Shown one piece after another: positions 1 to 64,000 of a stretch of DNA of 64,000 nt (position 1 is the first letter of the stretch; every line of letters begins with the position of its first letter). The translations under genes were made by a program, and so were the position numbers. The stretch comes from Hyunsoonleella aquatilis. GTDB lineage: Bacteria > Bacteroidota > Bacteroidia > Flavobacteriales > Flavobacteriaceae. Below the pieces are notes generated by a model. That model saw only the letters and a list, made by a program, of their open reading frames with translations, was not told where the DNA came from and searched no databases. The stretch lies in NCBI RefSeq assembly GCF_014270105.1, contig NZ_JACNMF010000005.1, forward strand, positions 124,001 to 188,000, in the 5' to 3' direction.

Positions 1-535
1 ATACAAATTTATCCTCATTCAAAATATGGAATTCATCCGGGTAGGTAATCACACAACCTACGTGGACTCCTAATTTTTCAACTTCCTCCTTATTGGCGCA
101 TCCGCAATCGATAAAAATATTATCCAATTTTGGCGGCTCCTCCTTTGCTTTATTTCGTGTATGAATCGCAGGCCATCCAAAAACGCCTTTTACTACGCCT
201 TTTTTTGTATGGATATCGACCACTTTACTCGGCGCAATCTGATGGTCGCTTCCGCCATTTCTAATCACATAAATCAACCCATTATCGCTGATATAATTAA
301 CGTACCATGAAATTTCATCAGAATGTCCTTCAATCACCACCTTATATTTAGCCTTGGGGTTAATAACGCCCACCGCAGTGCCATAAGTGTCCGTTATAAA
401 CTCATCCACATAAGGCTTCAGGTAGTCCATCCATAGTTTTTGGCCCTCCCATTCGTAACCCGTGGGAGCCGCATTATTTAAATATTTTTCTAAAAATTCA
501 AGAGATTTCTCGTTGAGAATTGATTGCTTCGACAT
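1..535 (-). CDS. M42 family metallopeptidase, 3' end cut by window edge
   Basis: The ATG is at 535 on the minus strand and the frame stays open to base 1, so about 178 N-terminal residues are visible and the C-terminus lies outside. The translation starts MSKQSILNEKSLEFLEKYL and contains NAAPTGYEW, then VVIEGHSDEISW, which holds the first metal-binding His and Asp of the M42 (tetrahedral aminopeptidase/glutamyl aminopeptidase) fold. It continues with an IAPSKVVDIHTKKG segment typical of the inserted dimerisation region. M42 enzymes are cytoplasmic di-metal aminopeptidases that degrade peptides. The gene is divergent from the DUF4294 gene at 640. Family assignment is firm; the peptide substrate cannot be inferred. 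Confidence 0.85.
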   Translation of the reverse strand, partial: MSKQSILNEKSLEFLEKYLNNAAPTGYEWEGQKLWMDYLKPYVDEFITDTYGTAVGVINPKAKYKVVIEGHSDEISWYVNYISDNGLIYVIRNGGSDHQIAPSKVVDIHTKKGVVKGVFGWPAIHTRNKAKEEPPKLDNIFIDCGCANKEEVEKLGVHVGCVITYPDEFHILNEDKFV

Positions 536-639
536 ATGTAAAAAATTTGCACTAAAATAATAATATAAATACAAAATGGATGTTTAACAGAATGTAAATT
601 CTTAATTTTGGAACTGTTTTTGCTCCAAAGGAATCTGCA

Positions 640-1317
640 ATGCGCTACCTTAAATATATATTCGTCCTTTTGCCTTTTTTTGCTTTGTCACAGGTGACCG
701 ATGTGGAAAAGGATTCTACAGATATCAAGTACCTCATTATTGAAGGCGATTCCGTGCCCAGAAAGTCTATTGATCTGGACGAGGTGATGTTGCTACATAG
801 GTTGAAATTTGACAGTAAGAAGGATAGAATTCGATATTTAATCCTGAGAAAAAAAACCATAAAGGTTTACCCCTACGCGAAACTTGCCGCAGAAAGGTTA
901 GACTCACTAACACAGCGATTGAAAACCATCACCAAAAAAAGACAACAAAAAAAATATACCAAGCAAGTACAAAAATACATTGAGGAAGAGTTTTCTGCAG
1001 AACTGAAAAAATTTACCCGTACCGAAGGTCAAATTTTAGTAAAGTTGATTCATCGCCAAACGGGCAGAACGGCATTTGATTTGGTAAAAGAACTCCGAAG
1101 TGGCTGGCGCGCCTTTTGGTATAATACCACTGCCACCATGTTCGACATTTCGTTAAAAAAGGAATACGACCCTTTAAATGAAAAGGAGGACTACCTTATT
1201 GAAGACATCCTTCAACGAAACTTCCAAAGTGGACGTTTAGAACGTCAGAAATCAGCATTGGATATTGATTTTTATGACCTGACGGATAAATGGCTGTACA
1301 ATAAAACCGAGGAGTAA
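640..1317 (+). CDS. DUF4294 family secreted protein
   Basis: A protein of 225 residues with an N-terminal signal peptide (MRYLKYIFVLLPFFALSQ) and a charged body matching the DUF4294 family, which is largely confined to Bacteroidetes. The conserved stretch includes TIKVYPYAKLAAERLDSL near residue 75 and LIHRQTGRTAFDLVKELRSG near 135. It is probably periplasmic; no catalytic motif is visible and the function is unknown. It lies divergent from the M42 peptidase gene and only 3 bases upstream of the haemolysin-III gene, so it probably leads a short operon with that gene and the GNAT gene. Confidence 0.8.
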   Translation: MRYLKYIFVLLPFFALSQVTDVEKDSTDIKYLIIEGDSVPRKSIDLDEVMLLHRLKFDSKKDRIRYLILRKKTIKVYPYAKLAAERLDSLTQRLKTITKKRQQKKYTKQVQKYIEEEFSAELKKFTRTEGQILVKLIHRQTGRTAFDLVKELRSGWRAFWYNTTATMFDISLKKEYDPLNEKEDYLIEDILQRNFQSGRLERQKSALDIDFYDLTDKWLYNKTEE

Positions 1318-1320
1318 GCC

Positions 1321-1947
1321 ATGCGCATCCAAACGCCTTTTGAAGAAAAACTCAATAGCCTAAGTCATGGCATTGGGGCTTTGTTTGGAATTGTGGCCTT
1401 GGTGCTACTTATCATTTACGAAACGCAGAAAACACCTTGGAGCCTATTTAGCGTCATCATTTATGGGCTTTCCATTATCATTTTGTTTACGGCCTCCACT
1501 TTTTATCATGCCTCCAAAACAGAACGGCGAAAACATTATTTTAGAATCCTCGACCACATTAGCATTTACCTTTTAATTGCTGGCACCTATACACCTGTTT
1601 CTATAATTTCTTTGGAAGAAAGCATTGGTTGGAAATTATTTTGGGCGGTTTGGGGCATTGCATGTTTTGGCGTAATCCTAAAAGTATTCTTTACGGGCAG
1701 GTTTGAATTCTTTTCCGTGTTGCTCTACCTCGTGATGGGCTGGTTGGTAGTTTTTGATTTTTCCGCATTGTCGCAAGTCATTGGGAGCGGAGGCATACTT
1801 TTCCTTTTTGCTGGGGGTTTGGCCTATACTCTGGGCATCGTATTCTATGCCATTGAAAAAATTCCCTACAACCACGTGATTTGGCATCTTTTTGTGCTGG
1901 CGGGCGCCATTTGTCATTTCTTCATGATATTTTTCTATGTGATATGA
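1321..1947 (+). CDS. trhA: TrhA/haemolysin III family (PAQR-like) membrane protein
   Basis: A protein of 208 residues with about seven hydrophobic segments. Diagnostic motifs are LSHGIGA near residue 14, FYHAS near 62, DHISIYLLIAGTYTP near 78 and HVIWHLFVLAGAICHF near the C-terminus. The conserved His and Asp residues would form the intramembrane zinc site of the PAQR/HlyIII superfamily. Bacterial members influence membrane lipid homeostasis; direct haemolysin activity is doubtful despite the name. The stop codon overlaps the ATG of the next gene (ATGA), which implies translational coupling. Confidence 0.88.
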   Translation: MRIQTPFEEKLNSLSHGIGALFGIVALVLLIIYETQKTPWSLFSVIIYGLSIIILFTASTFYHASKTERRKHYFRILDHISIYLLIAGTYTPVSIISLEESIGWKLFWAVWGIACFGVILKVFFTGRFEFFSVLLYLVMGWLVVFDFSALSQVIGSGGILFLFAGGLAYTLGIVFYAIEKIPYNHVIWHLFVLAGAICHFFMIFFYVI

Positions 1948-2438
1948 CTGAGATTGTAAAAGCCGCAGAGGAAAGGCAATTCAAATTAATTGAAAATCTG
2001 GCCGATAAAATTTGGCGGGAACACTACACGGCAATTATTGGAATAGACCAAGTCAACTTCATGTTGAAAAAATTTCAATCCTTTGAAGCTATTCAGGAAC
2101 AAATCCATCAAGGGTACCTCTATTTCATATTGAAATTCGAGAGAAAAGAAACCGGTTACATTTCCATAAAAAAAGATAAAGACGCGCTTTTCTTAAGCAA
2201 GATTTATGTGCTAAAATCTCTGAGAGGCCATGGCATTGGAAAGAAAGCGATGGAATTTATTGAACAAAAGGCATTGGAACTAAACTGTTCCTATATACAA
2301 TTAACAGTGAACAAAAACAATGTAGACTCCATTAAAGCCTATGAAAAAATGGGGTTTGTTAAACAAGAAGATATAGTTATTGATATTGGAAACGGTTTTG
2401 TGATGGATGATTATAGGATGACGAAATCTATTAGTTGA
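1944..2438 (+). CDS. GNAT family N-acetyltransferase
   Basis: A protein of 164 residues starting MTEIVKAAEERQ. The start at 1944 is preferred over an upstream in-frame codon because it overlaps the preceding stop as ATGA and removes a non-conserved extension. The acetyl-CoA loop is LRGHGIGKKAMEFIE (R/Q-x-x-G-x-G/A pattern), followed by the usual NKNNVDSIKAYEKMGF motif in which Asn and the aromatic line the active site. The substrate is not predictable from sequence; amino-group acetylation of a small molecule or protein is most likely. It is the last gene before an intergenic palindromic repeat. Confidence 0.85.
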   Translation: MTEIVKAAEERQFKLIENLADKIWREHYTAIIGIDQVNFMLKKFQSFEAIQEQIHQGYLYFILKFERKETGYISIKKDKDALFLSKIYVLKSLRGHGIGKKAMEFIEQKALELNCSYIQLTVNKNNVDSIKAYEKMGFVKQEDIVIDIGNGFVMDDYRMTKSIS

Positions 2439-2441
2439 TTT

Positions 2442-2523
2442 TGTCACCCTGTCCCTATAGCTATCGGGATTGTTTCAGGGTCTCATGATAAGGATGAGAT
2501 TCTTCGCTTCGCTCTGAATGACA
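2442..2523. repeat. TGTCA-ended palindromic intergenic repeat
   Basis: An 82 bp element starts TGTCACCCTG and ends GAATGACA. It has an inner near-palindrome CTATAGCTATCGGGA and a second stem, TCTCATG.../...GATGAGA. Similar TGTCA...TGACA elements occur at 30017-30080 and 46861-46934. It sits between two convergent genes and may act as a bidirectional terminator. Confidence 0.55.
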
Positions 2524-2524
2524 T

Positions 2525-2911
2525 TTACTTTCTCGCCTCAAAAATCTTCAAATGGATAAAAGTTGCCATCTTTCTAGCACGCCGCTTGGCATTTTCGGCA
2601 TAATCACCCTCAAACAATTCATTGATTGTCTCAAACCATAAATTGAGCCAAATACCAAAATGCATTTCGGTAATACTATGCCCAAAAGCCTTGTCAACTT
2701 TAACATGAGCCTCCAAAGGGTCGCCAGTATATCTGGTCTTCAAAAACAAACTGGATTCCCAAAAGGTAGTCAGTAGTTCAAAATGCGCATCCCAATTCTC
2801 GATCGTTTCGTTAAAAAAAGGTGCTAAAACTTCATCTTTCCTCACTTTGGAATAAAACGATTTCACTAATAAAAACACATCGTCCCTAGTTTTTATATCC
2901 TGTTTTACCAT
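2525..2911 (-). CDS. Group III truncated haemoglobin
   Basis: A protein of 128 residues with the short 2-on-2 globin fold. FYSKVRKDEVLAPFF covers the B-C-CD region with its conserved Phe/Tyr. HVKVDKAFGHSITEMHFGIWLNLW holds the E and F helices, and HFGIWL gives the proximal His. The motif pattern is that of group III (trHb3/Ctb-like), for which oxygen binding or reactive nitrogen/oxygen handling has been proposed. It stands alone, convergent with the GNAT gene, and carries none of the 16 bp boxes seen before the larger globin at 37321, so the two globins are probably controlled differently. Confidence 0.85.
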   Translation of the reverse strand: MVKQDIKTRDDVFLLVKSFYSKVRKDEVLAPFFNETIENWDAHFELLTTFWESSLFLKTRYTGDPLEAHVKVDKAFGHSITEMHFGIWLNLWFETINELFEGDYAENAKRRARKMATFIHLKIFEARK

Positions 2912-3002
2912 AGTTCAAAATTAGAATTTTAAAGCGATACTCGCTCATTAAAAAATCATAAATCGTAAATCTTAAATCGTAATTCTTCTTTATTTTAGCA
3001 GA

Positions 3003-3770
3003 ATGATTTCAGTAGTACTTCTTGGGGCTGGTAACGTTGGCACACATTTATTTAAGGCTATAAACAAATCCAATCAAGCAACTGTAAAACAATGGTATAA
3101 CAGAAGCATCAACAGCATTTCATCTTATAAGAATAAGGTTTCCATTACAGATAATATCAAGGATTTAGAGGAAGCAGATATCTATATTTTAACCGTTGCT
3201 GATGAGGCCATTGCTGGTATTTCTTCGCAGTTGCCTTTTGAAAATAGATTAGTGGTACACACTGCTGGAAGCGTCAACATTCACGATTTGGACAAAAAGC
3301 ATAAACGTGGCGTACTCTATCCTTTACAATCCTTGAGCAAATCCGCGAAAGTAGATTTTAAGGATGTCCCGATTTGCATTGAAACACTTGACAAAGCCGA
3401 CTATCATCTATTAAAATCTCTGGCATTATCTCTAGGTAGCCCCGTAAAAAAAGTGAATAGCGACCAGCGCAGGGTATTGCATTTAGGAGCCGTTTTCGTC
3501 AACAATTTCACTAATCAAATGTACCGGATTGCACACGAAATCACTGAGTCGGAAGCTACGGAATTCGACCTGCTGAAACCGCTAATTATGGAAACCGCCC
3601 GAAAAGTCCAAGATATGTCACCCTACATGGCACAAACTGGCCCTGCCATGCGCGGCAACCTAAAAACCATTAAAAAGCATTTGGCGCTTCTGAAAAAGGA
3701 ACGGCACAAAGACATTTATAAATTAATCACCCAATCCATTCAAAATACCCATGGCGGAAAAAAGCTATAA
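3003..3770 (+). CDS. DUF2520 / Rossmann-like domain protein
   Basis: A protein of 255 residues. The N-terminal nucleotide-binding motif is VVLLGAGNVGTHLFKAI (GxGxxG), followed by ADIYILTVADEAI typical of NADP-dependent dehydrogenases. The C-terminal half, LHLGAVFVNNFTNQMY onwards, is the DUF2520 helical domain. The physiological substrate is unknown. Its 3' end overlaps the kdsC-like gene by 20 bases. In flavobacteria this gene is commonly followed by the KdsC-like phosphatase, the UbiA prenyltransferase and Maf, as here, but a shared pathway has not been established to my knowledge. Confidence 0.85.
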   Translation: MISVVLLGAGNVGTHLFKAINKSNQATVKQWYNRSINSISSYKNKVSITDNIKDLEEADIYILTVADEAIAGISSQLPFENRLVVHTAGSVNIHDLDKKHKRGVLYPLQSLSKSAKVDFKDVPICIETLDKADYHLLKSLALSLGSPVKKVNSDQRRVLHLGAVFVNNFTNQMYRIAHEITESEATEFDLLKPLIMETARKVQDMSPYMAQTGPAMRGNLKTIKKHLALLKKERHKDIYKLITQSIQNTHGGKKL

Positions 3771-4281
3771 AGAATACTTAAACCATATCACCACATTCAT
3801 TTTTGATGTGGACGGCGTTTTAACAGATGGTACAGTGCACGTTACCTCTACGGGAGAAATGCTCCGAACGATGAACATCAAAGATGGTTATGCCCTTAAA
3901 ACTGCGGTTGACCAAGGTTTTAACGTCTGCATCATTTCGGGAGGAAGTAATGAAGGCGTTAAAAAACGTTTGTCAGGACTTGGCATTAGGGATATTTATT
4001 TGGGTGCCCACAATAAAATTGAACAATTGGACGACTATTTCCGAAAAAAAGGAGTTTCCTCCGAAAACGTACTTTATATGGGCGATGATATTCCTGATTA
4101 CCCTGTAATGAAAGGCATTGGCCTGCCTTGTTGTCCACAGGATGCTGTACCCGAAATTAAGGCGATTTCAAAATATGTATCCCATAAAAAAGGGGGCAAA
4201 GGGGCCGCCAGGGATGTGATTGAACAGGTGCTGAAGGTACAGGGCAAATGGAATGGCAATTTTGATGCTAAATATGACTGA
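3751..4281 (+). CDS. kdsC: KdsC-like HAD phosphatase (3-deoxy-D-manno-octulosonate-8-phosphate phosphatase type)
   Basis: A protein of 176 residues of the HAD superfamily, C0 capless class. Motif I is FIFDVDGVLTDG near residue 17, giving the nucleophile Asp and the acid/base Asp. Motif II is IISGGS, and the motif III/IV region is LYMGDDIPDYPVM. The length matches the KdsC family, which dephosphorylates KDO-8-P in lipopolysaccharide core synthesis, usually as a tetramer. The start lies inside the DUF2520 gene. The name is by family resemblance; other sugar-phosphate substrates are possible. Confidence 0.8.
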   Translation: MAEKSYKEYLNHITTFIFDVDGVLTDGTVHVTSTGEMLRTMNIKDGYALKTAVDQGFNVCIISGGSNEGVKKRLSGLGIRDIYLGAHNKIEQLDDYFRKKGVSSENVLYMGDDIPDYPVMKGIGLPCCPQDAVPEIKAISKYVSHKKGGKGAARDVIEQVLKVQGKWNGNFDAKYD

Positions 4282-4282
4282 G

Positions 4283-4320
4283 TTCAGTTGGCAGTGGTCA
4301 GTAGCAGTTCGCAGTCAGAT
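4283..4320. repeat. Low-complexity CAGT-rich spacer
   Basis: The spacer repeats CAGTTGGCAGTGGTCAGTAGCAGT-like units. A second copy of the same style, CAGTTGGCAGTGGCAGTTGG, lies at 50101-50125. Such CAGT tracts read as simple-sequence spacer DNA; no function is evident. Confidence 0.4.
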
Positions 4321-4361
4321 AAAAGTTTAAAATGAAACCTTGAACTTATAACTTTAAACTT

Positions 4362-5279
4362 TTGAATTTCCTAAACCTTTTTCGTTGGAAAAACCTTTTA
4401 ATGATTGCGGTTGCGCAACTCCTCATTAAATATAGCCTTCTGGAACCTTTTGGGGCCAATACGGCTTTGGATGGATTTGAAATCACCTTATTGATTCTTG
4501 CAACAATTTGTATCGCGGGAGCTGGCAATGTTATTAACGATATATATGATATTGAAACAGATGCCGTTAATAAACCGGATAAAGTTATCGTCGGTAAATC
4601 TATTTCAGTGGCCACGGCTTATAACTTATTTATCGCATTAAATGTTATCGGCGTTGGACTTGGGTTTTATCTGTCGAGTCGCATTGGGAAACCTGCCTAT
4701 TTTTCCATTTTTGTGGTCATTTCAGCTCTGCTTTATATGTATGCCAGTTATCTGAAACGGTTTCTAATTATTGGGAATGTGGCTGTTTCCGTTTTGGTGG
4801 CACTAAGCATTTTGATTGTTGGCTTATTTGAACTCACTCCCAATATTTCTGCTTTAAACCGAGACCTGCAACTCACCTATTTCAAAATAGTTTTGGATTA
4901 CGGATTATTTGCATTTGCCATCAATCTGCTTCGCGAAGTTGCCAAAGACATTGAGGACATCGATGGGGATTACAAGGCGGCAATGCACACCTTGCCCATT
5001 GCCATTGGTAGGGAACGTTCCATAAATTTGCTGACAGTCTTAAACTTTTTAATACTTTTTGGCATTACCTTTTATGTGATTTCGGATTTGTACAAATACC
5101 CAGTGATGGTGGGCTATTTCCTTTTGTTTATAATTGGTCCATTGATTTACGTTAGTATCAAATTATTTTGTGCCAAAGCAAAAAAAGACGCCACTTTGAT
5201 CAGCAACCTTTACAAATGGATTATGTTTTTTGGCATTCTCTCATTACTTTTATACAAATATGTCCTTCTGAAGGGATAG
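4362..5279 (+). CDS. UbiA family prenyltransferase (geranylgeranylglycerol-phosphate geranylgeranyltransferase-like)
   Basis: A protein of 305 residues with about nine membrane segments. The first Asp-rich motif is NDIYDIETDAVNKPDK near residue 67 and the second is DIEDIDGDYKAAMHTLP near 195; both bind the prenyl diphosphate through Mg2+. The translation starts at a TTG (4362), giving NFLNLFRWKNLLMIAVAQ, which fits the usual N-terminal RWxNL motif of this family better than the later ATG at 4401. The Bacteroidetes members are usually annotated as (S)-2,3-di-O-geranylgeranylglyceryl phosphate synthase-like. The true acceptor is uncertain. Confidence 0.8.
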   Translation: MNFLNLFRWKNLLMIAVAQLLIKYSLLEPFGANTALDGFEITLLILATICIAGAGNVINDIYDIETDAVNKPDKVIVGKSISVATAYNLFIALNVIGVGLGFYLSSRIGKPAYFSIFVVISALLYMYASYLKRFLIIGNVAVSVLVALSILIVGLFELTPNISALNRDLQLTYFKIVLDYGLFAFAINLLREVAKDIEDIDGDYKAAMHTLPIAIGRERSINLLTVLNFLILFGITFYVISDLYKYPVMVGYFLLFIIGPLIYVSIKLFCAKAKKDATLISNLYKWIMFFGILSLLLYKYVLLKG

Positions 5280-5384
5280 TTCTAACGAGTATCCATCGAA
5301 GCAGAAGTGCTAAAACGTTTTCAATTTTTGGAATCTTAAAGACTTCGACAATAAAATGGAACTAAACATATAAACACAAGAATC

Positions 5385-5951
5385 ATGAAATATTTAAAGT
5401 ACATCTTAGGAATTTTAGCTGTTTTGGTCATTGGTTTTTTTCTTTTGGGATTAATCAAATCTGAAATAAGTTATGATTGTGAAATTCAGGCAAACAAACC
5501 TTTGGCCGAATCTTGGGCAGTTGCACAGGATGAAGAGAAAATGACGGAATGGTTGGAAGGATTTCAAAAAGTTGAACACGTCAGCGGGACTCCGGGCACT
5601 GTTGAAGCGGTATCAAATGTGTATTTTATTGCCGATGGAACCGAAATGATGATTAAAGAAACCATAACAGAAATTGTCCCCAACGAATCTATTTCGATGC
5701 TGTTTGAATCCGATTTCATGACCATGGATTACCAATTGAACATGGCATCTAAGGACGGAAAGACAATAATTAGCTCAACTACAACCACTAAAGGCAATGG
5801 ACCATTTTCTAAATCGTTGATGGCGCTGATGGGAAGTTCCATTAAAGCACAGGAGGAAACTAATTTGGCGCGTCTCAAGGCTACAATCGAAAATAATACC
5901 AAGAACTATTTTCCGGCTAAAGAAGTTCCCGCAGTCCAAAACGAAGATTAA
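5385..5951 (+). CDS. SRPBCC (START/polyketide cyclase-like) family protein
   Basis: A protein of 188 residues with one N-terminal membrane helix (residues 4-25), followed by a START-like fold. ANKPLAESWAVAQDEEKMTEWLEGF is the typical opening strand and helix. The body would therefore be anchored at the membrane facing the periplasm. No ligand is identifiable. It sits between the prenyltransferase and maf genes in the same direction with about 105 bases of A-rich leader. Confidence 0.75.
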   Translation: MKYLKYILGILAVLVIGFFLLGLIKSEISYDCEIQANKPLAESWAVAQDEEKMTEWLEGFQKVEHVSGTPGTVEAVSNVYFIADGTEMMIKETITEIVPNESISMLFESDFMTMDYQLNMASKDGKTIISSTTTTKGNGPFSKSLMALMGSSIKAQEETNLARLKATIENNTKNYFPAKEVPAVQNED

Positions 5952-5972
5952 ATCAGTTCGAGAAAACTTCAA

Positions 5973-6566
5973 ATGCTAAACAAAACACTCAAAAACCACA
6001 ACATTATTTTAGCCTCTAAATCCCCAAGAAGGCAAGCCTTCTTCAAGGATTTAGGGTTAAATTTTGAAATTCGGTTAAAGCCCGTAAAAGAAGAATACCC
6101 TCCCCGATTAACGCATTTTGAAATCAGCAATTATCTTGCGCAATTAAAGGCACTACCGTTTAAGGATGAATTGCAACCCAAAGACATTCTAATCACCAGC
6201 GACACCATCGTTTGGCACAACGATACCGCTTTAGGAAAACCGGCCGATGAAGCGGACGCGATTTCAATTTTAAAATCTTTAAGCAATGCCACCCACGAGG
6301 TGATTACTTCGGTGTGCTTCACGACAACAGACTATGAAAAAACCTTGCACAACATCACAAAAGTGACCTTTAAAGCCTTGTCCGATGCCGAAATAAATTA
6401 TTACGTCAACACCTTTAAGCCTTTCGATAAAGCAGGTGCTTACGGCATCCAAGATTGGATTGGGCAAATAGCCGTAACTAAGATTGAAGGCTCCTATTTC
6501 AATGTGATGGGACTCCCCGTGCATCTTGTTTACAAAACGTTAAATGACATTGTAGATAAGGCATAA
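5973..6566 (+). CDS. maf: Maf family nucleoside triphosphate pyrophosphatase
   Basis: A protein of 197 residues. It opens NIILASKSPRRQAFFKDLGL, the conserved SxSPRR substrate loop, and has SDTIVWHNDTALGKP (Asp base) and FKPFDKAGAYGIQDW, the GAYGIQ motif. Maf enzymes hydrolyse non-canonical or modified NTPs (dTTP/UTP or m5UTP classes) in the cytoplasm; older annotation as a septum inhibitor is not a biochemical function. It begins 21 bases after the SRPBCC gene and is followed closely by a membrane protein and a lipoprotein gene. Confidence 0.9.
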   Translation: MLNKTLKNHNIILASKSPRRQAFFKDLGLNFEIRLKPVKEEYPPRLTHFEISNYLAQLKALPFKDELQPKDILITSDTIVWHNDTALGKPADEADAISILKSLSNATHEVITSVCFTTTDYEKTLHNITKVTFKALSDAEINYYVNTFKPFDKAGAYGIQDWIGQIAVTKIEGSYFNVMGLPVHLVYKTLNDIVDKA

Positions 6567-6586
6567 GTTTGTAATTTTGATGGATT

Positions 6587-6982
6587 TTGGATACTATTAG
6601 AAAATTACTTTTTATTTCAGGAGTATTAACCCTTTTTGAAGTTGTAGTTTACAAAATGGTAATTCGATTTGGCGATTGGCTTTACCCTTTGAATGAAATT
6701 GGTGTAAGTTGGCCTATTTATGAGTTCTATTCCCTTGGCCTCTTAATCTATTTTATTTTTTTGGTAAATTTTGTTTTATCCCTAATGAATATCAAAAAGC
6801 TGTCTTTGTTTGTGATTTTTGGTCTTTTAGCTATTTATATATACCTAGTCCATGAACCTTATGAAACGCGACCCTTAAGAGTATTGTTAAGAATTTTATT
6901 GGCCACGTGTTTTACCTGCATATCACTATTTGTAGTATATCGCTGGAATAACAAAGTAAATCAGGAACCAGATTCTCTTTAA
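6587..6982 (+). CDS. Hypothetical four-helix membrane protein
   Basis: A protein of 131 residues with four predicted membrane segments (about residues 7-25, 47-66, 72-88 and 103-121). I do not recognise the family. An in-frame stop at 6578 limits the start; only TTG (6587) or the neighbouring ATT is available, so TTG is proposed. It is flanked by maf (21 bases upstream) and a lipoprotein gene (10 bases downstream), which supports it being a real operon member. Confidence 0.6.
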   Translation: MDTIRKLLFISGVLTLFEVVVYKMVIRFGDWLYPLNEIGVSWPIYEFYSLGLLIYFIFLVNFVLSLMNIKKLSLFVIFGLLAIYIYLVHEPYETRPLRVLLRILLATCFTCISLFVVYRWNNKVNQEPDSL

Positions 6983-6992
6983 AATTGAAATT

Positions 6993-7931
6993 ATGATGAC
7001 CGAAATAATTAGATTAAAAGTTTTGTTCTTATGCACGGCTATGGTTTTAGTGGCATCATGCAAAAACAGCAAGAATTCAAAACCCGATGAACTTTTGGCA
7101 ATCAACAGTTCCAGCGAAACACAAAAACCAAAAACACCCCTAACCCAAGAATTTAAGGACTATTGGTATGCTGGCGAAGCTGAAATCACCTCTTTCAAAT
7201 TGGAACAGGCCCGTTACGGAGAAATCCGCGAAGGCAATGCCGTTTTAATTTATGTTACCGAGGATTTCTTACCGGAAGCTCAGGTAAAGGCGGACAACCA
7301 AAACCCAAAAAATGTTCCCGTTTTAAAATTGAATGCCACCAAAAATTTCAACACTGGCATTTATCCTTATTCCATCATGCAAAGTACCTTTTACCCTGTT
7401 GGGAACCATCAACACGCCATCAAGATTTCCAGCTCCATGCAGGAATGGTGTGGCCATGTGTATGCTCAAATGAACAACAGGGAGCAGTTCGACATCATGT
7501 CCCACTCCTATTTTGAAGGTGAGGCAGACCAACGTTTTAAACTGGAAAAAACCGTTTTGGAAAACGAACTTTGGACGCAACTGCGCATCAACCCACAATC
7601 CCTTCCAACAGGAAATATTGAGGTCATCCCGTCTTTTGAATTCACAAGATTGAAGCATGCTAGTATTAAAGCGTATGAGGCCAAAGCAACACTGAATACT
7701 GGTAGTTACACCCTTTCCTATCCCAATTTAAACCGAACGCTGACTATTAATTTCAATCCCAATTTTCCTTATGATATTTTAGGTTGGGAGGAAACCTTTA
7801 AAAGCGGCTTTGGCTCCAGTGTCAAAACACTGACTACTAAGGCTTCAAAGCTAAAAACCATCAAATCCCCTTATTGGCAAATGAACCATAATAAAGATGA
7901 AGTTTTGAGGGATACGCTACTACTAAAATAA
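6993..7931 (+). CDS. Conserved flavobacterial lipoprotein of unknown function
   Basis: A protein of 312 residues with a lipoprotein signal ending ALVLVASCKNS, so the lipid-modified Cys is near residue 23. The mature part contains YWYAGEAEITSFKLEQARYGE and SSMQEWCGHVY. Homologues are often mislabelled 'septum formation inhibitor Maf' only because they neighbour maf; the sequence has no Maf fold. It is probably anchored in a periplasmic or outer-membrane leaflet. The function is unknown. Two ATGs (6993 and 6996) are in frame and either could be used. Confidence 0.75.
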   Translation: MMTEIIRLKVLFLCTAMVLVASCKNSKNSKPDELLAINSSSETQKPKTPLTQEFKDYWYAGEAEITSFKLEQARYGEIREGNAVLIYVTEDFLPEAQVKADNQNPKNVPVLKLNATKNFNTGIYPYSIMQSTFYPVGNHQHAIKISSSMQEWCGHVYAQMNNREQFDIMSHSYFEGEADQRFKLEKTVLENELWTQLRINPQSLPTGNIEVIPSFEFTRLKHASIKAYEAKATLNTGSYTLSYPNLNRTLTINFNPNFPYDILGWEETFKSGFGSSVKTLTTKASKLKTIKSPYWQMNHNKDEVLRDTLLLK

Positions 7932-7971
7932 TTTTGCCCGTATCTTTGTGGCGTAATCAACCTCCATTTTT

Positions 7972-8526
7972 ATGTTTGCAAATTTCCTTGAATCCTACGA
8001 AAAAGAATTAATCATTACAGGATTTGTAATTCTGGCCTTGTGCATTCTCGGCTTTATCACCACGATTCTGATAAAAAAAATCGGTAAAAAAAGTGGCATC
8101 AACGAAGCTAGAATACGACTCATGGTGCGCTATTTAACGGTATCACTTTTCATTTTGGCCATCTTAATCGAGGCATTCGTCTTTGGTGCCAAATTCGAGG
8201 ATATCGCCGTCATCTTTTCATCGGTCTTTGCCATTTTGGGTATTGCCCTTTTTGCCATATGGTCCATCCTGAGCAATGTCACTTCAGGCATCATTATGTT
8301 TTTTAACTTCCCATATAAAGTAGGAGATAAAATTGAAATCCACGACAAGGATTTTCCAATAACCGCTATAATTGAGGACATCCGGGCCTTCCAGTTGCAT
8401 CTGCGTTTGGAAAATGGCGATTTGGTCACCTATCCCAACAACCTGATGCTCCAAAAAGCCGTAACATTGGTTGAAAAGGATGCCATTGAAGGTACCGGCA
8501 ACGATGATGGTTCGGATATCGTGTAA
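7972..8526 (+). CDS. Small MscS-type mechanosensitive channel domain protein
   Basis: A protein of 184 residues with three membrane helices, followed by FFNFPYKVGDKIEIHDKDFPITAIIEDI and LENGDLVTYPNNLMLQKA. These are the beta-domain signature (F-x-x-P-F/Y-x-V-G-D) and the P-N strand of MscS channels. It lacks the large C-terminal cage domain, so it is a short family member. The likely role is a pore relieving osmotic pressure. It is the last gene of the run before a repeat-bearing spacer. Confidence 0.8.
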   Translation: MFANFLESYEKELIITGFVILALCILGFITTILIKKIGKKSGINEARIRLMVRYLTVSLFILAILIEAFVFGAKFEDIAVIFSSVFAILGIALFAIWSILSNVTSGIIMFFNFPYKVGDKIEIHDKDFPITAIIEDIRAFQLHLRLENGDLVTYPNNLMLQKAVTLVEKDAIEGTGNDDGSDIV

Positions 8527-8746
8527 CTATTGTTATTCACAATTTGATGTCCTCTATTTTTTCAAAAATACCTGTGATGTCAGGTTGAGCCTTTCGACTG
8601 CGCTCAAGACAGGCTAAAGTCAAAACCTATTTAAACACAACCTAGTTCTTTTAACTTTCTCATGAGTGAAAGTAATATGCGTTGGTTTCGCCAAATTTTA
8701 TTGCCTGAATTGTGGCAAAATGTTGAAATCCTCTTATCTTTAAGCT
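8527..8746. repeat. Intergenic spacer with palindromic repeat
   Basis: This 220 bp spacer holds GATGTCAGGTTGAGCC...GGCTAAAGTCA around an inner CGACTGCGCTCAAGAC stem (about 8576-8622), resembling the other intergenic palindromes of this genome. The remainder shows no ORF and no clear -7 element. Confidence 0.4.
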
Positions 8747-9826
8747 ATGCTTAAAAAAGTACCTCGACCTCGCGTCTACAGATCCAAAAAAAAACTGGGA
8801 CAAATACCCGGCAGTGTGGTCTACACCGGCGAACGCTCCAAGGAAAAACTGCTCATTGAAACCTTTGACTACACAAAGGCCGATTGCACCGAAAAACTGT
8901 TGGCATCCGTTCAGGAAAGTTTTGAATACAAAAACACCGAATCCGTCACTTGGATCAACCTAAACGGGCTCAACCATGTAAAAGATATCCAAGCCCTCGG
9001 GCAACATTACGAACTGCACCCATTGGTGATGGAGGACATCGTAAACATTGCTCAGCGTCCAAAAATTGACGAATACGAAAACTACCTTTTTGTAGTGCTG
9101 AAAATGGTGTATTACGACAAATCCAAAAACATCGTTTCCGAGCAGGTCAGTTTTGTCTTGGGCGAAAATTATGTGCTGTCCTTTCAGGAAGCCGAAGGCG
9201 ATGTGTTTGATACCGTGAGGGATCGCCTCCGCCATGCCAAAGGCCGTGTGCGCAATATGCAGTCCGACTATCTGCTCTATACGCTGATTGATGCCATAGT
9301 GGATCATTATTTTACGGTAATTGAAATCCTGGGCGATAAAATCGAGGATTTTGAAACCGAAATATTTGCAGGCAAAATTGAAGAAGACGCCAGCCGAAGC
9401 ATCCAAGACCTAAAACGCGAAATCCTGAGGGTGCGCCGAGCCATATTCCCGTTGCGCGAAGTCCTCAACCGCATCGAAAAGAACGAAACCGAGCTCATCC
9501 AAAAAAAGACCCTCACCTATTACCGCGACATTTACGACCATTTAATACAAGTCACCGAAAACATCGATATCTACCGGGAAATGACATGGAGTTTAATGGA
9601 TATGTACATGACCACCATCAGCAACCGGATGAACGAAGTCATGAAAGTCCTCACCATCATGGCCTCCATCTTTATCCCCCTCACCTTCATCGCGGGCATC
9701 TACGGCATGAATTTCGAGTACATCCCCGAACTAAAGCACCGCAACGGCTACTTCGTCGTTTGGGGCGTCATGTTACTCATTTTTTTGGGAATGATGTATT
9801 ATTTCAAGCGGAAGAAGTGGTTGTAG
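8747..9826 (+). CDS. corA: CorA family magnesium/cobalt transporter
   Basis: A protein of 359 residues with the long cytoplasmic alpha/beta N-terminal funnel and two C-terminal membrane helices. The selectivity motif is FIAGIYGMNFEYIPEL (YGMNF) near residue 318, followed by a second helix and a basic tail ending RKKWL. The length is as usual for CorA, which forms a pentameric Mg2+ channel in the inner membrane. A long hairpin follows the stop codon and probably terminates transcription. Confidence 0.92.
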   Translation: MLKKVPRPRVYRSKKKLGQIPGSVVYTGERSKEKLLIETFDYTKADCTEKLLASVQESFEYKNTESVTWINLNGLNHVKDIQALGQHYELHPLVMEDIVNIAQRPKIDEYENYLFVVLKMVYYDKSKNIVSEQVSFVLGENYVLSFQEAEGDVFDTVRDRLRHAKGRVRNMQSDYLLYTLIDAIVDHYFTVIEILGDKIEDFETEIFAGKIEEDASRSIQDLKREILRVRRAIFPLREVLNRIEKNETELIQKKTLTYYRDIYDHLIQVTENIDIYREMTWSLMDMYMTTISNRMNEVMKVLTIMASIFIPLTFIAGIYGMNFEYIPELKHRNGYFVVWGVMLLIFLGMMYYFKRKKWL

Positions 9827-9849
9827 GTATGGGCAGAATACCGACGTCA

Positions 9850-9894
9850 CTTCGAGTGATTTTGATTTTTTTTAATCAAAATCGTATCGAGAAG
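9850..9894 (+). terminator. Long hairpin after corA
   Basis: Inverted arms CTTCGAGTGATTTTGATT and AATCAAAATCGTATCGAGAAG surround a run of T. It starts 24 bases after the corA stop. The stem is long and its loop side is T-rich, so it could terminate transcription, but it may equally be one of the repeat palindromes. Confidence 0.5.
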
Positions 9895-10119
9895 TTGGGC
9901 GTTCCCCTCGATGCAACGTAAGAAAGTCTCATAATACAGCCGTCCTCGGGTCTGGCTTTACTCATTGGTCTATATTTCAAATTAATGAATTCGTGAATGT
10001 AAACATTTCACTACTCAATCTTTTTTAAACGTCATTGCTGCAAAGGTACGACCAAAATAATCTCATCAATATAATACGAAAGATTGTAGATTGCTTCGTT
10101 ACACTCGCAACCACGAAGA

Positions 10120-11808
10120 TTAAAAAGGCACCCCACAAACCACCTCCAAAACCTCTTGCGTCACAGGGTGTAAAAAGGTTATGTGCTCCGCATGCAAACA
10201 CAATCGCCCCCCTCTTTTGCCATACAAGTCATCCCCAACAATTGGTGTGTTTAGCCCATCAACATGTGCCGCATGCACCCGTAATTGGTGGGTACGCCCT
10301 GTAATAGGGTAAAAATGAATCCGTGTTTTGCCGTGTTTCACTTCAACCACTTCAAATTTAGTTTTAGCAGGTTTACCGTGTTCATAGCACACCAACTGCT
10401 GTGGACGGTTATCCAAATCCACGCGGAGAGGTAAATCGATGACGCCTTCTTTTTGAGTGATTTCTCCATCCAACAAAGCGACATATCTCTTTTTTACGGT
10501 GCGGTCAATAAACTGTTTTTGCAGGTTTTTATGCGTTTTTTCGTTTTTGGCAACTAACAATAATCCAGAAGTGGACATATCCAAACGGTGCACCAACAAA
10601 GGGCCTTTAGCCTTTGGCAAATAGCGTCGCATGCGTGTCAATACTGATTCCTTAATGTGTTTCCCCGGAACGGATAAAAACTCATGTGGTTTATTGACCA
10701 AAAGCAAATAGTGGTCTTCATAAACGATTTCCAAAGGTGCATTATGCTCCGCGACACTGTCGATAGGATTATCTTCAACAACCAGACCCTGCATCATATG
10801 GCCCAAAATGGGTTCACATTTACTGCGGCACGAGGGATAAAACTGTTTATGTTTCCGCACCTCAGACTTCGGTGAAGCCCCCCACCAAAACTCCGCCATA
10901 GCAATGGGCTTTAAATTGTTTTCATAAGCATATTGAAACAACTTCGGTGCCGCACATTCCCCCGAACCCGCGGGAGGTGGCACTTGGGCATCGTCAAAAA
11001 TATCGATCAAATCTTTGGTTTCCCCATTGGCACTGAGAAATCGGTACTGTTTGTGCAATCGCTTTTGTAGGGAAGCCGATAAAGCCGCACGTTTTTCCTT
11101 TAAGGCTTCAATCGGAGCTAAAACCCTTTCTAGTTGTACTTTTAAGTTTTCGATTTTGGTTTGTCCTTCAGCTTTAAAATCCCTCAATCTAAAATGATAA
11201 TAAATGCTTTGTTGGCCCAAATTTTCTAAAACCGTTTCATATTCGGCAGGTGACAGTTCGGCTAAGGCTATATCTCGTTTCGCTTTGCGCTCTTTTTTTT
11301 TGGCTTTTAATTCGGTTTTAAAAGCTTTTAACTCTTCATCAAAAGTGTTTTGTCCCTGTTCTAAATCCTGTTTTGCTTTTAGCAATTCAGGTGCAGTTTC
11401 CAATGCATCAATCTGTCGGTTCAATTCATTGAGTTCAGCCTCTCCTTTTTTATAAAAACCGGTGGCATCCAAAGTATCAAAAACGGTGGGCACAAAGCCT
11501 TTGTGGGTGTTGCTTTCTGCCAGTTTTCCAGAAAATGCCGCCAAATAGCCCAAAGCACCCTTTTCATTTTGCACCACCATCACCCCGAACATCTTCCCGA
11601 TAACCAAGCCCCTAGCCTCAGAACGCAATCCAAAATTATGCTGAAAATCAGTTTGTTGAGCTAAGTAATCTTGCAAATCCCTTGAAGCGAGCCTGCTCAA
11701 CTCGCGCGGTTCATAATAAAACGGAAAGGTGAATTTCTTTGGAAGTTCAATTTCCACATCAAGGTCCAAGGGGTGAAAAAAAGTTTCGGTAAATTTAGCT
11801 GTTGCCAT
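10120..11808 (-). CDS. RluA family pseudouridine synthase, long N-terminal form
   Basis: A protein of 562 residues. The C-terminal third carries the catalytic motif LLVHRLDMSTSGLLLVAKN (HRLD, catalytic Asp) and YEDHYLLLVNKPHEFLSVPG. It ends in ITGRTHQLRVHAAH, typical of RluA-class enzymes that convert uridine to pseudouridine in 23S rRNA or tRNA. The first ~230 residues include a charged coiled coil (about 120-250, KKKERKAKRD). The length matches the long RluA class found in flavobacteria and some gammaproteobacteria. The RNA target is not certain. The start overlaps the end of the GGCT-type gene by 14 bases. Confidence 0.88.
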   Translation of the reverse strand: MATAKFTETFFHPLDLDVEIELPKKFTFPFYYEPRELSRLASRDLQDYLAQQTDFQHNFGLRSEARGLVIGKMFGVMVVQNEKGALGYLAAFSGKLAESNTHKGFVPTVFDTLDATGFYKKGEAELNELNRQIDALETAPELLKAKQDLEQGQNTFDEELKAFKTELKAKKKERKAKRDIALAELSPAEYETVLENLGQQSIYYHFRLRDFKAEGQTKIENLKVQLERVLAPIEALKEKRAALSASLQKRLHKQYRFLSANGETKDLIDIFDDAQVPPPAGSGECAAPKLFQYAYENNLKPIAMAEFWWGASPKSEVRKHKQFYPSCRSKCEPILGHMMQGLVVEDNPIDSVAEHNAPLEIVYEDHYLLLVNKPHEFLSVPGKHIKESVLTRMRRYLPKAKGPLLVHRLDMSTSGLLLVAKNEKTHKNLQKQFIDRTVKKRYVALLDGEITQKEGVIDLPLRVDLDNRPQQLVCYEHGKPAKTKFEVVEVKHGKTRIHFYPITGRTHQLRVHAAHVDGLNTPIVGDDLYGKRGGRLCLHAEHITFLHPVTQEVLEVVCGVPF

Positions 11809-12202
11809 CTTTCAAAAAATCCCCAGAAAGAATTCTGGGGGCATCTTTTACATTCTGGTTGTAAAGATACACCCAAGCTTTTATAGCATCACCATATTCA
11901 GTAAAACAATCGAGGATTTCCCGTTTGAACAAGCTTGAGGCCTCATCCAAAGCATCATAACCTTCATAATCGTCCAAAACCTCGAAAACAGTGGTCGTAT
12001 GTTTTAACTTAAAAATAGAGCCGTAAACGGTATCGCCAGAATCAGCACTACACGTTGCACCCGGGAACCACGATATTTTGTAGAGTTTACCCTGAAAATA
12101 GCCCTTGCAAACATATTCAGAATTACGCAATAAAAATTCGGACATGGCATTGCCAGAGCCTTTCTGCAATGTGCCGTAAACCATTAAATAATCCGAAAAC
12201 AA
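11795..12202 (-). CDS. Gamma-glutamylcyclotransferase-fold (AIG2-like) protein
   Basis: A protein of 135 residues. The signature LMVYGTLQKGSGN near residue 6 forms the substrate loop of the GGCT/AIG2 fold, and VLDDYEGYD near residue 76 supplies the catalytic Glu region. Members cyclise gamma-glutamyl amines or remove gamma-glutamyl groups. The ATG at 12202 lies six codons before the motif. It lies upstream of and overlaps the pseudouridine synthase gene, so the two are probably cotranscribed; a functional link is not evident. Confidence 0.8.
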   Translation of the reverse strand: MFSDYLMVYGTLQKGSGNAMSEFLLRNSEYVCKGYFQGKLYKISWFPGATCSADSGDTVYGSIFKLKHTTTVFEVLDDYEGYDALDEASSLFKREILDCFTEYGDAIKAWVYLYNQNVKDAPRILSGDFLKDGNS

Positions 12203-12217
12203 AAGTGAAATTGAAGT

Positions 12218-12604
12218 TTACACGAAGCGCTGTAAGTCCACCTCGTTTACTTGTCCGTGGGAGGCATGCGCCACCAACTCGCCATTTTTAATCACCAAAA
12301 GCTGTGGCGATTCGTGCATCAATTGAAACTTTTCGGCCACTAAATCCGAAACTTTTCGATAGCTCAAAATATCCAAATAGTACAAATCCAGCTCCTTTTC
12401 ACCAAAGTTATAATCCTTAACAAACTGGCGCTGCACCATACTACTGATACCGCATCGCGTGGAATGCTTAAAAATAACCTGAGCAGTAACCCCAGATTTC
12501 TGTCCTATATAATCGATTTGCCCGGCGTCGTTTAGAGGAATCCACGGCAGTACCTTTTCCTCCCGCTCCGTTTTTTCACCAAATAATTTGTTCAATAATC
12601 CCAT
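12218..12604 (-). CDS. ytxJ: YtxJ, bacillithiol system redox protein (monothiol bacilliredoxin-like)
   Basis: A protein of 128 residues with a thioredoxin-like fold. The motif FKHSTRCGISSMVQRQF near residue 45 has a single active Cys (TRCGIS), as in YtxJ. SPQLLVIKNGELVAHASHGQV follows as the cis-Pro strand. YtxJ proteins are thought to reduce bacillithiol-mixed disulphides and occur in Firmicutes and Bacteroidetes that make bacillithiol. It lies 15 bases upstream of the GGCT-type gene and co-oriented with it, so it may head a three-gene unit. Confidence 0.85.
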   Translation of the reverse strand: MGLLNKLFGEKTEREEKVLPWIPLNDAGQIDYIGQKSGVTAQVIFKHSTRCGISSMVQRQFVKDYNFGEKELDLYYLDILSYRKVSDLVAEKFQLMHESPQLLVIKNGELVAHASHGQVNEVDLQRFV

Positions 12605-12668
12605 TTATGCTATTAATTGTTCTTTCATGGTTAAACGTAGAGCATTCGCTTTTAGTGTAATTTATTTT

Positions 12669-12753
12669 GGGCGTTACCCACAAGGGGTCGGGCTTTACGC
12701 TCCAAGTCCTCACTCGTGCCTCGCTGTGGGCTTTCCACTGCAATCCCTAACGC
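12669..12753 (+). repeat. GGGCGTTACC...CCCTAACGC dispersed element, copy A
   Basis: An 85 bp element begins GGGCGTTACCC, contains GGGGTCGGGCTTT and ends CAATCCCTAACGC. Its termini GCGTTA/TAACGC are inverted repeats. Three relatives lie at 28776-28852, 34054-34146 (opposite orientation) and 40073-40157. This copy is between the divergent ytxJ and clpB genes. Confidence 0.7.
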
Positions 12754-12842
12754 ACCACTCTTACGCGCTTACTCATACCCTAAGTCGCCTATCCTTTCCA
12801 TAGCTTACAACTGACTAAAAGTCACGTTCTTCAGGAAAAACC

Positions 12843-12857
12843 AAGACATTTTGTCTT
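12843..12857 (+). promoter_or_regulatory. Inverted repeat upstream of clpB (candidate operator)
   Basis: A perfect 15 bp inverted repeat AAGACATTTTGTCTT (6-3-6) lies 75 bases before the clpB ATG. It is the only strong dyad in the leader. A stress-response operator is a reasonable guess, but no factor is known. Confidence 0.35.
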
Positions 12858-12931
12858 AAAATACGTCGTTATTAGAATTGGTAAGATAATTGACCTAAAG
12901 GAAGCGTAAAGGTAAAAAGAAAATACAACAA

Positions 12932-15535
12932 ATGAACTTAAATAATTATACAATAAAATCACAAGAAGCCATACAGCAAGCCCAACAGATTGCACAAGGC
13001 TTTGGCCACCAACAAATTGAAAATGAACATATTTTCAAGGGTATTTTTGAGGTGGACGAAAACGTATTGCCGTTCATTTTGAAAAAACTGAACGTCAACG
13101 TTTCTATCTTAGAACAGGCGCTAGATAAACAATTAGAGAGTTTTGCCAAGGTTTCTGGAGGCGATTTAATGCTTTCGCGTGAAGCTGGAAAGGCGTTAAA
13201 CGAAGCTTCGATTATTGCCAAAAAGATGAAAGATGAGTTTGTATCCATCGAGCATTTGATTTTGGCCGTTTTTAAATCGAACAGCAAAATTGCCCAAATG
13301 TTAAAGGACCAGGGCGTGACCGAAAAAGGTTTGAAACTGGCGATTGAAGAATTACGCAAAGGCGAAAATGTAACGTCCCAAAGTCAGGAGGATACTTATA
13401 ATTCATTATCAAAATACGCCAAAAACCTGAACCAATTGGCAAAGGACGGCAAGTTGGACCCCGTTATCGGGCGCGATGAGGAAATCCGAAGGATACTTCA
13501 AATTTTATCCCGTCGTACCAAAAACAACCCGATTTTAGTAGGTGAACCCGGAACAGGAAAAACAGCCATCGCTGAAGGTTTAGCCCATCGGATCATCGAT
13601 GGTGATATTCCCGAAAACTTAAAAGAAAAACAAATTTTCGCGTTGGATATGGGGGCACTAATCGCTGGCGCCAAATATAAAGGTGAGTTTGAAGAGCGAC
13701 TAAAGGCTGTCATTAAAGAAGTAACAACAAGCGATGGCGATATTGTTCTCTTTATAGACGAAATCCACACGCTTGTTGGAGCCGGTGGCGGACAAGGCGC
13801 GATGGATGCGGCTAATATTTTAAAGCCTGCATTGGCACGTGGCGAACTCAGGGCTATCGGTGCAACCACATTAGACGAATACCAAAAGTACTTTGAAAAA
13901 GACAAGGCTTTGGAACGTCGTTTTCAAAAGGTAATGGTGGATGAACCCGACACCGAAAGTGCCATTTCCATTTTGCGGGGTATTAAGGAAAAATACGAAA
14001 CGCACCATAAAGTGCGCATAAAAGATGATGCTATTATTGGTGCGGTGGAACTATCGCAACGCTATATTACCAACCGATTTTTACCGGACAAAGCCATTGA
14101 TTTGATGGATGAAGCCGCTTCCAAAATGCGCATGGAAATCAATTCAAAACCCGAGGAATTGGATGTTCTGGATAGAAAAATCATGCAGTTGGAAATCGAG
14201 ATTGAAGCCATTAAACGTGAAAAGGATGAGAGTAAATTGAAATCCCTTCGCTCGGATTTGGCTAATTTGAAGGAACAGCGCAACGATATTTTTGCCAAAT
14301 GGAAGAGTGAAAAAGAAGTGGTAGATCATATCCAAAACACAAAGCTGGATATCGAAAACTTCAAGCTGGAAGCAGAAAAAGCGGAACGCGAAGGCGATTA
14401 CGGCAAAGTTGCGGAACTGCGTTACGGCAAGATAAAAGAAGCCCAAGAACAACTTGAAGCGCTTCAAGAGCAATTAAAAGCACAATCTGAAAACTCCTTA
14501 ATAAAAGAAGAAGTCACTTATGATGATATCGCGGAAGTAGTTGCTAAATGGACGGGTATTCCCGTAACAAAAATGGTGCAGAGCGAACGCGAAAAGCTTT
14601 TGAAATTAGAGGATGAACTGCACAAACGCGTTGTTGGCCAAGAAGAAGCCATCGAGGCCGTTAGTGATGCCGTAAGACGTAGCCGGGCTGGATTACAAAA
14701 CCCACAAAAGCCTATCGGTACATTCCTGTTTTTGGGCACGACAGGCGTAGGTAAAACGGAACTGGCAAAAGCGCTAGCCGAATATTTGTTTGATGACGAA
14801 AATGCGATGACAAGAATTGATATGAGTGAATATCAAGAACGCCATGCGGTCAGCAGATTAGTGGGCGCACCTCCGGGATACGTAGGTTACGATGAAGGTG
14901 GTCAATTGACAGAAGCCGTGCGCAGAAAACCCTATTCCGTGGTATTGTTGGATGAAATTGAAAAAGCACATCCCGATACTTTCAATATCCTACTACAAGT
15001 GCTGGATGAAGGGCATTTAACAGATAACAAAGGCAGGGTTGCTGATTTCAAAAATACCATCATCATCATGACCTCCAATATTGGAAGCCATATTATACAA
15101 GAGCGATTTGAGGCGACTAAAGATATTGATTCCGCCATTGAAGCTTCAAAAGTAGATGTATTGGCACTTTTGAAACAGAGCGTAAGACCAGAGTTTTTAA
15201 ACCGAATTGATGACACAATTATGTTTACACCACTCACAAAGGAAAACATTGTCGCCATAGTAGGTTTACAGCTCAAAAATGTAGCGAAGATGCTATTGCA
15301 ACAAAACATCACTTTTGATGCTACTTCGGAAGCCATTAGCTATTTAGCTGAAAGAGGCTACAATCCCGAATATGGCGCAAGGCCAGTGAAACGGGTGATT
15401 CAAAAAGAAGTGCTCAACGCCTTAAGCAAGGAAATTTTGGCCGGAAAAGTGACAACAGACAGTATTATTCTATTGGATGCCTTTGACGACCAATTGGTCT
15501 TCAGAAATCAGAGCGATTTGGTAGAAAATGCATAA
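12932..15535 (+). CDS. clpB: ClpB ATP-dependent disaggregase
   Basis: A protein of 867 residues, the full length for ClpB/Hsp104. The order is the N-domain with two Clp repeats (1-145), NBD1 with Walker A GEPGTGKT near 205, the M-domain coiled coil (about 405-525), then NBD2 with GTTGVGKT near 605 and LDEIEKAHPD. The C-terminal GARPVKRVIQ sensor 2 region is present. The M-domain and the absence of a ClpP-docking IGF loop make it ClpB rather than ClpA/ClpC. It rescues aggregated proteins together with DnaK. A hairpin terminator follows at 15573. Confidence 0.97.
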   Translation: MNLNNYTIKSQEAIQQAQQIAQGFGHQQIENEHIFKGIFEVDENVLPFILKKLNVNVSILEQALDKQLESFAKVSGGDLMLSREAGKALNEASIIAKKMKDEFVSIEHLILAVFKSNSKIAQMLKDQGVTEKGLKLAIEELRKGENVTSQSQEDTYNSLSKYAKNLNQLAKDGKLDPVIGRDEEIRRILQILSRRTKNNPILVGEPGTGKTAIAEGLAHRIIDGDIPENLKEKQIFALDMGALIAGAKYKGEFEERLKAVIKEVTTSDGDIVLFIDEIHTLVGAGGGQGAMDAANILKPALARGELRAIGATTLDEYQKYFEKDKALERRFQKVMVDEPDTESAISILRGIKEKYETHHKVRIKDDAIIGAVELSQRYITNRFLPDKAIDLMDEAASKMRMEINSKPEELDVLDRKIMQLEIEIEAIKREKDESKLKSLRSDLANLKEQRNDIFAKWKSEKEVVDHIQNTKLDIENFKLEAEKAEREGDYGKVAELRYGKIKEAQEQLEALQEQLKAQSENSLIKEEVTYDDIAEVVAKWTGIPVTKMVQSEREKLLKLEDELHKRVVGQEEAIEAVSDAVRRSRAGLQNPQKPIGTFLFLGTTGVGKTELAKALAEYLFDDENAMTRIDMSEYQERHAVSRLVGAPPGYVGYDEGGQLTEAVRRKPYSVVLLDEIEKAHPDTFNILLQVLDEGHLTDNKGRVADFKNTIIIMTSNIGSHIIQERFEATKDIDSAIEASKVDVLALLKQSVRPEFLNRIDDTIMFTPLTKENIVAIVGLQLKNVAKMLLQQNITFDATSEAISYLAERGYNPEYGARPVKRVIQKEVLNALSKEILAGKVTTDSIILLDAFDDQLVFRNQSDLVENA

Positions 15536-15572
15536 AATTTAGTTTTGGTTGGTCCCGATAGCTATCGGGAGA

Positions 15573-15616
15573 AAAGCAACGCGATTCTTTTATAAAGATG
15601 AACGTTGCTTTTTTTG
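15573..15616 (+). terminator. Rho-independent terminator of clpB
   Basis: Arms AAAGCAACG and CGTTGCTTT are followed by a run of T. It begins 38 bases after the clpB stop. Just before it, 15553-15569 carries the small palindrome CCCGATAGCTATCGGGA, which recurs in altered form at 2451 and 34118. Confidence 0.8.
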
Positions 15617-15818
15617 TTTTTACTGTACATCGGGAACTTCACCTATTTTGTCGAAAAGCGGTTCGACCAATCGTCCAATAAATCGTTAAAATTCATTTTT
15701 TTTAAAATTAAATCTTTAACTTAGCCCAACATTTTTATGTCCCAAATCCAACATAAAATTCACCCTTTTTGTTTCCCTCTTGTTAAGTAAATTATAAACT
15801 ATTAAATAGAAAACCTCT

Positions 15819-16580
15819 ATGAATATTGCACAGTACATTGATTACACTTGCCTCAACCCTTCCGCTACAGAACATGATATAGTTGAGTTATGTAAACAGG
15901 CCATTGAGCATAATTTTCATAGTGTTTGTGTCAATAGTTGCTATGTGGCTATGGCGAAGCAAATCCTTAAAGATTCCAATACTAAAGTATGCACAGTTGT
16001 AGGATTTCCTTTTGGATCAGCAGACAGTAAAGCAAAGGTCTTTGAAGCCGAAAATGCCATAAATGATGGGGCAGATGAAATTGATATGGTACTAAATCGT
16101 GGGTTTTTGAAAAGCAAAAACTACGTAGCCGTGTTAAGGGATGTGCTGAATGTAAAAACCGCAATTGGAAAAAAACCATTGAAGGTCATTCTCGAAATTT
16201 CGGAATTAAACAAAAACGACATCATCAAGGCTTGCGAAATTTGCCTTGATGCCAACGCCGATTACATTAAAACCTCCACTGGATTTGCAAAAAGCGGGGC
16301 TACGTTTACCGCCGTGAAAATCATCAAAAAAACGGTTAAAAACAAAATGAAGATAAAAGCTTCGGGAGGTATTAGCGATTTTGAAACCGCATTGAAGTTT
16401 ATTGATGCAGGTGCGGACAGAATTGGCACATCAACTTTAATAAAATCATTGTACAATGCCCGTCAAATCCGAAATACGCGGATTTTCAAGCAGTATATCC
16501 AGACGATTGAGAATACTGATAGCAACGAGCAACAGCAGAATCAAGAGTCCACTGAGACCAGTAAAATATCGAAAAATTAA
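15819..16580 (+). CDS. deoC: Deoxyribose-phosphate aldolase
   Basis: A protein of 253 residues. It begins NIAQYIDYTCLNPSAT, has VCTVVGFPFGS and EIDMVLNRG, the Schiff-base lysine in DYIKTSTGF, and a second active lysine in KIKASGGI. The enzyme splits 2-deoxyribose-5-phosphate into acetaldehyde and glyceraldehyde-3-phosphate in deoxynucleoside catabolism. A Gln/Asn/Ser-rich tail of about 25 residues extends beyond the usual end. The stop overlaps the convergent pxpC stop by 4 bases. Confidence 0.93.
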   Translation: MNIAQYIDYTCLNPSATEHDIVELCKQAIEHNFHSVCVNSCYVAMAKQILKDSNTKVCTVVGFPFGSADSKAKVFEAENAINDGADEIDMVLNRGFLKSKNYVAVLRDVLNVKTAIGKKPLKVILEISELNKNDIIKACEICLDANADYIKTSTGFAKSGATFTAVKIIKKTVKNKMKIKASGGISDFETALKFIDAGADRIGTSTLIKSLYNARQIRNTRIFKQYIQTIENTDSNEQQQNQESTETSKISKN

Positions 16581-17428
16581 TCTATCAGTTTGAAATGAAT
16601 GGCCTGCCCCATGTATTTCTGGGCTAATACGTTGATGGCTGTTTCTTTCAATTGAAATATTCTTGGATAGCCTCCCGTCGTTTGACAATCGCGCATCAAA
16701 ATAATCGGTTTTCCCGAAGGCGGTAATTGTATCGTTCCGGGTAATACGGGAGCCGTGAGAATAGGTGCCAAATTATTTGCCACTGTTTCTTCCAGACGAT
16801 AACCCATTCGATTGCTGTCTTTTGAAATGGTAAAGCCTTCCTCCAACAATTTGGATTGTTGCGTCTTGTTTAATTTATCAAATTCCGGACCTTTAAATAC
16901 CTCAATATTATCTTTTAAAATATAATCCCGATTGACTTTAAAGGATGCGTTTTTTGGTTTGAGCCCAACGGGCGTCTCGTCAATTGAAATCGTATCGCCC
17001 TTATTAAGTCTATTGGATGCCGTAATTCCCGGGTACATGCTGTAACTACCCATCACCTTTTCTCCTTTAAAACCCCCTTTAACTGCCAAGTAGCTTCTAA
17101 ACCCATCGTTGAGCCTTCCAAGCGATAAAACGTCTCCCTTATGGACAGAAATTGTCCGGTTCAAAGGCACACTTTTATCATTTATATTTGGGGAACTATC
17201 GGCACCGCAAACCGCTATTATAGTTGGGCAATGAAACTTGAGTTTTAAGCCCATCATAGTGATTTCCAATACAGGTAAGTTTTCTGGATTTCCAACCAAA
17301 GTATTGGCCACAGCAACAGCATATCTATCCATTACCCCCGAATAAGGTACCCCAAATTTTTGAAAACCGATACGGCCAAAGTCCTGAATACTCGTAAATA
17401 TCCCAGGCTGTAAAACCTCAACCATCAA
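16577..17428 (-). CDS. pxpC: 5-oxoprolinase subunit PxpC (KipA / biotin-dependent carboxyltransferase family)
   Basis: A protein of 283 residues. It opens EVLQPGIFTSIQDFGRIGFQ, the conserved start of the allophanate hydrolase subunit 2/KipA fold, and has GDVLSLGRLNDGFRSYLAV and RDCQTTGGYPRI near the C-terminus. With PxpA and PxpB it hydrolyses 5-oxoproline to glutamate using ATP. It overlaps pxpB by 11 bases, so translation is coupled. It is the last gene of a four-gene operon. Confidence 0.9.
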   Translation of the reverse strand: MMVEVLQPGIFTSIQDFGRIGFQKFGVPYSGVMDRYAVAVANTLVGNPENLPVLEITMMGLKLKFHCPTIIAVCGADSSPNINDKSVPLNRTISVHKGDVLSLGRLNDGFRSYLAVKGGFKGEKVMGSYSMYPGITASNRLNKGDTISIDETPVGLKPKNASFKVNRDYILKDNIEVFKGPEFDKLNKTQQSKLLEEGFTISKDSNRMGYRLEETVANNLAPILTAPVLPGTIQLPPSGKPIILMRDCQTTGGYPRIFQLKETAINVLAQKYMGQAIHFKLID

Positions 17429-18146
17429 TCACCTCGCTCTCCATTTGATACAAGCCTTCTTTTACCAAAGTTTTGATATCCTCATAGCCCGAACGTGAAA
17501 TTGGCACAAATTGTACTTGGTCCAATGCACTTGCAAAACAGGGCTGTTCTTTATGCGGATCGAAAAATGAAATTGGCGAATTACCAATAATATGCCAGCC
17601 CCCTGGGCTTTCGCTTGGGTAAACTCCCGTTTGACCACCACCAATGGCCACAGCCCCCTTTTCAATCTTTAGGCGAGGCACGGCCTTTCTTGGTATGTGA
17701 AGCGTTTCATCCAATCCCCCTAAATACAGAAATCCGGGCAAAAACCCGATAAAGTAAACGGTATAAATAGCTTTTGAATGCATTTGAACCACCTCCTTTT
17801 TTGACAACTTTTTCCCTTTGGAAAGTGCATCCAAATCAATACCAAAATCGTCATCATAACATACCGGGATTTTCCATAATCGCGACGGTCGTGGCTTAAT
17901 TTCTGACGGATTCCGATAAATTTCTTTTAGTCGCCCAACTTCTTCTTCAAAAGAAAAATGATTTTTATAAACAACTAATAATGAATGATAAGCCGTATTT
18001 ACCTCAACAATATGTTTTAACCGATTTTCAACAGAAAATTTAAATAAGAGTATGTCCGAAAGGATGTCCTTATCAATTTTAGCAGGCCATTCCACCAAAA
18101 TAGCGCATTCCCCAAATCTTTGGTATTTAGGTTGGAATTTCATCAA
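17418..18146 (-). CDS. pxpB: 5-oxoprolinase subunit PxpB (KipI / allophanate hydrolase subunit 1 family)
   Basis: A protein of 242 residues. The N-terminal segment FGECAILVEWPAKID and the central YTVYFIGFLPGFLYLGGLDE, then GAVAIGGGQTGVYPSESPGGWHIIG, are the cyclophilin-like KipI/AHS1 signatures. The protein probably assembles with PxpC as the ATP-dependent part of 5-oxoprolinase. It overlaps pxpA by 4 bases (ATGA) and pxpC by 11. Confidence 0.9.
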   Translation of the reverse strand: MMKFQPKYQRFGECAILVEWPAKIDKDILSDILLFKFSVENRLKHIVEVNTAYHSLLVVYKNHFSFEEEVGRLKEIYRNPSEIKPRPSRLWKIPVCYDDDFGIDLDALSKGKKLSKKEVVQMHSKAIYTVYFIGFLPGFLYLGGLDETLHIPRKAVPRLKIEKGAVAIGGGQTGVYPSESPGGWHIIGNSPISFFDPHKEQPCFASALDQVQFVPISRSGYEDIKTLVKEGLYQMESEVIDG

Positions 18147-18883
18147 CTAACTTGGATACCTTTGGCCTTCAACCGAAGGAACAATTCCCTAACCAACCTT
18201 ACCGCATTGTGATTATCCCCGTGAATGCAAAAGGTATGTGCCTCTATAGGTTGCAATGCCCCGCTGATGGTTTTCACTTTCTTGTCCTTAATTATCCTAA
18301 AAACATGCTCAAACATAAGGTCAGGGTCTTGGATGATGGCGTTGGCCTCTGTCCTGTTGACCAGAGTCAGGTCGTCATTGTAATTTCTGTCCGCAAAGGC
18401 CTCATAAATAATAGGGATGTTATTCTCAATTGCAATTTTGGCAATAACGGAATTGAAAGGCACATAAAGCTTAACGGGCGCCACTATGGTTTTCATGGCC
18501 TCCACAAAACAAGTGGCTGTTCGGCTATCGATAGCGGCCAAATTATACAATGCGCCATGCGGCTTTACATGGTGCAGGTCCAAATTTTCAACTTCCAGCA
18601 CATGCCTTAAGGCATCCATTTGATCCTCAATAGCTGTAAACAAGGCGGCACAGGACATCTCCATGGGCACTCGGCCAAAATTGTCTTTATCTGGAAAAGA
18701 GGGGTGCGCACCGATTTTTACACCGTGATCCTTGGCAAGTTTTACAATTTTTTGCATGGTTCTATGATCGCCCGCATGCCCCCCGCAGGCAATATTACAC
18801 GACGAAATATAAGGCATCAGTTGGGATTCATTACCAATGCCTTCACCAACATCTGCGTTTATATCAATGATAAAATTGTGCAC
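18143..18883 (-). CDS. pxpA: 5-oxoprolinase subunit PxpA (LamB/YcsF family)
   Basis: A protein of 246 residues of the YcsF polysaccharide-deacetylase-like barrel. Motifs are IDINADVGEGIGNE at the N-terminus, CNIACGGHAGDHRTM near residue 30 and HVKPHGALYNLA near 115. With PxpB and PxpC it cleaves 5-oxoproline, which forms spontaneously from glutamine and glutathione. The start codon overlaps the stop of the upstream transporter gene by a single base. Confidence 0.92.
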   Translation of the reverse strand: MHNFIIDINADVGEGIGNESQLMPYISSCNIACGGHAGDHRTMQKIVKLAKDHGVKIGAHPSFPDKDNFGRVPMEMSCAALFTAIEDQMDALRHVLEVENLDLHHVKPHGALYNLAAIDSRTATCFVEAMKTIVAPVKLYVPFNSVIAKIAIENNIPIIYEAFADRNYNDDLTLVNRTEANAIIQDPDLMFEHVFRIIKDKKVKTISGALQPIEAHTFCIHGDNHNAVRLVRELFLRLKAKGIQVS

Positions 18884-20136
18884 TAAAATAGGTTTAATTG
18901 CAACACTTTATGGAGTGCTACAAAGGACAACAACAAACTCAGCACTAAGATAAGACAACCAAAAATATTTTGCCAGAGATTGTTTTTATAATTCCCCAAA
19001 ACGGAGGTTTTATTCACTACCCATAGTAGGAATCCGGCAACAACCGGCAATAAAATGCCATTGGCCACCTGGGCAAACTTAATAATGGCAACGGGCTTAA
19101 CGCCCAGTGAGGAGAACACCACCCCGAGCAACAACACAAAGCCCCAAACACTCCTAAAACGCGGTGAACGCATCCCACCGTTCCATCCCAAGCAACCTTT
19201 TGCTACGTAGGCCGCCGCAAGCGGAGCGGTTATCGCGCTCGTGATGCCCGCCGCAAAAAGGCCTATGGCCAAAAATACTTTTGCAAAACTTCCGAAAAGA
19301 GGCTCTAAACCTTTAGCCAAATCGGCCGCGCTTTCTACGGATGTTGATGATACCGAAGCTGCGGAAACAATAATACCCATCGATACCATGCCCCCTAAAA
19401 TGATGGCAATAACTGTATCCTTTCTGGCGTATTTCAAATCGGATACATGTTGCCATTTCTCTTTGACCAGCGAGGCATGCAAAAACAAATTGTAAGGCAC
19501 AACTGTAGTCCCGATTAAGGCAATGATAGTAAGCAAACTATCCTTTGGAAATTTTGGCATTAAGGCCCCCTTTAAAACATCGGAAAGATTGGGTTTAGTA
19601 ATCACGGCAGTTGTTAGAAATGCCAAACTCATTAAAACTACTAAAGATACCAATAGTCTTTCCAAAACTTTATAATTGCCAATGAAGAGCATGACGAAGG
19701 CCACTGCCCCAATGGCAAGGCTATAAAGGTTAAGGGAGAAGCTTCCCAAGTTCAATTTTTGACTTCCAAAAATGGCTTCCAAACCCAAAATCCCGCCACT
19801 GATATTCCCTGCCTCATAAGCCGCATTGCCAAAGGTTATAGCAGATAAAATCAAAAGCACCGCAAAACCCTTAAAAATGGGATTTTTGATTTCGCTTTTA
19901 ATAATTTCCGAAAGCCCCTTTTGGGAAATAATGCCAAGTCTTGCAGCCATTTCCTGAAGCACGATGGTAGCCACCACAGATAACAACATGGCCCAAAGCA
20001 GTGCATATCCAAAATTTACGCCTGCCAGCGTACACACCGTTACCGTACCCGGGCCGATAAATGCGGCCGCAATTAATGGACCGGGGCCGATGTTTTTTAG
20101 GAGGTTTTTGAACAAAGTATAAATGTTTGAAGGCAC
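18883..20136 (-). CDS. Nramp-like transporter of the YcsG type (5-oxoprolinase operon)
   Basis: A protein of 417 residues with about eleven membrane helices and the APC/Nramp fold (GPGPLIAAAFIGPGTVT in helix 1; TTVVPYNLFLHASLV in helix 6). True Nramp metal carriers have DPGN in helix 1 and a Met-Pro-His motif in helix 6. Here these read GPGT and VPYN, so the main metal ligands are missing. It leads the pxpA-pxpB-pxpC operon, the same association as Bacillus ycsG with ycsF-kipI-kipA. Uptake of 5-oxoproline or a related organic substrate is more likely than Mn2+ transport (inference). Confidence 0.8.
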   Translation of the reverse strand: MPSNIYTLFKNLLKNIGPGPLIAAAFIGPGTVTVCTLAGVNFGYALLWAMLLSVVATIVLQEMAARLGIISQKGLSEIIKSEIKNPIFKGFAVLLILSAITFGNAAYEAGNISGGILGLEAIFGSQKLNLGSFSLNLYSLAIGAVAFVMLFIGNYKVLERLLVSLVVLMSLAFLTTAVITKPNLSDVLKGALMPKFPKDSLLTIIALIGTTVVPYNLFLHASLVKEKWQHVSDLKYARKDTVIAIILGGMVSMGIIVSAASVSSTSVESAADLAKGLEPLFGSFAKVFLAIGLFAAGITSAITAPLAAAYVAKGCLGWNGGMRSPRFRSVWGFVLLLGVVFSSLGVKPVAIIKFAQVANGILLPVVAGFLLWVVNKTSVLGNYKNNLWQNIFGCLILVLSLLLSFVALHKVLQLNLF

Positions 20137-20316
20137 TTGTTTAAACCAAGCCTTTATAACATGGGCAATTTAGGGGTTTTTTAAAGGGTTTGCAATTGGA
20201 TTGAGGGTTTTAAAAATTCTGCTGGCATTTATATTGAAAAAATACCAGTCGTTGCAAACGAGTAATAGCGGATGGCCGAAATAATATCTAAACCCCTGCT
20301 ACTCTAGTTTTCCCAA

Positions 20317-20458
20317 CACGCTACCGCTAGCTTGTAGCTAGTGGTTTTGTTAAAAACAAAAGCCCCTTCGTTATCACAAAAGTTTTTACCTTAATTATTT
20401 TTTGTCCTATCTCTGTTCTTACTCTTACCGCCACTAGTCACAGACTAGCGGTAGCGTG
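20317..20458 (+). repeat. ~143 bp element with terminal inverted repeats, copy 1
   Basis: Starts CACGCTACCGCTAG and ends CTAGCGGTAGCGTG. The first and last ~25 bases are inverted copies with a few mismatches, and each end contains its own CTAG-bounded hairpin. The body reads TGGTTTTGTTAAAAACAAAAG ... CCTATCTCTGTTCTTACTC. Copy 2 at 20721 is in the same orientation and clearly homologous. It looks like a MITE or a REP doublet rather than a gene. Confidence 0.75.
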
Positions 20459-20470
20459 GGGAGGAACGGG

Positions 20471-20653
20471 CTACCAACCTTCCTTCAAGAAATTAACATC
20501 TACAGGCAAAGTTATGTAATAACAATCATTGTACTTAGATAAATATATTTTTAAACTCCAGTTATTATTGTTAGAATCCTTCAACCTCATGACATATCTC
20601 TCATTTATATGGCCAGATTCTTCCTCTGTTTTCTCTAATGTAAAATCTATCAA
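20471..20653 (-). pseudogene. Truncated ORF between two repeat copies
   Basis: The minus frame gives about 60 residues from a TTG, ending KYNDCYYITLPVDVNFLKEGW. The same frame stays open upstream (GTLKKIHKIDNIGFELIDFT) until it enters repeat copy 2 without meeting an ATG. It therefore looks like the 3' remnant of a gene cut by the repeat, or a gene with an unrecognised start. The family is not recognised. Confidence 0.4.
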
Positions 20654-20720
20654 CTCAAAACCAATATTATCAATCTTATGAATTTTTTTTAAAGTACCAA
20701 TAAATATATTATAACTCCCT

Positions 20721-20864
20721 CGCTACCGCTAGCTTGTAGCTAGTGGTTTTGTAATAAACAAAAGCCTACTCGTTATCACAGAAGCTTTTGTCATAATTAT
20801 TTTTAGTCCTATCTCTGTTCTTACTTCTTACCCTACCTCCACTAGTCACAGACTAGCGGTAGCG
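20721..20864 (+). repeat. ~143 bp element with terminal inverted repeats, copy 2
   Basis: Starts CGCTACCGCTAGCTTGTAGC and ends CACAGACTAGCGGTAGCG. The internal sequence (GTTATCACAGAAGC, CCTATCTCTGTTCTTACTT) parallels copy 1 at 20317 with scattered substitutions and small indels. The two direct copies bracket the ORF remnant at 20471-20653. Confidence 0.75.
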
Positions 20865-21338
20865 GGGTAGCGAAGCACTTCTTGATAAAAAGCATTTGTC
20901 TTAAAGAAAAGTTAATACTATTTTACTCTCGTCTTTCATCGAGTAAAATAGGATATTTTTAATAATAATGGAGTTTTTTAGAAATCCATTTCTTACGTTC
21001 ATCTGTAAATTATGTATTTAATCGATGATTTATTTAATTAAAATTGATTTCATCAAAAAAAAGCTACGCATTAATGCGCAGAACATCGAAAAAATATGTA
21101 ATTAATAGAAGTTGATAGGTTTTTGGTTTAATTTTATGAAAATTATTATTTAATCCATTCATACCCAAATCAATGGGCAATAGAAAAAGACATATAAAAA
21201 TTCCCTTACCAAAATGGACCTGGTGGCAAGTCGGGCTATTTGCAGTAATGCTAATTTTGGCTTTACGGTCCGAAATAAAAGCTGATGATATAATAGAACT
21301 TGTAAAGATTATTAAAAACAAATAGCTCTACTTATCTA
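20865..21338. other. AT-rich spacer of the repeat island
   Basis: Apart from the candidate small ORF at 21173, this stretch shows only a near-palindrome TTTTACTCTCG...CGAGTAAAATAG at about 20922-20951 and AT-rich sequence. No promoter or RNA gene was recognised. Confidence 0.4.
21173..21325 (+). CDS. Candidate 50-residue single-pass membrane protein
   Basis: An ATG at 21173 gives MGNRKRHIKIPLPKWTWWQV, then a hydrophobic helix (GLFAVMLILAL) and a charged tail ending ELVKIIKNK. A basic, Trp-rich N-terminus before one helix is a believable small membrane protein. It lies in the same direction as nothing nearby, between the repeat island and the transposase element. No family is recognised; it could be chance. 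Confidence 0.35.
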   Translation: MGNRKRHIKIPLPKWTWWQVGLFAVMLILALRSEIKADDIIELVKIIKNK

Positions 21339-22061
21339 GCTCCGCAAAGTCTCCCGACTTTGAGGTCTTTACAATTCTTAAAATTATCTAAACCTTTCAA
21401 TGCTAATATTGATTATATTTTGTTATTGTCGATTTATTTAAAACATCTACAATTGGATGATCTACAATTTCAATATCAACTAAGCCTTCATCATTTATAT
21501 AATTACTAGCACTAGAATATCTATAGTGTGACGCTTTTTCAACAATACCAGCACGCACAGGATTTAGGTGAATATAGTGTAACTTAGACCACATAAATTT
21601 ATGCGAGTAAATTTCTTCTGCATGATTCCCGTATTGCCAAAATTGATAATTTTTATTTCTGCTATGTGTTTCTGTGGCTTTTTTAAACCTTTCTAACATC
21701 CACTCTCTTCTGCTTTCTGGTTCATTTTGTATTTTTTCTAAAATGCTTCTAGCAGTAAATTTTTTAAAATCTCTGATTAAATCTGATAGCTTACCGTCTT
21801 TAGATTGCAATATTAAATGTACATGATTACTCATTATTACATAGCCGTACAAAACCATTCCTTTATTTTTTACACAAAATCTTAAGCAATCGATAACGAT
21901 ATCTTTATACGATTTTCGTGTAAACACATCTATCCAATCAACTACCGTTGCCGTTATAAAATGAATTTTTTCTTGGTCTCTTATAATGTAGCCTTCTTTC
22001 AATTTTAGGTTTTAATATTTATTCTATTTGTGTTCCTCAAAGTCGGGAGACTTTGCGGAGC
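21339..22061 (-). mobile_element. REP-associated transposase element with perfect 27 bp inverted ends
   Basis: The left end 21339-21365 (GCTCCGCAAAGTCTCCCGAC...) and the right end 22035-22061 (...GACTTTGCGGAGC) are exact inverted copies. Each end also has an inner hairpin AAAGTC-TCCC-GACTTT, as expected for REP-type stem-loops recognised by Y1 HUH transposases. The 723 bp unit encloses only the transposase gene. Confidence 0.75.
21403..22002 (-). CDS. REP-associated tyrosine transposase (RAYT, Y1/HUH family)
   Basis: A protein of 199 residues. The HUH motif is in GYVIMSNHVHLILQSKDG (H-V-H) near residue 55. The downstream segment SKLHYIHLNPVRAGIVEKASHYRYSSA is the conserved RAYT block; the catalytic Tyr should lie between them, in the DFKKFTARSI...FWQYGNH region. 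RAYTs cut and paste single-stranded REP hairpins and are usually domesticated, single-copy genes. It is flanked by perfect inverted hairpin repeats and lies next to two ~143 bp inverted-end repeats, though those have different termini. Confidence 0.88.
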   Translation of the reverse strand: MKEGYIIRDQEKIHFITATVVDWIDVFTRKSYKDIVIDCLRFCVKNKGMVLYGYVIMSNHVHLILQSKDGKLSDLIRDFKKFTARSILEKIQNEPESRREWMLERFKKATETHSRNKNYQFWQYGNHAEEIYSHKFMWSKLHYIHLNPVRAGIVEKASHYRYSSASNYINDEGLVDIEIVDHPIVDVLNKSTITKYNQY

Positions 22062-22090
22062 GTTTAGTTTCAACTTGATTAAGGCAGTTG

Positions 22091-23626
22091 TTATCCCAAC
22101 CACCCCTCTCTGTCCAAACTTCTATATTGAATCGCCTCGCTAATATGAACTCCTTGCACATCTTCAGAACCTTCCAAATCTGCTATAGTTCTGGCTACTT
22201 TTAATATTCTGTCATAGGCGCGAGCCGAAAGGTTTAAGCGTTCCATCGCAGTTTTCAGCAGTTCCTTGGAATTATCATCCAACACACAATATTTTCGAAT
22301 TTGCTTGGTGCTCATCTGGGCATTGTAATGTACATTTTCATTATCGGCGAAACGTTGGCTTTGAATATCACGAGCCTCGGTAACACGTTTTCTTATCTCC
22401 ACAGAAGATTCTCCCTTTCTGTCATCCGAAAGCTTTTCAAAAGGCACTGGCGTTACTTCAATATGAATATCAATTCTGTCCAACAATGGCCCGGAAATCT
22501 TACTTAAATAGCGTTGCATTTCTGCTGGACTTGAGGTTACTGGTGCATCGGGGTCGTTAAAATAGCCTCCCGGACTCGGGTTCATACTCGCCACCAACAT
22601 AAACGACGAGGGATAGGTTACAGTAAACTTCGCCCTGGAAATGGTGACTTCCCTATCCTCCAAAGGTTGGCGCATCACTTCCAAAACATCTCGCTTAAAC
22701 TCAGGTAGCTCATCCAAAAACAAAACACCATTATGTGATAATGAAATTTCCCCGGGTTGTGGATAGCTCCCGCCGCCGACAAGCGCCACATTCGATATGG
22801 TATGATGTGGACTTCGAAATGGGCGTTGCGACATCAACCCCGTATCTTTTACGCGTCCCACTACGGAATGTATTTTTGTGGTTTCCAATGCTTCATGAAG
22901 TGTCATTGGTGGCAAAATACTTGGCAAACGTTTGGCCAACATGGTTTTTCCTGCGCCCGGTGGGCCAATCAAAATAATGTTATGACCTCCAGCGGCGGCA
23001 ATTTCCATACAACGTTTGATGCCTTCCTGACCTTTCACGTCCGCAAAATCAAATTCTGGGTAATTTAGATTTTTTTCAAACTCCTTTCTTGTATCGATAA
23101 TAGTCTGTTCTAAAGGCTCACCTTTGTCAAAATACTCAATAACTTGCTTAATATTGTCAACACCATAAACCTCTAAATTATTTACTATGGCCGCTTCCTT
23201 TGCATTTTGAATAGGTAAAATAAAACCTTTAAACCCCTCTTCCCTGGCCTTTACCGCAATAGGCAATGCCCCTTTTATGGGTTGCAAACTGCCGTCCAAA
23301 GACAATTCGCCCATAATTAAATATTGCTCTAAATTTTCGGCTTTTATTTGACTGGAAGACGCCAAAATCCCAATGGCCAAGGTTAAATCATAAGCACTGC
23401 CCTCCTTACGCAAATCGGCTGGCGACATGTTAATTATAATTTTCTTTCCCGGGATTTTATAACCGTTGTTTTGAAGTGCGGCGGCAATTCGGTAATTGCT
23501 TTCTTTTATGGCATTGTCCGGCAACCCAACCAAATGATAGCCAACACCCTTATCTGTATTTACCTCAACAGTTACGGTTGAAGCCTCAACACCGAAAACG
23601 GCACTGGCAAAAACTTTATTAAGCAT
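22091..23626 (-). CDS. YifB family Mg chelatase-like AAA ATPase (ComM type)
   Basis: A protein of 511 residues: an N-terminal Lon-protease-like fold domain ([34 protein letters not shown]), the AAA domain with Walker [22 protein letters not shown] near residue 217 and [14 protein letters not shown] as Walker B, and a C-terminal Mg-chelatase helical region. The family includes ComM, a hexameric helicase that promotes branch migration during natural transformation. Length and motifs are complete. It starts next to the transposase element with no shared promoter evident. Confidence 0.9.
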
Positions 23627-23678
23627 AGTAATTCTTTACTCGCTAAATGTAAGAAATGTTATTGGAATTGAAAACAAA

Positions 23679-24722
23679 TTAGGAGCTTCTCGGATTTCTA
23701 TTTTTAGTCTTTTCTACCTTAACGGTATAAGACGCTACAATAGCTTTATCTACCTTAGCATGCACATCGTATTGCCCTTTTTTATCAAATTGACATTTAA
23801 GTTCCAACACACCATTTTTATAGTTGGATTTAGTCGGCTTTATCTTTTTGAATTTGAATCCACTAATGAGCACCAAACTAATTTTTTCTAAATAGGATGG
23901 ATCCAAAAGCTTAAATCGAAAAATCACCGATTCCCCTACATTTATTGAAGTGACCAAGCCGGTTGGCGTTTTAGGGATGATACCATATTTATAAGTATCG
24001 CCATAAATAAGCGGCGTTTTTACAAAATCTATTAAACTAAGTTCATCATCCCCCAAAAGCAACCATTTTCTATTGATGGGGAAATGATTTTGTACAAATA
24101 ACTGCGGGTCTGCCAAAAAGTAACCGTCGTTATAATCCTTCACAAATTTCTCTTCATCAAGGTTGTAATAACCACTGGCCTGAGTGGCATCAGCAAAATA
24201 CCATTTGTCATTTAATTTTAGCACGTTCCAAGAGTGGTTTGGGAAATCCACCGTACCAATATTGTGAGCAGTAGTACGCGCATATCCATCCACAATTTCA
24301 CATTCAATTTCGGCTAAAACGGTCAGTGCCTTTAGAATATAGGCATAACCGGTACAAATGGTTTTTTTATCGCGAAGCAATCGCTTATAGACTTTGGCCT
24401 GCGTTTTCGCATTCCACTTTTTTAAAGCCTCAGGTTTATTGCGAAGGGCTCTTCCTTTTTTTAAGGTAGCTTCGCTGAAATAATGGTCACTTTCAATGTT
24501 TAGGCACACCCAAGTATGAATCGCTCTAAATTGTTCAACTTGGGTGTCTAAATCCTTAGTCAATTGATGCACCAGCAATGGCATATTTCGTAGAGAGGCC
24601 TCACCATAAACCTTTGCTATGCTATCTGCTTTATTAAAATTGACATGAGCAAAATCCGACCTTTGCGCATAGCTTTGAAAGCTCAACCAAAACAACAGAA
24701 CAAACAGTTTTAACCGCATCAA
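23679..24722 (-). CDS. Secreted transglutaminase-like superfamily protein
   Basis: A protein of 347 residues with a signal peptide (RLKLFVLLFWLSFQSYAQ). The transglutaminase core has the catalytic Cys in TICTGYAYILKAL near residue 120, the His in FPNHSWNVLKL near 160 and the Asp in WYFADATQASGYY. A C-terminal beta-rich half follows. Such proteins may act as peptidases or cross-linking enzymes in the periplasm. It is encoded 9 bases downstream of the CarboxypepD_reg-like gene, so the two are probably cotranscribed. Confidence 0.82.
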   Translation of the reverse strand: MMRLKLFVLLFWLSFQSYAQRSDFAHVNFNKADSIAKVYGEASLRNMPLLVHQLTKDLDTQVEQFRAIHTWVCLNIESDHYFSEATLKKGRALRNKPEALKKWNAKTQAKVYKRLLRDKKTICTGYAYILKALTVLAEIECEIVDGYARTTAHNIGTVDFPNHSWNVLKLNDKWYFADATQASGYYNLDEEKFVKDYNDGYFLADPQLFVQNHFPINRKWLLLGDDELSLIDFVKTPLIYGDTYKYGIIPKTPTGLVTSINVGESVIFRFKLLDPSYLEKISLVLISGFKFKKIKPTKSNYKNGVLELKCQFDKKGQYDVHAKVDKAIVASYTVKVEKTKNRNPRSS

Positions 24723-24731
24723 AATAAAGCC

Positions 24732-25352
24732 TTATCTCCCTTTTGAACTGTAAATTTTATTGGTTTGAACTTCGCCCAAAAGGTCAATATCATCACCGGT
24801 CAATTGTACTTTCAGAAACTTTTGATGGTCCGTGATTTCAATGTTTTGATGTTCGTAGCCAATATAGCTCACCACTAAAATATCACCTTTTTTAAGGGCT
24901 TTCGGGAATTTGAATTTACCTTCAAAATCGGCCGTTACTCCAATTTTGGTACCCTTAAGGACAATACTTGCACCTGCTAATGGCCCAGATTCATCTTGAA
25001 TGACACCGGTCAACAAATCACTACGTACCTGTTCGGTTTTCGTATTGTTTTGGTCTTGCGCCTGAATGCTATTCAAGCTAAATAGTGCAAAAATGGCAAT
25101 AGCTGCTACTTTTAAAAATTTTGAAGAATTTGAAGTTTTCATAGCTCTATTTATTTGAGAAGATTTGAAATGCCCACAAGTGTTACCTTGTTTAAGTTCT
25201 AAATAATCTAAGATTTGCTCATCACTCATATGCCTAAAATCAATAATTTCTTTTTGACATGAGTTACAGAACCCGCCATGGACTGTTTTTTCAAATTGAT
25301 TAAACCGTTCTGAGCAGGGGCTATTGATCGAGATACTAAAATGTGTTTTCAT
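24732..25352 (-). CDS. CarboxypepD_reg-like protein with N-terminal Cys-rich module
   Basis: A protein of 206 residues in three parts. Residues 1-65 have Cys13, Cys29, Cys32 and a later CGHF, with the pattern GGFCNSCQKEIIDFRHMSDEQI. A membrane helix follows (FLKVAAIAIFALFSLNSIQAQ, about 80-100). The rest is a CarboxypepD_reg-like beta-sandwich (LLTGVIQDESGPLAGASIVLKG). The N-terminal module would face the cytoplasm and could bind a metal. The beta domain is that found at the N-terminus of SusC/TonB-linked proteins. The function is unknown. Confidence 0.78.
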   Translation of the reverse strand: MKTHFSISINSPCSERFNQFEKTVHGGFCNSCQKEIIDFRHMSDEQILDYLELKQGNTCGHFKSSQINRAMKTSNSSKFLKVAAIAIFALFSLNSIQAQDQNNTKTEQVRSDLLTGVIQDESGPLAGASIVLKGTKIGVTADFEGKFKFPKALKKGDILVVSYIGYEHQNIEITDHQKFLKVQLTGDDIDLLGEVQTNKIYSSKGR

Positions 25353-25651
25353 CTGTTAAATTTTAAATGTTTTAATTCCGTCAGATGCAATTCGCCACTA
25401 TTTTTAATTTTCGGTACCAAACTAATCCGATAATGGCTCATTTCATAAAATTGAATTTTGTTATCCCGAATCTAAAAATAAGAAATATTAGAAACTATCG
25501 CCACTTATTTAACACTTGAAATGAATGAGGGAACCATGGTTTTCAGTTAGTTAACAAAAACAAGCACCTAAAACATTCAAAATAACAAAAAATAAACCCC
25601 GATGAATATACATTCACCGGGGTTAATATTTTTATGACTAATACTTCTATT
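25353..25651. terminator. Terminator of the porin gene within a gene-free spacer
   Basis: On the minus strand, arms AACCCCGGTGAATG and ATTCATCGGGGTT (25595-25624) are followed by a T-rich run, a typical rho-independent terminator 27 bases after the porin stop. The rest of the spacer, up to the start of the CarboxypepD_reg-like gene, shows no ORF. Confidence 0.7.
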
Positions 25652-26905
25652 CTAAAGTAATTTAGGATTGATCACCAACATCAACCAAGCCCAGTTTTGA
25701 GTGCTTTTTACACCTGGCATATCAGCTATGGCACTTGGCTCAAAGAAGTGGGAATACCCCCCCACTATCTTAAATTCCTTAAATTTTTTGGCCAGTACCA
25801 AGTCTATTTCAGAACCTAAATCATTTCCGGCCAATCCATCAACGTCAGATTGTTCAGTGAAGTAGTGCCCCGCCAAAGTAACACCGACTCCAGCTACCTT
25901 AGTCTTGTATGTTAACTGAAAATCATTTAAACCTCCAGCATTGGCATGATTTCCAACGTAAAATCTATCTATCAAACCATTGAAGGCGTGATTGGTACCA
26001 TACAATGGAAAGAATGCTGCCGATTCGCTATTTCTACCAGAAATACGCTCCACAGTCAACCCAAGGGAATTGGCGTCATTAAACTTATAGGCCGCACCTA
26101 AACTGGCCAAGTAGGCTCCTTTGACATCTGTTCCACCAACTCTTTCACCTTCCTGCAAGAAAAGGTTTGAAGTCAATGAGAAATCACCAGCTTTATAGTC
26201 CATATGAACGCCAGCAGTAATTAGAGATGCTTTTCTGTCCGTAGTTGGAGGCGTTGCAGGATTATTGTCTCCACCATTTTGGAAGGTGTTTACCATTCCT
26301 AAAAAAGAAATATTGAATTTTTCTCCTTTATTGTTTGCTCTTACAAATACCATATCCCTGTAAGAGAACAAATTAGCGGTATTATAAATTTCATCCACCG
26401 CCGTATTTAAAGCCCCACCTACCAATAAGGTAAATTTGTTTTTCTTAAGCTGATACACGGCAGCATCGTGGGTTCTTGCCTGTTGCGCCCAACCAAGACC
26501 ACCTAAAATTCTTTGGTCGTCATAAGACAAAGGTTGACGTCCCACTTTTAAGCTTGAATTTTCTCCTAATTTCAAATCCGCCCAGGCTTCTTGTACTCTA
26601 AAGTTTCCATTACCATTGGTTGCAATTTGAGGTCTATCTCCAAAAGCAAACACTTCTTGAAAACTTAAAAATACAGAATAGGTCTCGGCCTTGTATTTAG
26701 CCTTTAAAGCCGCTCTTACCGAAGTCCTCAAGAAACCTTCATCAGCATCTGTGGCCGTTTGGGCCGGGAAAGAACCTCCTGTAAAGTTTCCACCATTACC
26801 AAAGTATTCCGAACGTGGTCTAAATTCACCATCTAGTGAAAATTGTGCTTGCACAAACTGCAGGCTCGCTAGCAACAGTCCTAAAATTACATATTGTTTT
26901 CTCAT
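25652..26905 (-). CDS. Alginate-export-family outer-membrane porin
   Basis: A protein of 417 residues with a signal peptide (MRKQYVILGLLLASLQFVQAQ) and an alternating beta-barrel pattern. The N-terminal block GEFRPRSEYF and KVGRQPLSYDDQRILGGLGWAQQARTHDAAV is typical of the AlgE-like 'alginate export' porins. It ends with a hydrophobic strand, WAWLMLVINPKLL. In this genome it follows the nitrate ABC genes in the same direction, so an anion or nitrate porin role is more plausible than alginate export (inference from context). It has its own -7 element at 26982-26989. Confidence 0.8.
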   Translation of the reverse strand: MRKQYVILGLLLASLQFVQAQFSLDGEFRPRSEYFGNGGNFTGGSFPAQTATDADEGFLRTSVRAALKAKYKAETYSVFLSFQEVFAFGDRPQIATNGNGNFRVQEAWADLKLGENSSLKVGRQPLSYDDQRILGGLGWAQQARTHDAAVYQLKKNKFTLLVGGALNTAVDEIYNTANLFSYRDMVFVRANNKGEKFNISFLGMVNTFQNGGDNNPATPPTTDRKASLITAGVHMDYKAGDFSLTSNLFLQEGERVGGTDVKGAYLASLGAAYKFNDANSLGLTVERISGRNSESAAFFPLYGTNHAFNGLIDRFYVGNHANAGGLNDFQLTYKTKVAGVGVTLAGHYFTEQSDVDGLAGNDLGSEIDLVLAKKFKEFKIVGGYSHFFEPSAIADMPGVKSTQNWAWLMLVINPKLL

Positions 26906-26981
26906 TTTTTCCTTGTTTTTAAGTTTGAATTATTTTGGGTTTTAATTAATTACTTTTGATATTGCCCTTCTATTTCGTTGG

Positions 26982-26989
26982 CAAATTTA
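26982..26989 (-). promoter_or_regulatory. -7 element upstream of the porin gene
   Basis: On the minus strand TAAATTTG matches the Bacteroidetes TAnnTTTG -7 consensus, 77 bases before the porin ATG. It implies an independent promoter after the ABC operon. Confidence 0.5.
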
Positions 26990-27073
26990 GGGCTGTCAAC
27001 TCCTTTAGATTATGATATTTCTCATGTTTCATAACCTTTTTAGGATAAATATATCTTTTTTGTTTTTTCTTAT

Positions 27074-27901
27074 TTAATGCTCCAAGAAGTCAATTAAATG
27101 TTTTCTGTATTTGTAGTAATCGTCGTGCTCTAACACGGCTTTACGTGTTCTTGGTCTTTCAAATTCAATATCTAGAACATCACCAATCTTTGCTCTGGGG
27201 CCACTGGTCATCATCACTACGCGGTCTGCTAAAAATATCGCTTCATCCACATCGTGGGTAATCATTACCGCGGTAATTTTTTCTTTATTCCAAATCTCTA
27301 TCAGAATATCTTGTAATTCACCACGAGTTAATGAATCTAGCATTCCAAAAGGCTCGTCTAACAACAATACTTTTGGCTTTATAGCGAATGCTCTAGCGAT
27401 TCCTACACGCTGTTGCATTCCTTGCGATAAATCAGACGCTCGTTTGTTAAACGCATCTTCTAAACCTACTTTCTGTAAATAGTATTTTGCGATATCATTG
27501 CGTTGCCCTTTTGTAGCATGCGGAAACACTTGATTTACGCCTAGCATCACATTCTGTAAAGCAGTCATCCAAGGCATTAAACTTGGTGCTTGAAAAATTA
27601 CACCTCTATCTGGTCCTGGGCCTTTAATATGCTTTCCTAATACGGAAATGTTGCCTCCAGAAATCGGATTCAATCCTGCAATCATAGAAAGCATCGTTGT
27701 TTTACCACATCCCGAATGCCCAATAATAGTTACGAATTCCTCTTTCCTAATTTGAAGATTCAAGTGTTCCAAAACCACATAGTCTCCTTTTGGTGTTGGG
27801 TACACTTTCTTCAAATCTTTTAAATCAAGCATCACTTCATTCGAAGGAAAAATGCCATTATGTGCCGTTGTTTTAGCTGTATCTGTTATAATAGTACTCA
27901 T
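27074..27901 (-). CDS. nrtD: Nitrate ABC importer ATPase (NrtD-like)
   Basis: A protein of 275 residues. Walker A is IGHSGCGKTTMLSMI near residue 57, signature LSQGMQQRVGIARA, Walker B VLLLDEPFGMLDS, and H-loop MITHDVDEAI. The closest pattern is the NrtC/NrtD-SsuB-TauB class (RGVIFQAPSLMPWMTALQNV). The signature LSQGM instead of LSGGM matches the NrtD type. It is encoded last in the four-gene importer operon, 8 bases after the second ATPase gene. The nitrate assignment rests on the NrtA-type binding protein and the neighbouring nitrate reductases. Confidence 0.85.
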   Translation of the reverse strand: MSTIITDTAKTTAHNGIFPSNEVMLDLKDLKKVYPTPKGDYVVLEHLNLQIRKEEFVTIIGHSGCGKTTMLSMIAGLNPISGGNISVLGKHIKGPGPDRGVIFQAPSLMPWMTALQNVMLGVNQVFPHATKGQRNDIAKYYLQKVGLEDAFNKRASDLSQGMQQRVGIARAFAIKPKVLLLDEPFGMLDSLTRGELQDILIEIWNKEKITAVMITHDVDEAIFLADRVVMMTSGPRAKIGDVLDIEFERPRTRKAVLEHDDYYKYRKHLIDFLEH

Positions 27902-27909
27902 CTTGATGC

Positions 27910-28758
27910 TTATTTAAATTGGTTAACAAAATCTTTTGGTGCTAAATCCGGAAGTACAAATTCTTCCGAAGCTTCCGACTTACGCTCTTCCCCAATATCC
28001 ATCAAATACTCAATAATGGCGTTTCTGGTTTTCTTATAATTAGGGTTGTCGTTCATTTCAGTTTTATCCCTAGGGCGTTCAATATCAATCTTAAACTCAG
28101 GTCCCAACGTTGCATTTGGTCCCGGACGTAACGGAATAATACGATCTGCCATATAAATCCCTTCATCCACATCATTGGTAATCAACAACGCCGTACGCTT
28201 ATCTTTTCCCCAGATGTTCAAAATTTCATCCTGCAACGTGCCACGTGTTAAAGCATCTAGCGCTCCTAAAGGCTCATCCATAATAATCATCTCTGGTTTC
28301 ATAGATAAAGCTCTCGCTACAGACACACGCTGGCGCATACCACCCGATAATTCTTTCGGTCTTTTATTAATCGCAGGCGTTAAGCCCACCATATCTACAT
28401 AATCCGCAACAACAGCGTTCAACTCTTTTTTGCTCTTCTTTGGGAAAGCCTCTTTCACCGCCATATACACATTTTGCCCCACGGTTAACCATGGTAATAA
28501 GGAGTAATTCTGAAAAATCACCCCGCGTTCATGACTCGTTCCAACAACCGGTTCACCTTTAAACAACACCTCACCTTTTGTAGGCTCCAGCAATCCATTT
28601 ATCAAGTTTACCAACGTCGTCTTTCCACTTCCCGTAAACCCTACAATCGCTACAAACTCACCCTCTTCTATCTCCAAATTAATGTTAGATAGCACCTCGG
28701 TAGCGTTCTCGTCATTTCCGTAGGTTTTATAAATATTTTTTAATTCTAAGTATGCCAT
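27910..28758 (-). CDS. nrtC: Nitrate ABC importer ATPase (NrtC-like, without the binding-protein extension)
   Basis: A protein of 282 residues. Walker A is [15 protein letters not shown] near residue 38, signature [15 protein letters not shown], Walker [14 protein letters not shown], and switch [10 protein letters not shown], where the usual His of the H-loop is replaced by Asn. It lacks the NrtA-like C-terminal domain of cyanobacterial NrtC. With the 27074 protein it would form an asymmetric ATPase pair, one with the His switch and one without. Repeat copy B lies between this gene and the permease gene. Confidence 0.85.
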
Positions 28759-28775
28759 AATCTTTTGTTTTATTT

Positions 28776-28852
28776 GGGCGTTACCACAAGGGTCGGGCTT
28801 TCACTAGTCGCTCTCTGCGAGGAGCTCCAACATGCCGTTCAATCCCTAACGC
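28776..28852 (+). repeat. GGGCGTTACC...CCCTAACGC dispersed element, copy B
   Basis: A 77 bp element: GGGCGTTACC, GGGTCGGGCTTTC, then CATGCCGTTCAATCCCTAAC and GC. It sits inside the Nrt operon between the permease and ATPase genes, antisense to their transcription, and would form a stem in the mRNA. Confidence 0.7.
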
Positions 28853-28871
28853 GGAAGACCCATAGATTCAT

Positions 28872-29978
28872 TTATATCGCATCTGTTTTTTCAAAAGACA
28901 CCCAGTTTTGTATCGATAGCATCAAGCGGTCTAATAAGAAACCTATGATACCAATCACAAACATGGCAACTATAATTTTTGCGTTCGAGTCGTTTGCACC
29001 GTTTTGGAATTCCTCCCAAACAAATAATCCTAAACCAGGACTTTGTGCTAAAAGTTCAATAGCAATCAATACCATCCACGCTACAGATAAGGTGATTTTT
29101 AAACCCGTAAAGATTAAAGGTAAAGACGATGGTAGCACCACTTTAAATACCTTTTGAAAATTCCCAAGTTTTAAAACCTTAGCAACGTTGATGTAATCTT
29201 TATCTACTGAAGACACACCCATTGATGTGTTTACCAATGTAGCCCACATAGAACATAAACCAACAGCGATAAACGAAATTGAAAATGAGCTATCTTCACT
29301 AGAATCTATCAATAATGTTTTTACAATCATAAACACTAACAAGTACCAAACTACAGGCGAAACAGGTTTAAAAATTTGTATAAACCAATTAAACGCACTT
29401 TTAAGTGTTGGACTCAATCCAATAAAAATACCAAGAGGCACAGCAATTAATAAGGCTAAAAAGAATCCCGCGAACACCGTTTTTAAACTTCTAAAGATTT
29501 GATCTACAAACGATGGTCTACCGGTATAAACAATAGCATCTTTACCTTCAGCAATTCGCTTTTCATTTAAAGTAGCAGTCTTTTCAACAAAAGCAGCTTT
29601 ATCCGCGCTAATCAAGGCATGATCTTTCAACAACGACTGAAACGATGCCCAAACTTGAGAAGGCGATGGCAACGTATTTGGTTGACAACTAATATCTCCG
29701 GAAGCGATACAAGCAGCCATTTCATCAGCAGCAACTTGTCCTTGTTCGTTTAGTGCTTTTTCTATTCTAAATTCAGCTTCAACATTGTAAAGCGACTTTG
29801 CTCCCAAATGCCATAATCCGATAAATAATAAAACGGAAGCAATAGGTACAATGACTTTACGCAAAAAGGCTTTAAAATCTTCCTTTTCCAGCTTCCCTGT
29901 GAATAGATCTTTAAAAGAACTTAAAAAACCTAACCCTATAAATTTGGTTACTTTTCCTAGTGTTAAACTCTGCTTCAT
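28872..29978 (-). CDS. nrtB: Nitrate ABC importer permease (NrtB-like)
   Basis: A protein of 368 residues of the SsuC/NrtB permease class. The EAA-type loop is in KDYINVAKVLKLGNFQKVFKVVLPSSLPLIFTGLK near residue 255. There are about six to seven membrane helices. An unusual soluble insert of about 80 residues (roughly 75-155, containing CIASGDISCQPNTLPSPSQVW) sits between the first helix and the core and would be periplasmic. It is encoded downstream of nrtA with a TGTCA palindrome between them. Confidence 0.85.
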   Translation of the reverse strand: MKQSLTLGKVTKFIGLGFLSSFKDLFTGKLEKEDFKAFLRKVIVPIASVLLFIGLWHLGAKSLYNVEAEFRIEKALNEQGQVAADEMAACIASGDISCQPNTLPSPSQVWASFQSLLKDHALISADKAAFVEKTATLNEKRIAEGKDAIVYTGRPSFVDQIFRSLKTVFAGFFLALLIAVPLGIFIGLSPTLKSAFNWFIQIFKPVSPVVWYLLVFMIVKTLLIDSSEDSSFSISFIAVGLCSMWATLVNTSMGVSSVDKDYINVAKVLKLGNFQKVFKVVLPSSLPLIFTGLKITLSVAWMVLIAIELLAQSPGLGLFVWEEFQNGANDSNAKIIVAMFVIGIIGFLLDRLMLSIQNWVSFEKTDAI

Positions 29979-30016
29979 GATTCTTTTATTTAATTGTGTT
30001 TAGTGTGTGTTTTTAT

Positions 30017-30080
30017 TGTCATGCTGAACTAGTTTCAGCATCTCTGCCTAACTAGATTCTGAAACAAGTTCAGAATGACA
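30017..30080. repeat. TGTCA-ended palindromic repeat in the Nrt operon
   Basis: A 64 bp element from TGTCATGCTGAACTAG to TTCAGAATGACA with partly complementary arms (CTGAA...TTCAG). It lies in the 114 bp nrtA-nrtB spacer and could attenuate expression of the downstream genes, giving more binding protein than permease. Confidence 0.55.
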
Positions 30081-30092
30081 TAAGTATTTTAT

Positions 30093-31484
30093 TTACTGTA
30101 CAGCTTTCTCTTTGTTACCAATTTTAAAACTGTTGATGTATCCAATTGGATCTTTTGCGTCATACGTTGTACCATCAATAAAATCTGCAGTTGCAGGCTT
30201 GTAGCCATCTGTTTCTGGAATATCGCTTGCAGGGATTTTGCCTTCTTCAACTAAAATCTTAGCCGCTTTTGTCCAAATATCAGGACGGTAAATATCTTTA
30301 ATGGTAGAAGCATACCAATCTGCTGGTTTAGACTCAGGAATTTGTCCCCATCGTCTCATTTGTGTTAAGAACCAAATACCATCAGAGTAGAACGGATACG
30401 TTGCGTTGTACTTGTAGAATACGTTAAAGTCTGGCATCTCTCTTTTGTCACCTTTCTCAAATTCAAACGTACCAGTCATAGAGTTTGCCAATACTGCTTC
30501 ATCAGCACCAACATATTGAGACATAGAAAGGATTTTAACAGCCTCAGCTCTGTTTCCTGGTTCGTCCAACCACTTACCAGCTCTAATCAAAGCTTTAGTA
30601 ACTGCAGTAGCCGTATTAGGATAGTCTTCAACAAATTTCTTAGTCATTACAAATACTTTTTCTGGGTTATTTTTCCAGATATCATAGTTGGTAGTCACTG
30701 GGACACCAATACCTTTGAATACAGCTTGCTGATTCCAAGGCTCACCCACACAGTACCCGTAAATAGTTCCGGCTTCAAGCGTTGCAGGCATTTGTGGCGG
30801 AGGCGTTACAGATAATAAAACCTCAGCATCAATTTGTCCTTGCACATTATCGGCAGTGTACATACCTGGGTGAATACCCGCGGCAGCTAACCAATATCTT
30901 ATTTCGTAGTTATGCGTAGATACAGGGAATACCATACCCATTTTAAAAGCCTTACCAGAGTTTTTGTACTCATCGATAACTGGCTTAAGCGCCTCAGCTT
31001 TAATAGGGTGAATTGGCTTACCATCAGCACCTTTTGGTACATTTGGTTTCATTTTAGACCACACATCGTTTGATACGGTGATACCGTTACCGTTTAAGTC
31101 CATTGAAAATGGGGTAACCAAATCCGCTTGACGACCAAAACCAGCACCTGCCGCAATAGGTTGACCCGCCAACATATGCGAACCGTCCAATTGACCATCA
31201 ATAACACGGTCCAATACATTTTTCCAGTTGGATTGTGCTTCAACAGATACAAATAAGCCCTCATCTTCAAAGAATCCTTTTTCTTTGGCGATGGCCAATG
31301 GTGCCATATCCGTCAATTTGATAAAGCCAAAAGTTAACTGTGGTTTTTCAATTTCTAATGTTTTTGTAGTAGACTCAGCTGCAGTATTTTCAGCCAAGGT
31401 AGTTTTCTTTTCTTTTCCTCCACAGGCAAATAACAGAACTGCCACGGGTAAAATCCAAGTTGTACGTTTTAATAGAGATTTCAT
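30093..31484 (-). CDS. nrtA: Nitrate-binding lipoprotein of an ABC importer (NrtA/CmpA family)
   Basis: A protein of 463 residues with a lipoprotein signal ([11 protein letters not shown], lipid Cys at 21). The mature part has [28 protein letters not shown] and [20 protein letters not shown], hallmark blocks of the NrtA/CmpA oxyanion-binding family that includes NasF and NrtA. The same family also binds bicarbonate (CmpA), but the neighbours favour nitrate/nitrite. The promoter carries a 16 bp palindrome and a TATATTTG -7-like element. Confidence 0.9.
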
Positions 31485-31506
31485 GTTATGTGTTTTTTAA
31501 ATTAAC

Positions 31507-31522
31507 TAAGTATAAATACTTA
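31507..31522. promoter_or_regulatory. 16 bp palindromic box upstream of nrtA
   Basis: TAAGTATAAATACTTA has perfect 7 bp arms around 2 bases, 23 bases before the nrtA ATG. A TATATTTG -7-like element lies at 31531-31538 on the minus strand, 8 bases upstream. The sequence is one of five TA(A/C)GTA-N4-TAC(T/G)TA sites in the window. Confidence 0.65.
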
Positions 31523-31538
31523 TTTTTAGGCAAATATA

Positions 31539-32156
31539 TAAGTACCCTTAGATATACCCCATGTTAAACCCCATAAACGCACCTCTTTTTAAACATATTG
31601 AAACCTATCAAAACACAGGTTTAATTCTTATTAAATTGGTTTTCAGATTATTGATTTCGAAATAATGATGCTTAGATTTACTTAACCCACTACGTATAAA
31701 CACATTATTGTTAATAATATTTTACGTATGTTTTACTTAAAACAGGAAAGTTTGAACAGGAAATGGTGGGTTTTGGGGTGAAGACTACGTAGTTTTTAGT
31801 TGTTACGTGAATTTTTGGCTTATACTGTTATTAAAGAAAAGAGGGATTTGCGGGTACGCTTATCGACCGGATATAAGAATATTAGCGGGTTTTTATACGC
31901 TAACTTTACGGTCAACTTAAGACTTTCTAGTAACTTTACTTACTTTCGTTTTAGCGATTAAACCGCTATTATTTTTATGTAATGTGGCTGTTGCACAACT
32001 AAATATTTCGTTTAAACTTATGTTTTGAAAACATTTCATTAACGTAAAATACTGATTACCAGTTTTAAATAAAACTATAAATTTATAAAGTCAAACGATT
32101 TATTGGTTTTTAACGGTTGCACAACAGCTACCATTATTGTGTGGCGTTGTTATATA
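31539..32156. other. 618 bp gene-free spacer upstream of nrtA
   Basis: No ORF or RNA gene was seen. It contains three TACGTA words (31691, 31723, 31787), one paired with TACTTA at 17 bp spacing (31723-31739), possibly extra or decayed regulator sites for nrtA. Its left part has near-palindromic words GGCTGTTGCACAAC (about 31986) and GGTTGCACAACAGC (about 32113), then a CCACACAATAATGG-type flank at the end of the sulfatase gene. Confidence 0.45.
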
Positions 32157-33593
32157 TTACTTTAATTTAGCTTTTAACGCATACTTTAACTCTTTGACTA
32201 AATTAGGATGGCTATCCGCTATGTTTTTGGTTTCCTTATCAACAGTTGTATGGTCATATAACTCTACAAACCCATCCTGATGAAGTGTCATTCGATGTGT
32301 TGATGTTCTAATGGTTGTAGCTTTATTTGTGTATGCTATGGCAGTATGACCAGAGGTGCTAGGATTTTCTAATATTTTTTTTAGCGATTCACCATTGGTA
32401 TATTTAGGAATTTCAATGCCGGTTAAATCGCACAAGGTAGGAAAGATATCTAGTGTTTCCACTATGGCATTTGTGTTAAATCCTTGATGCTTCATTTTAG
32501 GAAAGTGAATTATTAAAGGTGCATGTAAGGATTCTTCGAACAAACTATGCTTCCCCCAGATTGCGTGTTCTCCCAAGTGCCAACCATGGTCGCCCCAAAG
32601 TACAACAATGGTGTTTTTATCTGCACCTGTTCTTTTCAACTCTGCAAGGATTTTACCTACTTGAGCATCTGCATAACTAACACTTGCAGCATAATGACGA
32701 CGTACTTCATTAGCAAAATCAATATCTTTGTTAGGATTTTTACCCCAACGATTATATTTCATAAACTCATTAGACCCGTGCCATGTGGTTTTTCCTGTTG
32801 GTTTTTGAGGATGTTTTATTTCTGGAAGCTCAATTCTATCGTATTTATCATAATAAGATTTTGGTGCACCAAAAGGTAGGTGTGGTTTTATAATTCCGAA
32901 GGCAAGAAAAAAAGGTTTTTCGTTTTTGGTAGCAAGTTCTCTTAGTTGTTTCACGGCTTCATCTGCAATAACACCGTCGGGATAGATATTATCGTCTCCT
33001 TCTGCAGACTGAAAAACATCCATATCACTTGATTTTATTCGAATCTCTCCATTCGCTAGTCCGTGCATCATTCCCCGCGGATGTTCCCATTCCCCTACTG
33101 GCATAAGATGTTTATCCCAAGCATTTGGCATTTCAATTTTTGCGCTATCATTCCAATTCTTGCCACCTCTACCCCCTGGGTGATGAGAAACTTTACCTAC
33201 TGAAACTGTTGTATAACCATGTTTTTTAAACCACTCAGGCATACTTTTATCTATTTCTTGAGTGTCTTTGTTTATTTTAATTGCTCTACGAAAAAGGGCG
33301 TCGTTTGTTGCTGGACCAACCTTACCTGTTAACAAGGTATATCTAGACGGCCCACAGCTAGGGGCATTGACGAAATGTTTCTGAAATGTCATCCCCTTTG
33401 TGGCTAATGCGTCAATGTTTGGTGAACTAATATAATTTGTTCCAAAGCTTTTCAATTCTGGACGAAGGTCGTCTATACAAATTAGTAGAACATTAAGTTT
33501 TTCAGATTCTTGTGCATTTTTACAACTCATGATGATAAAAAAAGATAACACCGTAAAAAAAGAAGGTATTGTTTTTCCTACTCTAATATTCAT
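32157..33593 (-). CDS. Sulfatase, iduronate-2-sulfatase-like (S1 family) lipoprotein
   Basis: A protein of 478 residues. A probable lipobox is SFFIIMSCKNA (Cys24). The metal-binding Asp pair is in LLICIDDLRPE. The formylglycine motif is NAPSCGPSRYTLLTGK, where Cys80 (C-x-P-S-R) would be converted by an FGE-type maturase. VLWGDHGWHLGEH is the conserved metal-binding block. It is typical of flavobacterial polysaccharide or glycosaminoglycan sulfatases. No carbohydrate genes surround it, and its ends carry cassette-like flanks, so it may be an insertion in the nitrogen region. Confidence 0.9.
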   Translation of the reverse strand: MNIRVGKTIPSFFTVLSFFIIMSCKNAQESEKLNVLLICIDDLRPELKSFGTNYISSPNIDALATKGMTFQKHFVNAPSCGPSRYTLLTGKVGPATNDALFRRAIKINKDTQEIDKSMPEWFKKHGYTTVSVGKVSHHPGGRGGKNWNDSAKIEMPNAWDKHLMPVGEWEHPRGMMHGLANGEIRIKSSDMDVFQSAEGDDNIYPDGVIADEAVKQLRELATKNEKPFFLAFGIIKPHLPFGAPKSYYDKYDRIELPEIKHPQKPTGKTTWHGSNEFMKYNRWGKNPNKDIDFANEVRRHYAASVSYADAQVGKILAELKRTGADKNTIVVLWGDHGWHLGEHAIWGKHSLFEESLHAPLIIHFPKMKHQGFNTNAIVETLDIFPTLCDLTGIEIPKYTNGESLKKILENPSTSGHTAIAYTNKATTIRTSTHRMTLHQDGFVELYDHTTVDKETKNIADSHPNLVKELKYALKAKLK

Positions 33594-34053
33594 ATATATT
33601 TTATTTATTAGTTATTGACTTCGCTAATGCCACACAATGGTTAAATATGGTTCAGTTTTAATGAACTATATTGGATAAGCGAAGTTCGTGTTTTCCTGGC
33701 ACAAAGTCAATACGTGCTTACACGTGGTTTTCAACAAAAATGCATTACAAGAAGTGAGGTACGAGGGACGTGGTAATCTTAAACAACAAAAGGACAATTT
33801 CGGTATTTCATGAATGAGATTACTTCCTTACACTTCTTAATGACGTGTATTTTGGAGTGCACGTTTCCCCTCTCAAAAGAGGGGATTAAGGGGTGTGTAA
33901 AAACGATATTTGCAACTGTGAATAAAAAACACCTCCCTTAATCCCTCCTTATTAGGAGGGACACCCATGCTTTAAAACATGTTGCAAAAAATTTTTGTTT
34001 TTTTAAAAAGGAACAGAATATTGGGTTTAAAACAAAATTAGCAAACATGCCCC
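33594..34053. repeat. Spacer with inverted CCCC/GGGG repeat
   Basis: At 33864-33898 there is TTTCCCCTCTCAAAAGAGGG followed by GATTAAGGGGTGTGT. At 33929-33965 lies ACACCTCCCTTAATCCCTCC followed by TTATTAGGAGGGACACC, its inverted relative. The pair forms one long imperfect palindrome, each arm with its own hairpin. The remainder holds no ORF; a CCACACAATGG word near 33629 flanks the sulfatase start. Confidence 0.55.
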
Positions 34054-34146
34054 GCGTTAGGGATTGCACGGCATCCCCTGACGGTACCGTCAGGGATATA
34101 GCGGAAAGCCCGACTCTCCCGATAGCCATCGGGAAGGGTAACGCCC
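34054..34146 (-). repeat. GGGCGTTACC...CCCTAACGC dispersed element, copy C
   Basis: On the minus strand it reads GGGCGTTACCC ... GTCGGGCTTTC ... GATGCCGTGCAATCCCTAAC plus GC. It carries two nested hairpins, CCCGATGGCTATCGGGA and CTGACGGTACCGTCAG. It lies 14 bases after the pentahaem cytochrome gene, so here it could act as a terminator. Confidence 0.7.
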
Positions 34147-34160
34147 AAATAATTAAACTA

Positions 34161-34868
34161 CTATTTCTCTAAAGTTTTTAGCCACTCTTCTTGAGACAGC
34201 GCGATGTACTTTTTATCGGTACCGTAGGGGTCTTTGCCGCCTTCAAAATAGGCTTGAATTATTTCCATTGGAATGGTATCGCTAAGCTTTTCCGGTACCT
34301 CGTATTTATGATTGCCATGAAAATCGTGACATTGGATACAGGTAAACCATTCCTGTCGTGCAATTAGGGCTTCATGCGATATATCCAAGGGGTCGTTTTC
34401 AACGACTAATTCTTGATGGCAGTTCATGCAATAGTTTATGCTTGCCACAGAAACGCGCTCTTCCTCATGTTCGGTATGGCAGGTGATGCAGGTTGTGGCG
34501 TCAATATTGTGTAGGGCTTCTTTAAACCGGGGTTCAGAGAAGCGATACGTCGGGTGCCTATCATTTGGACGGTCGTGGCATTCCAAGCAGTTTTTTACGG
34601 TAACGTCTTGTGTACCGAAATCTACACCTTCTTTCCTAGCCCCAACCGCATGCGAAATATTGGACTGCACCTGCTGCAACAAATTGCCTTTAGCATCCGC
34701 ATGGCACGCAAAACAGGATAATCCCTCATGCCCAGTATTCATAGGGCCAATGGAAACATATTCTTCAGTGGCATCTAAGGTTAATAGATAAAATATGGAT
34801 ACGCCCAATACAAGGCCTATCCCTCCCCCTATCACTTGACGCTTCCTTAACGGACTTACTTTAAACAT
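34161..34868 (-). CDS. Membrane-anchored pentahaem cytochrome c
   Basis: A protein of 235 residues with one N-terminal membrane helix (RKRQVIGGGIGLVLGVSIFYLL) and five CXXCH motifs: CFACH, CLECH, CITCH, CMNCH and CIQCH. All have His, so it is not a NrfA nitrite reductase (no CXXCK and too short). It resembles small periplasmic multihaem electron carriers. It ends the operon globin - Tll0287 protein - cytochrome b - FAD/2Fe-2S reductase - this gene, so it is the likely periplasmic acceptor of electrons brought across the membrane by the cytochrome b (inference). The final redox partner is unknown; Nap is a candidate. Confidence 0.8.
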   Translation of the reverse strand: MFKVSPLRKRQVIGGGIGLVLGVSIFYLLTLDATEEYVSIGPMNTGHEGLSCFACHADAKGNLLQQVQSNISHAVGARKEGVDFGTQDVTVKNCLECHDRPNDRHPTYRFSEPRFKEALHNIDATTCITCHTEHEEERVSVASINYCMNCHQELVVENDPLDISHEALIARQEWFTCIQCHDFHGNHKYEVPEKLSDTIPMEIIQAYFEGGKDPYGTDKKYIALSQEEWLKTLEK

Positions 34869-34882
34869 GAATTTCGTTTTAA

Positions 34883-35911
34883 TTAAATCTCAATAACCAC
34901 TTTTTCACTAACGGGGTAGGTAACACACGTTAGAATATTACCGGCTTCTACTTCGCTTTCCGGAAGAATATGCCCGTCCATCATTTTTACTTCACCTTCT
35001 ACACACTTACCCTTGCAAGTAGAACACATCCCTGACCTGCACGAATAAGGAATCACAATATTGCTGGACATCGCCTGGTTTAAAATGGTCTTGTCGCCAC
35101 GTACTTGAATATCATAACTTTCACCTTGATGCTTTATGGTAACCTCACTTAACAGGTCTTTGCCCGACACCTTAACCACAGGCATCTTAAAGACTTCGAC
35201 TTTTATTTTATCCCTCGTGATTCCATTTTCATCTAAAATCTCTTTTACCTTTTCCATGTAACCGAAAGGCCCGCAAATCATATAAATATGATCGTCATAG
35301 GACAACTTATGCTTTATCATGATCCGATCGACAACAAGTTTTGAAGCCAGTCCTGGGTGATAATTTGCCTTGTAGGTTTTATTTCCTGAAACGATATGCT
35401 CCACTTTAAAATTCTCGGGGTACTCCTTTTCCAATCCTTTTATGTCTTCATGAAAAATGATGGAATCTTCATGCTGATTGGCGTAAACCAAAAGCACTTT
35501 GGAGTTTTCCTCTTCGGTAAGCACAGATTTCACAATGGAAAACATAGGGGTAACACCACTACCCCCCGCAAAAAGTACATATTGTTTGGTTTCTTTATTA
35601 TTTGGGACCACACAGAAAGAACCCGCCGGGTCGTCCACTTCAATTTTGTCACCAGCCTTCAAATGATCGTGCACATAATTAGATACCAATCCACCTTCCA
35701 CCCGCTTTATGGTAATCTTTAAATCTTTATCGGTATAAGGATTGCTACTGAAGGAATATGCTCTTTTATGGACTTTTCCACCTATCGGTACATGAATGGT
35801 TAAAAACTGCCCTGGTTTATATTTCAGCTTCTTAAAAAAATTGCCATTTTTGAAGCATACGGTAATGGCATCTTCCGTTTCTTTAATTATTTCTTTTACC
35901 AACAACTTCAT
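34883..35911 (-). CDS. FAD- and 2Fe-2S-containing ferredoxin reductase (PaaE/HmpX type)
   Basis: A protein of 342 residues in three domains. The FAD-binding barrel has KRAYSFSSNPY near residue 49. The NAD(P) domain has VLFAGGSGVTPMFSIV near 112 and MICGPFGYME. The C-terminal plant-type 2Fe-2S ferredoxin has PYSCRSGMCSTCKGKC with a later CVTYP Cys. Domain order is as in PaaE-like reductases and in the reductase half of flavohaemoglobins, with an added 2Fe-2S domain. No signal is seen, so it is cytoplasmic. It starts 7 bases after the membrane cytochrome b gene and probably feeds it electrons from NAD(P)H. Confidence 0.88.
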   Translation of the reverse strand: MKLLVKEIIKETEDAITVCFKNGNFFKKLKYKPGQFLTIHVPIGGKVHKRAYSFSSNPYTDKDLKITIKRVEGGLVSNYVHDHLKAGDKIEVDDPAGSFCVVPNNKETKQYVLFAGGSGVTPMFSIVKSVLTEEENSKVLLVYANQHEDSIIFHEDIKGLEKEYPENFKVEHIVSGNKTYKANYHPGLASKLVVDRIMIKHKLSYDDHIYMICGPFGYMEKVKEILDENGITRDKIKVEVFKMPVVKVSGKDLLSEVTIKHQGESYDIQVRGDKTILNQAMSSNIVIPYSCRSGMCSTCKGKCVEGEVKMMDGHILPESEVEAGNILTCVTYPVSEKVVIEI

Positions 35912-35918
35912 ATAGCCT

Positions 35919-36401
35919 CTATTTATAATAAAACACCATGGTGATATGGAAAACCATCAATATAGTGACCACTATGGATGCGGCAACGTGGGTAATCATC
36001 CAGCCTTTGAAAAATGCTTCATTACCACTTTTAATAACATCCAAATTGAGATACCCCAACAATGTGTTTGCCAAAAATATATAGGACAACAGCAAAAGGT
36101 AGCCGTAGCCCATTGTTGCACTGTGCATGTAGAATACGATAGGGCTTAGAGCACCAAGCCATTTATGAATATTTTGCATGACCACAGCTTTGGGCCTCAA
36201 TTTTTTTATGGCTCGAGTAAGGGTTAATACCCATTGAAATGTGATGAATAGCGCCAAAACCAATCCCGTCCAGCGCTTGAACATTTCGCCGCGCTGCAAT
36301 TGGAAAAGCCAACTCCATTCCAGTTTCAAAAAGAACTGTAGAAAAAATCCTGTGAGCAGAACTAAACCGATAAGGGTAGATTTGTTAATGCTGATTGCCA
36401 T
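35919..36401 (-). CDS. Small membrane cytochrome b-like protein
   Basis: A protein of 160 residues with about four membrane helices. Candidate haem ligands are the His residues in NIHKWLGALSPIVFYMHSA and in MITHVAASIVVTILMVFHITMVFYYK, on adjacent helices as in ferric-reductase-like or b561-type proteins. The ATG at 36401 (MAISINKSTLIG) is preferred to an upstream in-frame ATG at 36464, whose extra 21 residues look non-coding. I infer a transmembrane electron link between the FAD reductase encoded immediately downstream and the pentahaem cytochrome. Confidence 0.65.
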   Translation of the reverse strand: MAISINKSTLIGLVLLTGFFLQFFLKLEWSWLFQLQRGEMFKRWTGLVLALFITFQWVLTLTRAIKKLRPKAVVMQNIHKWLGALSPIVFYMHSATMGYGYLLLLSYIFLANTLLGYLNLDVIKSGNEAFFKGWMITHVAASIVVTILMVFHITMVFYYK

Positions 36402-36490
36402 ATCAATTATGCCTTTGGAAATACTGCAATTTGCCCACCACCTTTCAGATGAAGTGATGAGCAAGATTGCAACACAACACTAAATTAAAT

Positions 36491-37303
36491 TTATTTTACA
36501 GCTACCAAATGCTTCATGGTTTCATAAGAGGACAGCTTTTGCACACTATCCAAAAACACTTCTGCCGTTGGTAAATAATTGCCTTCTGCGGGCCATTTAT
36601 CGCCTATTTCAGGCTTCTCGCTTTCTTCGAATGCCTCTATTTCATCCAAATATTCCATATAGATATCTACTGTTCCTTTGGCATAAGAATTCAACACCGC
36701 CACAGTTTCCTTATAGGACAAAGAGTCTTTTGGATACTGCCAAGTGGTAGCCCCCATAACATCACCCAATTCCCAATCGGATTTTGTCGTTTGCGGATGC
36801 TTATTATGGCAGGATACGCAGGCACCAGCACTAGCCAAGTCGGCAAACATGGCAGTATGCAGTTTTTGGTCTTCATCATAAAAGAATTGAGGTTTTTGGT
36901 CTTCCTTTATTTGCTTGAACAGTTCAGCCTGTCTACCTTCAAATTTATTCGCGGCATTTACAGGAAAGTCGGATCCCAAATACAAACCAAGCGGCACCGG
37001 CCCCTTCTTGATGCTAGTAGCAACGCCTCTTAAAAATAAAGCAGGTAACGGTCCTGCCTCCACATCATCCTTGCGCCAATCTTCGTCAAATTTCATGCCT
37101 TGTGCTTTTCCTTTGCCAACAATGGCTTTAGTGTACAATGTCCTAGTAACGTCATTTTCCTTAGCCACCATTTCCAAGACTTCTTCAACGGAAAAAACAT
37201 TTGCCGTAGCGGCGCTTTCCGATTTTTCCTCTGGTACGCCTCCGCATGAATTTAGAAATGCTAAACAAAATATTGTCAAATAAATTTTAAATAGGGTTTT
37301 CAT
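36491..37303 (-). CDS. Tll0287-like (DUF3365) haem c lipoprotein
   Basis: A protein of 270 residues with a lipoprotein signal (CLAFLNSCGG, Cys20). The single haem c motif GACVSCHNKHPQTTKSDW near residue 165 and the block FEGRQAELFKQIKEDQ place it in the Tll0287-like/DUF3365 family, periplasmic haem proteins with a PAS-like fold suspected of redox or gas sensing. It starts 17 bases after the globin gene. A sensor or electron-transfer role in the operon is possible; neither is demonstrated. Confidence 0.78.
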   Translation of the reverse strand: MKTLFKIYLTIFCLAFLNSCGGVPEEKSESAATANVFSVEEVLEMVAKENDVTRTLYTKAIVGKGKAQGMKFDEDWRKDDVEAGPLPALFLRGVATSIKKGPVPLGLYLGSDFPVNAANKFEGRQAELFKQIKEDQKPQFFYDEDQKLHTAMFADLASAGACVSCHNKHPQTTKSDWELGDVMGATTWQYPKDSLSYKETVAVLNSYAKGTVDIYMEYLDEIEAFEESEKPEIGDKWPAEGNYLPTAEVFLDSVQKLSSYETMKHLVAVK

Positions 37304-37320
37304 AGTAGTAGTTTTATTGA

Positions 37321-37734
37321 TTAATATGCAGCTTCAATCATCACGTCAGACATCGTTGTATAAACATCTGCCCAAGCATTTTTTACATCAATGGTAAACT
37401 CTTCACCTAAACCGGCTTCCAAAGTACCCAGCAAAGCGGCACCAACAGTATTGTAATGAGAAGCTTCTACTTTATACTCCACATGACGTTTGCCCAAATC
37501 TTGAAGTATTGGAATAAGAGCTTCCAGATTGCTTAATCCTGCAACAGCGGCCGCAAGCATAGACATTAGTTTATTACCTTGGACTTTCATTGCTTCACCA
37601 CTACTTGGAAACAAGGGTTTCAATTGTGGATCCAGCTCAAACAATTTTGCATAAAATATCTCAGCAGCTTGAGGGGCTATTGGCTTTACTTTTTCGAATG
37701 ATTCTTGCACAAGTGTAATAGTTTTTGCTTCCAT
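37321..37734 (-). CDS. Single-domain globin (Vitreoscilla/flavohaemoglobin-type)
   Basis: A protein of 137 residues starting MEAKTITLVQESFEKVKPIAPQ. The ATG at 37734 is chosen because an upstream in-frame start would add 20 non-globin residues across the promoter. It has the classical 3-on-3 pattern: FYAKLFELDPQLKPLFPSS (CD corner Phe), KVQGNKLMSML (distal Gln in the E helix) and LGKRHVEYKVEASHYNTVGAALL (proximal His). It lacks the reductase half of flavohaemoglobin, but a separate reductase is encoded three genes downstream. A 16 bp palindrome lies 35 bases upstream. Nitric oxide dioxygenation is the most likely role. Confidence 0.85.
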   Translation of the reverse strand: MEAKTITLVQESFEKVKPIAPQAAEIFYAKLFELDPQLKPLFPSSGEAMKVQGNKLMSMLAAAVAGLSNLEALIPILQDLGKRHVEYKVEASHYNTVGAALLGTLEAGLGEEFTIDVKNAWADVYTTMSDVMIEAAY

Positions 37735-37768
37735 GATTCTTACATTTTTGATTTGTTTACTTAAAAAA

Positions 37769-37784
37769 TAAGTATTAATACTTA
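37769..37784. promoter_or_regulatory. 16 bp palindromic box upstream of the globin operon
   Basis: TAAGTATTAATACTTA, a perfect palindrome, 35 bases before the globin ATG. TACATTTG, a match to TAnnTTTG, lies just upstream on the minus strand (37792-37799). Confidence 0.65.
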
Positions 37785-37921
37785 CTATGAACAAATGTAG
37801 AATCTAAAATGCTAACGGATTATGAAATTGCGCAGTAGAAAAGCGTCTTTTGCAACATCTTAAAAACTGATAAAACGCAGGAAACGTAAAAATACTTAGA
37901 AAACAAAAGGGTTTTGAACTG

Positions 37922-38671
37922 TTAACTATCCAAGAAGTAGTTGTGGTCGCTGATCTCCTTCTTCAGAAGATCAATATCGTTAATTCCGATTTTCTTCCCT
38001 TTGGCAGTGATTAATTCTTCCTTTTTAAGTGCAGAAAACACACGAATCACCTGCTCTTCGGTTGTCCCCGCATAATCGGCATATTCCTTTCGGCTTAATG
38101 GCAAGTTGATATAGCCACGAAGATCTCCAAATTTTCTGTGGATATATAATAGGGAGTCGATGACGCGTTCGCGTACGGTCATTTGAGAAATGGATTTCAC
38201 CTTGTTTTCACTTCGGTTGAGTTCATTAGCGTAAAACAACATCATATCATAGGTAAACCTAGGGTTTGCAAGGAGTACGTCCTGCAAATATTCCTTTGAA
38301 AAGTAGTGCAATTCCGTATCTTTTAAGGCAATAGCCCCTATAGAATAATATTCCTGTGTACCAAAACCGCGATGGCCAACAATCTCACAAGGTTTGGCAA
38401 ATCGAACAATTTGCTCGCGCCCGTTAATACCAGTACGAATTACTTTTACAACCCCGGATTTTATAAAAAACAATCCGTTTACTGGAGCGCCTTCCATAAT
38501 AAACTGTTGCCCCTTTTTACATTTTAAGATGGTATTGCTCTGCGGTAAATTAGAGTTGAAAAGAACTTCAGAATGCTCGTTTATAACACAGTCTGAACTA
38601 TCGCACACATCACATGTGCTGTCTAGGACAGTACTGTTTTCAAATCTATGTTTTGGAGCGGAAAGTGACAT
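37922..38671 (-). CDS. FNR-like Crp family transcription regulator with N-terminal cysteines
   Basis: A protein of 249 residues with cyclic-nucleotide-type sensor fold and C-terminal helix-turn-helix (LSRKEYADYAGTTEEQVIRVFSALKKE). Cys20, Cys23 and Cys28 (STCDVCDSSDC) nearly coincide with Cys20, Cys23 and Cys29 of E. coli FNR; further Cys are at 51 and 95. An oxygen- or NO-sensitive Fe-S cluster is therefore plausible. The recognition helix has E-x-x-I-R where FNR has E-x-x-S-R. Its own promoter carries the 16 bp box, suggesting autoregulation. It lies between the globin operon and the nap operon. Confidence 0.85.
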   Translation of the reverse strand: MSLSAPKHRFENSTVLDSTCDVCDSSDCVINEHSEVLFNSNLPQSNTILKCKKGQQFIMEGAPVNGLFFIKSGVVKVIRTGINGREQIVRFAKPCEIVGHRGFGTQEYYSIGAIALKDTELHYFSKEYLQDVLLANPRFTYDMMLFYANELNRSENKVKSISQMTVRERVIDSLLYIHRKFGDLRGYINLPLSRKEYADYAGTTEEQVIRVFSALKKEELITAKGKKIGINDIDLLKKEISDHNYFLDS

Positions 38672-38697
38672 TCTCTAATATATAACCAACCCAAAAA

Positions 38698-38713
38698 TAC
38701 GTAATAATACTTA
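38698..38713. promoter_or_regulatory. 16 bp palindromic box upstream of the FNR-like gene
   Basis: TACGTAATAATACTTA, 26 bases before the ATG. On the minus strand its last TA is also the TA of TATTTTTG, a match to the -7 consensus, so a bound protein would contact the core promoter. Confidence 0.6.
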
Positions 38714-38818
38714 GTTTTAGAAATGAAGGTTGATTTTTGGGATGTTCACAAAAAAGAGTAATCAAATTTAATCAATTGGCAATTTTGATATTCGATAAAT
38801 AAGGAAAACGCAAGCATT

Positions 38819-40036
38819 TTATTTCTTGTACCGAAGTTTGCCCAATTCAATATTAATAGCAGTCTTCGCAAGAATGGTGAATACAAATGCACCCAATGCC
38901 CAAATCCCTAATGTTACCCCAATCTCTATTCCAGTTGGCGTATATTCTGCTATTTTACCATAGGGACCTGGAATAAATCCGGGCACAATCAAGCCAAAAC
39001 CTTTTTCAATCCAAATGGCTATAAAAAGTATAAAACATGAAAAGAACAGTATCTTAAAATTGTTTCTGAATTTATGGAAGGTCAGCAACACCGTAGCCAA
39101 AACGTTCAAAGGGATTGCCGTCCATATCCATGGCAACAAGGCATCTTTCCCGTGTAGGCCAAAGAATAAATAATACGCACTTTCACTATGGTGTGTGGGG
39201 GCATAAAACTCCTTAAAAAGCTCGGAAATCAGCATAATTAAATTGATTTGAGCCGCTACCGTCACTACCATTGCAATCTTTTTGATGGTTTTATCTTCGA
39301 TTTTAAAAGCTGTAAAGGTTCTAATGACGGCCAAAACCAATATAATCAGAGCAGGGCCTGCCGCAAACGCCGAAGCTAAAAATCGTGGACCTAAAAGTGC
39401 ATTGTTCCAAAATGGGCGCGCTTGCAAACCTTGGTACAAAAATGCAGTCACCAAATGAATGGCCACCGCCCAAAACACGGATAGAATTGCGCCCGGCACA
39501 TATACACTGGATTTCGATTTCTTGCCTTGATAGTGCCTAAATAAGATATAAAATGGAATAGACAGATTCAAAAACAGATAACCATTAAGCACCAAAACAT
39601 CCCAGGTCAACATCGAATTTGGAAAATTAAACACCCCTATCCCCGGAATCATGTGCCATAATACCGAAGGGCCTCCCATATCTGCAATCACAAAGGCTAA
39701 GCACATAATTAACGCCGCTACGGCCAACCCCTCTCCTATCAGTACGGCCTGTTTAAAGTCAATATCTTTTAACACATAAGTTGGCATGACCAGCATCACT
39801 GCTGCAGCGGCAACCCCCACCAAAAAGGTAAAGTTGGAAATGTAAAGCCCCCAGCTTACACGATCTGTCATCCCAGTGGCACTAAGGCCTTGGTCTAACT
39901 GAATCGAATAACAATACATCCCAACCAGCATCATAAAGGTTAAAAATGCCATCCAAATATGGTATTTCTTTGAACCATGGGTCGTGGTTTCTATACTATC
40001 CCTAACTAAACTTTTTAAAACTTTTAATCGTCTCAT
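38819..40036 (-). CDS. nrfD: NrfD/PsrC-type membrane quinol oxidoreductase subunit
   Basis: A protein of 405 residues with about ten membrane helices. SWGLYISNFTFLVGVAAAAVMLVMPTYVL near residue 60 is the typical NrfD quinone-site helix. The family exchanges electrons between quinones and Fe-S partners (polysulphide reductase, NrfC/NrfD, alternative complex III). It is encoded after the four-cluster Fe-S protein in the nap operon and should be its membrane partner, giving quinol-to-NapAB electron flow without NapC. Repeat copy D separates it from the Fe-S gene. Confidence 0.87.
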   Translation of the reverse strand: MRRLKVLKSLVRDSIETTTHGSKKYHIWMAFLTFMMLVGMYCYSIQLDQGLSATGMTDRVSWGLYISNFTFLVGVAAAAVMLVMPTYVLKDIDFKQAVLIGEGLAVAALIMCLAFVIADMGGPSVLWHMIPGIGVFNFPNSMLTWDVLVLNGYLFLNLSIPFYILFRHYQGKKSKSSVYVPGAILSVFWAVAIHLVTAFLYQGLQARPFWNNALLGPRFLASAFAAGPALIILVLAVIRTFTAFKIEDKTIKKIAMVVTVAAQINLIMLISELFKEFYAPTHHSESAYYLFFGLHGKDALLPWIWTAIPLNVLATVLLTFHKFRNNFKILFFSCFILFIAIWIEKGFGLIVPGFIPGPYGKIAEYTPTGIEIGVTLGIWALGAFVFTILAKTAINIELGKLRYKK

Positions 40037-40072
40037 TTAAATTTTTATTACAACTCCTAGTTTTACTATTTT

Positions 40073-40157
40073 GGGCGTTACCCCGATGGGGTCGGGCTTT
40101 CACTACTCAATCCCTCCTACGTCGGGGATTTCAAACATGCCGTTCAATCCCTAACGC
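40073..40157 (+). repeat. GGGCGTTACC...CCCTAACGC dispersed element, copy D
   Basis: An 85 bp element: GGGCGTTACCCC, GGGTCGGGCTTTCACTACTC, then ATGCCGTTCAATCCCTAACG and C. It lies inside the nap operon between the Fe-S and NrfD genes, antisense to transcription as copy B is in the Nrt operon. Confidence 0.7.
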
Positions 40158-40166
40158 GAGCCTTGG

Positions 40167-41285
40167 CTAATCCATAAAATACCAGAACTTAGGTTCCGTA
40201 CCCAAGTCTTCTTTTAATCTGAAAACTTTCTTGTTTTCCAACACCCATCTAATGGTACTATTGGGATCTAATAAATTCCCAAAAATACGTGCACCAGTAG
40301 GACAAGCTTCAACACAGGCAGGATTTTGTCCTTTTCTAGAACGTTGCACACAAAACGTACATTTTTCCATCACGCCCTTCTTACGCATTCTATTTCCTAA
40401 ATAATGCTGATTCTTATTAATTTCATTTTCAGGAACTTCAGGCTTACTCCAGTTAAAACGTCTGCCATCGTAAGGGCAAGCAGCCATACAATAACGGCAA
40501 CCCACACACCAATCGTAATCAATAACCACTAAACCATCATCTTCTCTCCAAGTAGCCTGTACAGGGCACACCTCTACACAAGGTGGATTATCACAATGAA
40601 AACACTGAGTTCCCATATAAAAATGACCCTCCGCAGGCACTTCGTGGTAATAATTATCATCGGCATCATTAAAATTAAAGCCCTTGCCATCCTTCATTTC
40701 ATGAATCCTGATGTATTGCATTTGTGAATTTCTATCCTGATTATTTTCTTCAATACATGCATTTACACAATCCATATACCCTTGGCACTTCGAAATATTA
40801 AAGGCATAGCCAAACAACACATCGTCATGTGCATTCTCATGCGAAATACTAATATTTTTGCCCGTTCGTAGTTCATAAGAGCGCATCAATCTATTTACCG
40901 TAGCCTCCTTTTCTTCATCTGTCATGAGTTTATAGTTGCCCTTAAACTGCTCTTCCCAATCTATTTGTGCCTTTTCTTTACTTTCGTCGCCAGAAAACAC
41001 ACTACATGACGTACTTACAGCGCCAGCACCAATCAACAAACTAGCCGTTAATTTTTTAAACGCGGTACGCCTATCCATTTGAACATCAAACACCTGCTCA
41101 AACCCATCTTTCTTTACCTCATCACCTATAGATGCATTTACCGCTGCTTCTAAAAAAGCATCATCAGTCATCTTTGATTCATGATTACCACATCCACCTT
41201 CGGTTTTACCGCAACTGCAGGATGTATCAGATTTTTTTCTCTTCAACCCTAAATCTAGCGAATACCATTTTTTATCTTCACTCAT
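40167..41285 (-). CDS. Four-cluster Fe-S protein of the nap operon (NrfC/ActB-like) with internal Tat-type signal
   Basis: A protein of 372 residues. The first 70 residues are cytoplasmic in style and hold a Cys-rich stretch (SCSCGKTEGGCGNH). They precede DRRTAFKKLTASLLIGAGAVSTSC, a Tat-like twin-Arg plus lipobox as in 'TAT-variant' ActB-type proteins. The Fe-S part has KCQGYMDCVNAC, CFHCDNPPCVEVCP, CVGCRYCMAACP and CTFC...ACVEACP, enough for four [4Fe-4S] clusters. It probably passes electrons from NrfD to the periplasmic cytochromes and NapA. Confidence 0.85.
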   Translation of the reverse strand: MSEDKKWYSLDLGLKRKKSDTSCSCGKTEGGCGNHESKMTDDAFLEAAVNASIGDEVKKDGFEQVFDVQMDRRTAFKKLTASLLIGAGAVSTSCSVFSGDESKEKAQIDWEEQFKGNYKLMTDEEKEATVNRLMRSYELRTGKNISISHENAHDDVLFGYAFNISKCQGYMDCVNACIEENNQDRNSQMQYIRIHEMKDGKGFNFNDADDNYYHEVPAEGHFYMGTQCFHCDNPPCVEVCPVQATWREDDGLVVIDYDWCVGCRYCMAACPYDGRRFNWSKPEVPENEINKNQHYLGNRMRKKGVMEKCTFCVQRSRKGQNPACVEACPTGARIFGNLLDPNSTIRWVLENKKVFRLKEDLGTEPKFWYFMD

Positions 41286-41295
41286 ACCTTAATAT

Positions 41296-41928
41296 TTAAT
41301 GACCAGCCTCTGCTTTAGGCGCTTCAACCTGCTCTGTATTATAGCGCGATGGCCACCTCGATTTAAAACTTGGATCGTGCGGATTATGACAATTCACACA
41401 TGTATATGATGCCCTTGGCGGTGCCCAGCCCGCTACTTTTTTACCATGCGCACCGCCTTTCCAATCTTCAAATTGTGAAGAGTGACACTGGGCACATAGC
41501 TTATAACTTTTATTAAAATCTACCTTATTTCCTGTTAACGTATTTAAGGCATTCATATCCTCGCCATTGTGACAGGTTGCACAATTCATCGTGCTTTCAT
41601 CAGCATGCGCCAAGGTAATTTCCCAATGTGCTTTCTTGATATCTTTACTTTGTAATTTGTCCAATCCAACATTATGGCATTCAATACAAGCGAATGATTT
41701 TATTTGACCCTTCCGTTCAGGAATTAAGAAGGTATGTTCGCCTTCGGTAATTTCAACAGTTTTAATACCGTCAATCAATTCTTCGGAAGATAAACTCCCA
41801 TGATAGCTTTTACTTTCGGCTTTAATTATATCATTCAAATTATGATATTCACCTTCGTTATGCTTACAAGAAAAAAGCACAAACAAAAACGCACATGCTA
41901 AACTATATTCGTAGAGCTTTCTATTCAT
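41296..41928 (-). CDS. Tetrahaem cytochrome c lipoprotein of the nap operon
   Basis: A protein of 210 residues with a lipoprotein signal (FLFVLFSCKHN, Cys21). Four CXXCH motifs: CIECH, CATCH, CAQCH and CVNCH. The last is in SYTCVNCHNPHDPSFKSRWP. It overlaps the upstream napB gene by 8 bases and precedes the Fe-S gene by 10, so it belongs to the same transcript. It would be a periplasmic electron carrier anchored to a membrane, plausibly between the Fe-S/NrfD module and NapB/NapA. No exact family name is offered. Confidence 0.8.
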   Translation of the reverse strand: MNRKLYEYSLACAFLFVLFSCKHNEGEYHNLNDIIKAESKSYHGSLSSEELIDGIKTVEITEGEHTFLIPERKGQIKSFACIECHNVGLDKLQSKDIKKAHWEITLAHADESTMNCATCHNGEDMNALNTLTGNKVDFNKSYKLCAQCHSSQFEDWKGGAHGKKVAGWAPPRASYTCVNCHNPHDPSFKSRWPSRYNTEQVEAPKAEAGH

Positions 41929-42616
41929 TGCTATCTATTTTAGTTCTTGAAAAAGGTGTTATTTCTGAAACAACTCTATCCGTTGGCACATGGCATTGTC
42001 TACAATTAACACGCTCTGGGTGTGTTACTCTTATCTCTTTGGGAGCCGCAGGTCCTGCATGACACGATAAACAATTCTCCCGCATTTGAATTTGGTGTGG
42101 TATCATGGGCGGTGTGCCAATTAAAGCATTATTTACACCCACTTTTGGAGCATTTACCTGCGCCATATTAGTCGCTTTAAATAGCGTATTACTATTTTGT
42201 GCTACATGACATTGCCTACAATTAATCATTTCTGGATGTGGCGTCACAGGCGCATATGCCTTATATTTATTGACAAATCCACCGTTTTGATGGCATTGCA
42301 AACAGGTATTATCACCCAAATTCATTTCTTCAACAGGATGCGGAATACTTGGTGGTGCACCATGATAAGCTCTGTTTTTATAATAATCTTTCAATAATCT
42401 TTGATGGTTTTCATCAACAGGCATATTAGCGTATTCTGTAGCATATTCAGAACGCTCAAAAACTCCAGCTTCTGATGGTAAATAGTAATCAGAACTACTA
42501 TCTTCTACTGGAATATAGGCTTCTTCCAAACCTTGCTGATAACTAAAATTCCAAATGGTAATAAAAGCTATAAAGAGCAGTACAAAAAGTGAAATAATCC
42601 CGAGTCGCTTTTTCAT
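41921..42616 (-). CDS. napB: NapB-like cytochrome, internally duplicated to four haem motifs
   Basis: A protein of 231 residues with an N-terminal membrane anchor (LGIISLFVLLFIAFITIW). Two similar units follow. Unit 1 (about 86-138) has GAPPSIPHPV, NTCLQCH and MINCRQCHV. Unit 2 (about 166-210) has GTPPMIPHQI, ENCLSCH and RVNCRQCHV. Ordinary NapB has two haems; this one has four, at Cys105, 133, 182 and 205. It directly follows napA (3 bases) and is the expected electron donor to it. Confidence 0.82.
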   Translation of the reverse strand: MKKRLGIISLFVLLFIAFITIWNFSYQQGLEEAYIPVEDSSSDYYLPSEAGVFERSEYATEYANMPVDENHQRLLKDYYKNRAYHGAPPSIPHPVEEMNLGDNTCLQCHQNGGFVNKYKAYAPVTPHPEMINCRQCHVAQNSNTLFKATNMAQVNAPKVGVNNALIGTPPMIPHQIQMRENCLSCHAGPAAPKEIRVTHPERVNCRQCHVPTDRVVSEITPFSRTKIDSNE

Positions 42617-42619
42617 ATA

Positions 42620-44947
42620 TTATGCTTTTTCTACTTTAACCGCACATTTTTTGAAGTCTGGCTCCTTGGAAATAGGACAAAACGCATCCAAAGTCACATC
42701 ATTAATCAACATATTTTCATCAAAAAAGGGCACAAACACCTGTCCGCGTGTTGGTAATCCACGCTTATTAATGGACGCCGGCAATACGCAGCTACCACGT
42801 CTAGAACTTACTTTTATACGTTCTCCATCACGTATACCCAGTGCTTTGGCATCCTCTGGATGAAATTCTACATAAGCCCCTGGCATCGCTTTATGCAACA
42901 CAGAGATTCTCCTCGTCATAGAGCCTGTATGCCAATGTTCTATAACACGACCCGTATTTAACCAAAAAGGGTATTCTTTATCTGGCGATTCTGCTGCGGG
43001 CTCGTAAGGACGTTGCCAAATCACAGCTTTTCCATCTGGTTTTCCGTAGAAATCAAAATCTGAGCCTTCTTTACAAGCGGGGTCGTATTTCGCATTAAAA
43101 CGCCATTGGGTAGATTTACCATTTACATAAGGCCAAATTACACCCGATTCTTTCTTCAAAACCTCCAAAGGTGCCATACCGTGTTTTGCGCCCTCGTGAA
43201 ACTGACGGTACTCGGTATAAATTTCCTCAACATGATTTTCCTTACTATACGGAAATAAATCGCCGTAACCCATGCGCTTAGCCACCTCTATTGTCATCCA
43301 CGCATCTGGAGTGGTTTCTCCAGGGCCTTCTACCATTTTATTCCAGTGCTGAGTACGTCGTTCTGAGTTTCCGTATAAACCACTTTTTTCGATATGCCAT
43401 GATGCAGGTAAAATCACATCGGCTACATCTGATGTTGGCGTTGGAAATACATCTGAAACCACCACAAAACAAGACTCCTTTTTCATACCCGGTCTATAAC
43501 GGCTTGTTTTTGGCAATGACACCAACGGATTGGTAACCTGTGTCCATATAAACTTAATATCGCCACGATCTACCGCCCTAAACATTTCTGTAGTATGGTA
43601 AGTCGGTTTAGAGGGGATGCGCTCGTATGGCACTTTCCAAATTTTTGCAGCCAAACGGCGGTGTTTTTCATTCATCACCACACCTTTCGGTAATTTGTGC
43701 GTAAATGTTCCTACCTCTCTCGCTGTTCCACACGCCGAAGGTTGTCCTGTTAAGGAAAATGGGCCGTTACCCGGTTGTGAAATTTTACCAGTCAATAAAT
43801 GAATATTGTAAACCAAATTATTCATCCAGGTCCCTCGTGTATGCTGATTCATACCCATACACCAATACGATACTACTTTTTTATTAGGGTCGCCATAAAT
43901 AGAAGCCAAATACTTTATATCCTTGGCAGATACCTTAGAATATTTGGCAACTTTCTCAGGAGTGTAATCATTTAAAAATGTTTTAAAGGCCTCAAAATCT
44001 ATCTTTTCTGGTTTGTCACTAAAACTGTAATTATCTTCAGTTCCATAACCCATGTTTGTAAGACCTTTACTGAAATTACAGTGCTTTTCTACAAAGGATT
44101 TATTAACCCAACCGTTATTTATAATTTCATAACAAATGGCATTGGCAACTGCCAAATCGGTTTGGGGTTCAAACAGAATAGATTTATCAGATGCAGTACT
44201 TGAGCGTGTTGTACGGGTAGCAAAATCAATAATTTTAGCACCACGTCGTGTCTTTTGCTCTAACATTCTGGAGAATAACACAGGGTGCATTTCTGCCATA
44301 TTATTACCCCATGTTATAAAGTAATCTGCATGATCTATATCTTCATAACAGCCCATAGGCTCATCTGCACCAAACGTGGTTAAAAACCCTGCCACGGCAC
44401 TTGCCATACACAAACGAGCGTTACAATCTAAATTATTAGTACCAATAGCACCTTTCATTAATTTTGAAGCCACATATCCTTCAGGAATTGTAGACTGCCC
44501 AGAGGTGTACATTGCCACAGAATCTTTACCATGTGCTTCAATGGTAGATTTCATTTTACTGGCTACAAGGTCTAAGGCTTCATTTAATGGTGTTTTTACG
44601 TAACGGCCATTCTTTTTAACCAATGCATGAGTCAATCTATCTTTGGATTGAATACACATAGTTTGATGATACCCTTTTACGCAAAGTAAACCCTTATTAA
44701 CTGAACATTTGGGGTCGCCTTTTACGGCTACCGCTTTTCCATTTTGGGTACCTACAAGAATACCACAACCTACACCACAAAAACGACAAGGCCCTTTTTT
44801 CCAATCTAAATTGGCACCATCTGGAATACCCGCTTCTTGCTCTTCGGCAAATAAAATACCTGGAAACATAGCTGCCGCAGCCGTCATCGCAGAGAGTTGC
44901 GCCATCTTTTTAATAAAATTTCTTCTGGTGGATAATGAATTGTACAT
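42620..44947 (-). CDS. napA: Periplasmic nitrate reductase catalytic subunit NapA
   Basis: A protein of 775 residues with a Tat signal ([16 protein letters not shown]). [4Fe-4S] ligands are Cys54, Cys57, Cys61 and Cys89 (CRFCGVGCG ... GLLCVKGY). The Mo-ligand Cys180 is in [14 protein letters not shown]. The Nap-specific block is [20 protein letters not shown]. The enzyme reduces nitrate to nitrite in the periplasm using a bis-MGD cofactor made by the adjacent Moco operon. It follows napD by 7 bases. It is distinct from the cytoplasmic nitrate reductase at 56284. Confidence 0.93.
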
Positions 44948-44954
44948 ACCTATG

Positions 44955-45191
44955 TTAATTTTTTGGAGTATTAAAACCAGAAACCAGTGCTAAAAGTTTT
45001 AGGCTTTCTATTTGTTCTATCTTTTCCTTGAGAGCTGCATCAGAAGCGTCGTCTGATGTTTCGGTTACCACAACCACAATGTCTTGATTTGTAGCGGGTA
45101 CTATTTCACATTCATTAAAAAGAGATAAGGCGTCAATTAGTGCTTGCTTCTCCCCAGTTTTTGGATGTGCCAAATAACTTTTTATCGGCAT
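44955..45191 (-). CDS. napD: NapD-like chaperone
   Basis: A protein of 78 residues beginning [22 protein letters not shown] and containing [17 protein letters not shown], with the ferredoxin-like beta-alpha-beta pattern of NapD. NapD binds the Tat signal of NapA and coordinates export with cofactor insertion. Position directly before napA supports this. It is the first gene of the nap operon, and its promoter region is shared with the divergent moeA gene. Confidence 0.75.
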
Positions 45192-45243
45192 TTAGTTGTT
45201 GGTTTTTATTTCGGACATAAAAGTCCTGTATTTTAGCAGGAAA

Positions 45244-45265
45244 TAATATGACAAATATCATATTA
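45244..45265. promoter_or_regulatory. 22 bp dyad between napD and moeA
   Basis: Arms TAATATGA and TCATATTA with a 6-base spacer, in the 122 bp region between the divergent nap and moeA operons. Its centre is about 43 bases upstream of the expected moeA transcription start, the place where a Crp/FNR-class activator usually binds. Confidence 0.5.
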
Positions 45266-45284
45266 TGATGAAATTTCAATTCGT

Positions 45285-45292
45285 TATATTTG
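45285..45292 (+). promoter_or_regulatory. -7 element of the moeA operon
   Basis: TATATTTG fits the TAnnTTTG -7 consensus and lies 21 bases before the moeA ATG. Confidence 0.6.
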
Positions 45293-45313
45293 CTTGGATA
45301 TAACGAAACCTAA

Positions 45314-46492
45314 ATGATTACAATTTCAGAGGCCATTTCAATTGTAAAAAATAATGGTAAACCCTTACAACAGGCTACCTTAAAAAAGGTTGAAAAAGCT
45401 GGAGGATATCAATTGTTTGAAGATATTTTGTCCCCTATAAATATGCCTCCATTTAGGCAGTCGGCCATGGATGGTTATGCCCTAAATTTACATGATAATC
45501 TTGATTACGAGCTAGTTGGGGAGGTAAAAGCAGGTGACGGCCATACGATAGAACTGAATAAAGGTGAAGCCGTTAGGATTTTTACAGGAGCCGCAGTACC
45601 TGATACGGCCAATGCTGTGATGATGCAGGAAAAAGTGGAGACGAACGGACAAAACCTCACTATCGCCAATCAAATTCCTTTGGAGCATAATATTCGTCCT
45701 TTGGGCGAACAGGTCAATTCAGGGGGTATTGCTTTAAAAAAAGGCACCAAATTGACCCCTGCGGCCATTGGGTATTTACTTTCTTTGGGTATCACCGAAG
45801 TTTCAGTATTTAAAAAACCGAACATCGCTATCGTTACGACAGGAAATGAATTGATTGCACCTGGACAGGCACTTTCTCCCGGAAAGATTTATGAAAGCAA
45901 TTCAAAAATGTTGTTAGCTGCACTATACAATTTGAAGTTTTATGATGTGACTTTGTATAGCGTTGAAGATGATTATGGTAAAACGGTTAAAACCCTAAAA
46001 AAGGCTATCGATAATAATGATTTGGTGATGATAACCGGTGGCATTTCGGTGGGCGATTACGATTTTGTGGGCAAGGCCCTGAAAGAATTGCAAGTAGATG
46101 AACTCTTTTATAAAGTAAAACAAAAACCGGGCAAACCTTTATTTTATGGAAGCAGGAAAGACACTCAAATTTTTGCATTGCCCGGTAATCCGGCAGCCGC
46201 ATTGTCTTGTTTTTATGTGTACGTGTATATCGCTTTGCAACAGTTGATGGATCGTGATGATTTGGAATTGCCGAGGATGAAAGCCAAAGCTATAAATAGT
46301 TTTGAAAAGAAGGGAGATAGACCCCAATTTTTAAAAGGTATTTATAAAGGTGGGCAAGTAGAAATTTTGGATGGACAAAATTCTTCTATGCTACAAACCT
46401 TTGCGTTATCGAATGCTTTGGTATTTGCTCCTGAATCTGTTTTGAAAATAAATCCTAATGATACGGTTGAAGTCATTCAATTACCGATTTAA
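45314..46492 (+). CDS. moeA: MoeA molybdopterin molybdotransferase
   Basis: A protein of 392 residues. Motifs: NMPPFRQSAMDGYAL near residue 42, VRIFTGAAVPDTANAV near 92, IAIVTTGNELIAPG, and MITGGISVGDYDFVGKAL. It inserts molybdate into adenylated molybdopterin to form Moco. It heads the Moco operon, divergent from nap, and shares its promoter region with the enzyme that uses the cofactor. Confidence 0.95.
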   Translation: MITISEAISIVKNNGKPLQQATLKKVEKAGGYQLFEDILSPINMPPFRQSAMDGYALNLHDNLDYELVGEVKAGDGHTIELNKGEAVRIFTGAAVPDTANAVMMQEKVETNGQNLTIANQIPLEHNIRPLGEQVNSGGIALKKGTKLTPAAIGYLLSLGITEVSVFKKPNIAIVTTGNELIAPGQALSPGKIYESNSKMLLAALYNLKFYDVTLYSVEDDYGKTVKTLKKAIDNNDLVMITGGISVGDYDFVGKALKELQVDELFYKVKQKPGKPLFYGSRKDTQIFALPGNPAAALSCFYVYVYIALQQLMDRDDLELPRMKAKAINSFEKKGDRPQFLKGIYKGGQVEILDGQNSSMLQTFALSNALVFAPESVLKINPNDTVEVIQLPI

Positions 46493-46502
46493 ATTGAAGT
46501 GA

Positions 46503-46841
46503 ATGGGCTACAAAATTAAAAGTAGAATTTGGATTGAGTCCGACCAAAATGTTTTGTTGGGCGAAGGGCGTGTGCATTTGCTTAAAGCTATACAAGAAAC
46601 AGGTTCGCTTTCAAAAGCGGCGAAATCACTGAACATATCCTATAAAAAAGCATGGCAATTATTGGATTCGGTAAACAGAGCGGCTAAAAAACCCGTCACC
46701 ATTAATAGTGTAGGTGGCAAAGGTGGTGGTGGTGCGGAACTCACCGATTATGGCACCTCTTTAGTTAAGGCTTTTGATGAAATCAATAAAAATTGTTGGG
46801 CTTTTTTGGACGAACAACTAAGTAAAATTGAAAAATTATAA
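46503..46841 (+). CDS. ModE-type winged helix-turn-helix protein
   Basis: A protein of 112 residues: RIWIESDQNVLLGEGRVHLLKAIQETGSLSKAAKSLNISYKKAWQLL is the N-terminal LysR-like winged helix of ModE. There is no C-terminal molybdate-binding TOBE/Mop domain, so if it senses Mo it does so otherwise. It sits 11 bases after moeA, suggesting control of molybdenum genes. Its target site is unknown. Confidence 0.82.
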   Translation: MGYKIKSRIWIESDQNVLLGEGRVHLLKAIQETGSLSKAAKSLNISYKKAWQLLDSVNRAAKKPVTINSVGGKGGGGAELTDYGTSLVKAFDEINKNCWAFLDEQLSKIEKL

Positions 46842-46860
46842 AGGATAATATTTAAAAGTT

Positions 46861-46934
46861 TGTCATTTCGATCCCGAGGATTCGGGAGAGAAATCTCATC
46901 AAATAATGAGATGTCTCCTATCGTCGACATGACA
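46861..46934. repeat. TGTCA-ended palindrome containing a start codon
   Basis: A 74 bp imperfect palindrome from TGTCATTTCGATCCC to TCGTCGACATGACA with central arms AATCTCAT and ATGAGAT. The ATG of its final ATGACA is the first ATG of the following TauE/SafE gene. Confidence 0.6.
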
Positions 46935-47696
46935 TCATATTGTAAATTTAACGAAGTGCTTCAAAACGAAAACATATACCTCTTTCTAATCATACTACCG
47001 GTAGTATCATTTCTGTATTCTAGTGTGGGCCATGGCGGTGCAAGTGGGTATTTGGCTTTGATGGCCTTGTTTTCATTTGCTCCCGAAACGATGAAACCCA
47101 CTGCCCTATTGCTGAATATTTTCGTAGCCGGAATTTCGTTTTACTACTATTACAGGGGAGGTTTTTTCAATAAAAAATTGTTTTTGCCATTTGCCTTAGC
47201 GTCAATTCCGATGGCCTATCTCGGCGGTACTTTGGAAGTCGATGCGTCCATCTATAAAAAAATACTGGCCGTTTTATTAATATTCGCCATTCTGAAAATG
47301 TCAAATGTTTTTGGAAAGGAGAACGGCAACATCAAAACAATTAAACTTTGGCAAGGGCTGATCGTGGGTGGCTTTATCGGGTTCTTTTCTGGCTTAATCG
47401 GCATTGGAGGAGGCATAATTTTAACTCCCGTCATATTACTGTTACATTGGGGTAAAATGAAAGAGGCCGCAGCGGTTTCGGCATTATTTATTTGGGTAAA
47501 TTCCGCTGCTGGCTTGGCGGGTCAATTTGCAAGCGGCGTAACGCTTGAAATGGCCTCGTTTTTATTGGTTGCTATTGCGGTCATAGGCGGTATCCTTGGG
47601 GGGTATTATGGCAGTAAAAAAATAAACAATCTGCATTTACGATATATGCTGGCTTTCGTTTTAATGATAGCTTGTGCAAAATTATTTTTCACTTAA
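46929..47696 (+). CDS. TauE/SafE family sulfite/organic-anion exporter-like protein
   Basis: A membrane protein of about 255 residues with eight helices. FLYSSVGHGGASGYLALMAL near the N-terminus and GFFSGLIGIGGGIILTPVILL are the duplicated TauE/SafE signatures. The ATG at 46929 lies in a palindromic repeat and would add residues MTSYCKFNE. A GTG at 46956 gives the more usual N-terminus directly before the first helix, so the true start is uncertain. It lies between the ModE-like gene and mobA; export of an oxyanion related to Mo, S or N metabolism is an inference. Confidence 0.8.
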   Translation: MTSYCKFNEVLQNENIYLFLIILPVVSFLYSSVGHGGASGYLALMALFSFAPETMKPTALLLNIFVAGISFYYYYRGGFFNKKLFLPFALASIPMAYLGGTLEVDASIYKKILAVLLIFAILKMSNVFGKENGNIKTIKLWQGLIVGGFIGFFSGLIGIGGGIILTPVILLLHWGKMKEAAAVSALFIWVNSAAGLAGQFASGVTLEMASFLLVAIAVIGGILGGYYGSKKINNLHLRYMLAFVLMIACAKLFFT

Positions 47697-48281
47697 ATGA
47701 CAGACAAAATCAGCATAACAGGCATTATTTTGGCCGGAGGAAAGAGCTCCAGAATGGGCACGGACAAGGGCCTTTTAAAGTTGAATGGAAAGTACTTTGT
47801 GCAATATAGTATCGATGCCTTAAAGCCATTGGTTTCTGAAATTTTAATTGTTTCGGACAATACGGATTATGATGCATTTGGGTTGAAACGTGTGGAAGAT
47901 CGCATAAAAGATGCGGGGCCAGTTTCTGGAATTTATTCGGGCTTAGAAGCCTCAAAAACTGATTATAATTTAGTACTGAGTTGCGATATTCCAATGATAT
48001 CAAACAAAGTTTTAAAGTTACTAGTCCATGCCATTGATAACACCTCAGAAATTATCCAAGCGGAAAGTGATGGTAAATCTATGCCACTAATTGCCATTTA
48101 CCGAAGTGCAGTAAAAAACAAATTTTATGACCTATTGCAACAAGATGAACGCCGACTTAGAGTAGCGGTAAAAAGCTGTAATTACAAAAATGTAGCGGTA
48201 GATGAAAATGATGCGAAAACAACAGCGAATATAAATACAAAAGAAGATTTTAAATTAATTGAAGATGGAAATCGCAATTAA
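47697..48281 (+). CDS. mobA: MobA molybdenum cofactor guanylyltransferase
   Basis: A protein of 194 residues. GIILAGGKSSRMGTDKGLLKL near the start is the nucleotide-binding signature, and LSCDIPMIS holds the metal-binding Asp. It attaches GMP to Moco to give the MGD form needed by NapA and NasA. The gene begins at the base after the TauE/SafE stop and its 3' end overlaps moaD by 23 bases. Confidence 0.92.
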   Translation: MTDKISITGIILAGGKSSRMGTDKGLLKLNGKYFVQYSIDALKPLVSEILIVSDNTDYDAFGLKRVEDRIKDAGPVSGIYSGLEASKTDYNLVLSCDIPMISNKVLKLLVHAIDNTSEIIQAESDGKSMPLIAIYRSAVKNKFYDLLQQDERRLRVAVKSCNYKNVAVDENDAKTTANINTKEDFKLIEDGNRN

Positions 48282-48498
48282 ATATTTTGGCCAAATAACC
48301 GAAGTTACCCAAAGAGAAGAGGAACTTTTGGAAATATCTGAAGGAACAGTTTCTGAGCTTTTAAATATTTTGAATTCCAGATACGACGGTCTGAAACATA
48401 AAGATTTTCAAATTGCACAAAATCAAGAATTAGTATCAAAGGAAACAGTTTTGACCGGGCAAGAAATCGCATTATTACCTCCTTTTTCGGGAGGTTAA
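48259..48498 (+). CDS. moaD: MoaD, molybdopterin synthase sulphur carrier
   Basis: A protein of 79 residues with a ubiquitin-like fold, ending EIALLPPFSGG. The terminal Gly-Gly is adenylated and thiocarboxylated to supply sulphur to molybdopterin synthase. It overlaps mobA and precedes the activating enzyme gene at 48541. Confidence 0.92.
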   Translation: MKMEIAIKYFGQITEVTQREEELLEISEGTVSELLNILNSRYDGLKHKDFQIAQNQELVSKETVLTGQEIALLPPFSGG

Positions 48499-48540
48499 TC
48501 TCTATTTAAACGCTTCAACGAATAAACAATTAAAAACAAA

Positions 48541-49623
48541 GTGAGTAGATACAACAGACATATCATCCTTTCGGAAATCGGCCAAAAAGGCCAAGACAAA
48601 ATTTCCAAAGCCAAGGTTTTGGTTATTGGAGCGGGAGGATTGGGCTGCCCTGTTTTGCAATATTTGGTTGCAGCTGGGGTAGGCACACTTGGCATCATTG
48701 ATTTTGATGTTGTTGAACGTTCCAATCTGCAACGACAGGTTTTGTATGGCACTTCTTCCTTAGGAAAAAACAAAGCACTAGCCGCCAAAGAACGCTTGGA
48801 GGACCTTAATGATGACATCATTATCCATGCCTATCCCGAAGCCCTCACCTATCAGAATGCTATCGATTTGTTTAAGCAATATGATATTATTGTAGACGGG
48901 TCGGATAATTTTGAAACCCGTTATCTAGTAAATGACGCGTGTATCATAACGAACAAACCTTTAGTATTTGGAGCTATCTATAAATTTGAAGGACAGGTTT
49001 CTGTTTTCAATTATAAAAATGGACCTAGCTACCGATGCCTGTTCCCTTCTCCGCCACAAAAAGATGCGGTACCCAATTGTTCTGAAATTGGAGTTTTAGG
49101 GGTACTTCCTGGGATTATCGGGAGCATGCAGGCCAACGAGGTTTTGAAAATCATTTTGGGACTAGGGGATGTGCTTTCGGGTAAATTATTATGCTATAAT
49201 GCCTTAAAATCTCAGATATCTACTTTGAAAATCAAAAGAAACCATGACATCATTAATCAAGTTTTGAATTCAAAGCACAATTTTGAACAACAAGAATTAA
49301 GCATCAATTGCGAACAAAATGAGGTGGTATCAATTCAAGATATCATTCAAAAGGAAAACATTTTAATTATTGATGTTAGGGAAATTCATGAGCAACCAAA
49401 AATTGAGGAACTGTCGGTAATTTCAATACCTTTAAGTGTCTTAGAACATAAATTTCAATCGTTAAAAAATAATAGAGAAAAGTACTTTTTTTGTAAATCT
49501 GGAATGCGTAGTAAAAAAGCAGTTCAATTGTTAAAAGAAAAAGGCATCAAAAACTGCTTTAGTATTAAAGAAGGTGCTTCAGAAATTTTAAAAACATCTC
49601 AAAATAGACCTGTCAGGTTTTAA
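48541..49623 (+). CDS. moeB: MoeB/ThiF family adenylyltransferase with C-terminal rhodanese domain
   Basis: A protein of 360 residues. It starts at GTG with SRYNRHIILSEIGQKGQDKI. The ThiF part has VLVIGAGGLGCPVLQYL and YRCLFPSPPQKDAVPNCSE with the catalytic Cys. The rhodanese part (about 265-360) has FFCKSGMRSKKAV with active Cys in a CxxGxRS loop. The fusion activates MoaD and can supply the sulphur itself, like UBA4/MOCS3. The paired CxxC zinc motifs of MoeB are not evident. Confidence 0.9.
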   Translation: MSRYNRHIILSEIGQKGQDKISKAKVLVIGAGGLGCPVLQYLVAAGVGTLGIIDFDVVERSNLQRQVLYGTSSLGKNKALAAKERLEDLNDDIIIHAYPEALTYQNAIDLFKQYDIIVDGSDNFETRYLVNDACIITNKPLVFGAIYKFEGQVSVFNYKNGPSYRCLFPSPPQKDAVPNCSEIGVLGVLPGIIGSMQANEVLKIILGLGDVLSGKLLCYNALKSQISTLKIKRNHDIINQVLNSKHNFEQQELSINCEQNEVVSIQDIIQKENILIIDVREIHEQPKIEELSVISIPLSVLEHKFQSLKNNREKYFFCKSGMRSKKAVQLLKEKGIKNCFSIKEGASEILKTSQNRPVRF

Positions 49624-49652
49624 AAACCTAACAAGTCTGAAAACCTAAAAAA

Positions 49653-50096
49653 ATGGAAATAAAAAAACCAAAAAATGTATTTAGAGAAGGTGCCATCTCC
49701 TCAGATTTTATAGGCAACTCCATTTACAAACACCAAACGAAAACCAGTATTGGCGCCCATAATATTTTCTTGGGCCAGGTGCGTGCCGATGTGATTGAGG
49801 GCAAAACAGTATCTGCCATAGAATATACCGCTTATGAGGACATGGCCAACCAAAAATTCCATGACATCAGGGAATCTGCTTTTGAGAAATTCGAACTGAC
49901 CTGTATGCATATTTATCACAGTTTGGGAACTGTAAAAGCAGGTGAAATCTGCCTGTTTGTATTCGTGTCATCACCAAGACGAAAAGTAGTTTTTGAAGCA
50001 CTGGAATATATAGTAGAAGCCATAAAAGCCGATGTGCCTGTTTTTGGGAAAGAGATTTTTGAGGATGAAACCCATCAATGGAAAGTTAATAGTTAG
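49653..50096 (+). CDS. moaE: MoaE, molybdopterin synthase large subunit
   Basis: A protein of 147 residues. SIGAHNIFLGQVRAD, EYTAYEDMANQKFHDI and the C-terminal VPVFGKEIFEDETHQWKVN (catalytic Lys) are MoaE signatures. It pairs with MoaD to convert cPMP to molybdopterin. Confidence 0.93.
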   Translation: MEIKKPKNVFREGAISSDFIGNSIYKHQTKTSIGAHNIFLGQVRADVIEGKTVSAIEYTAYEDMANQKFHDIRESAFEKFELTCMHIYHSLGTVKAGEICLFVFVSSPRRKVVFEALEYIVEAIKADVPVFGKEIFEDETHQWKVNS

Positions 50097-50161
50097 TACG
50101 CAGTTGGCAGTGGCAGTTGGCAGTTCACTCAACTTTAGAAATAATACATATAATATTTGAA
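50097..50161. repeat. CAGT-rich simple-sequence spacer
   Basis: The moaE-moaC spacer contains GCAGTTGGCAGTGGCAGTTG and GCAGTTCAC, the same simple-sequence style as 4283-4320. No regulatory site is evident. Confidence 0.4.
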
Positions 50162-51073
50162 ATGGTAGACATTACGAGTAAAAACACAACATTAAGAACC
50201 GCAGTTGCGCAGGCCATAATCAAAGTGAGCAAAACTGAAACGATTACGGCCATTGAAAACGATAAGGTTCCCAAAGGAAATGTTTTTGCCATGAGCAAGG
50301 CGGCTGGTTTGTTGGGCGTAAAACGCACACCTGATATTTTACCGGACTGCCATCCCCTGCCCATTGAATTTACGGGTGTTGATTTTGAAATTAACGACCT
50401 TGAAATTACGGTGCTTTTCACCGTAAAAACCATTTACAAAACTGGGGTTGAAGTGGAAGCCATGCACGGTGCCAGTGTTGTGGCATTAAATATGTACGAC
50501 ATGCTAAAACCTATAGATAAAGGCATAGAAATTCACGCCATTAAACTTTTGAAAAAGAAAGGCGGAAAATCTGATTTCAAAGACACCTTTAGAAAGGACT
50601 TAAGAGCTGCTGTTGTTGTGTGTTCTGACACTATTTCTGCAGGTCATAAAGAAGATAAAGCCGGAAAAGCTATAATTAAAAAGCTTGAGGAATGCGATGT
50701 TAAGGTTTCTGAATACGTCATTATTCCTGATGAAAAAGAAGTCATTCAAAACAAAGCCAAAACCTATCAAGACCAAGGTTTGGACTTAGTGATTTATACG
50801 GGTGGCACAGGTTTATCTGGAAGGGATGTTACACCTGAAGCGTTAATACCAATTTTAGAAAGACGCATTCCAGGGATTGAAGAAGCCATTAGAAGTTATG
50901 GCCAAGAGCGCATGCCCTTTGCCATGCTATCCCGAAGTATTGCAGGTACACTTGGAGATACTTTGGTATTGGCACTACCAGGTTCTACCAATGGCGCTAA
51001 GGAATCTATGGACGCCATTTTTCCAGCTGTTCTTCATAGTTTCAGAATTTTAAAAGGTGCGAGACATGACTAG
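50162..51073 (+). CDS. moaCB: Bifunctional MoaC-MoaB fusion
   Basis: A protein of 303 residues starting MVDITSKNTTLRTAVAQ. An earlier in-frame codon at 50117 would only add spacer sequence. The N-terminal MoaC part has RTPDILPDCHPLPIEF and VEAMHGASVVALNMYDMLK and makes cyclic pyranopterin monophosphate. The C-terminal MoaB/MogA part (from about 165) has VVVCSDTISAG and VIYTGGTGLSGRDVTPEAL, which adenylates molybdopterin. Confidence 0.93.
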   Translation: MVDITSKNTTLRTAVAQAIIKVSKTETITAIENDKVPKGNVFAMSKAAGLLGVKRTPDILPDCHPLPIEFTGVDFEINDLEITVLFTVKTIYKTGVEVEAMHGASVVALNMYDMLKPIDKGIEIHAIKLLKKKGGKSDFKDTFRKDLRAAVVVCSDTISAGHKEDKAGKAIIKKLEECDVKVSEYVIIPDEKEVIQNKAKTYQDQGLDLVIYTGGTGLSGRDVTPEALIPILERRIPGIEEAIRSYGQERMPFAMLSRSIAGTLGDTLVLALPGSTNGAKESMDAIFPAVLHSFRILKGARHD

Positions 51074-51089
51074 AAAAGTATCTCTCAAA

Positions 51090-51109
51090 CCTGCCTGCCG
51101 TCAGGCAGG
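51090..51109. repeat. 20 bp GC-rich palindrome
   Basis: CCTGCCTGCCGTCAGGCAGG has perfect 8 bp arms around 4 bases. It lies between moaCB and moaA in a stretch that stays open in the moaA frame. It is much more GC-rich than its surroundings. Confidence 0.55.
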
Positions 51110-51146
51110 GGCGCTAAGTCGCAAAGACCAGAAGCAGAGACTAATA

Positions 51147-52154
51147 ATGAATAAAAACCAAAACATATTACAGGATACTCATGGTAGAGACCATGCTTAC
51201 CTCCGTATTTCATTAACAGAACGCTGTAATTTGCGCTGTACATATTGTATGCCCGCTGATGGCGTCCAATTGTCTCCCAAAAACCATTTGATGACTTATG
51301 AGGAAATCTATGATATTACCAAAACTTTTGTAAAACACGGGGTCACTAAAATTAGATTGACAGGTGGCGAACCTTTGGTAAGAAAAGATATTCCCGTGAT
51401 TTTGGAAAAACTGGCTTCACTCCCAGTGGAATTGTCCATCACTTCGAATGCGGTGATTATCGATAGGTTTGTTGACGTTTTAAAAGCCAACGGGGTTAAC
51501 AACATCAACGTGAGTTTGGACTCTTTGGATGCATCAAAATTTAAACATATTACGAGGCGACACGAGTTTCAAAAGGTTTATGATAATATTCATTTACTGG
51601 TTAAAGAAGGCTTTAAAATAAAAGTGAATGCGGTTTTAATAAAAGGGTTCAATGACAATGAAATCATCGATTTCATCAATTTCACTAAAGATTTACCCGT
51701 TTCCATTCGCTTCATTGAGTTCATGCCTTTTGACGGCAATAAGTGGGACATGAGCAAAATGGTATCCTATGTGGAAGTCATGGAATATGTGAACAAAAAC
51801 TATCCAAAAGAAGACGTTTTACGTTTAAAAGACGCACCCAACGATACTTCAAAAAATTATAAAATCAAAGGTTACAAAGGGTCGTTTGCTATTATAAGTT
51901 CTGTAACTAATCCGTTTTGCGATTCCTGTAATAGATTGCGCCTAACTGCTAATGGGCATTTAAAAAACTGTTTGTTTTCGGCTTCGGAATCCGATTTGTT
52001 GTCCACGCTCAGAGCCGGAAAATCCATTGAACCTATAATAGAAAAAGCGGTTAAAGCAAAATTTAAAATACGTGGTGGCATGGATACCTTGGAAAAACTG
52101 CAGGAGCCAAATTTACACTCTAAAAACCGCAGTATGATTACGATTGGTGGGTGA
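51147..52154 (+). CDS. moaA: MoaA, GTP 3',8-cyclase
   Basis: A protein of 335 residues starting MNKNQNILQDTHGRDHAYL. An upstream in-frame ATG at 51057 would add 30 residues read from repeat sequence and is rejected. The radical SAM motif is ERCNLRCTYCMPADGV. The second cluster is in NPFCDSCNRLRLTANGHLKNC. The C-terminus ends TIGG, the double Gly needed for activity. It carries out the first step of Moco synthesis with MoaC and is the last gene of the operon. Confidence 0.95.
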   Translation: MNKNQNILQDTHGRDHAYLRISLTERCNLRCTYCMPADGVQLSPKNHLMTYEEIYDITKTFVKHGVTKIRLTGGEPLVRKDIPVILEKLASLPVELSITSNAVIIDRFVDVLKANGVNNINVSLDSLDASKFKHITRRHEFQKVYDNIHLLVKEGFKIKVNAVLIKGFNDNEIIDFINFTKDLPVSIRFIEFMPFDGNKWDMSKMVSYVEVMEYVNKNYPKEDVLRLKDAPNDTSKNYKIKGYKGSFAIISSVTNPFCDSCNRLRLTANGHLKNCLFSASESDLLSTLRAGKSIEPIIEKAVKAKFKIRGGMDTLEKLQEPNLHSKNRSMITIGG

Positions 52155-52192
52155 TGTTGTATTTTATAAACTGAAATAGCTAACTTTGGTTT

Positions 52193-53062
52193 ATGACCGT
52201 TGACGTTTTCAAATATTTCACAAGGCATCCAAAGTACAACAAGCTTATTGGGGATGACTATATGTTTGTGGAATATAAATGTCCGTTGGAAGTTGAAAAT
52301 TTCAAACTTTGGACAGAAGTGCCAATTCTTAATTATGTGATTAGCGGAAAGAAGGATTGGACTGCCCTTGAGGGCAAATACACTGTGCATCAAGGTGAAG
52401 CGCTCTTTATAAAACAAGGAGTTTACAATACCAAACAATACTTTGAAGAAGATTACTGCGTAATGCTGTTTTTCATTACTGAGGATTTTATAAGGCGATT
52501 TATCAATACCCACACGCATATTACAAAACCAAAAAATAATGATGTTCAAGACAACCAGATTTTTACTATTGATGTGGGTGATTCACTGAATGCATTATTT
52601 ATTTCGGTATTCAATTATATGAATCAGGGTCGGGAAATCCCAAAGGATTTGGTGGAAATGAAGTTTAATGAATTGTTGTATAACGTTACCTTAAACCCTA
52701 ACAATAAAGACCTAGTTAACTACTTTTGTTCGCTTCAACAAGTCGAAAAGTCAAATTTGGATACAGTCATGATAAAAAACTTTCATTGTGATTTAAACCT
52801 TGAGGAATTTGCACGACTTTCCGGTAGAAGTCTTTCCACATTCAAAAGGGATTTTAAAGAATTCTATAATGAAACACCGGGAAAATGGCTTAATAACAAA
52901 AGATTGGAATACGCTAAAACCTTATTGGGTAATCCTGAATTGAACATCAATGATGTGTGCTTTGAAAGCGGATTTAAAAATTCATCTCACTTCAATAGTA
53001 GCTTTAAAGCAAAGTTTAAACTGCCACCAAATCAGTACCGAAAAGAGGTTTTAAACCAATAA
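52193..53062 (+). CDS. AraC family transcription regulator
   Basis: A protein of 289 residues. The C-terminal domain has two helix-turn-helix units: LNLEEFARLSGRSLSTFKRDFKEFYNETPGKWL and LNINDVCFESGFKNSSHFNSSFKAKFKLPPNQYRK. The N-terminal half is a cupin-like sensor (GKYTVHQGEALFIKQGVYNTKQY). It lies 38 bases after moaA and could be cotranscribed, but its targets are unknown; a nearby candidate is the OsmC-like gene. Confidence 0.88.
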   Translation: MTVDVFKYFTRHPKYNKLIGDDYMFVEYKCPLEVENFKLWTEVPILNYVISGKKDWTALEGKYTVHQGEALFIKQGVYNTKQYFEEDYCVMLFFITEDFIRRFINTHTHITKPKNNDVQDNQIFTIDVGDSLNALFISVFNYMNQGREIPKDLVEMKFNELLYNVTLNPNNKDLVNYFCSLQQVEKSNLDTVMIKNFHCDLNLEEFARLSGRSLSTFKRDFKEFYNETPGKWLNNKRLEYAKTLLGNPELNINDVCFESGFKNSSHFNSSFKAKFKLPPNQYRKEVLNQ

Positions 53063-53172
53063 AACAGGGCTTTTTCAGCTTTGAACTTCTCAGAAAACTA
53101 TTTGAACTTTTTAGAAAACTAAAAACTCCTTTGAGATTATAATTTTGGCTTATAATTTAAAAACTATAGGTC

Positions 53173-53721
53173 ATGAAAAATTTAATCTTAACATTCGTAA
53201 GTGTCTTAGCATTGACAACAATAAATGCTCAAATGGAAAGTTTTACGGCTACAATAGGCGACATAGATTTCAACACAATTATGTTTGCTTCCAAAACTGA
53301 TAAAAATATCACACCGGAAGCTAGTTATTCAAATGAAACTAAAGGGCTAAAGTTCTCATCAGAAATAAAAGCCCTTCAAAATGAAATTGCCCAATATAGC
53401 ATTGCTAAAAACAGCATCTATGACAATTCAGAAAAGGCTATCTATGATGTCTCTTTCAAAAAAGAACATTCTCGAGCTAATGTTATTTTCAACAATGAAG
53501 GAGAGGTAATCAAAAGCTTAGAGACTTATAAAAACATAAAACTACCTCTATCACTTAGAATTAAAATTCTAAACGAAAATCCTTTATTCATTATTAAAAG
53601 CAATAAAGTTACAGTGGCATACACCAAGTTTTTTGGTACCACTATATCGTATAAAGTGACGATTTACAAAGGAAAAAACAAAAGAATTTTGAAGTTTGAC
53701 GAAGATTTTAAATTGATTTAA
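53173..53721 (+). CDS. Hypothetical secreted protein
   Basis: A protein of 182 residues with a signal peptide (MKNLILTFVSVLALTTINAQ). I do not recognise the family. The body is charged and ends with a Lys-rich strand (SYKVTIYKGKNKRILKF). It is flanked by the AraC regulator and the OsmC-like gene. Confidence 0.6.
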   Translation: MKNLILTFVSVLALTTINAQMESFTATIGDIDFNTIMFASKTDKNITPEASYSNETKGLKFSSEIKALQNEIAQYSIAKNSIYDNSEKAIYDVSFKKEHSRANVIFNNEGEVIKSLETYKNIKLPLSLRIKILNENPLFIIKSNKVTVAYTKFFGTTISYKVTIYKGKNKRILKFDEDFKLI

Positions 53722-53743
53722 AAATTCAAAAAAAAAAATTGAA

Positions 53744-54327
53744 ATGAAAACGGTAAAATTTGCAGGAAAGCATATCCTCAGGAAAATGAAGGTGATTCAA
53801 ACCCTTCTGTGGTTAATGAAAGACATTTAAGGCTAAATGACTTATATAAAACGCACCCAGAAAAAGCGCGGATAACCGATACTGCCGAAGTATTAGGAGA
53901 ACATCTTGATGATCCATTCAGATTAACTGTTACTTTGAATACCGAACTTAAAGTACCTTTCAAAATTGGTGTTCATCGGGCTGTTGGTGGCGACCATGAC
54001 TACCCTAACCCAGGGGATATGCTCTGCGCTACCCTAGCCTCGTGCATGGAAAGTACAACACGAATGATTGCGAACCGATATAATATCAGGCTCACCAAAA
54101 CCAGAGTAAAAGTATCCGCTTTTGTAGATGTTAGAGGCACTTTGAGAGTAGATTTGAATACTCCAGTAGAGTTTCAATCCATGCATATTGATTATGAAAT
54201 TACTTCAGATGATTTGGATAAGAAAGGTCTTAAAATGCTTATAAATGCCGTTAAGAAGAGTTGTATTATTTATCAAACTTTGAAAAAGGGAACGCCTATA
54301 GAGATTTCCGTTAATGGCGTTAAATAG
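53744..54327 (+). pseudogene. OsmC family protein, frameshifted near the 5' end
   Basis: The ATG at 53744 reads MKTVKFAG and then goes out of frame. The correct continuation KAYPQENEGDSNPSVVNERH is one base off and leads into an intact OsmC domain (LTVTLNTELKVPFKIG, GDMLCATLASCMESTTRM with the catalytic Cys, KKSCIIYQTLKKGTP). The switch is at the A-run near 53767-53769, where one A seems missing. OsmC proteins are thiol peroxidases. If the base is really absent, translation could only start at the GTG at 53809. Real mutation and sequencing error cannot be separated here. Confidence 0.7.
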
Positions 54328-54389
54328 AGCAACCCTCAATAGGGATTTGTAGCCTCATTTGAATGCAAAGAATCCCTATTTTTGAACCC

Positions 54390-54849
54390 ATGAATGATAA
54401 TTTTGAAAATGAATATTTCGGCATAGGAATTCAAAATGGGAAAACTCCTGAAAACTTAGGAGTGCTTTGGCGTTCTGCCCAAAAATTTAGGTGCCAGTTT
54501 TATTTTCACCATTGGTAATCGTTATGCAAAACAGGCCTGTGATACGCACAATGCCGTAAAGGCGATGCCCTATTTTCATTATGAAACGTTTGAGGAATTT
54601 TATAAAAACCTGCCCAAAGGCGCTAGACTTGTTGGAGTGGAACTCACCGATGAAGCCGAAGATTTAGAAACCTTTCATCACCCAAGACGTTGCGTGTATT
54701 TATTAGGTGCAGAGGATCACGGCCTTTCAAAAAAAGCTATTGAAAAGAGTCATTTTTTAGTGAAGTTTAAATCCCAACTCAGTTTAAATGTTTCAATTGC
54801 GGGGAGTATCGTGATGTACGACAGGGGAATTGAAAAGCCTCGGGCTTAG
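54390..54849 (+). pseudogene. SpoU/TrmH family RNA 2'-O-methyltransferase, frameshifted
   Basis: The ATG at 54390 gives MNDNFENEYFGIGIQNGKTP and NLGVLWRSAQ. Then the run AAAAA at 54481-54485 appears to hold one extra A. The correct continuation NLGASFIFTIGNRYAKQACD lies in the next frame and runs to the stop at 54849. The 3' part has VYLLGAEDHGLSKKAI and LSLNVSIAGSIVMYD, SpoU motifs 2 and 3, which form the knot and SAM site. Total length would be about 152 residues. Confidence 0.72.
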
Positions 54850-54850
54850 T

Positions 54851-56284
54851 CTATTTCAAAGTTTTGGTTAAAGTTTTCTTCTCAAAACTACTTTTCGGGG
54901 CCTCACATAGCGAACATTGGTAATCTTCCGGTAAATCTTCAAAAGCCGTGTTTGGTTCAATATTTTGTGTTATATCACCGTATTTCGGGTTGTAAACCGT
55001 CATGCATTCCGAACATTGATGTACTTCCTCTTCATAAGTTTCCTGAATAATGGTTTTTACCCCCTCCTCTGGGATATTTCCTAATTGCTCAAAGTACAAT
55101 TGGCTTAACTCCATTAACAAACCCGGTAACTCTACTTTATCCACATCCTGTACGTGCATGATATATTCCCGAGTATTAGGATCGAAATTTTTAGCGTACA
55201 ATAAATTGTAAGTATCCCTAATCACAAAGTTTCCTACCGACTCTGGAGTTTTATTCTTTTCAATGACGACTGACGTGAAATTGTAGGTATCACTATCATA
55301 ATTGGTGATACCAAAAGTTAAGCCATAGGTACTAATATCGTTCTGATCAAAATTGGTCACTAAATACTTTTTCAAGCTCAAAGCTTCGGTGTCACTGACA
55401 GGAACATGCCAGTTCATTTCTAACATGGAGTGACGTACATTGATACCGAATTTTCCCAGAAGTTTTTCCCATTGCAATTTGGATTTTTCGGGAATTCCTT
55501 TCACGATAAACGACTTCCAAGGCGTTAAGGATATTTTACCAATCTTGTTTTCCGAGCACAAATCGCACATTGCCTTTAAAAATGGAATGTCATAACGATT
55601 GCTCCTCCAATACAGTCCTAACCAATAGCGATCCGTTCCTACCCTATTCATACCTTCATAGTACGGGAAGGGATAGAAGGGAACTTTTAATGGTTTATCC
55701 ACGGTTCTGTTATTGGTATCGGCCAAATCACTTACCAATTCAAAAACGGTTTCGATGGTTTCGGGCTCCTCAATGAGAATGTCTTCAATGGCCTTTTCAA
55801 TCTTGTCCATATCCCAACTGTAAATCAAAGCCGGGTACATTTGAGTAGTAGCCCAACCCGGAAGTCTTACGTACAAATACCAATAGTCCTCATGCTCTGA
55901 AGCGATAAAATTAATATTTCCTGTAAATAAAGGCACCAAGCGTTGTTTGGGATCGGTAACATTAATACGAAGTTTAGGCCTGTATTTAAACTGTTCCAAA
56001 ACATAAAGGTATCTATCACTGGTAAGCCATGGCGTACTAGGGAAAATCTCTGCGGAAACATAGGATGAAGCGATGTTTTCGACACTATCCCGTTTTGGTT
56101 TTACAAACTTTATTTTTGGGAACTGATCGAATTTTTCTTCATTGATAGCTTCAGGAAAAATGATGTCCTGCCTCGAACCAAAAGAAATAGCATCAAGCCC
56201 CAAGCCTTCCGCAGCCTCGCAAATATATTTTAATTCTCCTGGCGATACGACACCACCGCTTATCATCAATCTGTATGGTTCCAT
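54851..56284 (-). CDS. Rubredoxin fused to a siroheme-reductase-like protein without siroheme cysteines
   Basis: A protein of 477 residues. The N-terminus, RLMISGGVVSPGELKYICEAAEGLGL, is the nitrite/sulphite reductase ferredoxin-like half domain, and a second such half seems present in the middle (VRHSMLEMNWHVPVSDTEAL). The C-terminus has HQCSECMTVYNPKYG and DYQCSLCEAPKSSFE, a rubredoxin with its four Cys Fe site. No C-x5-C ... C-x3-C cluster motif of siroheme enzymes is present. It overlaps the Nas fusion gene by one base, so it is its cotranscribed partner and is probably an electron-transfer protein. Confidence 0.8.
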   Translation of the reverse strand: MEPYRLMISGGVVSPGELKYICEAAEGLGLDAISFGSRQDIIFPEAINEEKFDQFPKIKFVKPKRDSVENIASSYVSAEIFPSTPWLTSDRYLYVLEQFKYRPKLRINVTDPKQRLVPLFTGNINFIASEHEDYWYLYVRLPGWATTQMYPALIYSWDMDKIEKAIEDILIEEPETIETVFELVSDLADTNNRTVDKPLKVPFYPFPYYEGMNRVGTDRYWLGLYWRSNRYDIPFLKAMCDLCSENKIGKISLTPWKSFIVKGIPEKSKLQWEKLLGKFGINVRHSMLEMNWHVPVSDTEALSLKKYLVTNFDQNDISTYGLTFGITNYDSDTYNFTSVVIEKNKTPESVGNFVIRDTYNLLYAKNFDPNTREYIMHVQDVDKVELPGLLMELSQLYFEQLGNIPEEGVKTIIQETYEEEVHQCSECMTVYNPKYGDITQNIEPNTAFEDLPEDYQCSLCEAPKSSFEKKTLTKTLK

Positions 56285-59200
56285 TATGCTAATACTTTTG
56301 AATTTTGAAGTATCTCGCGAACTTCTGTTTTACAACTGCCACATCCCAAGCCTGCCCCGGTAGTATTGCAAAGCTTGGTAAAATCGGTACAGCCACCTGC
56401 GATGGCCTCTTCAATATTTCCTGCACCTACCTGACTGCAGGAACAGACGAGTTTGCCTAATACAGGGACATCATTGGAAGAGCCTCTGAGCAATTTATCC
56501 CGCTTGTCAGCCATTTCGATCTTACTTTCAATCATACCCTTGAATTCGGCAAATTCATTTTTATCGCCCATTAAAACTGCACCCAAAAGCAAATCATCCT
56601 TGACGATACACTTCTTATAGTATCGCTTTTTGATATCTGTGAATATAATTTCTTCATAACTATTATCATTCTCCGGTACGTTGATATCTCCGATACTGCA
56701 CAGACTCAAATCGTTAAATTTCAATATATTCATTAATACAGAACCATTATATGAGCTACTAATATCACCAGCCATAAAATTCGCCAAAATGTTGGCCTGC
56801 TCCTCGGCTGCCGAAGTAATACCAAATAATTGGTTATTGAATTCAGCTATTTCACCTATGGCAAAAATGTCCGGATGGGAGGACTGCAAATGCTGATTCA
56901 CTTTTACACCTCGGCTACATGCAATACCGTTGGATCTGGCAATCTCTACATTAGGAATCGTACCAATTGCATAAACGATGGCATTGGCCGTAATGGATTT
57001 TCCACTTTTTAAATTGATATTCAATTCTCCCGTATCCTCATCATCAAAAACGGTACTTACCTCATTATCGAAATAAATCTGTATACCACGCTCCTGCACG
57101 TCCAAAGCCAGCAATTTACTGGACACCTTATCCAATTGACGCTCCATCAAACGAGACGCGCGTTGTACAATCGTAATTCTCGCATTTTTATGTTTCATAG
57201 CGGCAGCCAGCTCCAAACCGAGCAAACCACCACCAACAATCACCACATGCTGTTCTTCGGGTGGCAACCCAGTGGCATCTAAATAAGCTTTGAATTTATC
57301 GGCGTCGGATTTATTACGCATGGTGAAACGACCTGGTAAATCAATTTGTACATCTCTCGGAATAAAGGCACGGCTCCCCGTAGCCAGAATTAATTTATCA
57401 AAATTATGGGTAGCCCCCTTACTATCGGTAACGGTTTTATTTTCTCTATCGATTTTGACAATGTAGGTTTCTGGATATAAGTTGACATCAAGCTTATTGA
57501 GTTCTTTCTCCTTGATTTTCAGCAGTTGTTCCCAGGTCAATTCCTCCGTTACATATTCAGGCAACAACACTCTGTTATAAAATAAATGCGATTCTTTAGA
57601 AAATACATGCATCTCGTCCAACTCATTCTGTTCTCGATAATTTTGAACAAATCTAAAGGCCGCCGCTCCTGCTCCGGCAATAATGATTTTCTCTTTAGGT
57701 TTAGAGTATTTTGACACCGAAACTCGAGTAAACTTAAAGTCCGGTTCCTTGGAGGTTGGATCCACATGGGTATTGGTCAGGTTATTAGCCCTGTTCAGAT
57801 TACTTTGTAATTGTTTGCCCCAATGCATTGGTAAAAACACCACGCCTTTTTTTATACTTTCAGTAACGCTAGCGCGTACTCTAACAGTACCATTTTCACC
57901 TTTAATTTCAGTAATGTCCCTATCCTTAATCTTGTATAGGAAAGCATCAACGGGGTTGATTTCCAAAACAGGCTTTGGATAATGCGTTTTTAGTCGCGAT
58001 ACTTTACCCGTTTTGGTCATGGTATGCCATTGGTCCCGAACCCGACCCGTAGTTAAAATAAGTGGGTAATCCGGATTGGGTTGAACTGAGGTATTTTCAA
58101 TGGTACTTGGTAGATTAAACTGAGCCTTCCGAGAAGGCGTGTAAAACTTTTTATCCTGAAACAGCCTAGGAGTGCCTTGGTGCCTATTTTCTGGCACAGG
58201 CCATTGAAAGGTGCCTTCAGCCTTCAATCTATCATAATTTAGGAAAGACACATCAATATTGGTGCCTTTGGTCATGGAAGCGTACTCGTCATAAACCTCA
58301 CTCGAGCTATTAAAATTAAAGCCTCTAAAACCCATACGACGTGCAAAATCACAAAAGATTTCAACATCGGAACGTGCTTCCCCTGGCGGATCTATTTCTT
58401 TAGGCAAATAGGAAATGCGCCTTTCAGAATTAGTCATTGTGCCTTCTTTCTCAAGCCAAGCTGCAGCCGGCAGTACTAAATCCGCATGGGCAACGGTGTC
58501 CGATTTATGTGAAATATCCTGAACCACCACAAACTTGGCATTTTTCATGGCTTTTTCAACACGATTCAAATTGGGAAGACTGACCAAAGGATTGGTGCAG
58601 GCTATCCAAACAGCTTTTAATTTTCCGCTTTCAAGTGCATCAAACATTTCAGTGGCAGTCAATCCTGGTTTGGGATTGATTTTATCCACACCCCAAAACT
58701 GGGCCACCTCACGACGATGCTCTTCGTTCATTAAATCCTTGTGAACGGCCAACAAGTTTGCCATGCCTCCCACCTCACGACCTCCCATCGCATTAGGCTG
58801 ACCTGTTAATGAAAAAGGACCAGCCCCCGGTTTACCAACTTGCCCGGTAATTAGAGACAAATTTAGAAGCGACACATTCTTATCAGTACCAACCACACTT
58901 TGGTTAAGACCCATGGCCCACATGCTTATAAATCCTTTTGAAAGGCCAATCATATCGGCCGCCTTTTGAATGTCCTTTTCTGGAATGCCACAAATTTTGG
59001 AGGCCTGTTTTAGAGACGTCTTAAAGATTAAATTCTTATAATCCTGGAAACCTTCGGTATAATTATTAATGAACTTCTCATCTATTAGCCCACGCTTGTA
59101 CAAACAACGGCCAATGGCATTGTACAGCACCACATCCGTTCCTGGAAGTAACTGCAAGTGTAAATCTGCAAAGTTGGCAGTATCCGTTTTTCTCGGGTCC

Positions 59201-59805
59201 ACCACGATTATTTTTACATCCGGGTTTTCTTCTTTATGTTTTTCAAGTCGTCTGAACAAAATAGGGTGACACCATGCAGGATTAGCTCCTGTAATCAGAA
59301 AGGTATCGGCCAATTCAATATCTTCATAGGAAACGGGTACGCTGTCCTCCCCAAATGTTTTTTTATAACCGACCACGGCTGAACTCATGCACAGACGTGA
59401 GTTAGTGTCAATATTGTTGGTACCAATAAAACCTTTGGTCAATTTATTGGCGATATAGTATTCCTCTGTTAAACTCTGGCCAGACACATAAAAACCAACA
59501 CTATCCGGACCGTGTTTTTTGATAATAGATTTAAAAACGCTGGCGGCTCGGTCTAGAGCATCATCCCAACTCACACGTTCACGGGGATGGGATCGGCTCC
59601 ATCGCATTTCGGGATACAAAATCCTATCGGAAGTATCGTTGGCCACATAATGCAAATTCATGCCCTTAGAACACAGCATGCCCTTGTTTACAGGGTGATC
59701 TTTATCGCCTTCAACAAAAACCTTATCATTGCTGTCCTTTTTAACAATAATGCCACAGCCAACACCGCAGTAGGAACAGGTTGTTTTCACTTCACTTTTT
59801 ATCAT
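56284..59805 (-). CDS. nasA: Assimilatory nitrate reductase, NasA-NasB type fusion (Mo-bisMGD, FAD, BFD 2Fe-2S)
   Basis: A protein of 1173 residues, without Tat signal, hence cytoplasmic. The N-terminal ~690 residues are NasA: [4Fe-4S] Cys10, 13, 17 and 45, the Mo-ligand Cys139 in SRLCMSSAV, and TGRVRDQWHTMTKTGKV. Then comes an FAD/NAD-dependent reductase as in NasB/NirB (IIIAGAGAAAFRFVQN near 697; VVIVGGGLLGLELAAA). The end is a BFD-like 2Fe-2S domain (KLVCSCSQVG, GLGCGSCKTEV). One polypeptide can thus take electrons from NAD(P)H to nitrate. Confidence 0.92.
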   Translation of the reverse strand: MIKSEVKTTCSYCGVGCGIIVKKDSNDKVFVEGDKDHPVNKGMLCSKGMNLHYVANDTSDRILYPEMRWSRSHPRERVSWDDALDRAASVFKSIIKKHGPDSVGFYVSGQSLTEEYYIANKLTKGFIGTNNIDTNSRLCMSSAVVGYKKTFGEDSVPVSYEDIELADTFLITGANPAWCHPILFRRLEKHKEENPDVKIIVVDPRKTDTANFADLHLQLLPGTDVVLYNAIGRCLYKRGLIDEKFINNYTEGFQDYKNLIFKTSLKQASKICGIPEKDIQKAADMIGLSKGFISMWAMGLNQSVVGTDKNVSLLNLSLITGQVGKPGAGPFSLTGQPNAMGGREVGGMANLLAVHKDLMNEEHRREVAQFWGVDKINPKPGLTATEMFDALESGKLKAVWIACTNPLVSLPNLNRVEKAMKNAKFVVVQDISHKSDTVAHADLVLPAAAWLEKEGTMTNSERRISYLPKEIDPPGEARSDVEIFCDFARRMGFRGFNFNSSSEVYDEYASMTKGTNIDVSFLNYDRLKAEGTFQWPVPENRHQGTPRLFQDKKFYTPSRKAQFNLPSTIENTSVQPNPDYPLILTTGRVRDQWHTMTKTGKVSRLKTHYPKPVLEINPVDAFLYKIKDRDITEIKGENGTVRVRASVTESIKKGVVFLPMHWGKQLQSNLNRANNLTNTHVDPTSKEPDFKFTRVSVSKYSKPKEKIIIAGAGAAAFRFVQNYREQNELDEMHVFSKESHLFYNRVLLPEYVTEELTWEQLLKIKEKELNKLDVNLYPETYIVKIDRENKTVTDSKGATHNFDKLILATGSRAFIPRDVQIDLPGRFTMRNKSDADKFKAYLDATGLPPEEQHVVIVGGGLLGLELAAAMKHKNARITIVQRASRLMERQLDKVSSKLLALDVQERGIQIYFDNEVSTVFDDEDTGELNINLKSGKSITANAIVYAIGTIPNVEIARSNGIACSRGVKVNQHLQSSHPDIFAIGEIAEFNNQLFGITSAAEEQANILANFMAGDISSSYNGSVLMNILKFNDLSLCSIGDINVPENDNSYEEIIFTDIKKRYYKKCIVKDDLLLGAVLMGDKNEFAEFKGMIESKIEMADKRDKLLRGSSNDVPVLGKLVCSCSQVGAGNIEEAIAGGCTDFTKLCNTTGAGLGCGSCKTEVREILQNSKVLA

Positions 59806-59837
59806 TTCAGCTTAACATTTAATACTAAATAATACAA

Positions 59838-59849
59838 TATGATGTCATA
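59838..59849. promoter_or_regulatory. Short dyad upstream of the Nas fusion
   Basis: TATGATGTCATA (5-2-5) lies 33 bases before the ATG at 59805. The TATGA/TCATA arms recur with wider spacing in the napD-moeA dyad at 45244. Confidence 0.35.
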
Positions 59850-59997
59850 AAACAAATGCCACATTAATTATTCTGAATACCTTAAAAAAGGGCTTTCATA
59901 TTTAATATTTCATAAAAATCAATGTCACAAATAGTCAATTTTATTAAACACTTTTATTCGATCTTTATATCCACTCCTTTGTTAAGCTTTATAAATA

Positions 59998-61413
59998 TTA
60001 ACTTTCTACCTTAACAGGAATTAGGTTTTCGGTATCTAAATTAGCCACTTCCTCATCTTCAGTTGAAAAACGGATAGCCAAGGACACTATCGCAGTCATC
60101 ACCACTATTGCTCCAATTATAAAATATCCTGATGAAACAGCTCCGGATGACGCTACAGATTGGGCCGTCTTTATGGCCTCCTCTCCTAAACCTTGATTGG
60201 CCGCAATGGCTGCCTTTTCTGCAACGGCGGATTGTGACTTTAACAACATTGCCGCTAAAAAAGCACCTACATTACCCCCAGCACCCACGATTCCGGAAAC
60301 AGAACCTATGGCCTTTTTGTTAATGAAAGGCACTACCGAAAATGTTGCACCTTCTGCCATTTGGACAGATAAACTGAATAGGATTAAAAACAAAATCCCA
60401 ACAACAATACTTGTGGCACTTGAAAAAGTCATCAACATTGCTCCCTGAACCGCCAAAATCCCAGATAGAAATAAAACTCGGCCTCTTAAACCTTTCAGCT
60501 TTCCAAACTTATCTCCGAAGAAACCGCCAAGTGTTCGAGCAAAAATATTCATCAATGCAAAGGACAATACGATATTTCCAGCAGTTACCCTTTCCAATTG
60601 AAAGGTGTTTTGAAGGTAATCATCCATGGTGCCGTACACCGTCAATTCTATACCGAAACAAGAAGCGTATACTAAAAACAGAATCCAAGTTCTGTAATCT
60701 TTAATCACTGTAAGGAATCCAACTTTGTCCTTTTTAGTAGTTATCGTTTCGCCCGAAGCCTTTAAATCCTTAAAGTTTCCTTGAGGTGTATCTTGAGTAA
60801 AGAAATAATAAACAAGCCCCATGATAAAACAAACCGTACCGGCAATAACCATAGAATATCTCCAAGCTTCCGCCTCAGCAACGCCAAAACCTACTACGGC
60901 GGCCGCTATTAACGGCATACCTAAGCGGTTAGCGCCTCCACCTAGATTTCCCCATCCTGCTGATGTAGCATTTGCTGTTCCTACAATATTCGGAGCAAAC
61001 ATCAATGAGGTGTGCACCTGCGTAATCACAAACGAGGCTCCGATAAAACCAATAAACAATCTACAGGTTAGAAACTGTAATGGGGTTTGCACCAAACCGC
61101 AAAGAATAACGGGAATGGCTCCTAAAATCAATAGCCAAGTATAACAAAGTCTTGGACCATATTTATCACATAATTTACCAATCAATAAACGAGCGAAAAC
61201 GGTGCCCGAAACCGCTAAAATGATAGAGTTCCACTTTTGATCAGGTGTTAAACCTAAATCCTTAACCACGTCCGGCATAAACGGAACAATACCAAACCAT
61301 GCGAAGAAACACATGAAAAATGATATTGCCGTTATCCAAAAGGTGCGTATAGGCAGGCTTTTTAGGTTGTACAATTTTAATGTCGTTGATTTAGTGTGTG
61401 TTGTGGCATTCAT
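59998..61413 (-). CDS. narK: NarK/NasA-type nitrate/nitrite MFS transporter
   Basis: A protein of 471 residues with about twelve membrane helices. The nitrate signature appears twice, as GTANATSAGWGNLGGGANRLG near residue 145 and GSVSGIVGAGGNVGAFLAAML near 370, each with the conserved Gly-rich stretch. An Arg for anion binding is in LTCRLFIGFIGASFV. It is encoded upstream of the Nas fusion in the same direction, but 190 bases apart. Its promoter has the densest set of TACGTA/TAAGTA sites in the window. Confidence 0.93.
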   Translation of the reverse strand: MNATTHTKSTTLKLYNLKSLPIRTFWITAISFFMCFFAWFGIVPFMPDVVKDLGLTPDQKWNSIILAVSGTVFARLLIGKLCDKYGPRLCYTWLLILGAIPVILCGLVQTPLQFLTCRLFIGFIGASFVITQVHTSLMFAPNIVGTANATSAGWGNLGGGANRLGMPLIAAAVVGFGVAEAEAWRYSMVIAGTVCFIMGLVYYFFTQDTPQGNFKDLKASGETITTKKDKVGFLTVIKDYRTWILFLVYASCFGIELTVYGTMDDYLQNTFQLERVTAGNIVLSFALMNIFARTLGGFFGDKFGKLKGLRGRVLFLSGILAVQGAMLMTFSSATSIVVGILFLILFSLSVQMAEGATFSVVPFINKKAIGSVSGIVGAGGNVGAFLAAMLLKSQSAVAEKAAIAANQGLGEEAIKTAQSVASSGAVSSGYFIIGAIVVMTAIVSLAIRFSTEDEEVANLDTENLIPVKVES

Positions 61414-61416
61414 AAT

Positions 61417-61456
61417 TAAGTACTTTTATACGTACAAATCTACGTATTAATACTTA
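61417..61456. promoter_or_regulatory. narK promoter with two boxes around a -7 element
   Basis: TACGTATTAATACTTA (61441-61456) is the box. On the minus strand its final TA begins TAGATTTG (61435-61442), a match to TAnnTTTG, 21 bases before the ATG. A second, wider-spaced pair, TAAGTA-N6-TACGTA, covers 61417-61434 downstream of the -7. Confidence 0.65.
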
Positions 61457-61735
61457 ATTTGTGTGCTAAAAACTTACGTATTACTTGATTTATGCGAAGT
61501 TGACAATTTGGGGGTGCGGATTTTATGGATTTGGTAAATAGGATAGCATTTTATGACCATTTTTTGGAATTAATGAATGCGTTGTTATGTCACTTTACAC
61601 AGTCATATAACCTATAAAATTCATGAGTTTTTTATTATCTTAGATGATAAATATAATCGATATAACAGCAATTTTATGGTTTAGAGTTGCTGTTATACAT
61701 ATGTTGTGTGTAATTTGAGTAAACCCCAAAGAAAT

Positions 61736-62161
61736 ATGAAAAAACATTTAGAAGCAAGCCCTGAATCTGGAAAGAAATTTTATATAGATTACGTTAATAA
61801 AGGAAAAATTGTAATGCTAAACCTATTAAAATTTCGCTTAGAAGCTGATTATACAAATACGGAAGAATTAAAACCTAAATCGGAGATTTCTGGCGAAGAA
61901 GCCTATAATCTATATATGGAAAACACATTACCCGAATTAAAAAATATTGGGAGTGAAATAATCTATTATGGTAAAAGCACAAACTTTTTAATCGGACCAG
62001 ATTCCGAAAACTGGGATGCTGTTTTATTAATGGAACACGAGTCAGTTGAAAAATTTATGGCTTTTTCACAGAGTAAAGTTTATTTGAATAATGTAGGTCA
62101 TAGAATGGCTGGATTGGCAGATTCGAGACTTTTACCTACAACAGAAATACAAAACAATTGA
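61736..62161 (+). CDS. DUF1330 family protein
   Basis: A protein of 141 residues starting MKKHLEASPESGKKFYIDY. The conserved blocks are GKIVMLNLLKFRLEADY, EEAYNLYMENTLPELKNIG and WDAVLLMEHESVEKFMAF, typical of the dimeric ferredoxin-like-fold DUF1330 proteins. The function is unknown. An upstream in-frame start at 61706 lies in flanking repeat-like sequence and is rejected. Confidence 0.78.
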   Translation: MKKHLEASPESGKKFYIDYVNKGKIVMLNLLKFRLEADYTNTEELKPKSEISGEEAYNLYMENTLPELKNIGSEIIYYGKSTNFLIGPDSENWDAVLLMEHESVEKFMAFSQSKVYLNNVGHRMAGLADSRLLPTTEIQNN

Positions 62162-62168
62162 AATCATT

Positions 62169-62552
62169 ATGAGATTAAATGCTGGAATACTAACTACAAA
62201 ACTATAAGAAAGAAAGTCATTTTATAAGGAGAATCTAGGATTTAAGATCAAAGTTGAAAATGAATTTTACCTTCTTCTTAAAACACCTAATGAAAAAGAT
62301 ACATTGAGCTTTCTTTTACCAAATCATCCAACTCAGCAACCTTTTTTTCATAAACCTTTTCAAGGAGAAGGAATGTACCTAACTATCGAGGTTGACAATG
62401 TCGATAAGTTATATGAAGAAATAAAAAGTAAGGGAGTTGAAATAAAGGTGGATATAAGGGACGAACCTTGGGGAGAAAGACATCTTTCCATTGAAGACCC
62501 AAACGAAATTGGAATTGATATTATAAAATATACACAACTAATTGGAAAATAA
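62169..62552 (+). pseudogene. VOC (glyoxalase-like) family gene with in-frame stop
   Basis: The frame from ATG 62169 reads RLNAGILTTKL, then TAA at 62205-62207, then ERKSFYKENLGFKIKVENEF and on to YLTIEVDNVDKLYEEIKSKG and EDPNEIGIDIIKY. Both sides match a normal VOC domain, so a single stop at codon 13 interrupts it. Translation could restart only at non-ATG codons such as the TTG at 62304. Either a real nonsense mutation or a base error. Confidence 0.7.
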
Positions 62553-62839
62553 AAAACTACACACAACAATGGCTATAAGTAATTGCTTTCTCTCGCCTAC
62601 TTTGGAAATTCCTTCGGAATTTCCAACTTGGTGCGTACTTGCAAAGTTAACTGCTAAACCACGCAACTACTCATAGGTACTGTGTTAAAAACCAAGTTTT
62701 TTAGACAAAAATTTTGGTAAACATACGAGCCGAGACCGATGTGGGATAATTTGACCCGTCCTGAATAAAGGCTACATAATTTTAAACATTAAACACTAAA
62801 ACAGCAAAGTAATTAAATAGCTTTGGGGGCATCGTCTAT
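62553..62839. repeat. Palindrome-rich spacer after the VOC gene
   Basis: A CACACAACAATGGCTATAAG word is followed by a perfect hairpin TTGGAAATTCC-TTC-GGAATTTCCAA (62602-62626) and then AAAGTTAACTGC...CCACGCAAC. The whole looks like a large imperfect cruciform of about 100 bp. The rest of the spacer shows no ORF. Confidence 0.5.
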
Positions 62840-63505
62840 CTAAACCAACCCAAACTCCCTAGCCTTATCCGTCAATTCCTTTAGATTGGACACCTCTAAT
62901 TTTTTCATCAAATTAAAACGGTGTACTTCCGCCGTACGCTTGCTGATTTGCAGTTCATCAGCAATATCTTTGTTATTTTTAAGCTCCAATACCAAGCCTA
63001 AAATTTGCTTTTCGCGTTTGGTAAGGTTAAATGGATCTCCTTTTGGAGCAGTCTTGCGTTCTACGGCAGAACTTGTATTACCATCAACAAAATTGTTCAT
63101 AATTATGGCGGACACATCACCTGTAAAATACTTACCTCCCGAGGCTACTTTATTCAGAGCCTTTAAAAACTCTTCTTTGCTTGCCCCTTTCAATAAATAG
63201 CCGTCCGCACCTGCTTGAATGGCCTGCACGACATATTCCTCAGAATCGTGCATGGATAGCACCAAAGTTTTTACATCAGAACCTGATTTGTTTATTTCAC
63301 CTACCACTTCAATACCGTTCATTTCTGGCATCCGGATATCCACTATCAATATGTGCGGTTTACTTCTTTGGATAACTTCAAGGGCCTCTCTTCCATTCGA
63401 AGCTTCATCAATTACTTCGATACCTGTCTGGTCTTCCAAAAGCGCCCTTATTCCATCCCTTACCAAAACATGGTCATCAGCAAGTACAACTTTAATTTTG
63501 TCCAT
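62840..63505 (-). CDS. NarL/FixJ-type response regulator
   Basis: A protein of 221 residues. The receiver domain has DD at 10-11, phospho-acceptor Asp56 in LIVDIRMPEMNG and Lys in LLKGASKEEF. The LuxR-type helix-turn-helix is FNLTKREKQILGLVLELKNNKDIADELQISKRTAEVHRFNLMKKL. Its sensor kinase is not in the window. The 16 bp box lies 34 bases upstream, tying it to the nitrate/globin genes. TACTTTTG at 63525-63532 is a likely -7 element. Confidence 0.92.
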   Translation of the reverse strand: MDKIKVVLADDHVLVRDGIRALLEDQTGIEVIDEASNGREALEVIQRSKPHILIVDIRMPEMNGIEVVGEINKSGSDVKTLVLSMHDSEEYVVQAIQAGADGYLLKGASKEEFLKALNKVASGGKYFTGDVSAIIMNNFVDGNTSSAVERKTAPKGDPFNLTKREKQILGLVLELKNNKDIADELQISKRTAEVHRFNLMKKLEVSNLKELTDKAREFGLV

Positions 63506-63538
63506 TAACTAGCAATTATAAGTACAAAAGTAAGAAAA

Positions 63539-63554
63539 TAAGTAATACTACGTA
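63539..63554. promoter_or_regulatory. 16 bp palindromic box upstream of the response regulator gene
   Basis: TAAGTAATACTACGTA, with the same 6-4-6 layout as the other boxes, 6 bases upstream of the -7 element TACTTTTG (minus strand). Confidence 0.6.
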
Positions 63555-63696
63555 TTTTTTGGAATTTACATTCGGATGCGCTTAATAAATAATGGCCTAA
63601 AAAAGGACTTGCAACACCCAACATATATTGTCAAAATGTTTCGATCTATCCAACCCTTAAAATAGCAAAAGGTCATTTTATAAAGGTGGAATTTTG

Positions 63697-64000
63697 TTAA
63701 CCGGTCAACTTTTGAATAATCTTTTTGGTGGGCAAAATAGCATCGGTGTATTCAATACTTGGGCCAGCAACCCAAACGGTTTTGTATGTGGCTTTGGTGG
63801 CGGCATTTTTGGTAGCGTTCATCCCAATAGAAAATCGAATCATTTTTACCCACTTTTTCAGTTTTCGGTTTTTATTAAGGAGATTTTCCAACCACGTTGC
63901 TTTCGTACCAATTTTTTGAACGTAGGGTGTGTTAATTACTGTGCAAGGTGTCCCCGAAATACGCTCGGTCATCACAATATCATCAGCACCGTATTCCACG
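63697..64000 (-). CDS. Nitronate monooxygenase-like protein, 5' part outside window
   Basis: Only the last ~100 residues are visible, and the frame is open at base 64000. The segment EYGADDIVMTERISGTPCTVINTPYV followed by KWVKMIRF resembles the C-terminal part of 2-nitropropane dioxygenase/nitronate monooxygenase barrels. These FMN enzymes oxidise nitronates to nitrite plus a carbonyl. The match is on the C-terminal part only, so the name is tentative. Confidence 0.6.
   Translation of the reverse strand, partial: VEYGADDIVMTERISGTPCTVINTPYVQKIGTKATWLENLLNKNRKLKKWVKMIRFSIGMNATKNAATKATYKTVWVAGPSIEYTDAILPTKKIIQKLTG

Follow-up and report, generated by a model that had tools for sequence, protein, structure and literature searches.

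NarL of Escherichia coli recognizes TACYYMT heptamers in an inverted 7-2-7 order, the classical FNR consensus is TTGAT-N4-ATCAA, and Bacteroidota promoters are read by the positions of their -7 and -33 elements relative to the start. The system described here, much of which is encoded in the window (the whole 64-kb stretch of DNA that was analysed), resembles NarX-NarL and NarQ-NarP of E. coli in its NarX/PilJ-type sensor, HisKA_3 kinase, REC-GerE regulator and putative nitrate-gene targets. Unlike in NarX-NarL, however, these targets are mainly genes of uptake and assimilation, and the kinase has a PAS domain and no HAMP or GAF match. It is also like the nitrate-sensing histidine kinases of Bacteroidetes, which, in passages of PMC8199190, combine a sensor with PAS, have no HAMP/GAF-like domains and lie near nitrate genes. 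That review deals with the kinases and the genes around them; its passages and section 6 showed neither an operator nor a list of targets, and it counts among open questions what nitrate-sensing kinases do in the various organisms and how signalling proceeds in the Bacteroidetes group. The rhizobial FixLJ-FixK cascade, as presented in passages of PMC4999443 (citing Kurashima-Ito 2005 and Ferrieres and Kahn 2002), is alike in that its regulator is of the LuxR type and has a comparable recognition helix, its site (TAAGTAATTTCCCTTA) also spans 16 bp and one of its targets is a Crp/Fnr gene forming a second layer, but its signal is oxygen, sensed through the haem of FixL, whereas here a NarX-type sensor accompanies nitrate-gene targets. 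No description of the box introduced below, or of a flavobacterial NarL-type regulon, was found in literature titles and abstract beginnings, an absence that is weak because most subscription papers lie outside this coverage.

The box is the 16-letter palindrome TAMGTA-N4-TACKTA (TA[AC]GTA-N4-TAC[GT]TA). Its exact matches in the window and the genes concerned are as follows:

31507 to 31522, minus strand: nrtA box, class B, TAnnTTTG begins 16 bases ahead of the box
37769 to 37784, minus strand: globin box, class B, TAnnTTTG begins 15 bases ahead of the box
38698 to 38713, minus strand: box of fnrL (FNR-like gene), class A, box ends in the TA of TAnnTTTG
61441 to 61456, minus strand: narK box, class A, box ends in the TA of TAnnTTTG
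63539 to 63554, minus strand: box of narL (NarL/FixJ-type gene), class C, the box begins 22 bases ahead of the start of TAnnTTTG
30093 to 31484, minus strand: nrtA-like nitrate ABC transporter binding protein (NMT1_2)
37321 to 37734, minus strand: single-domain globin gene
37922 to 38671, minus strand: fnrL, Crp/Fnr-type regulator, box target and proposed TG-N8-CA binder
54851 to 56284, minus strand: nirA-like protein, named from sequence features
56284 to 59805, minus strand: nas-type nitrate reductase with a fused NirB-like part, name likewise from sequence features
59998 to 61413, minus strand: narK, nitrate/nitrite MFS transporter
62840 to 63505, minus strand: narL, NarL/FixJ-type response regulator (Response_reg and GerE), proposed box binder

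The initial annotation had listed these five sites, placed them 20 to 50 bases before start codons and held that the window had no others and that base composition would predict far fewer than one. All five were recovered exactly, a sixth exact match was sought throughout the 64-kb window and not found, no exact box arose in 100 dinucleotide shuffles of the window, and the distances from box to ATG were 22 (nrtA), 34 (globin), 26 (fnrL), 27 (narK) and 33 bases (narL). With up to two mismatches, the window held 16 matches against 7.7 expected, indicating that the information lies mainly in exact sites. The whole genome (3.93 Mb) contained nine exact boxes, five of them within this 64 kb, against four matches to a reversed control pattern, and this genome-wide distribution favours a regulon; a one-mismatch genome scan showed no enrichment (41 for the box, 80 for the reversed control), and degenerate sites were therefore left out of the analysis. 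In the same genome, a further box lies upstream of nirB on another contig. The aconitase gene, a possible further regulon member, has an upstream box in this genome and in the relative G117, and one at a compatible place in G131, but none was found upstream in the other six of the eight relatives with an aconitase match.

Conservation was assessed in the best 80 of 169 related loci, chosen by similarity to FnrL. In these loci, 223 of 228 exact boxes precede relatives of this genome's nitrate, globin or regulator genes, assignments that rest on inferred gene starts, and the reversed control pattern matched once. The shared nitrate/NO regulon that had been proposed for the window, including its conservation upstream of orthologues, is thus borne out, and it extends well beyond the window. 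An exact box precedes fnrL in 61 of these 80 loci and is missing just upstream in the other 19. Among the matches listed, at least 108 of 149 family genomes carry an exact box, and narL, the kinase and boxes were also found together in two genomes from other families.

The product of narL consists of a receiver domain (PF00072) and a GerE/LuxR-type DNA-binding domain (PF00196), both above cut-off. An orthologue is present in 42 of the 149 family genomes; every one of the 31 narK-bearing genomes has it, as does every one of the 32 in which FnrL has an orthologue (threshold E<=1e-40). Boxes are kept at nitrate genes in all ten family genomes that have narL and lack fnrL; 34 of the 50 boxes in these genomes are at nitrate-related genes no more than 20 kb from narL. 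An exact box was found within 220 bp of narL itself in 38 of 52 sources with FnrL versus 3 of 10 without, in rows that are not all independent. The recognition helix of the regulator matches FixJ at RT-EVHR-N-M-K, and the one published FixJ site compared, TAAGTAATTTCCCTTA as given in a passage of PMC4999443, fits the box pattern at 10 of the 12 specified positions. Half-site bases appear to vary with this helix, over a single clade change: genomes with the V helix have 104 TAAGTA and 22 TACGTA half-sites, those with the T helix 17 and 49, and the pattern is alike with and without FnrL. The V/T change occurred once on the tree, and background hexamers and GC move in the same direction across it, though less.

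A NarX-type sensor kinase gene is located downstream of nirB, on the same strand and on another contig than the window, and a relative of it was found in 30 of the 41 narL regions examined. By Pfam, the kinases have a NarX/PilJ-type sensor, PAS and HisKA_3 domains, and the scan gave no HAMP or GAF match; the sensor domain (PF13675) was detected in five of six kinases scanned from other genomes. The copy of this genome reads VINIAGRQRMLSQKL, in agreement with the P-box motif G-x-x-R quoted in a passage of PMC8199190. Nitrate as the signal and the pairing of kinase and regulator we infer.

FnrL, in turn, appears to use a different site, TG-N8-CA, at the nrtA and globin promoters:

31531 to 31538, minus strand: -7-like element of nrtA, TATATTTG
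37792 to 37799, minus strand: -7-like element of globin, TACATTTG
31562 to 31573, minus strand: TG-N8-CA ahead of nrtA, proposed FnrL site
37823 to 37834, minus strand: TG-N8-CA ahead of globin, proposed FnrL site
27013 to 27024, minus strand: TG-N8-CA ahead of the porin-like gene 25652-26905, proposed FnrL site, a weaker case

Upstream of the nrtA and globin promoters the motif keeps a constant distance, in fixed phase with the -7-like element, and it occurs at 77 of 82 nrtA genes in the presence of FnrL versus none of four in its absence; these counts, like the logo, omit near-duplicates (80% identity) and any promoter whose class offset holds no TAnnTTTG, and their rows are not all independent. 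Its spacing is contained in TTGAT-N4-ATCAA and its place upstream of the -7-like element is fixed, as in FNR regulation. Unlike in FNR regulation, it has degenerate inner bases and a second copy some 45 bases farther upstream, and the classical consensus is at chance level in the window (68 matches at two mismatches against 70.2 expected). FNR proteins have cysteines able to hold a 4Fe-4S cluster; the 12 FnrL orthologues inspected, out of 80, all have five cysteines in one and the same pattern, with a spacing unlike that of E. coli FNR.

The box adopts different positions at different promoters. In class A, the start of TAnnTTTG is offset by exactly 14 bases from that of the box in front of several unrelated genes (fnrL 49 of 65 rows, nirB 29 of 37, narK 24 of 36, nas 15 of 27). 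These rows rest on inferred gene starts and, as for TG-N8-CA and the narL box, are not all independent because some family genomes and loci seem to come from the same organisms. That the final TA of the box doubles as the TA of TAnnTTTG, as had been noted for crp-type and narK promoters, holds for fnrL and narK; at the nrtA, globin and narL boxes, it does not. A -33 element test, meant to reveal activator dependence, gave almost no signal at general promoters (12 of 73, 0.16 versus 0.12 shuffled), and according to PMC7366714 no such element was found in F. johnsoniae.

Which protein binds the box was weighed against these data. The initial annotation had named two candidates, and the NarL/FixJ-type response regulator, not FnrL, is the most likely binder. 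Counting against it are the single V/T change, the lower share of exact boxes near narL in sources without FnrL, the 19 fnrL genes with no exact box just upstream, and the boxes in genomes that lack narL, of which, among the matches listed, at least 18 carry five or more, counted regardless of gene context. Binding by the FNR-like protein to an AAGTA-N4-TACTT variant of the FNR box, with autoregulation of its own gene, would agree with the boxes ahead of fnrL, with the alignment, in which FnrL retains E and R from the recognition helix of FNR, and with the G that the box shares with FNR half-sites, and Crp/Fnr relatives with altered sites exist, for example HcpR2 (GTAAC-N4-GTTAC, in a passage of PMC1274295). 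However, the boxes persist in the ten narL-bearing genomes that lack an FnrL orthologue (no Crp/Fnr protein in them exceeds 35% identity, and in G138 none reaches E<=1e-5), genomes with FnrL have the separate TG-N8-CA site of FNR geometry, and the FnrL helix is nearly constant where the box half-site shifts; FnrL as box binder was therefore rejected as very improbable. The suggested likeness of TACTTAT to a NarL heptamer looks superficial, since inverted 7-2-7 heptamers with two mismatches were at chance level in the window (7 versus 6.1 expected) and only one touches a box; among published sites, that of FixJ comes closer. Co-occurrence alone leaves room for another co-travelling regulator because narL accompanies nitrate genes in general; its presence is confounded with theirs, and a third protein, constant companion of nitrate assimilation, might bind the box with narL merely linked. 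The position of narL within the cluster, often behind a box, and the FixJ helix features of its product, together with the likeness of the published FixJ site to the box, make this unlikely. A chance or repeat-derived palindrome would agree with some narL-less genomes in which repeated TACGTA elements make the pattern common, such as the many TACGTAGAACTACGTA in G105; with none expected in the window, and 228 boxes, 223 of them assigned, against one control match in the related loci, we rejected this origin as having next to no probability.

The sign of regulation is a separate matter. We lean towards activation by the regulator at class A promoters because the start of TAnnTTTG is fixed 14 bases from that of the box at unrelated genes, a fixed spacing that steric blocking would not need. 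The position of class B boxes, past the -7-like element, speaks against a simple activator, and a pure repressor that sits over promoters of every class until the nitrate signal releases it would explain why the box everywhere overlaps the -7-like element or lies beside it (shared TA in A, just after it in B, before it in C); yet the kinase or the regulator would then work opposite to the logic of E. coli NarX-NarL, and we regard pure repression as possible, though not probable. In a tentative general reading, Bacteroidota nitrate regulators might activate from an operator whose last two bases also belong to the -7 element, the box filling the -33 approach space, and in FNR-like lineages nrtA might be activated from upstream FNR-like sites while the same box lies past the -7 element, its role switched by side.

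The sites, their conservation, gene context, co-occurrence and spacing are observed, and the identity of the binder and the sign of regulation we infer. Taken together, we propose that the box is quite probably the operator of a nitrate-responsive two-component system of NarX/PilJ-type kinase and NarL/FixJ-type regulator, with FnrL as a second layer through TG-N8-CA. The membrane kinase encoded downstream of nirB and its box would signal to the regulator encoded at 62840-63505, which would bind TA[AC]GTA-N4-TAC[GT]TA and set transcription of narK and nrtA for uptake, of nas and nirB for nitrate and nitrite reduction, of globin and fnrL and, in many genomes, of its own gene. FnrL, made from a gene behind a box, would then act at nrtA and globin through its own sites. 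With its operator, its targets and a partner regulator named, this proposal would be directly testable in culturable marine flavobacteria, and the two promoter classes, with their exchange at nrtA, would offer a natural comparison for the control of the unusual Bacteroidota promoter.

The palindrome TAMGTA-N4-TACKTA (the box) occurs exactly five times in the window, with 0 expected, at every position named in the initial annotation; the downstream genes are nrtA, the globin gene, fnrL (Crp/Fnr-type regulator, 37922-38671), narK and the NarL/FixJ-type regulator gene (narL, 62840-63505). Across its 21 contigs (3.93 Mb), the genome holds nine exact boxes, including these five, and four matches to the reversed control pattern. 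One of the four boxes beyond the window lies 23 bases upstream of nirB on contig C19, one precedes an aconitase-type gene and, for the remaining two, no target gene is evident. In relatives, the aconitase-type gene has a box nearby in two genomes (G117 and G131) and none nearby in six others.

Features elsewhere in the same genome
C1:1205994 (own genome, L001), exact TAAGTATTAATACTTA box, 93 bases upstream of the aconitase-type gene
C19:6819-8639, same strand as nirB and downstream of it, copy of the sensor kinase gene, 71% identical

Using FnrL as the query, we retrieved related loci and kept the best 80 of 169, chiefly from named flavobacteria (for example, Algibacter, Hyunsoonleella, Polaribacter, Tamlana and Flavivirga). 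These best 80 of 169 loci (1.59 Mb) contained 228 exact boxes versus one control match; 223 lay upstream of relatives of the window or C19 reference genes (nrtA 83, fnrL 63, globin 35, narL 17, narK 12, nas 11 and nirB 2), none lay well within such relatives, and fnrL had an exact box immediately 5' in 61 loci and lacked one in 19. The initial annotation had proposed a shared regulon of nitrate, globin and regulator genes, and this regulon is real and coherent.

The pattern alone is not diagnostic: at least one match was found in 108 of 149 family genomes and, among the genomes listed, 18 without narL had five or more, counted by pattern only. Some matches in narL-lacking genomes consist of repeated TACGTA elements. 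The TACGTAGAACTACGTA-type palindromes repeated many times in four such genomes (G105, G113, G084 and G010) are probably a different repeat.

Orthologues of narL (E<=1e-50), fnrL (E<=1e-40) and narK (E<=1e-60) were present in 42, 32 and 31 of the 149 family genomes, respectively, and all fnrL genomes and all narK genomes fell within the 42 narL genomes. The ten genomes with narL and no FnrL orthologue encode only distant Crp/Fnr proteins (<=35% identity); in one, G138, no Crp/Fnr protein was found at E<=1e-5. Of their 50 boxes, 34 lie within 20 kb of narL, at nirB, nas, narK, nrtA, narL, globin, moeA or porin-like genes; the other 16 lie away from narL, eight of them in G018, where several have a common core. 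The retention of boxes at nitrate genes in these ten genomes argues against the FNR-like protein, one of the two binders initially suggested. FnrL is more probably a box target and a second layer than the box binder.

The recognition helix of the NarL-type regulator reads S[KR]RTxE[VT]HRFN in 42 of 42 aligned rows, with overall identity down to 48%, and matches FixJ at RT-EVHR-N-M-K; the FixJ site at fixK is given in PMC4999443 as TAAGTAATTTCCCTTA. In the same comparison, EsrB and SsrB outscored FixJ and have much of this helix too, so it is not unique to FixJ. Among boxes near narL, with narL's own box left out, TAAGTA:TACGTA half-sites numbered 104:22 in genomes with V at the [VT] position and 17:49 in those with T; genomes that have FnrL (78:16 and 8:26) and genomes that lack it (26:6 and 9:23) showed the same split. 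The V/T change is a single event on the tree, background hexamers shift in the same direction to a smaller extent (659:206 and 159:107), and G+C is higher in T-helix loci (0.384) than in V-helix loci (0.344).

A relative of the PilJ/NarX-type kinase (PilJ, PAS, HisKA_3, HATPase) was present in 30 of 41 narL regions fetched from other genomes, at >=59% identity in 24 of them, and PF13675 was detected in five of six kinases scanned. The Bacteroidetes kinases described in PMC8199190 have this same architecture. On C19, nirB and the NarX-type kinase gene would form one transcript. In a broader draw of 296 genomes of the class, narL (E<=1e-60) was found in six, two of which, from other families, combine narL, kinase and boxes (G378, four boxes; G331, two).

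Box position was compared with that of TAnnTTTG, the Bacteroidota -7-like promoter element, from which positions relative to the transcription start are estimated. In class A, the element begins exactly 14 bases past the first base of the box (fnrL 49/65, nirB 29/37, narK 24/36 and nas 15/27 rows); in class B, it begins 15-17 bases ahead of the box (nrtA 80/100 and globin 34/38); in class C, it begins 22-25 bases past the first base of the box (narL, 34/42). All five sites in the window, as well as the one at nirB, conform to these classes. The fixed spacing of class A suggests that the regulator contacts polymerase, whereas the overlap of the box with the -7-like element, together with the class B position, suggests blocking by the regulator. 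Single TACGTA/TACTTA half-sites additional to the boxes occur near the narK (61420-61460; spacing 10-12 bases) and nrtA (31680-31790) promoters and are possibly further contacts of the regulator.

A second motif, TG-N8-CA, was counted after removal of near-duplicate promoters. In nrtA promoters its centre lies 28.5 bases upstream of the -7-like element in 71 of 75 cases, and another copy lies 44-45 bases farther upstream in 65 of the 75; the corresponding globin counts, out of 33, are 27 and 19. The promoters of narK, nirB, fnrL, nas and narL showed no peak at those positions. Counted by gene, within 220 bp of starts and with correct spacing to TAnnTTTG required, it preceded nrtA in 77/82, porin-like genes in 22/70 and moeA in 13/40 cases from sources with FnrL, and in 0/4, 0/8 and 0/2 in the small samples without FnrL; narK had it in 1 of 31. 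The window contains three correctly spaced sites versus 0.36 expected. Among the four genomes lacking fnrL in the nrtA count, nrtA is class A in G115 and G138, and that of the other two has no TAnnTTTG at offset 14. From the co-occurrence, which involves few genomes lacking fnrL, and the FNR-like spacing, we infer that FnrL binds TG-N8-CA.

The porin-like gene after nrtD (25652-26905) has its own TG-N8-CA and -7 arrangement at 26982-27024; in G115 and G138 a box precedes a porin-like gene in place of TG-N8-CA. FnrL orthologues (12 printed of 80) carry C-x2-C-x4-C near the N terminus and two more cysteines, a spacing that differs from that of E. coli FNR, and FnrL is possibly a cluster-binding variant. 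Upstream of fnrL, an operon (38819-44947) encodes a NapA-like molybdoprotein, multihaem cytochromes, a ferredoxin-type protein and an NrfD/DsrP-like membrane protein; an exact box or TG-N8-CA arrangement was found upstream of 0 of 17 napA relatives. Adjoining the globin gene is a gene for a Tll0287-like haem-domain lipoprotein (36491-37303), possibly an extra sensor or NO-related protein.

In the best-supported order, nitrate would act through the kinase and the regulator on the box, and FnrL would form the second layer. The operator, with the NarL-type regulator as its likely binder, is likely newly described, for an already known kind of two-component system.
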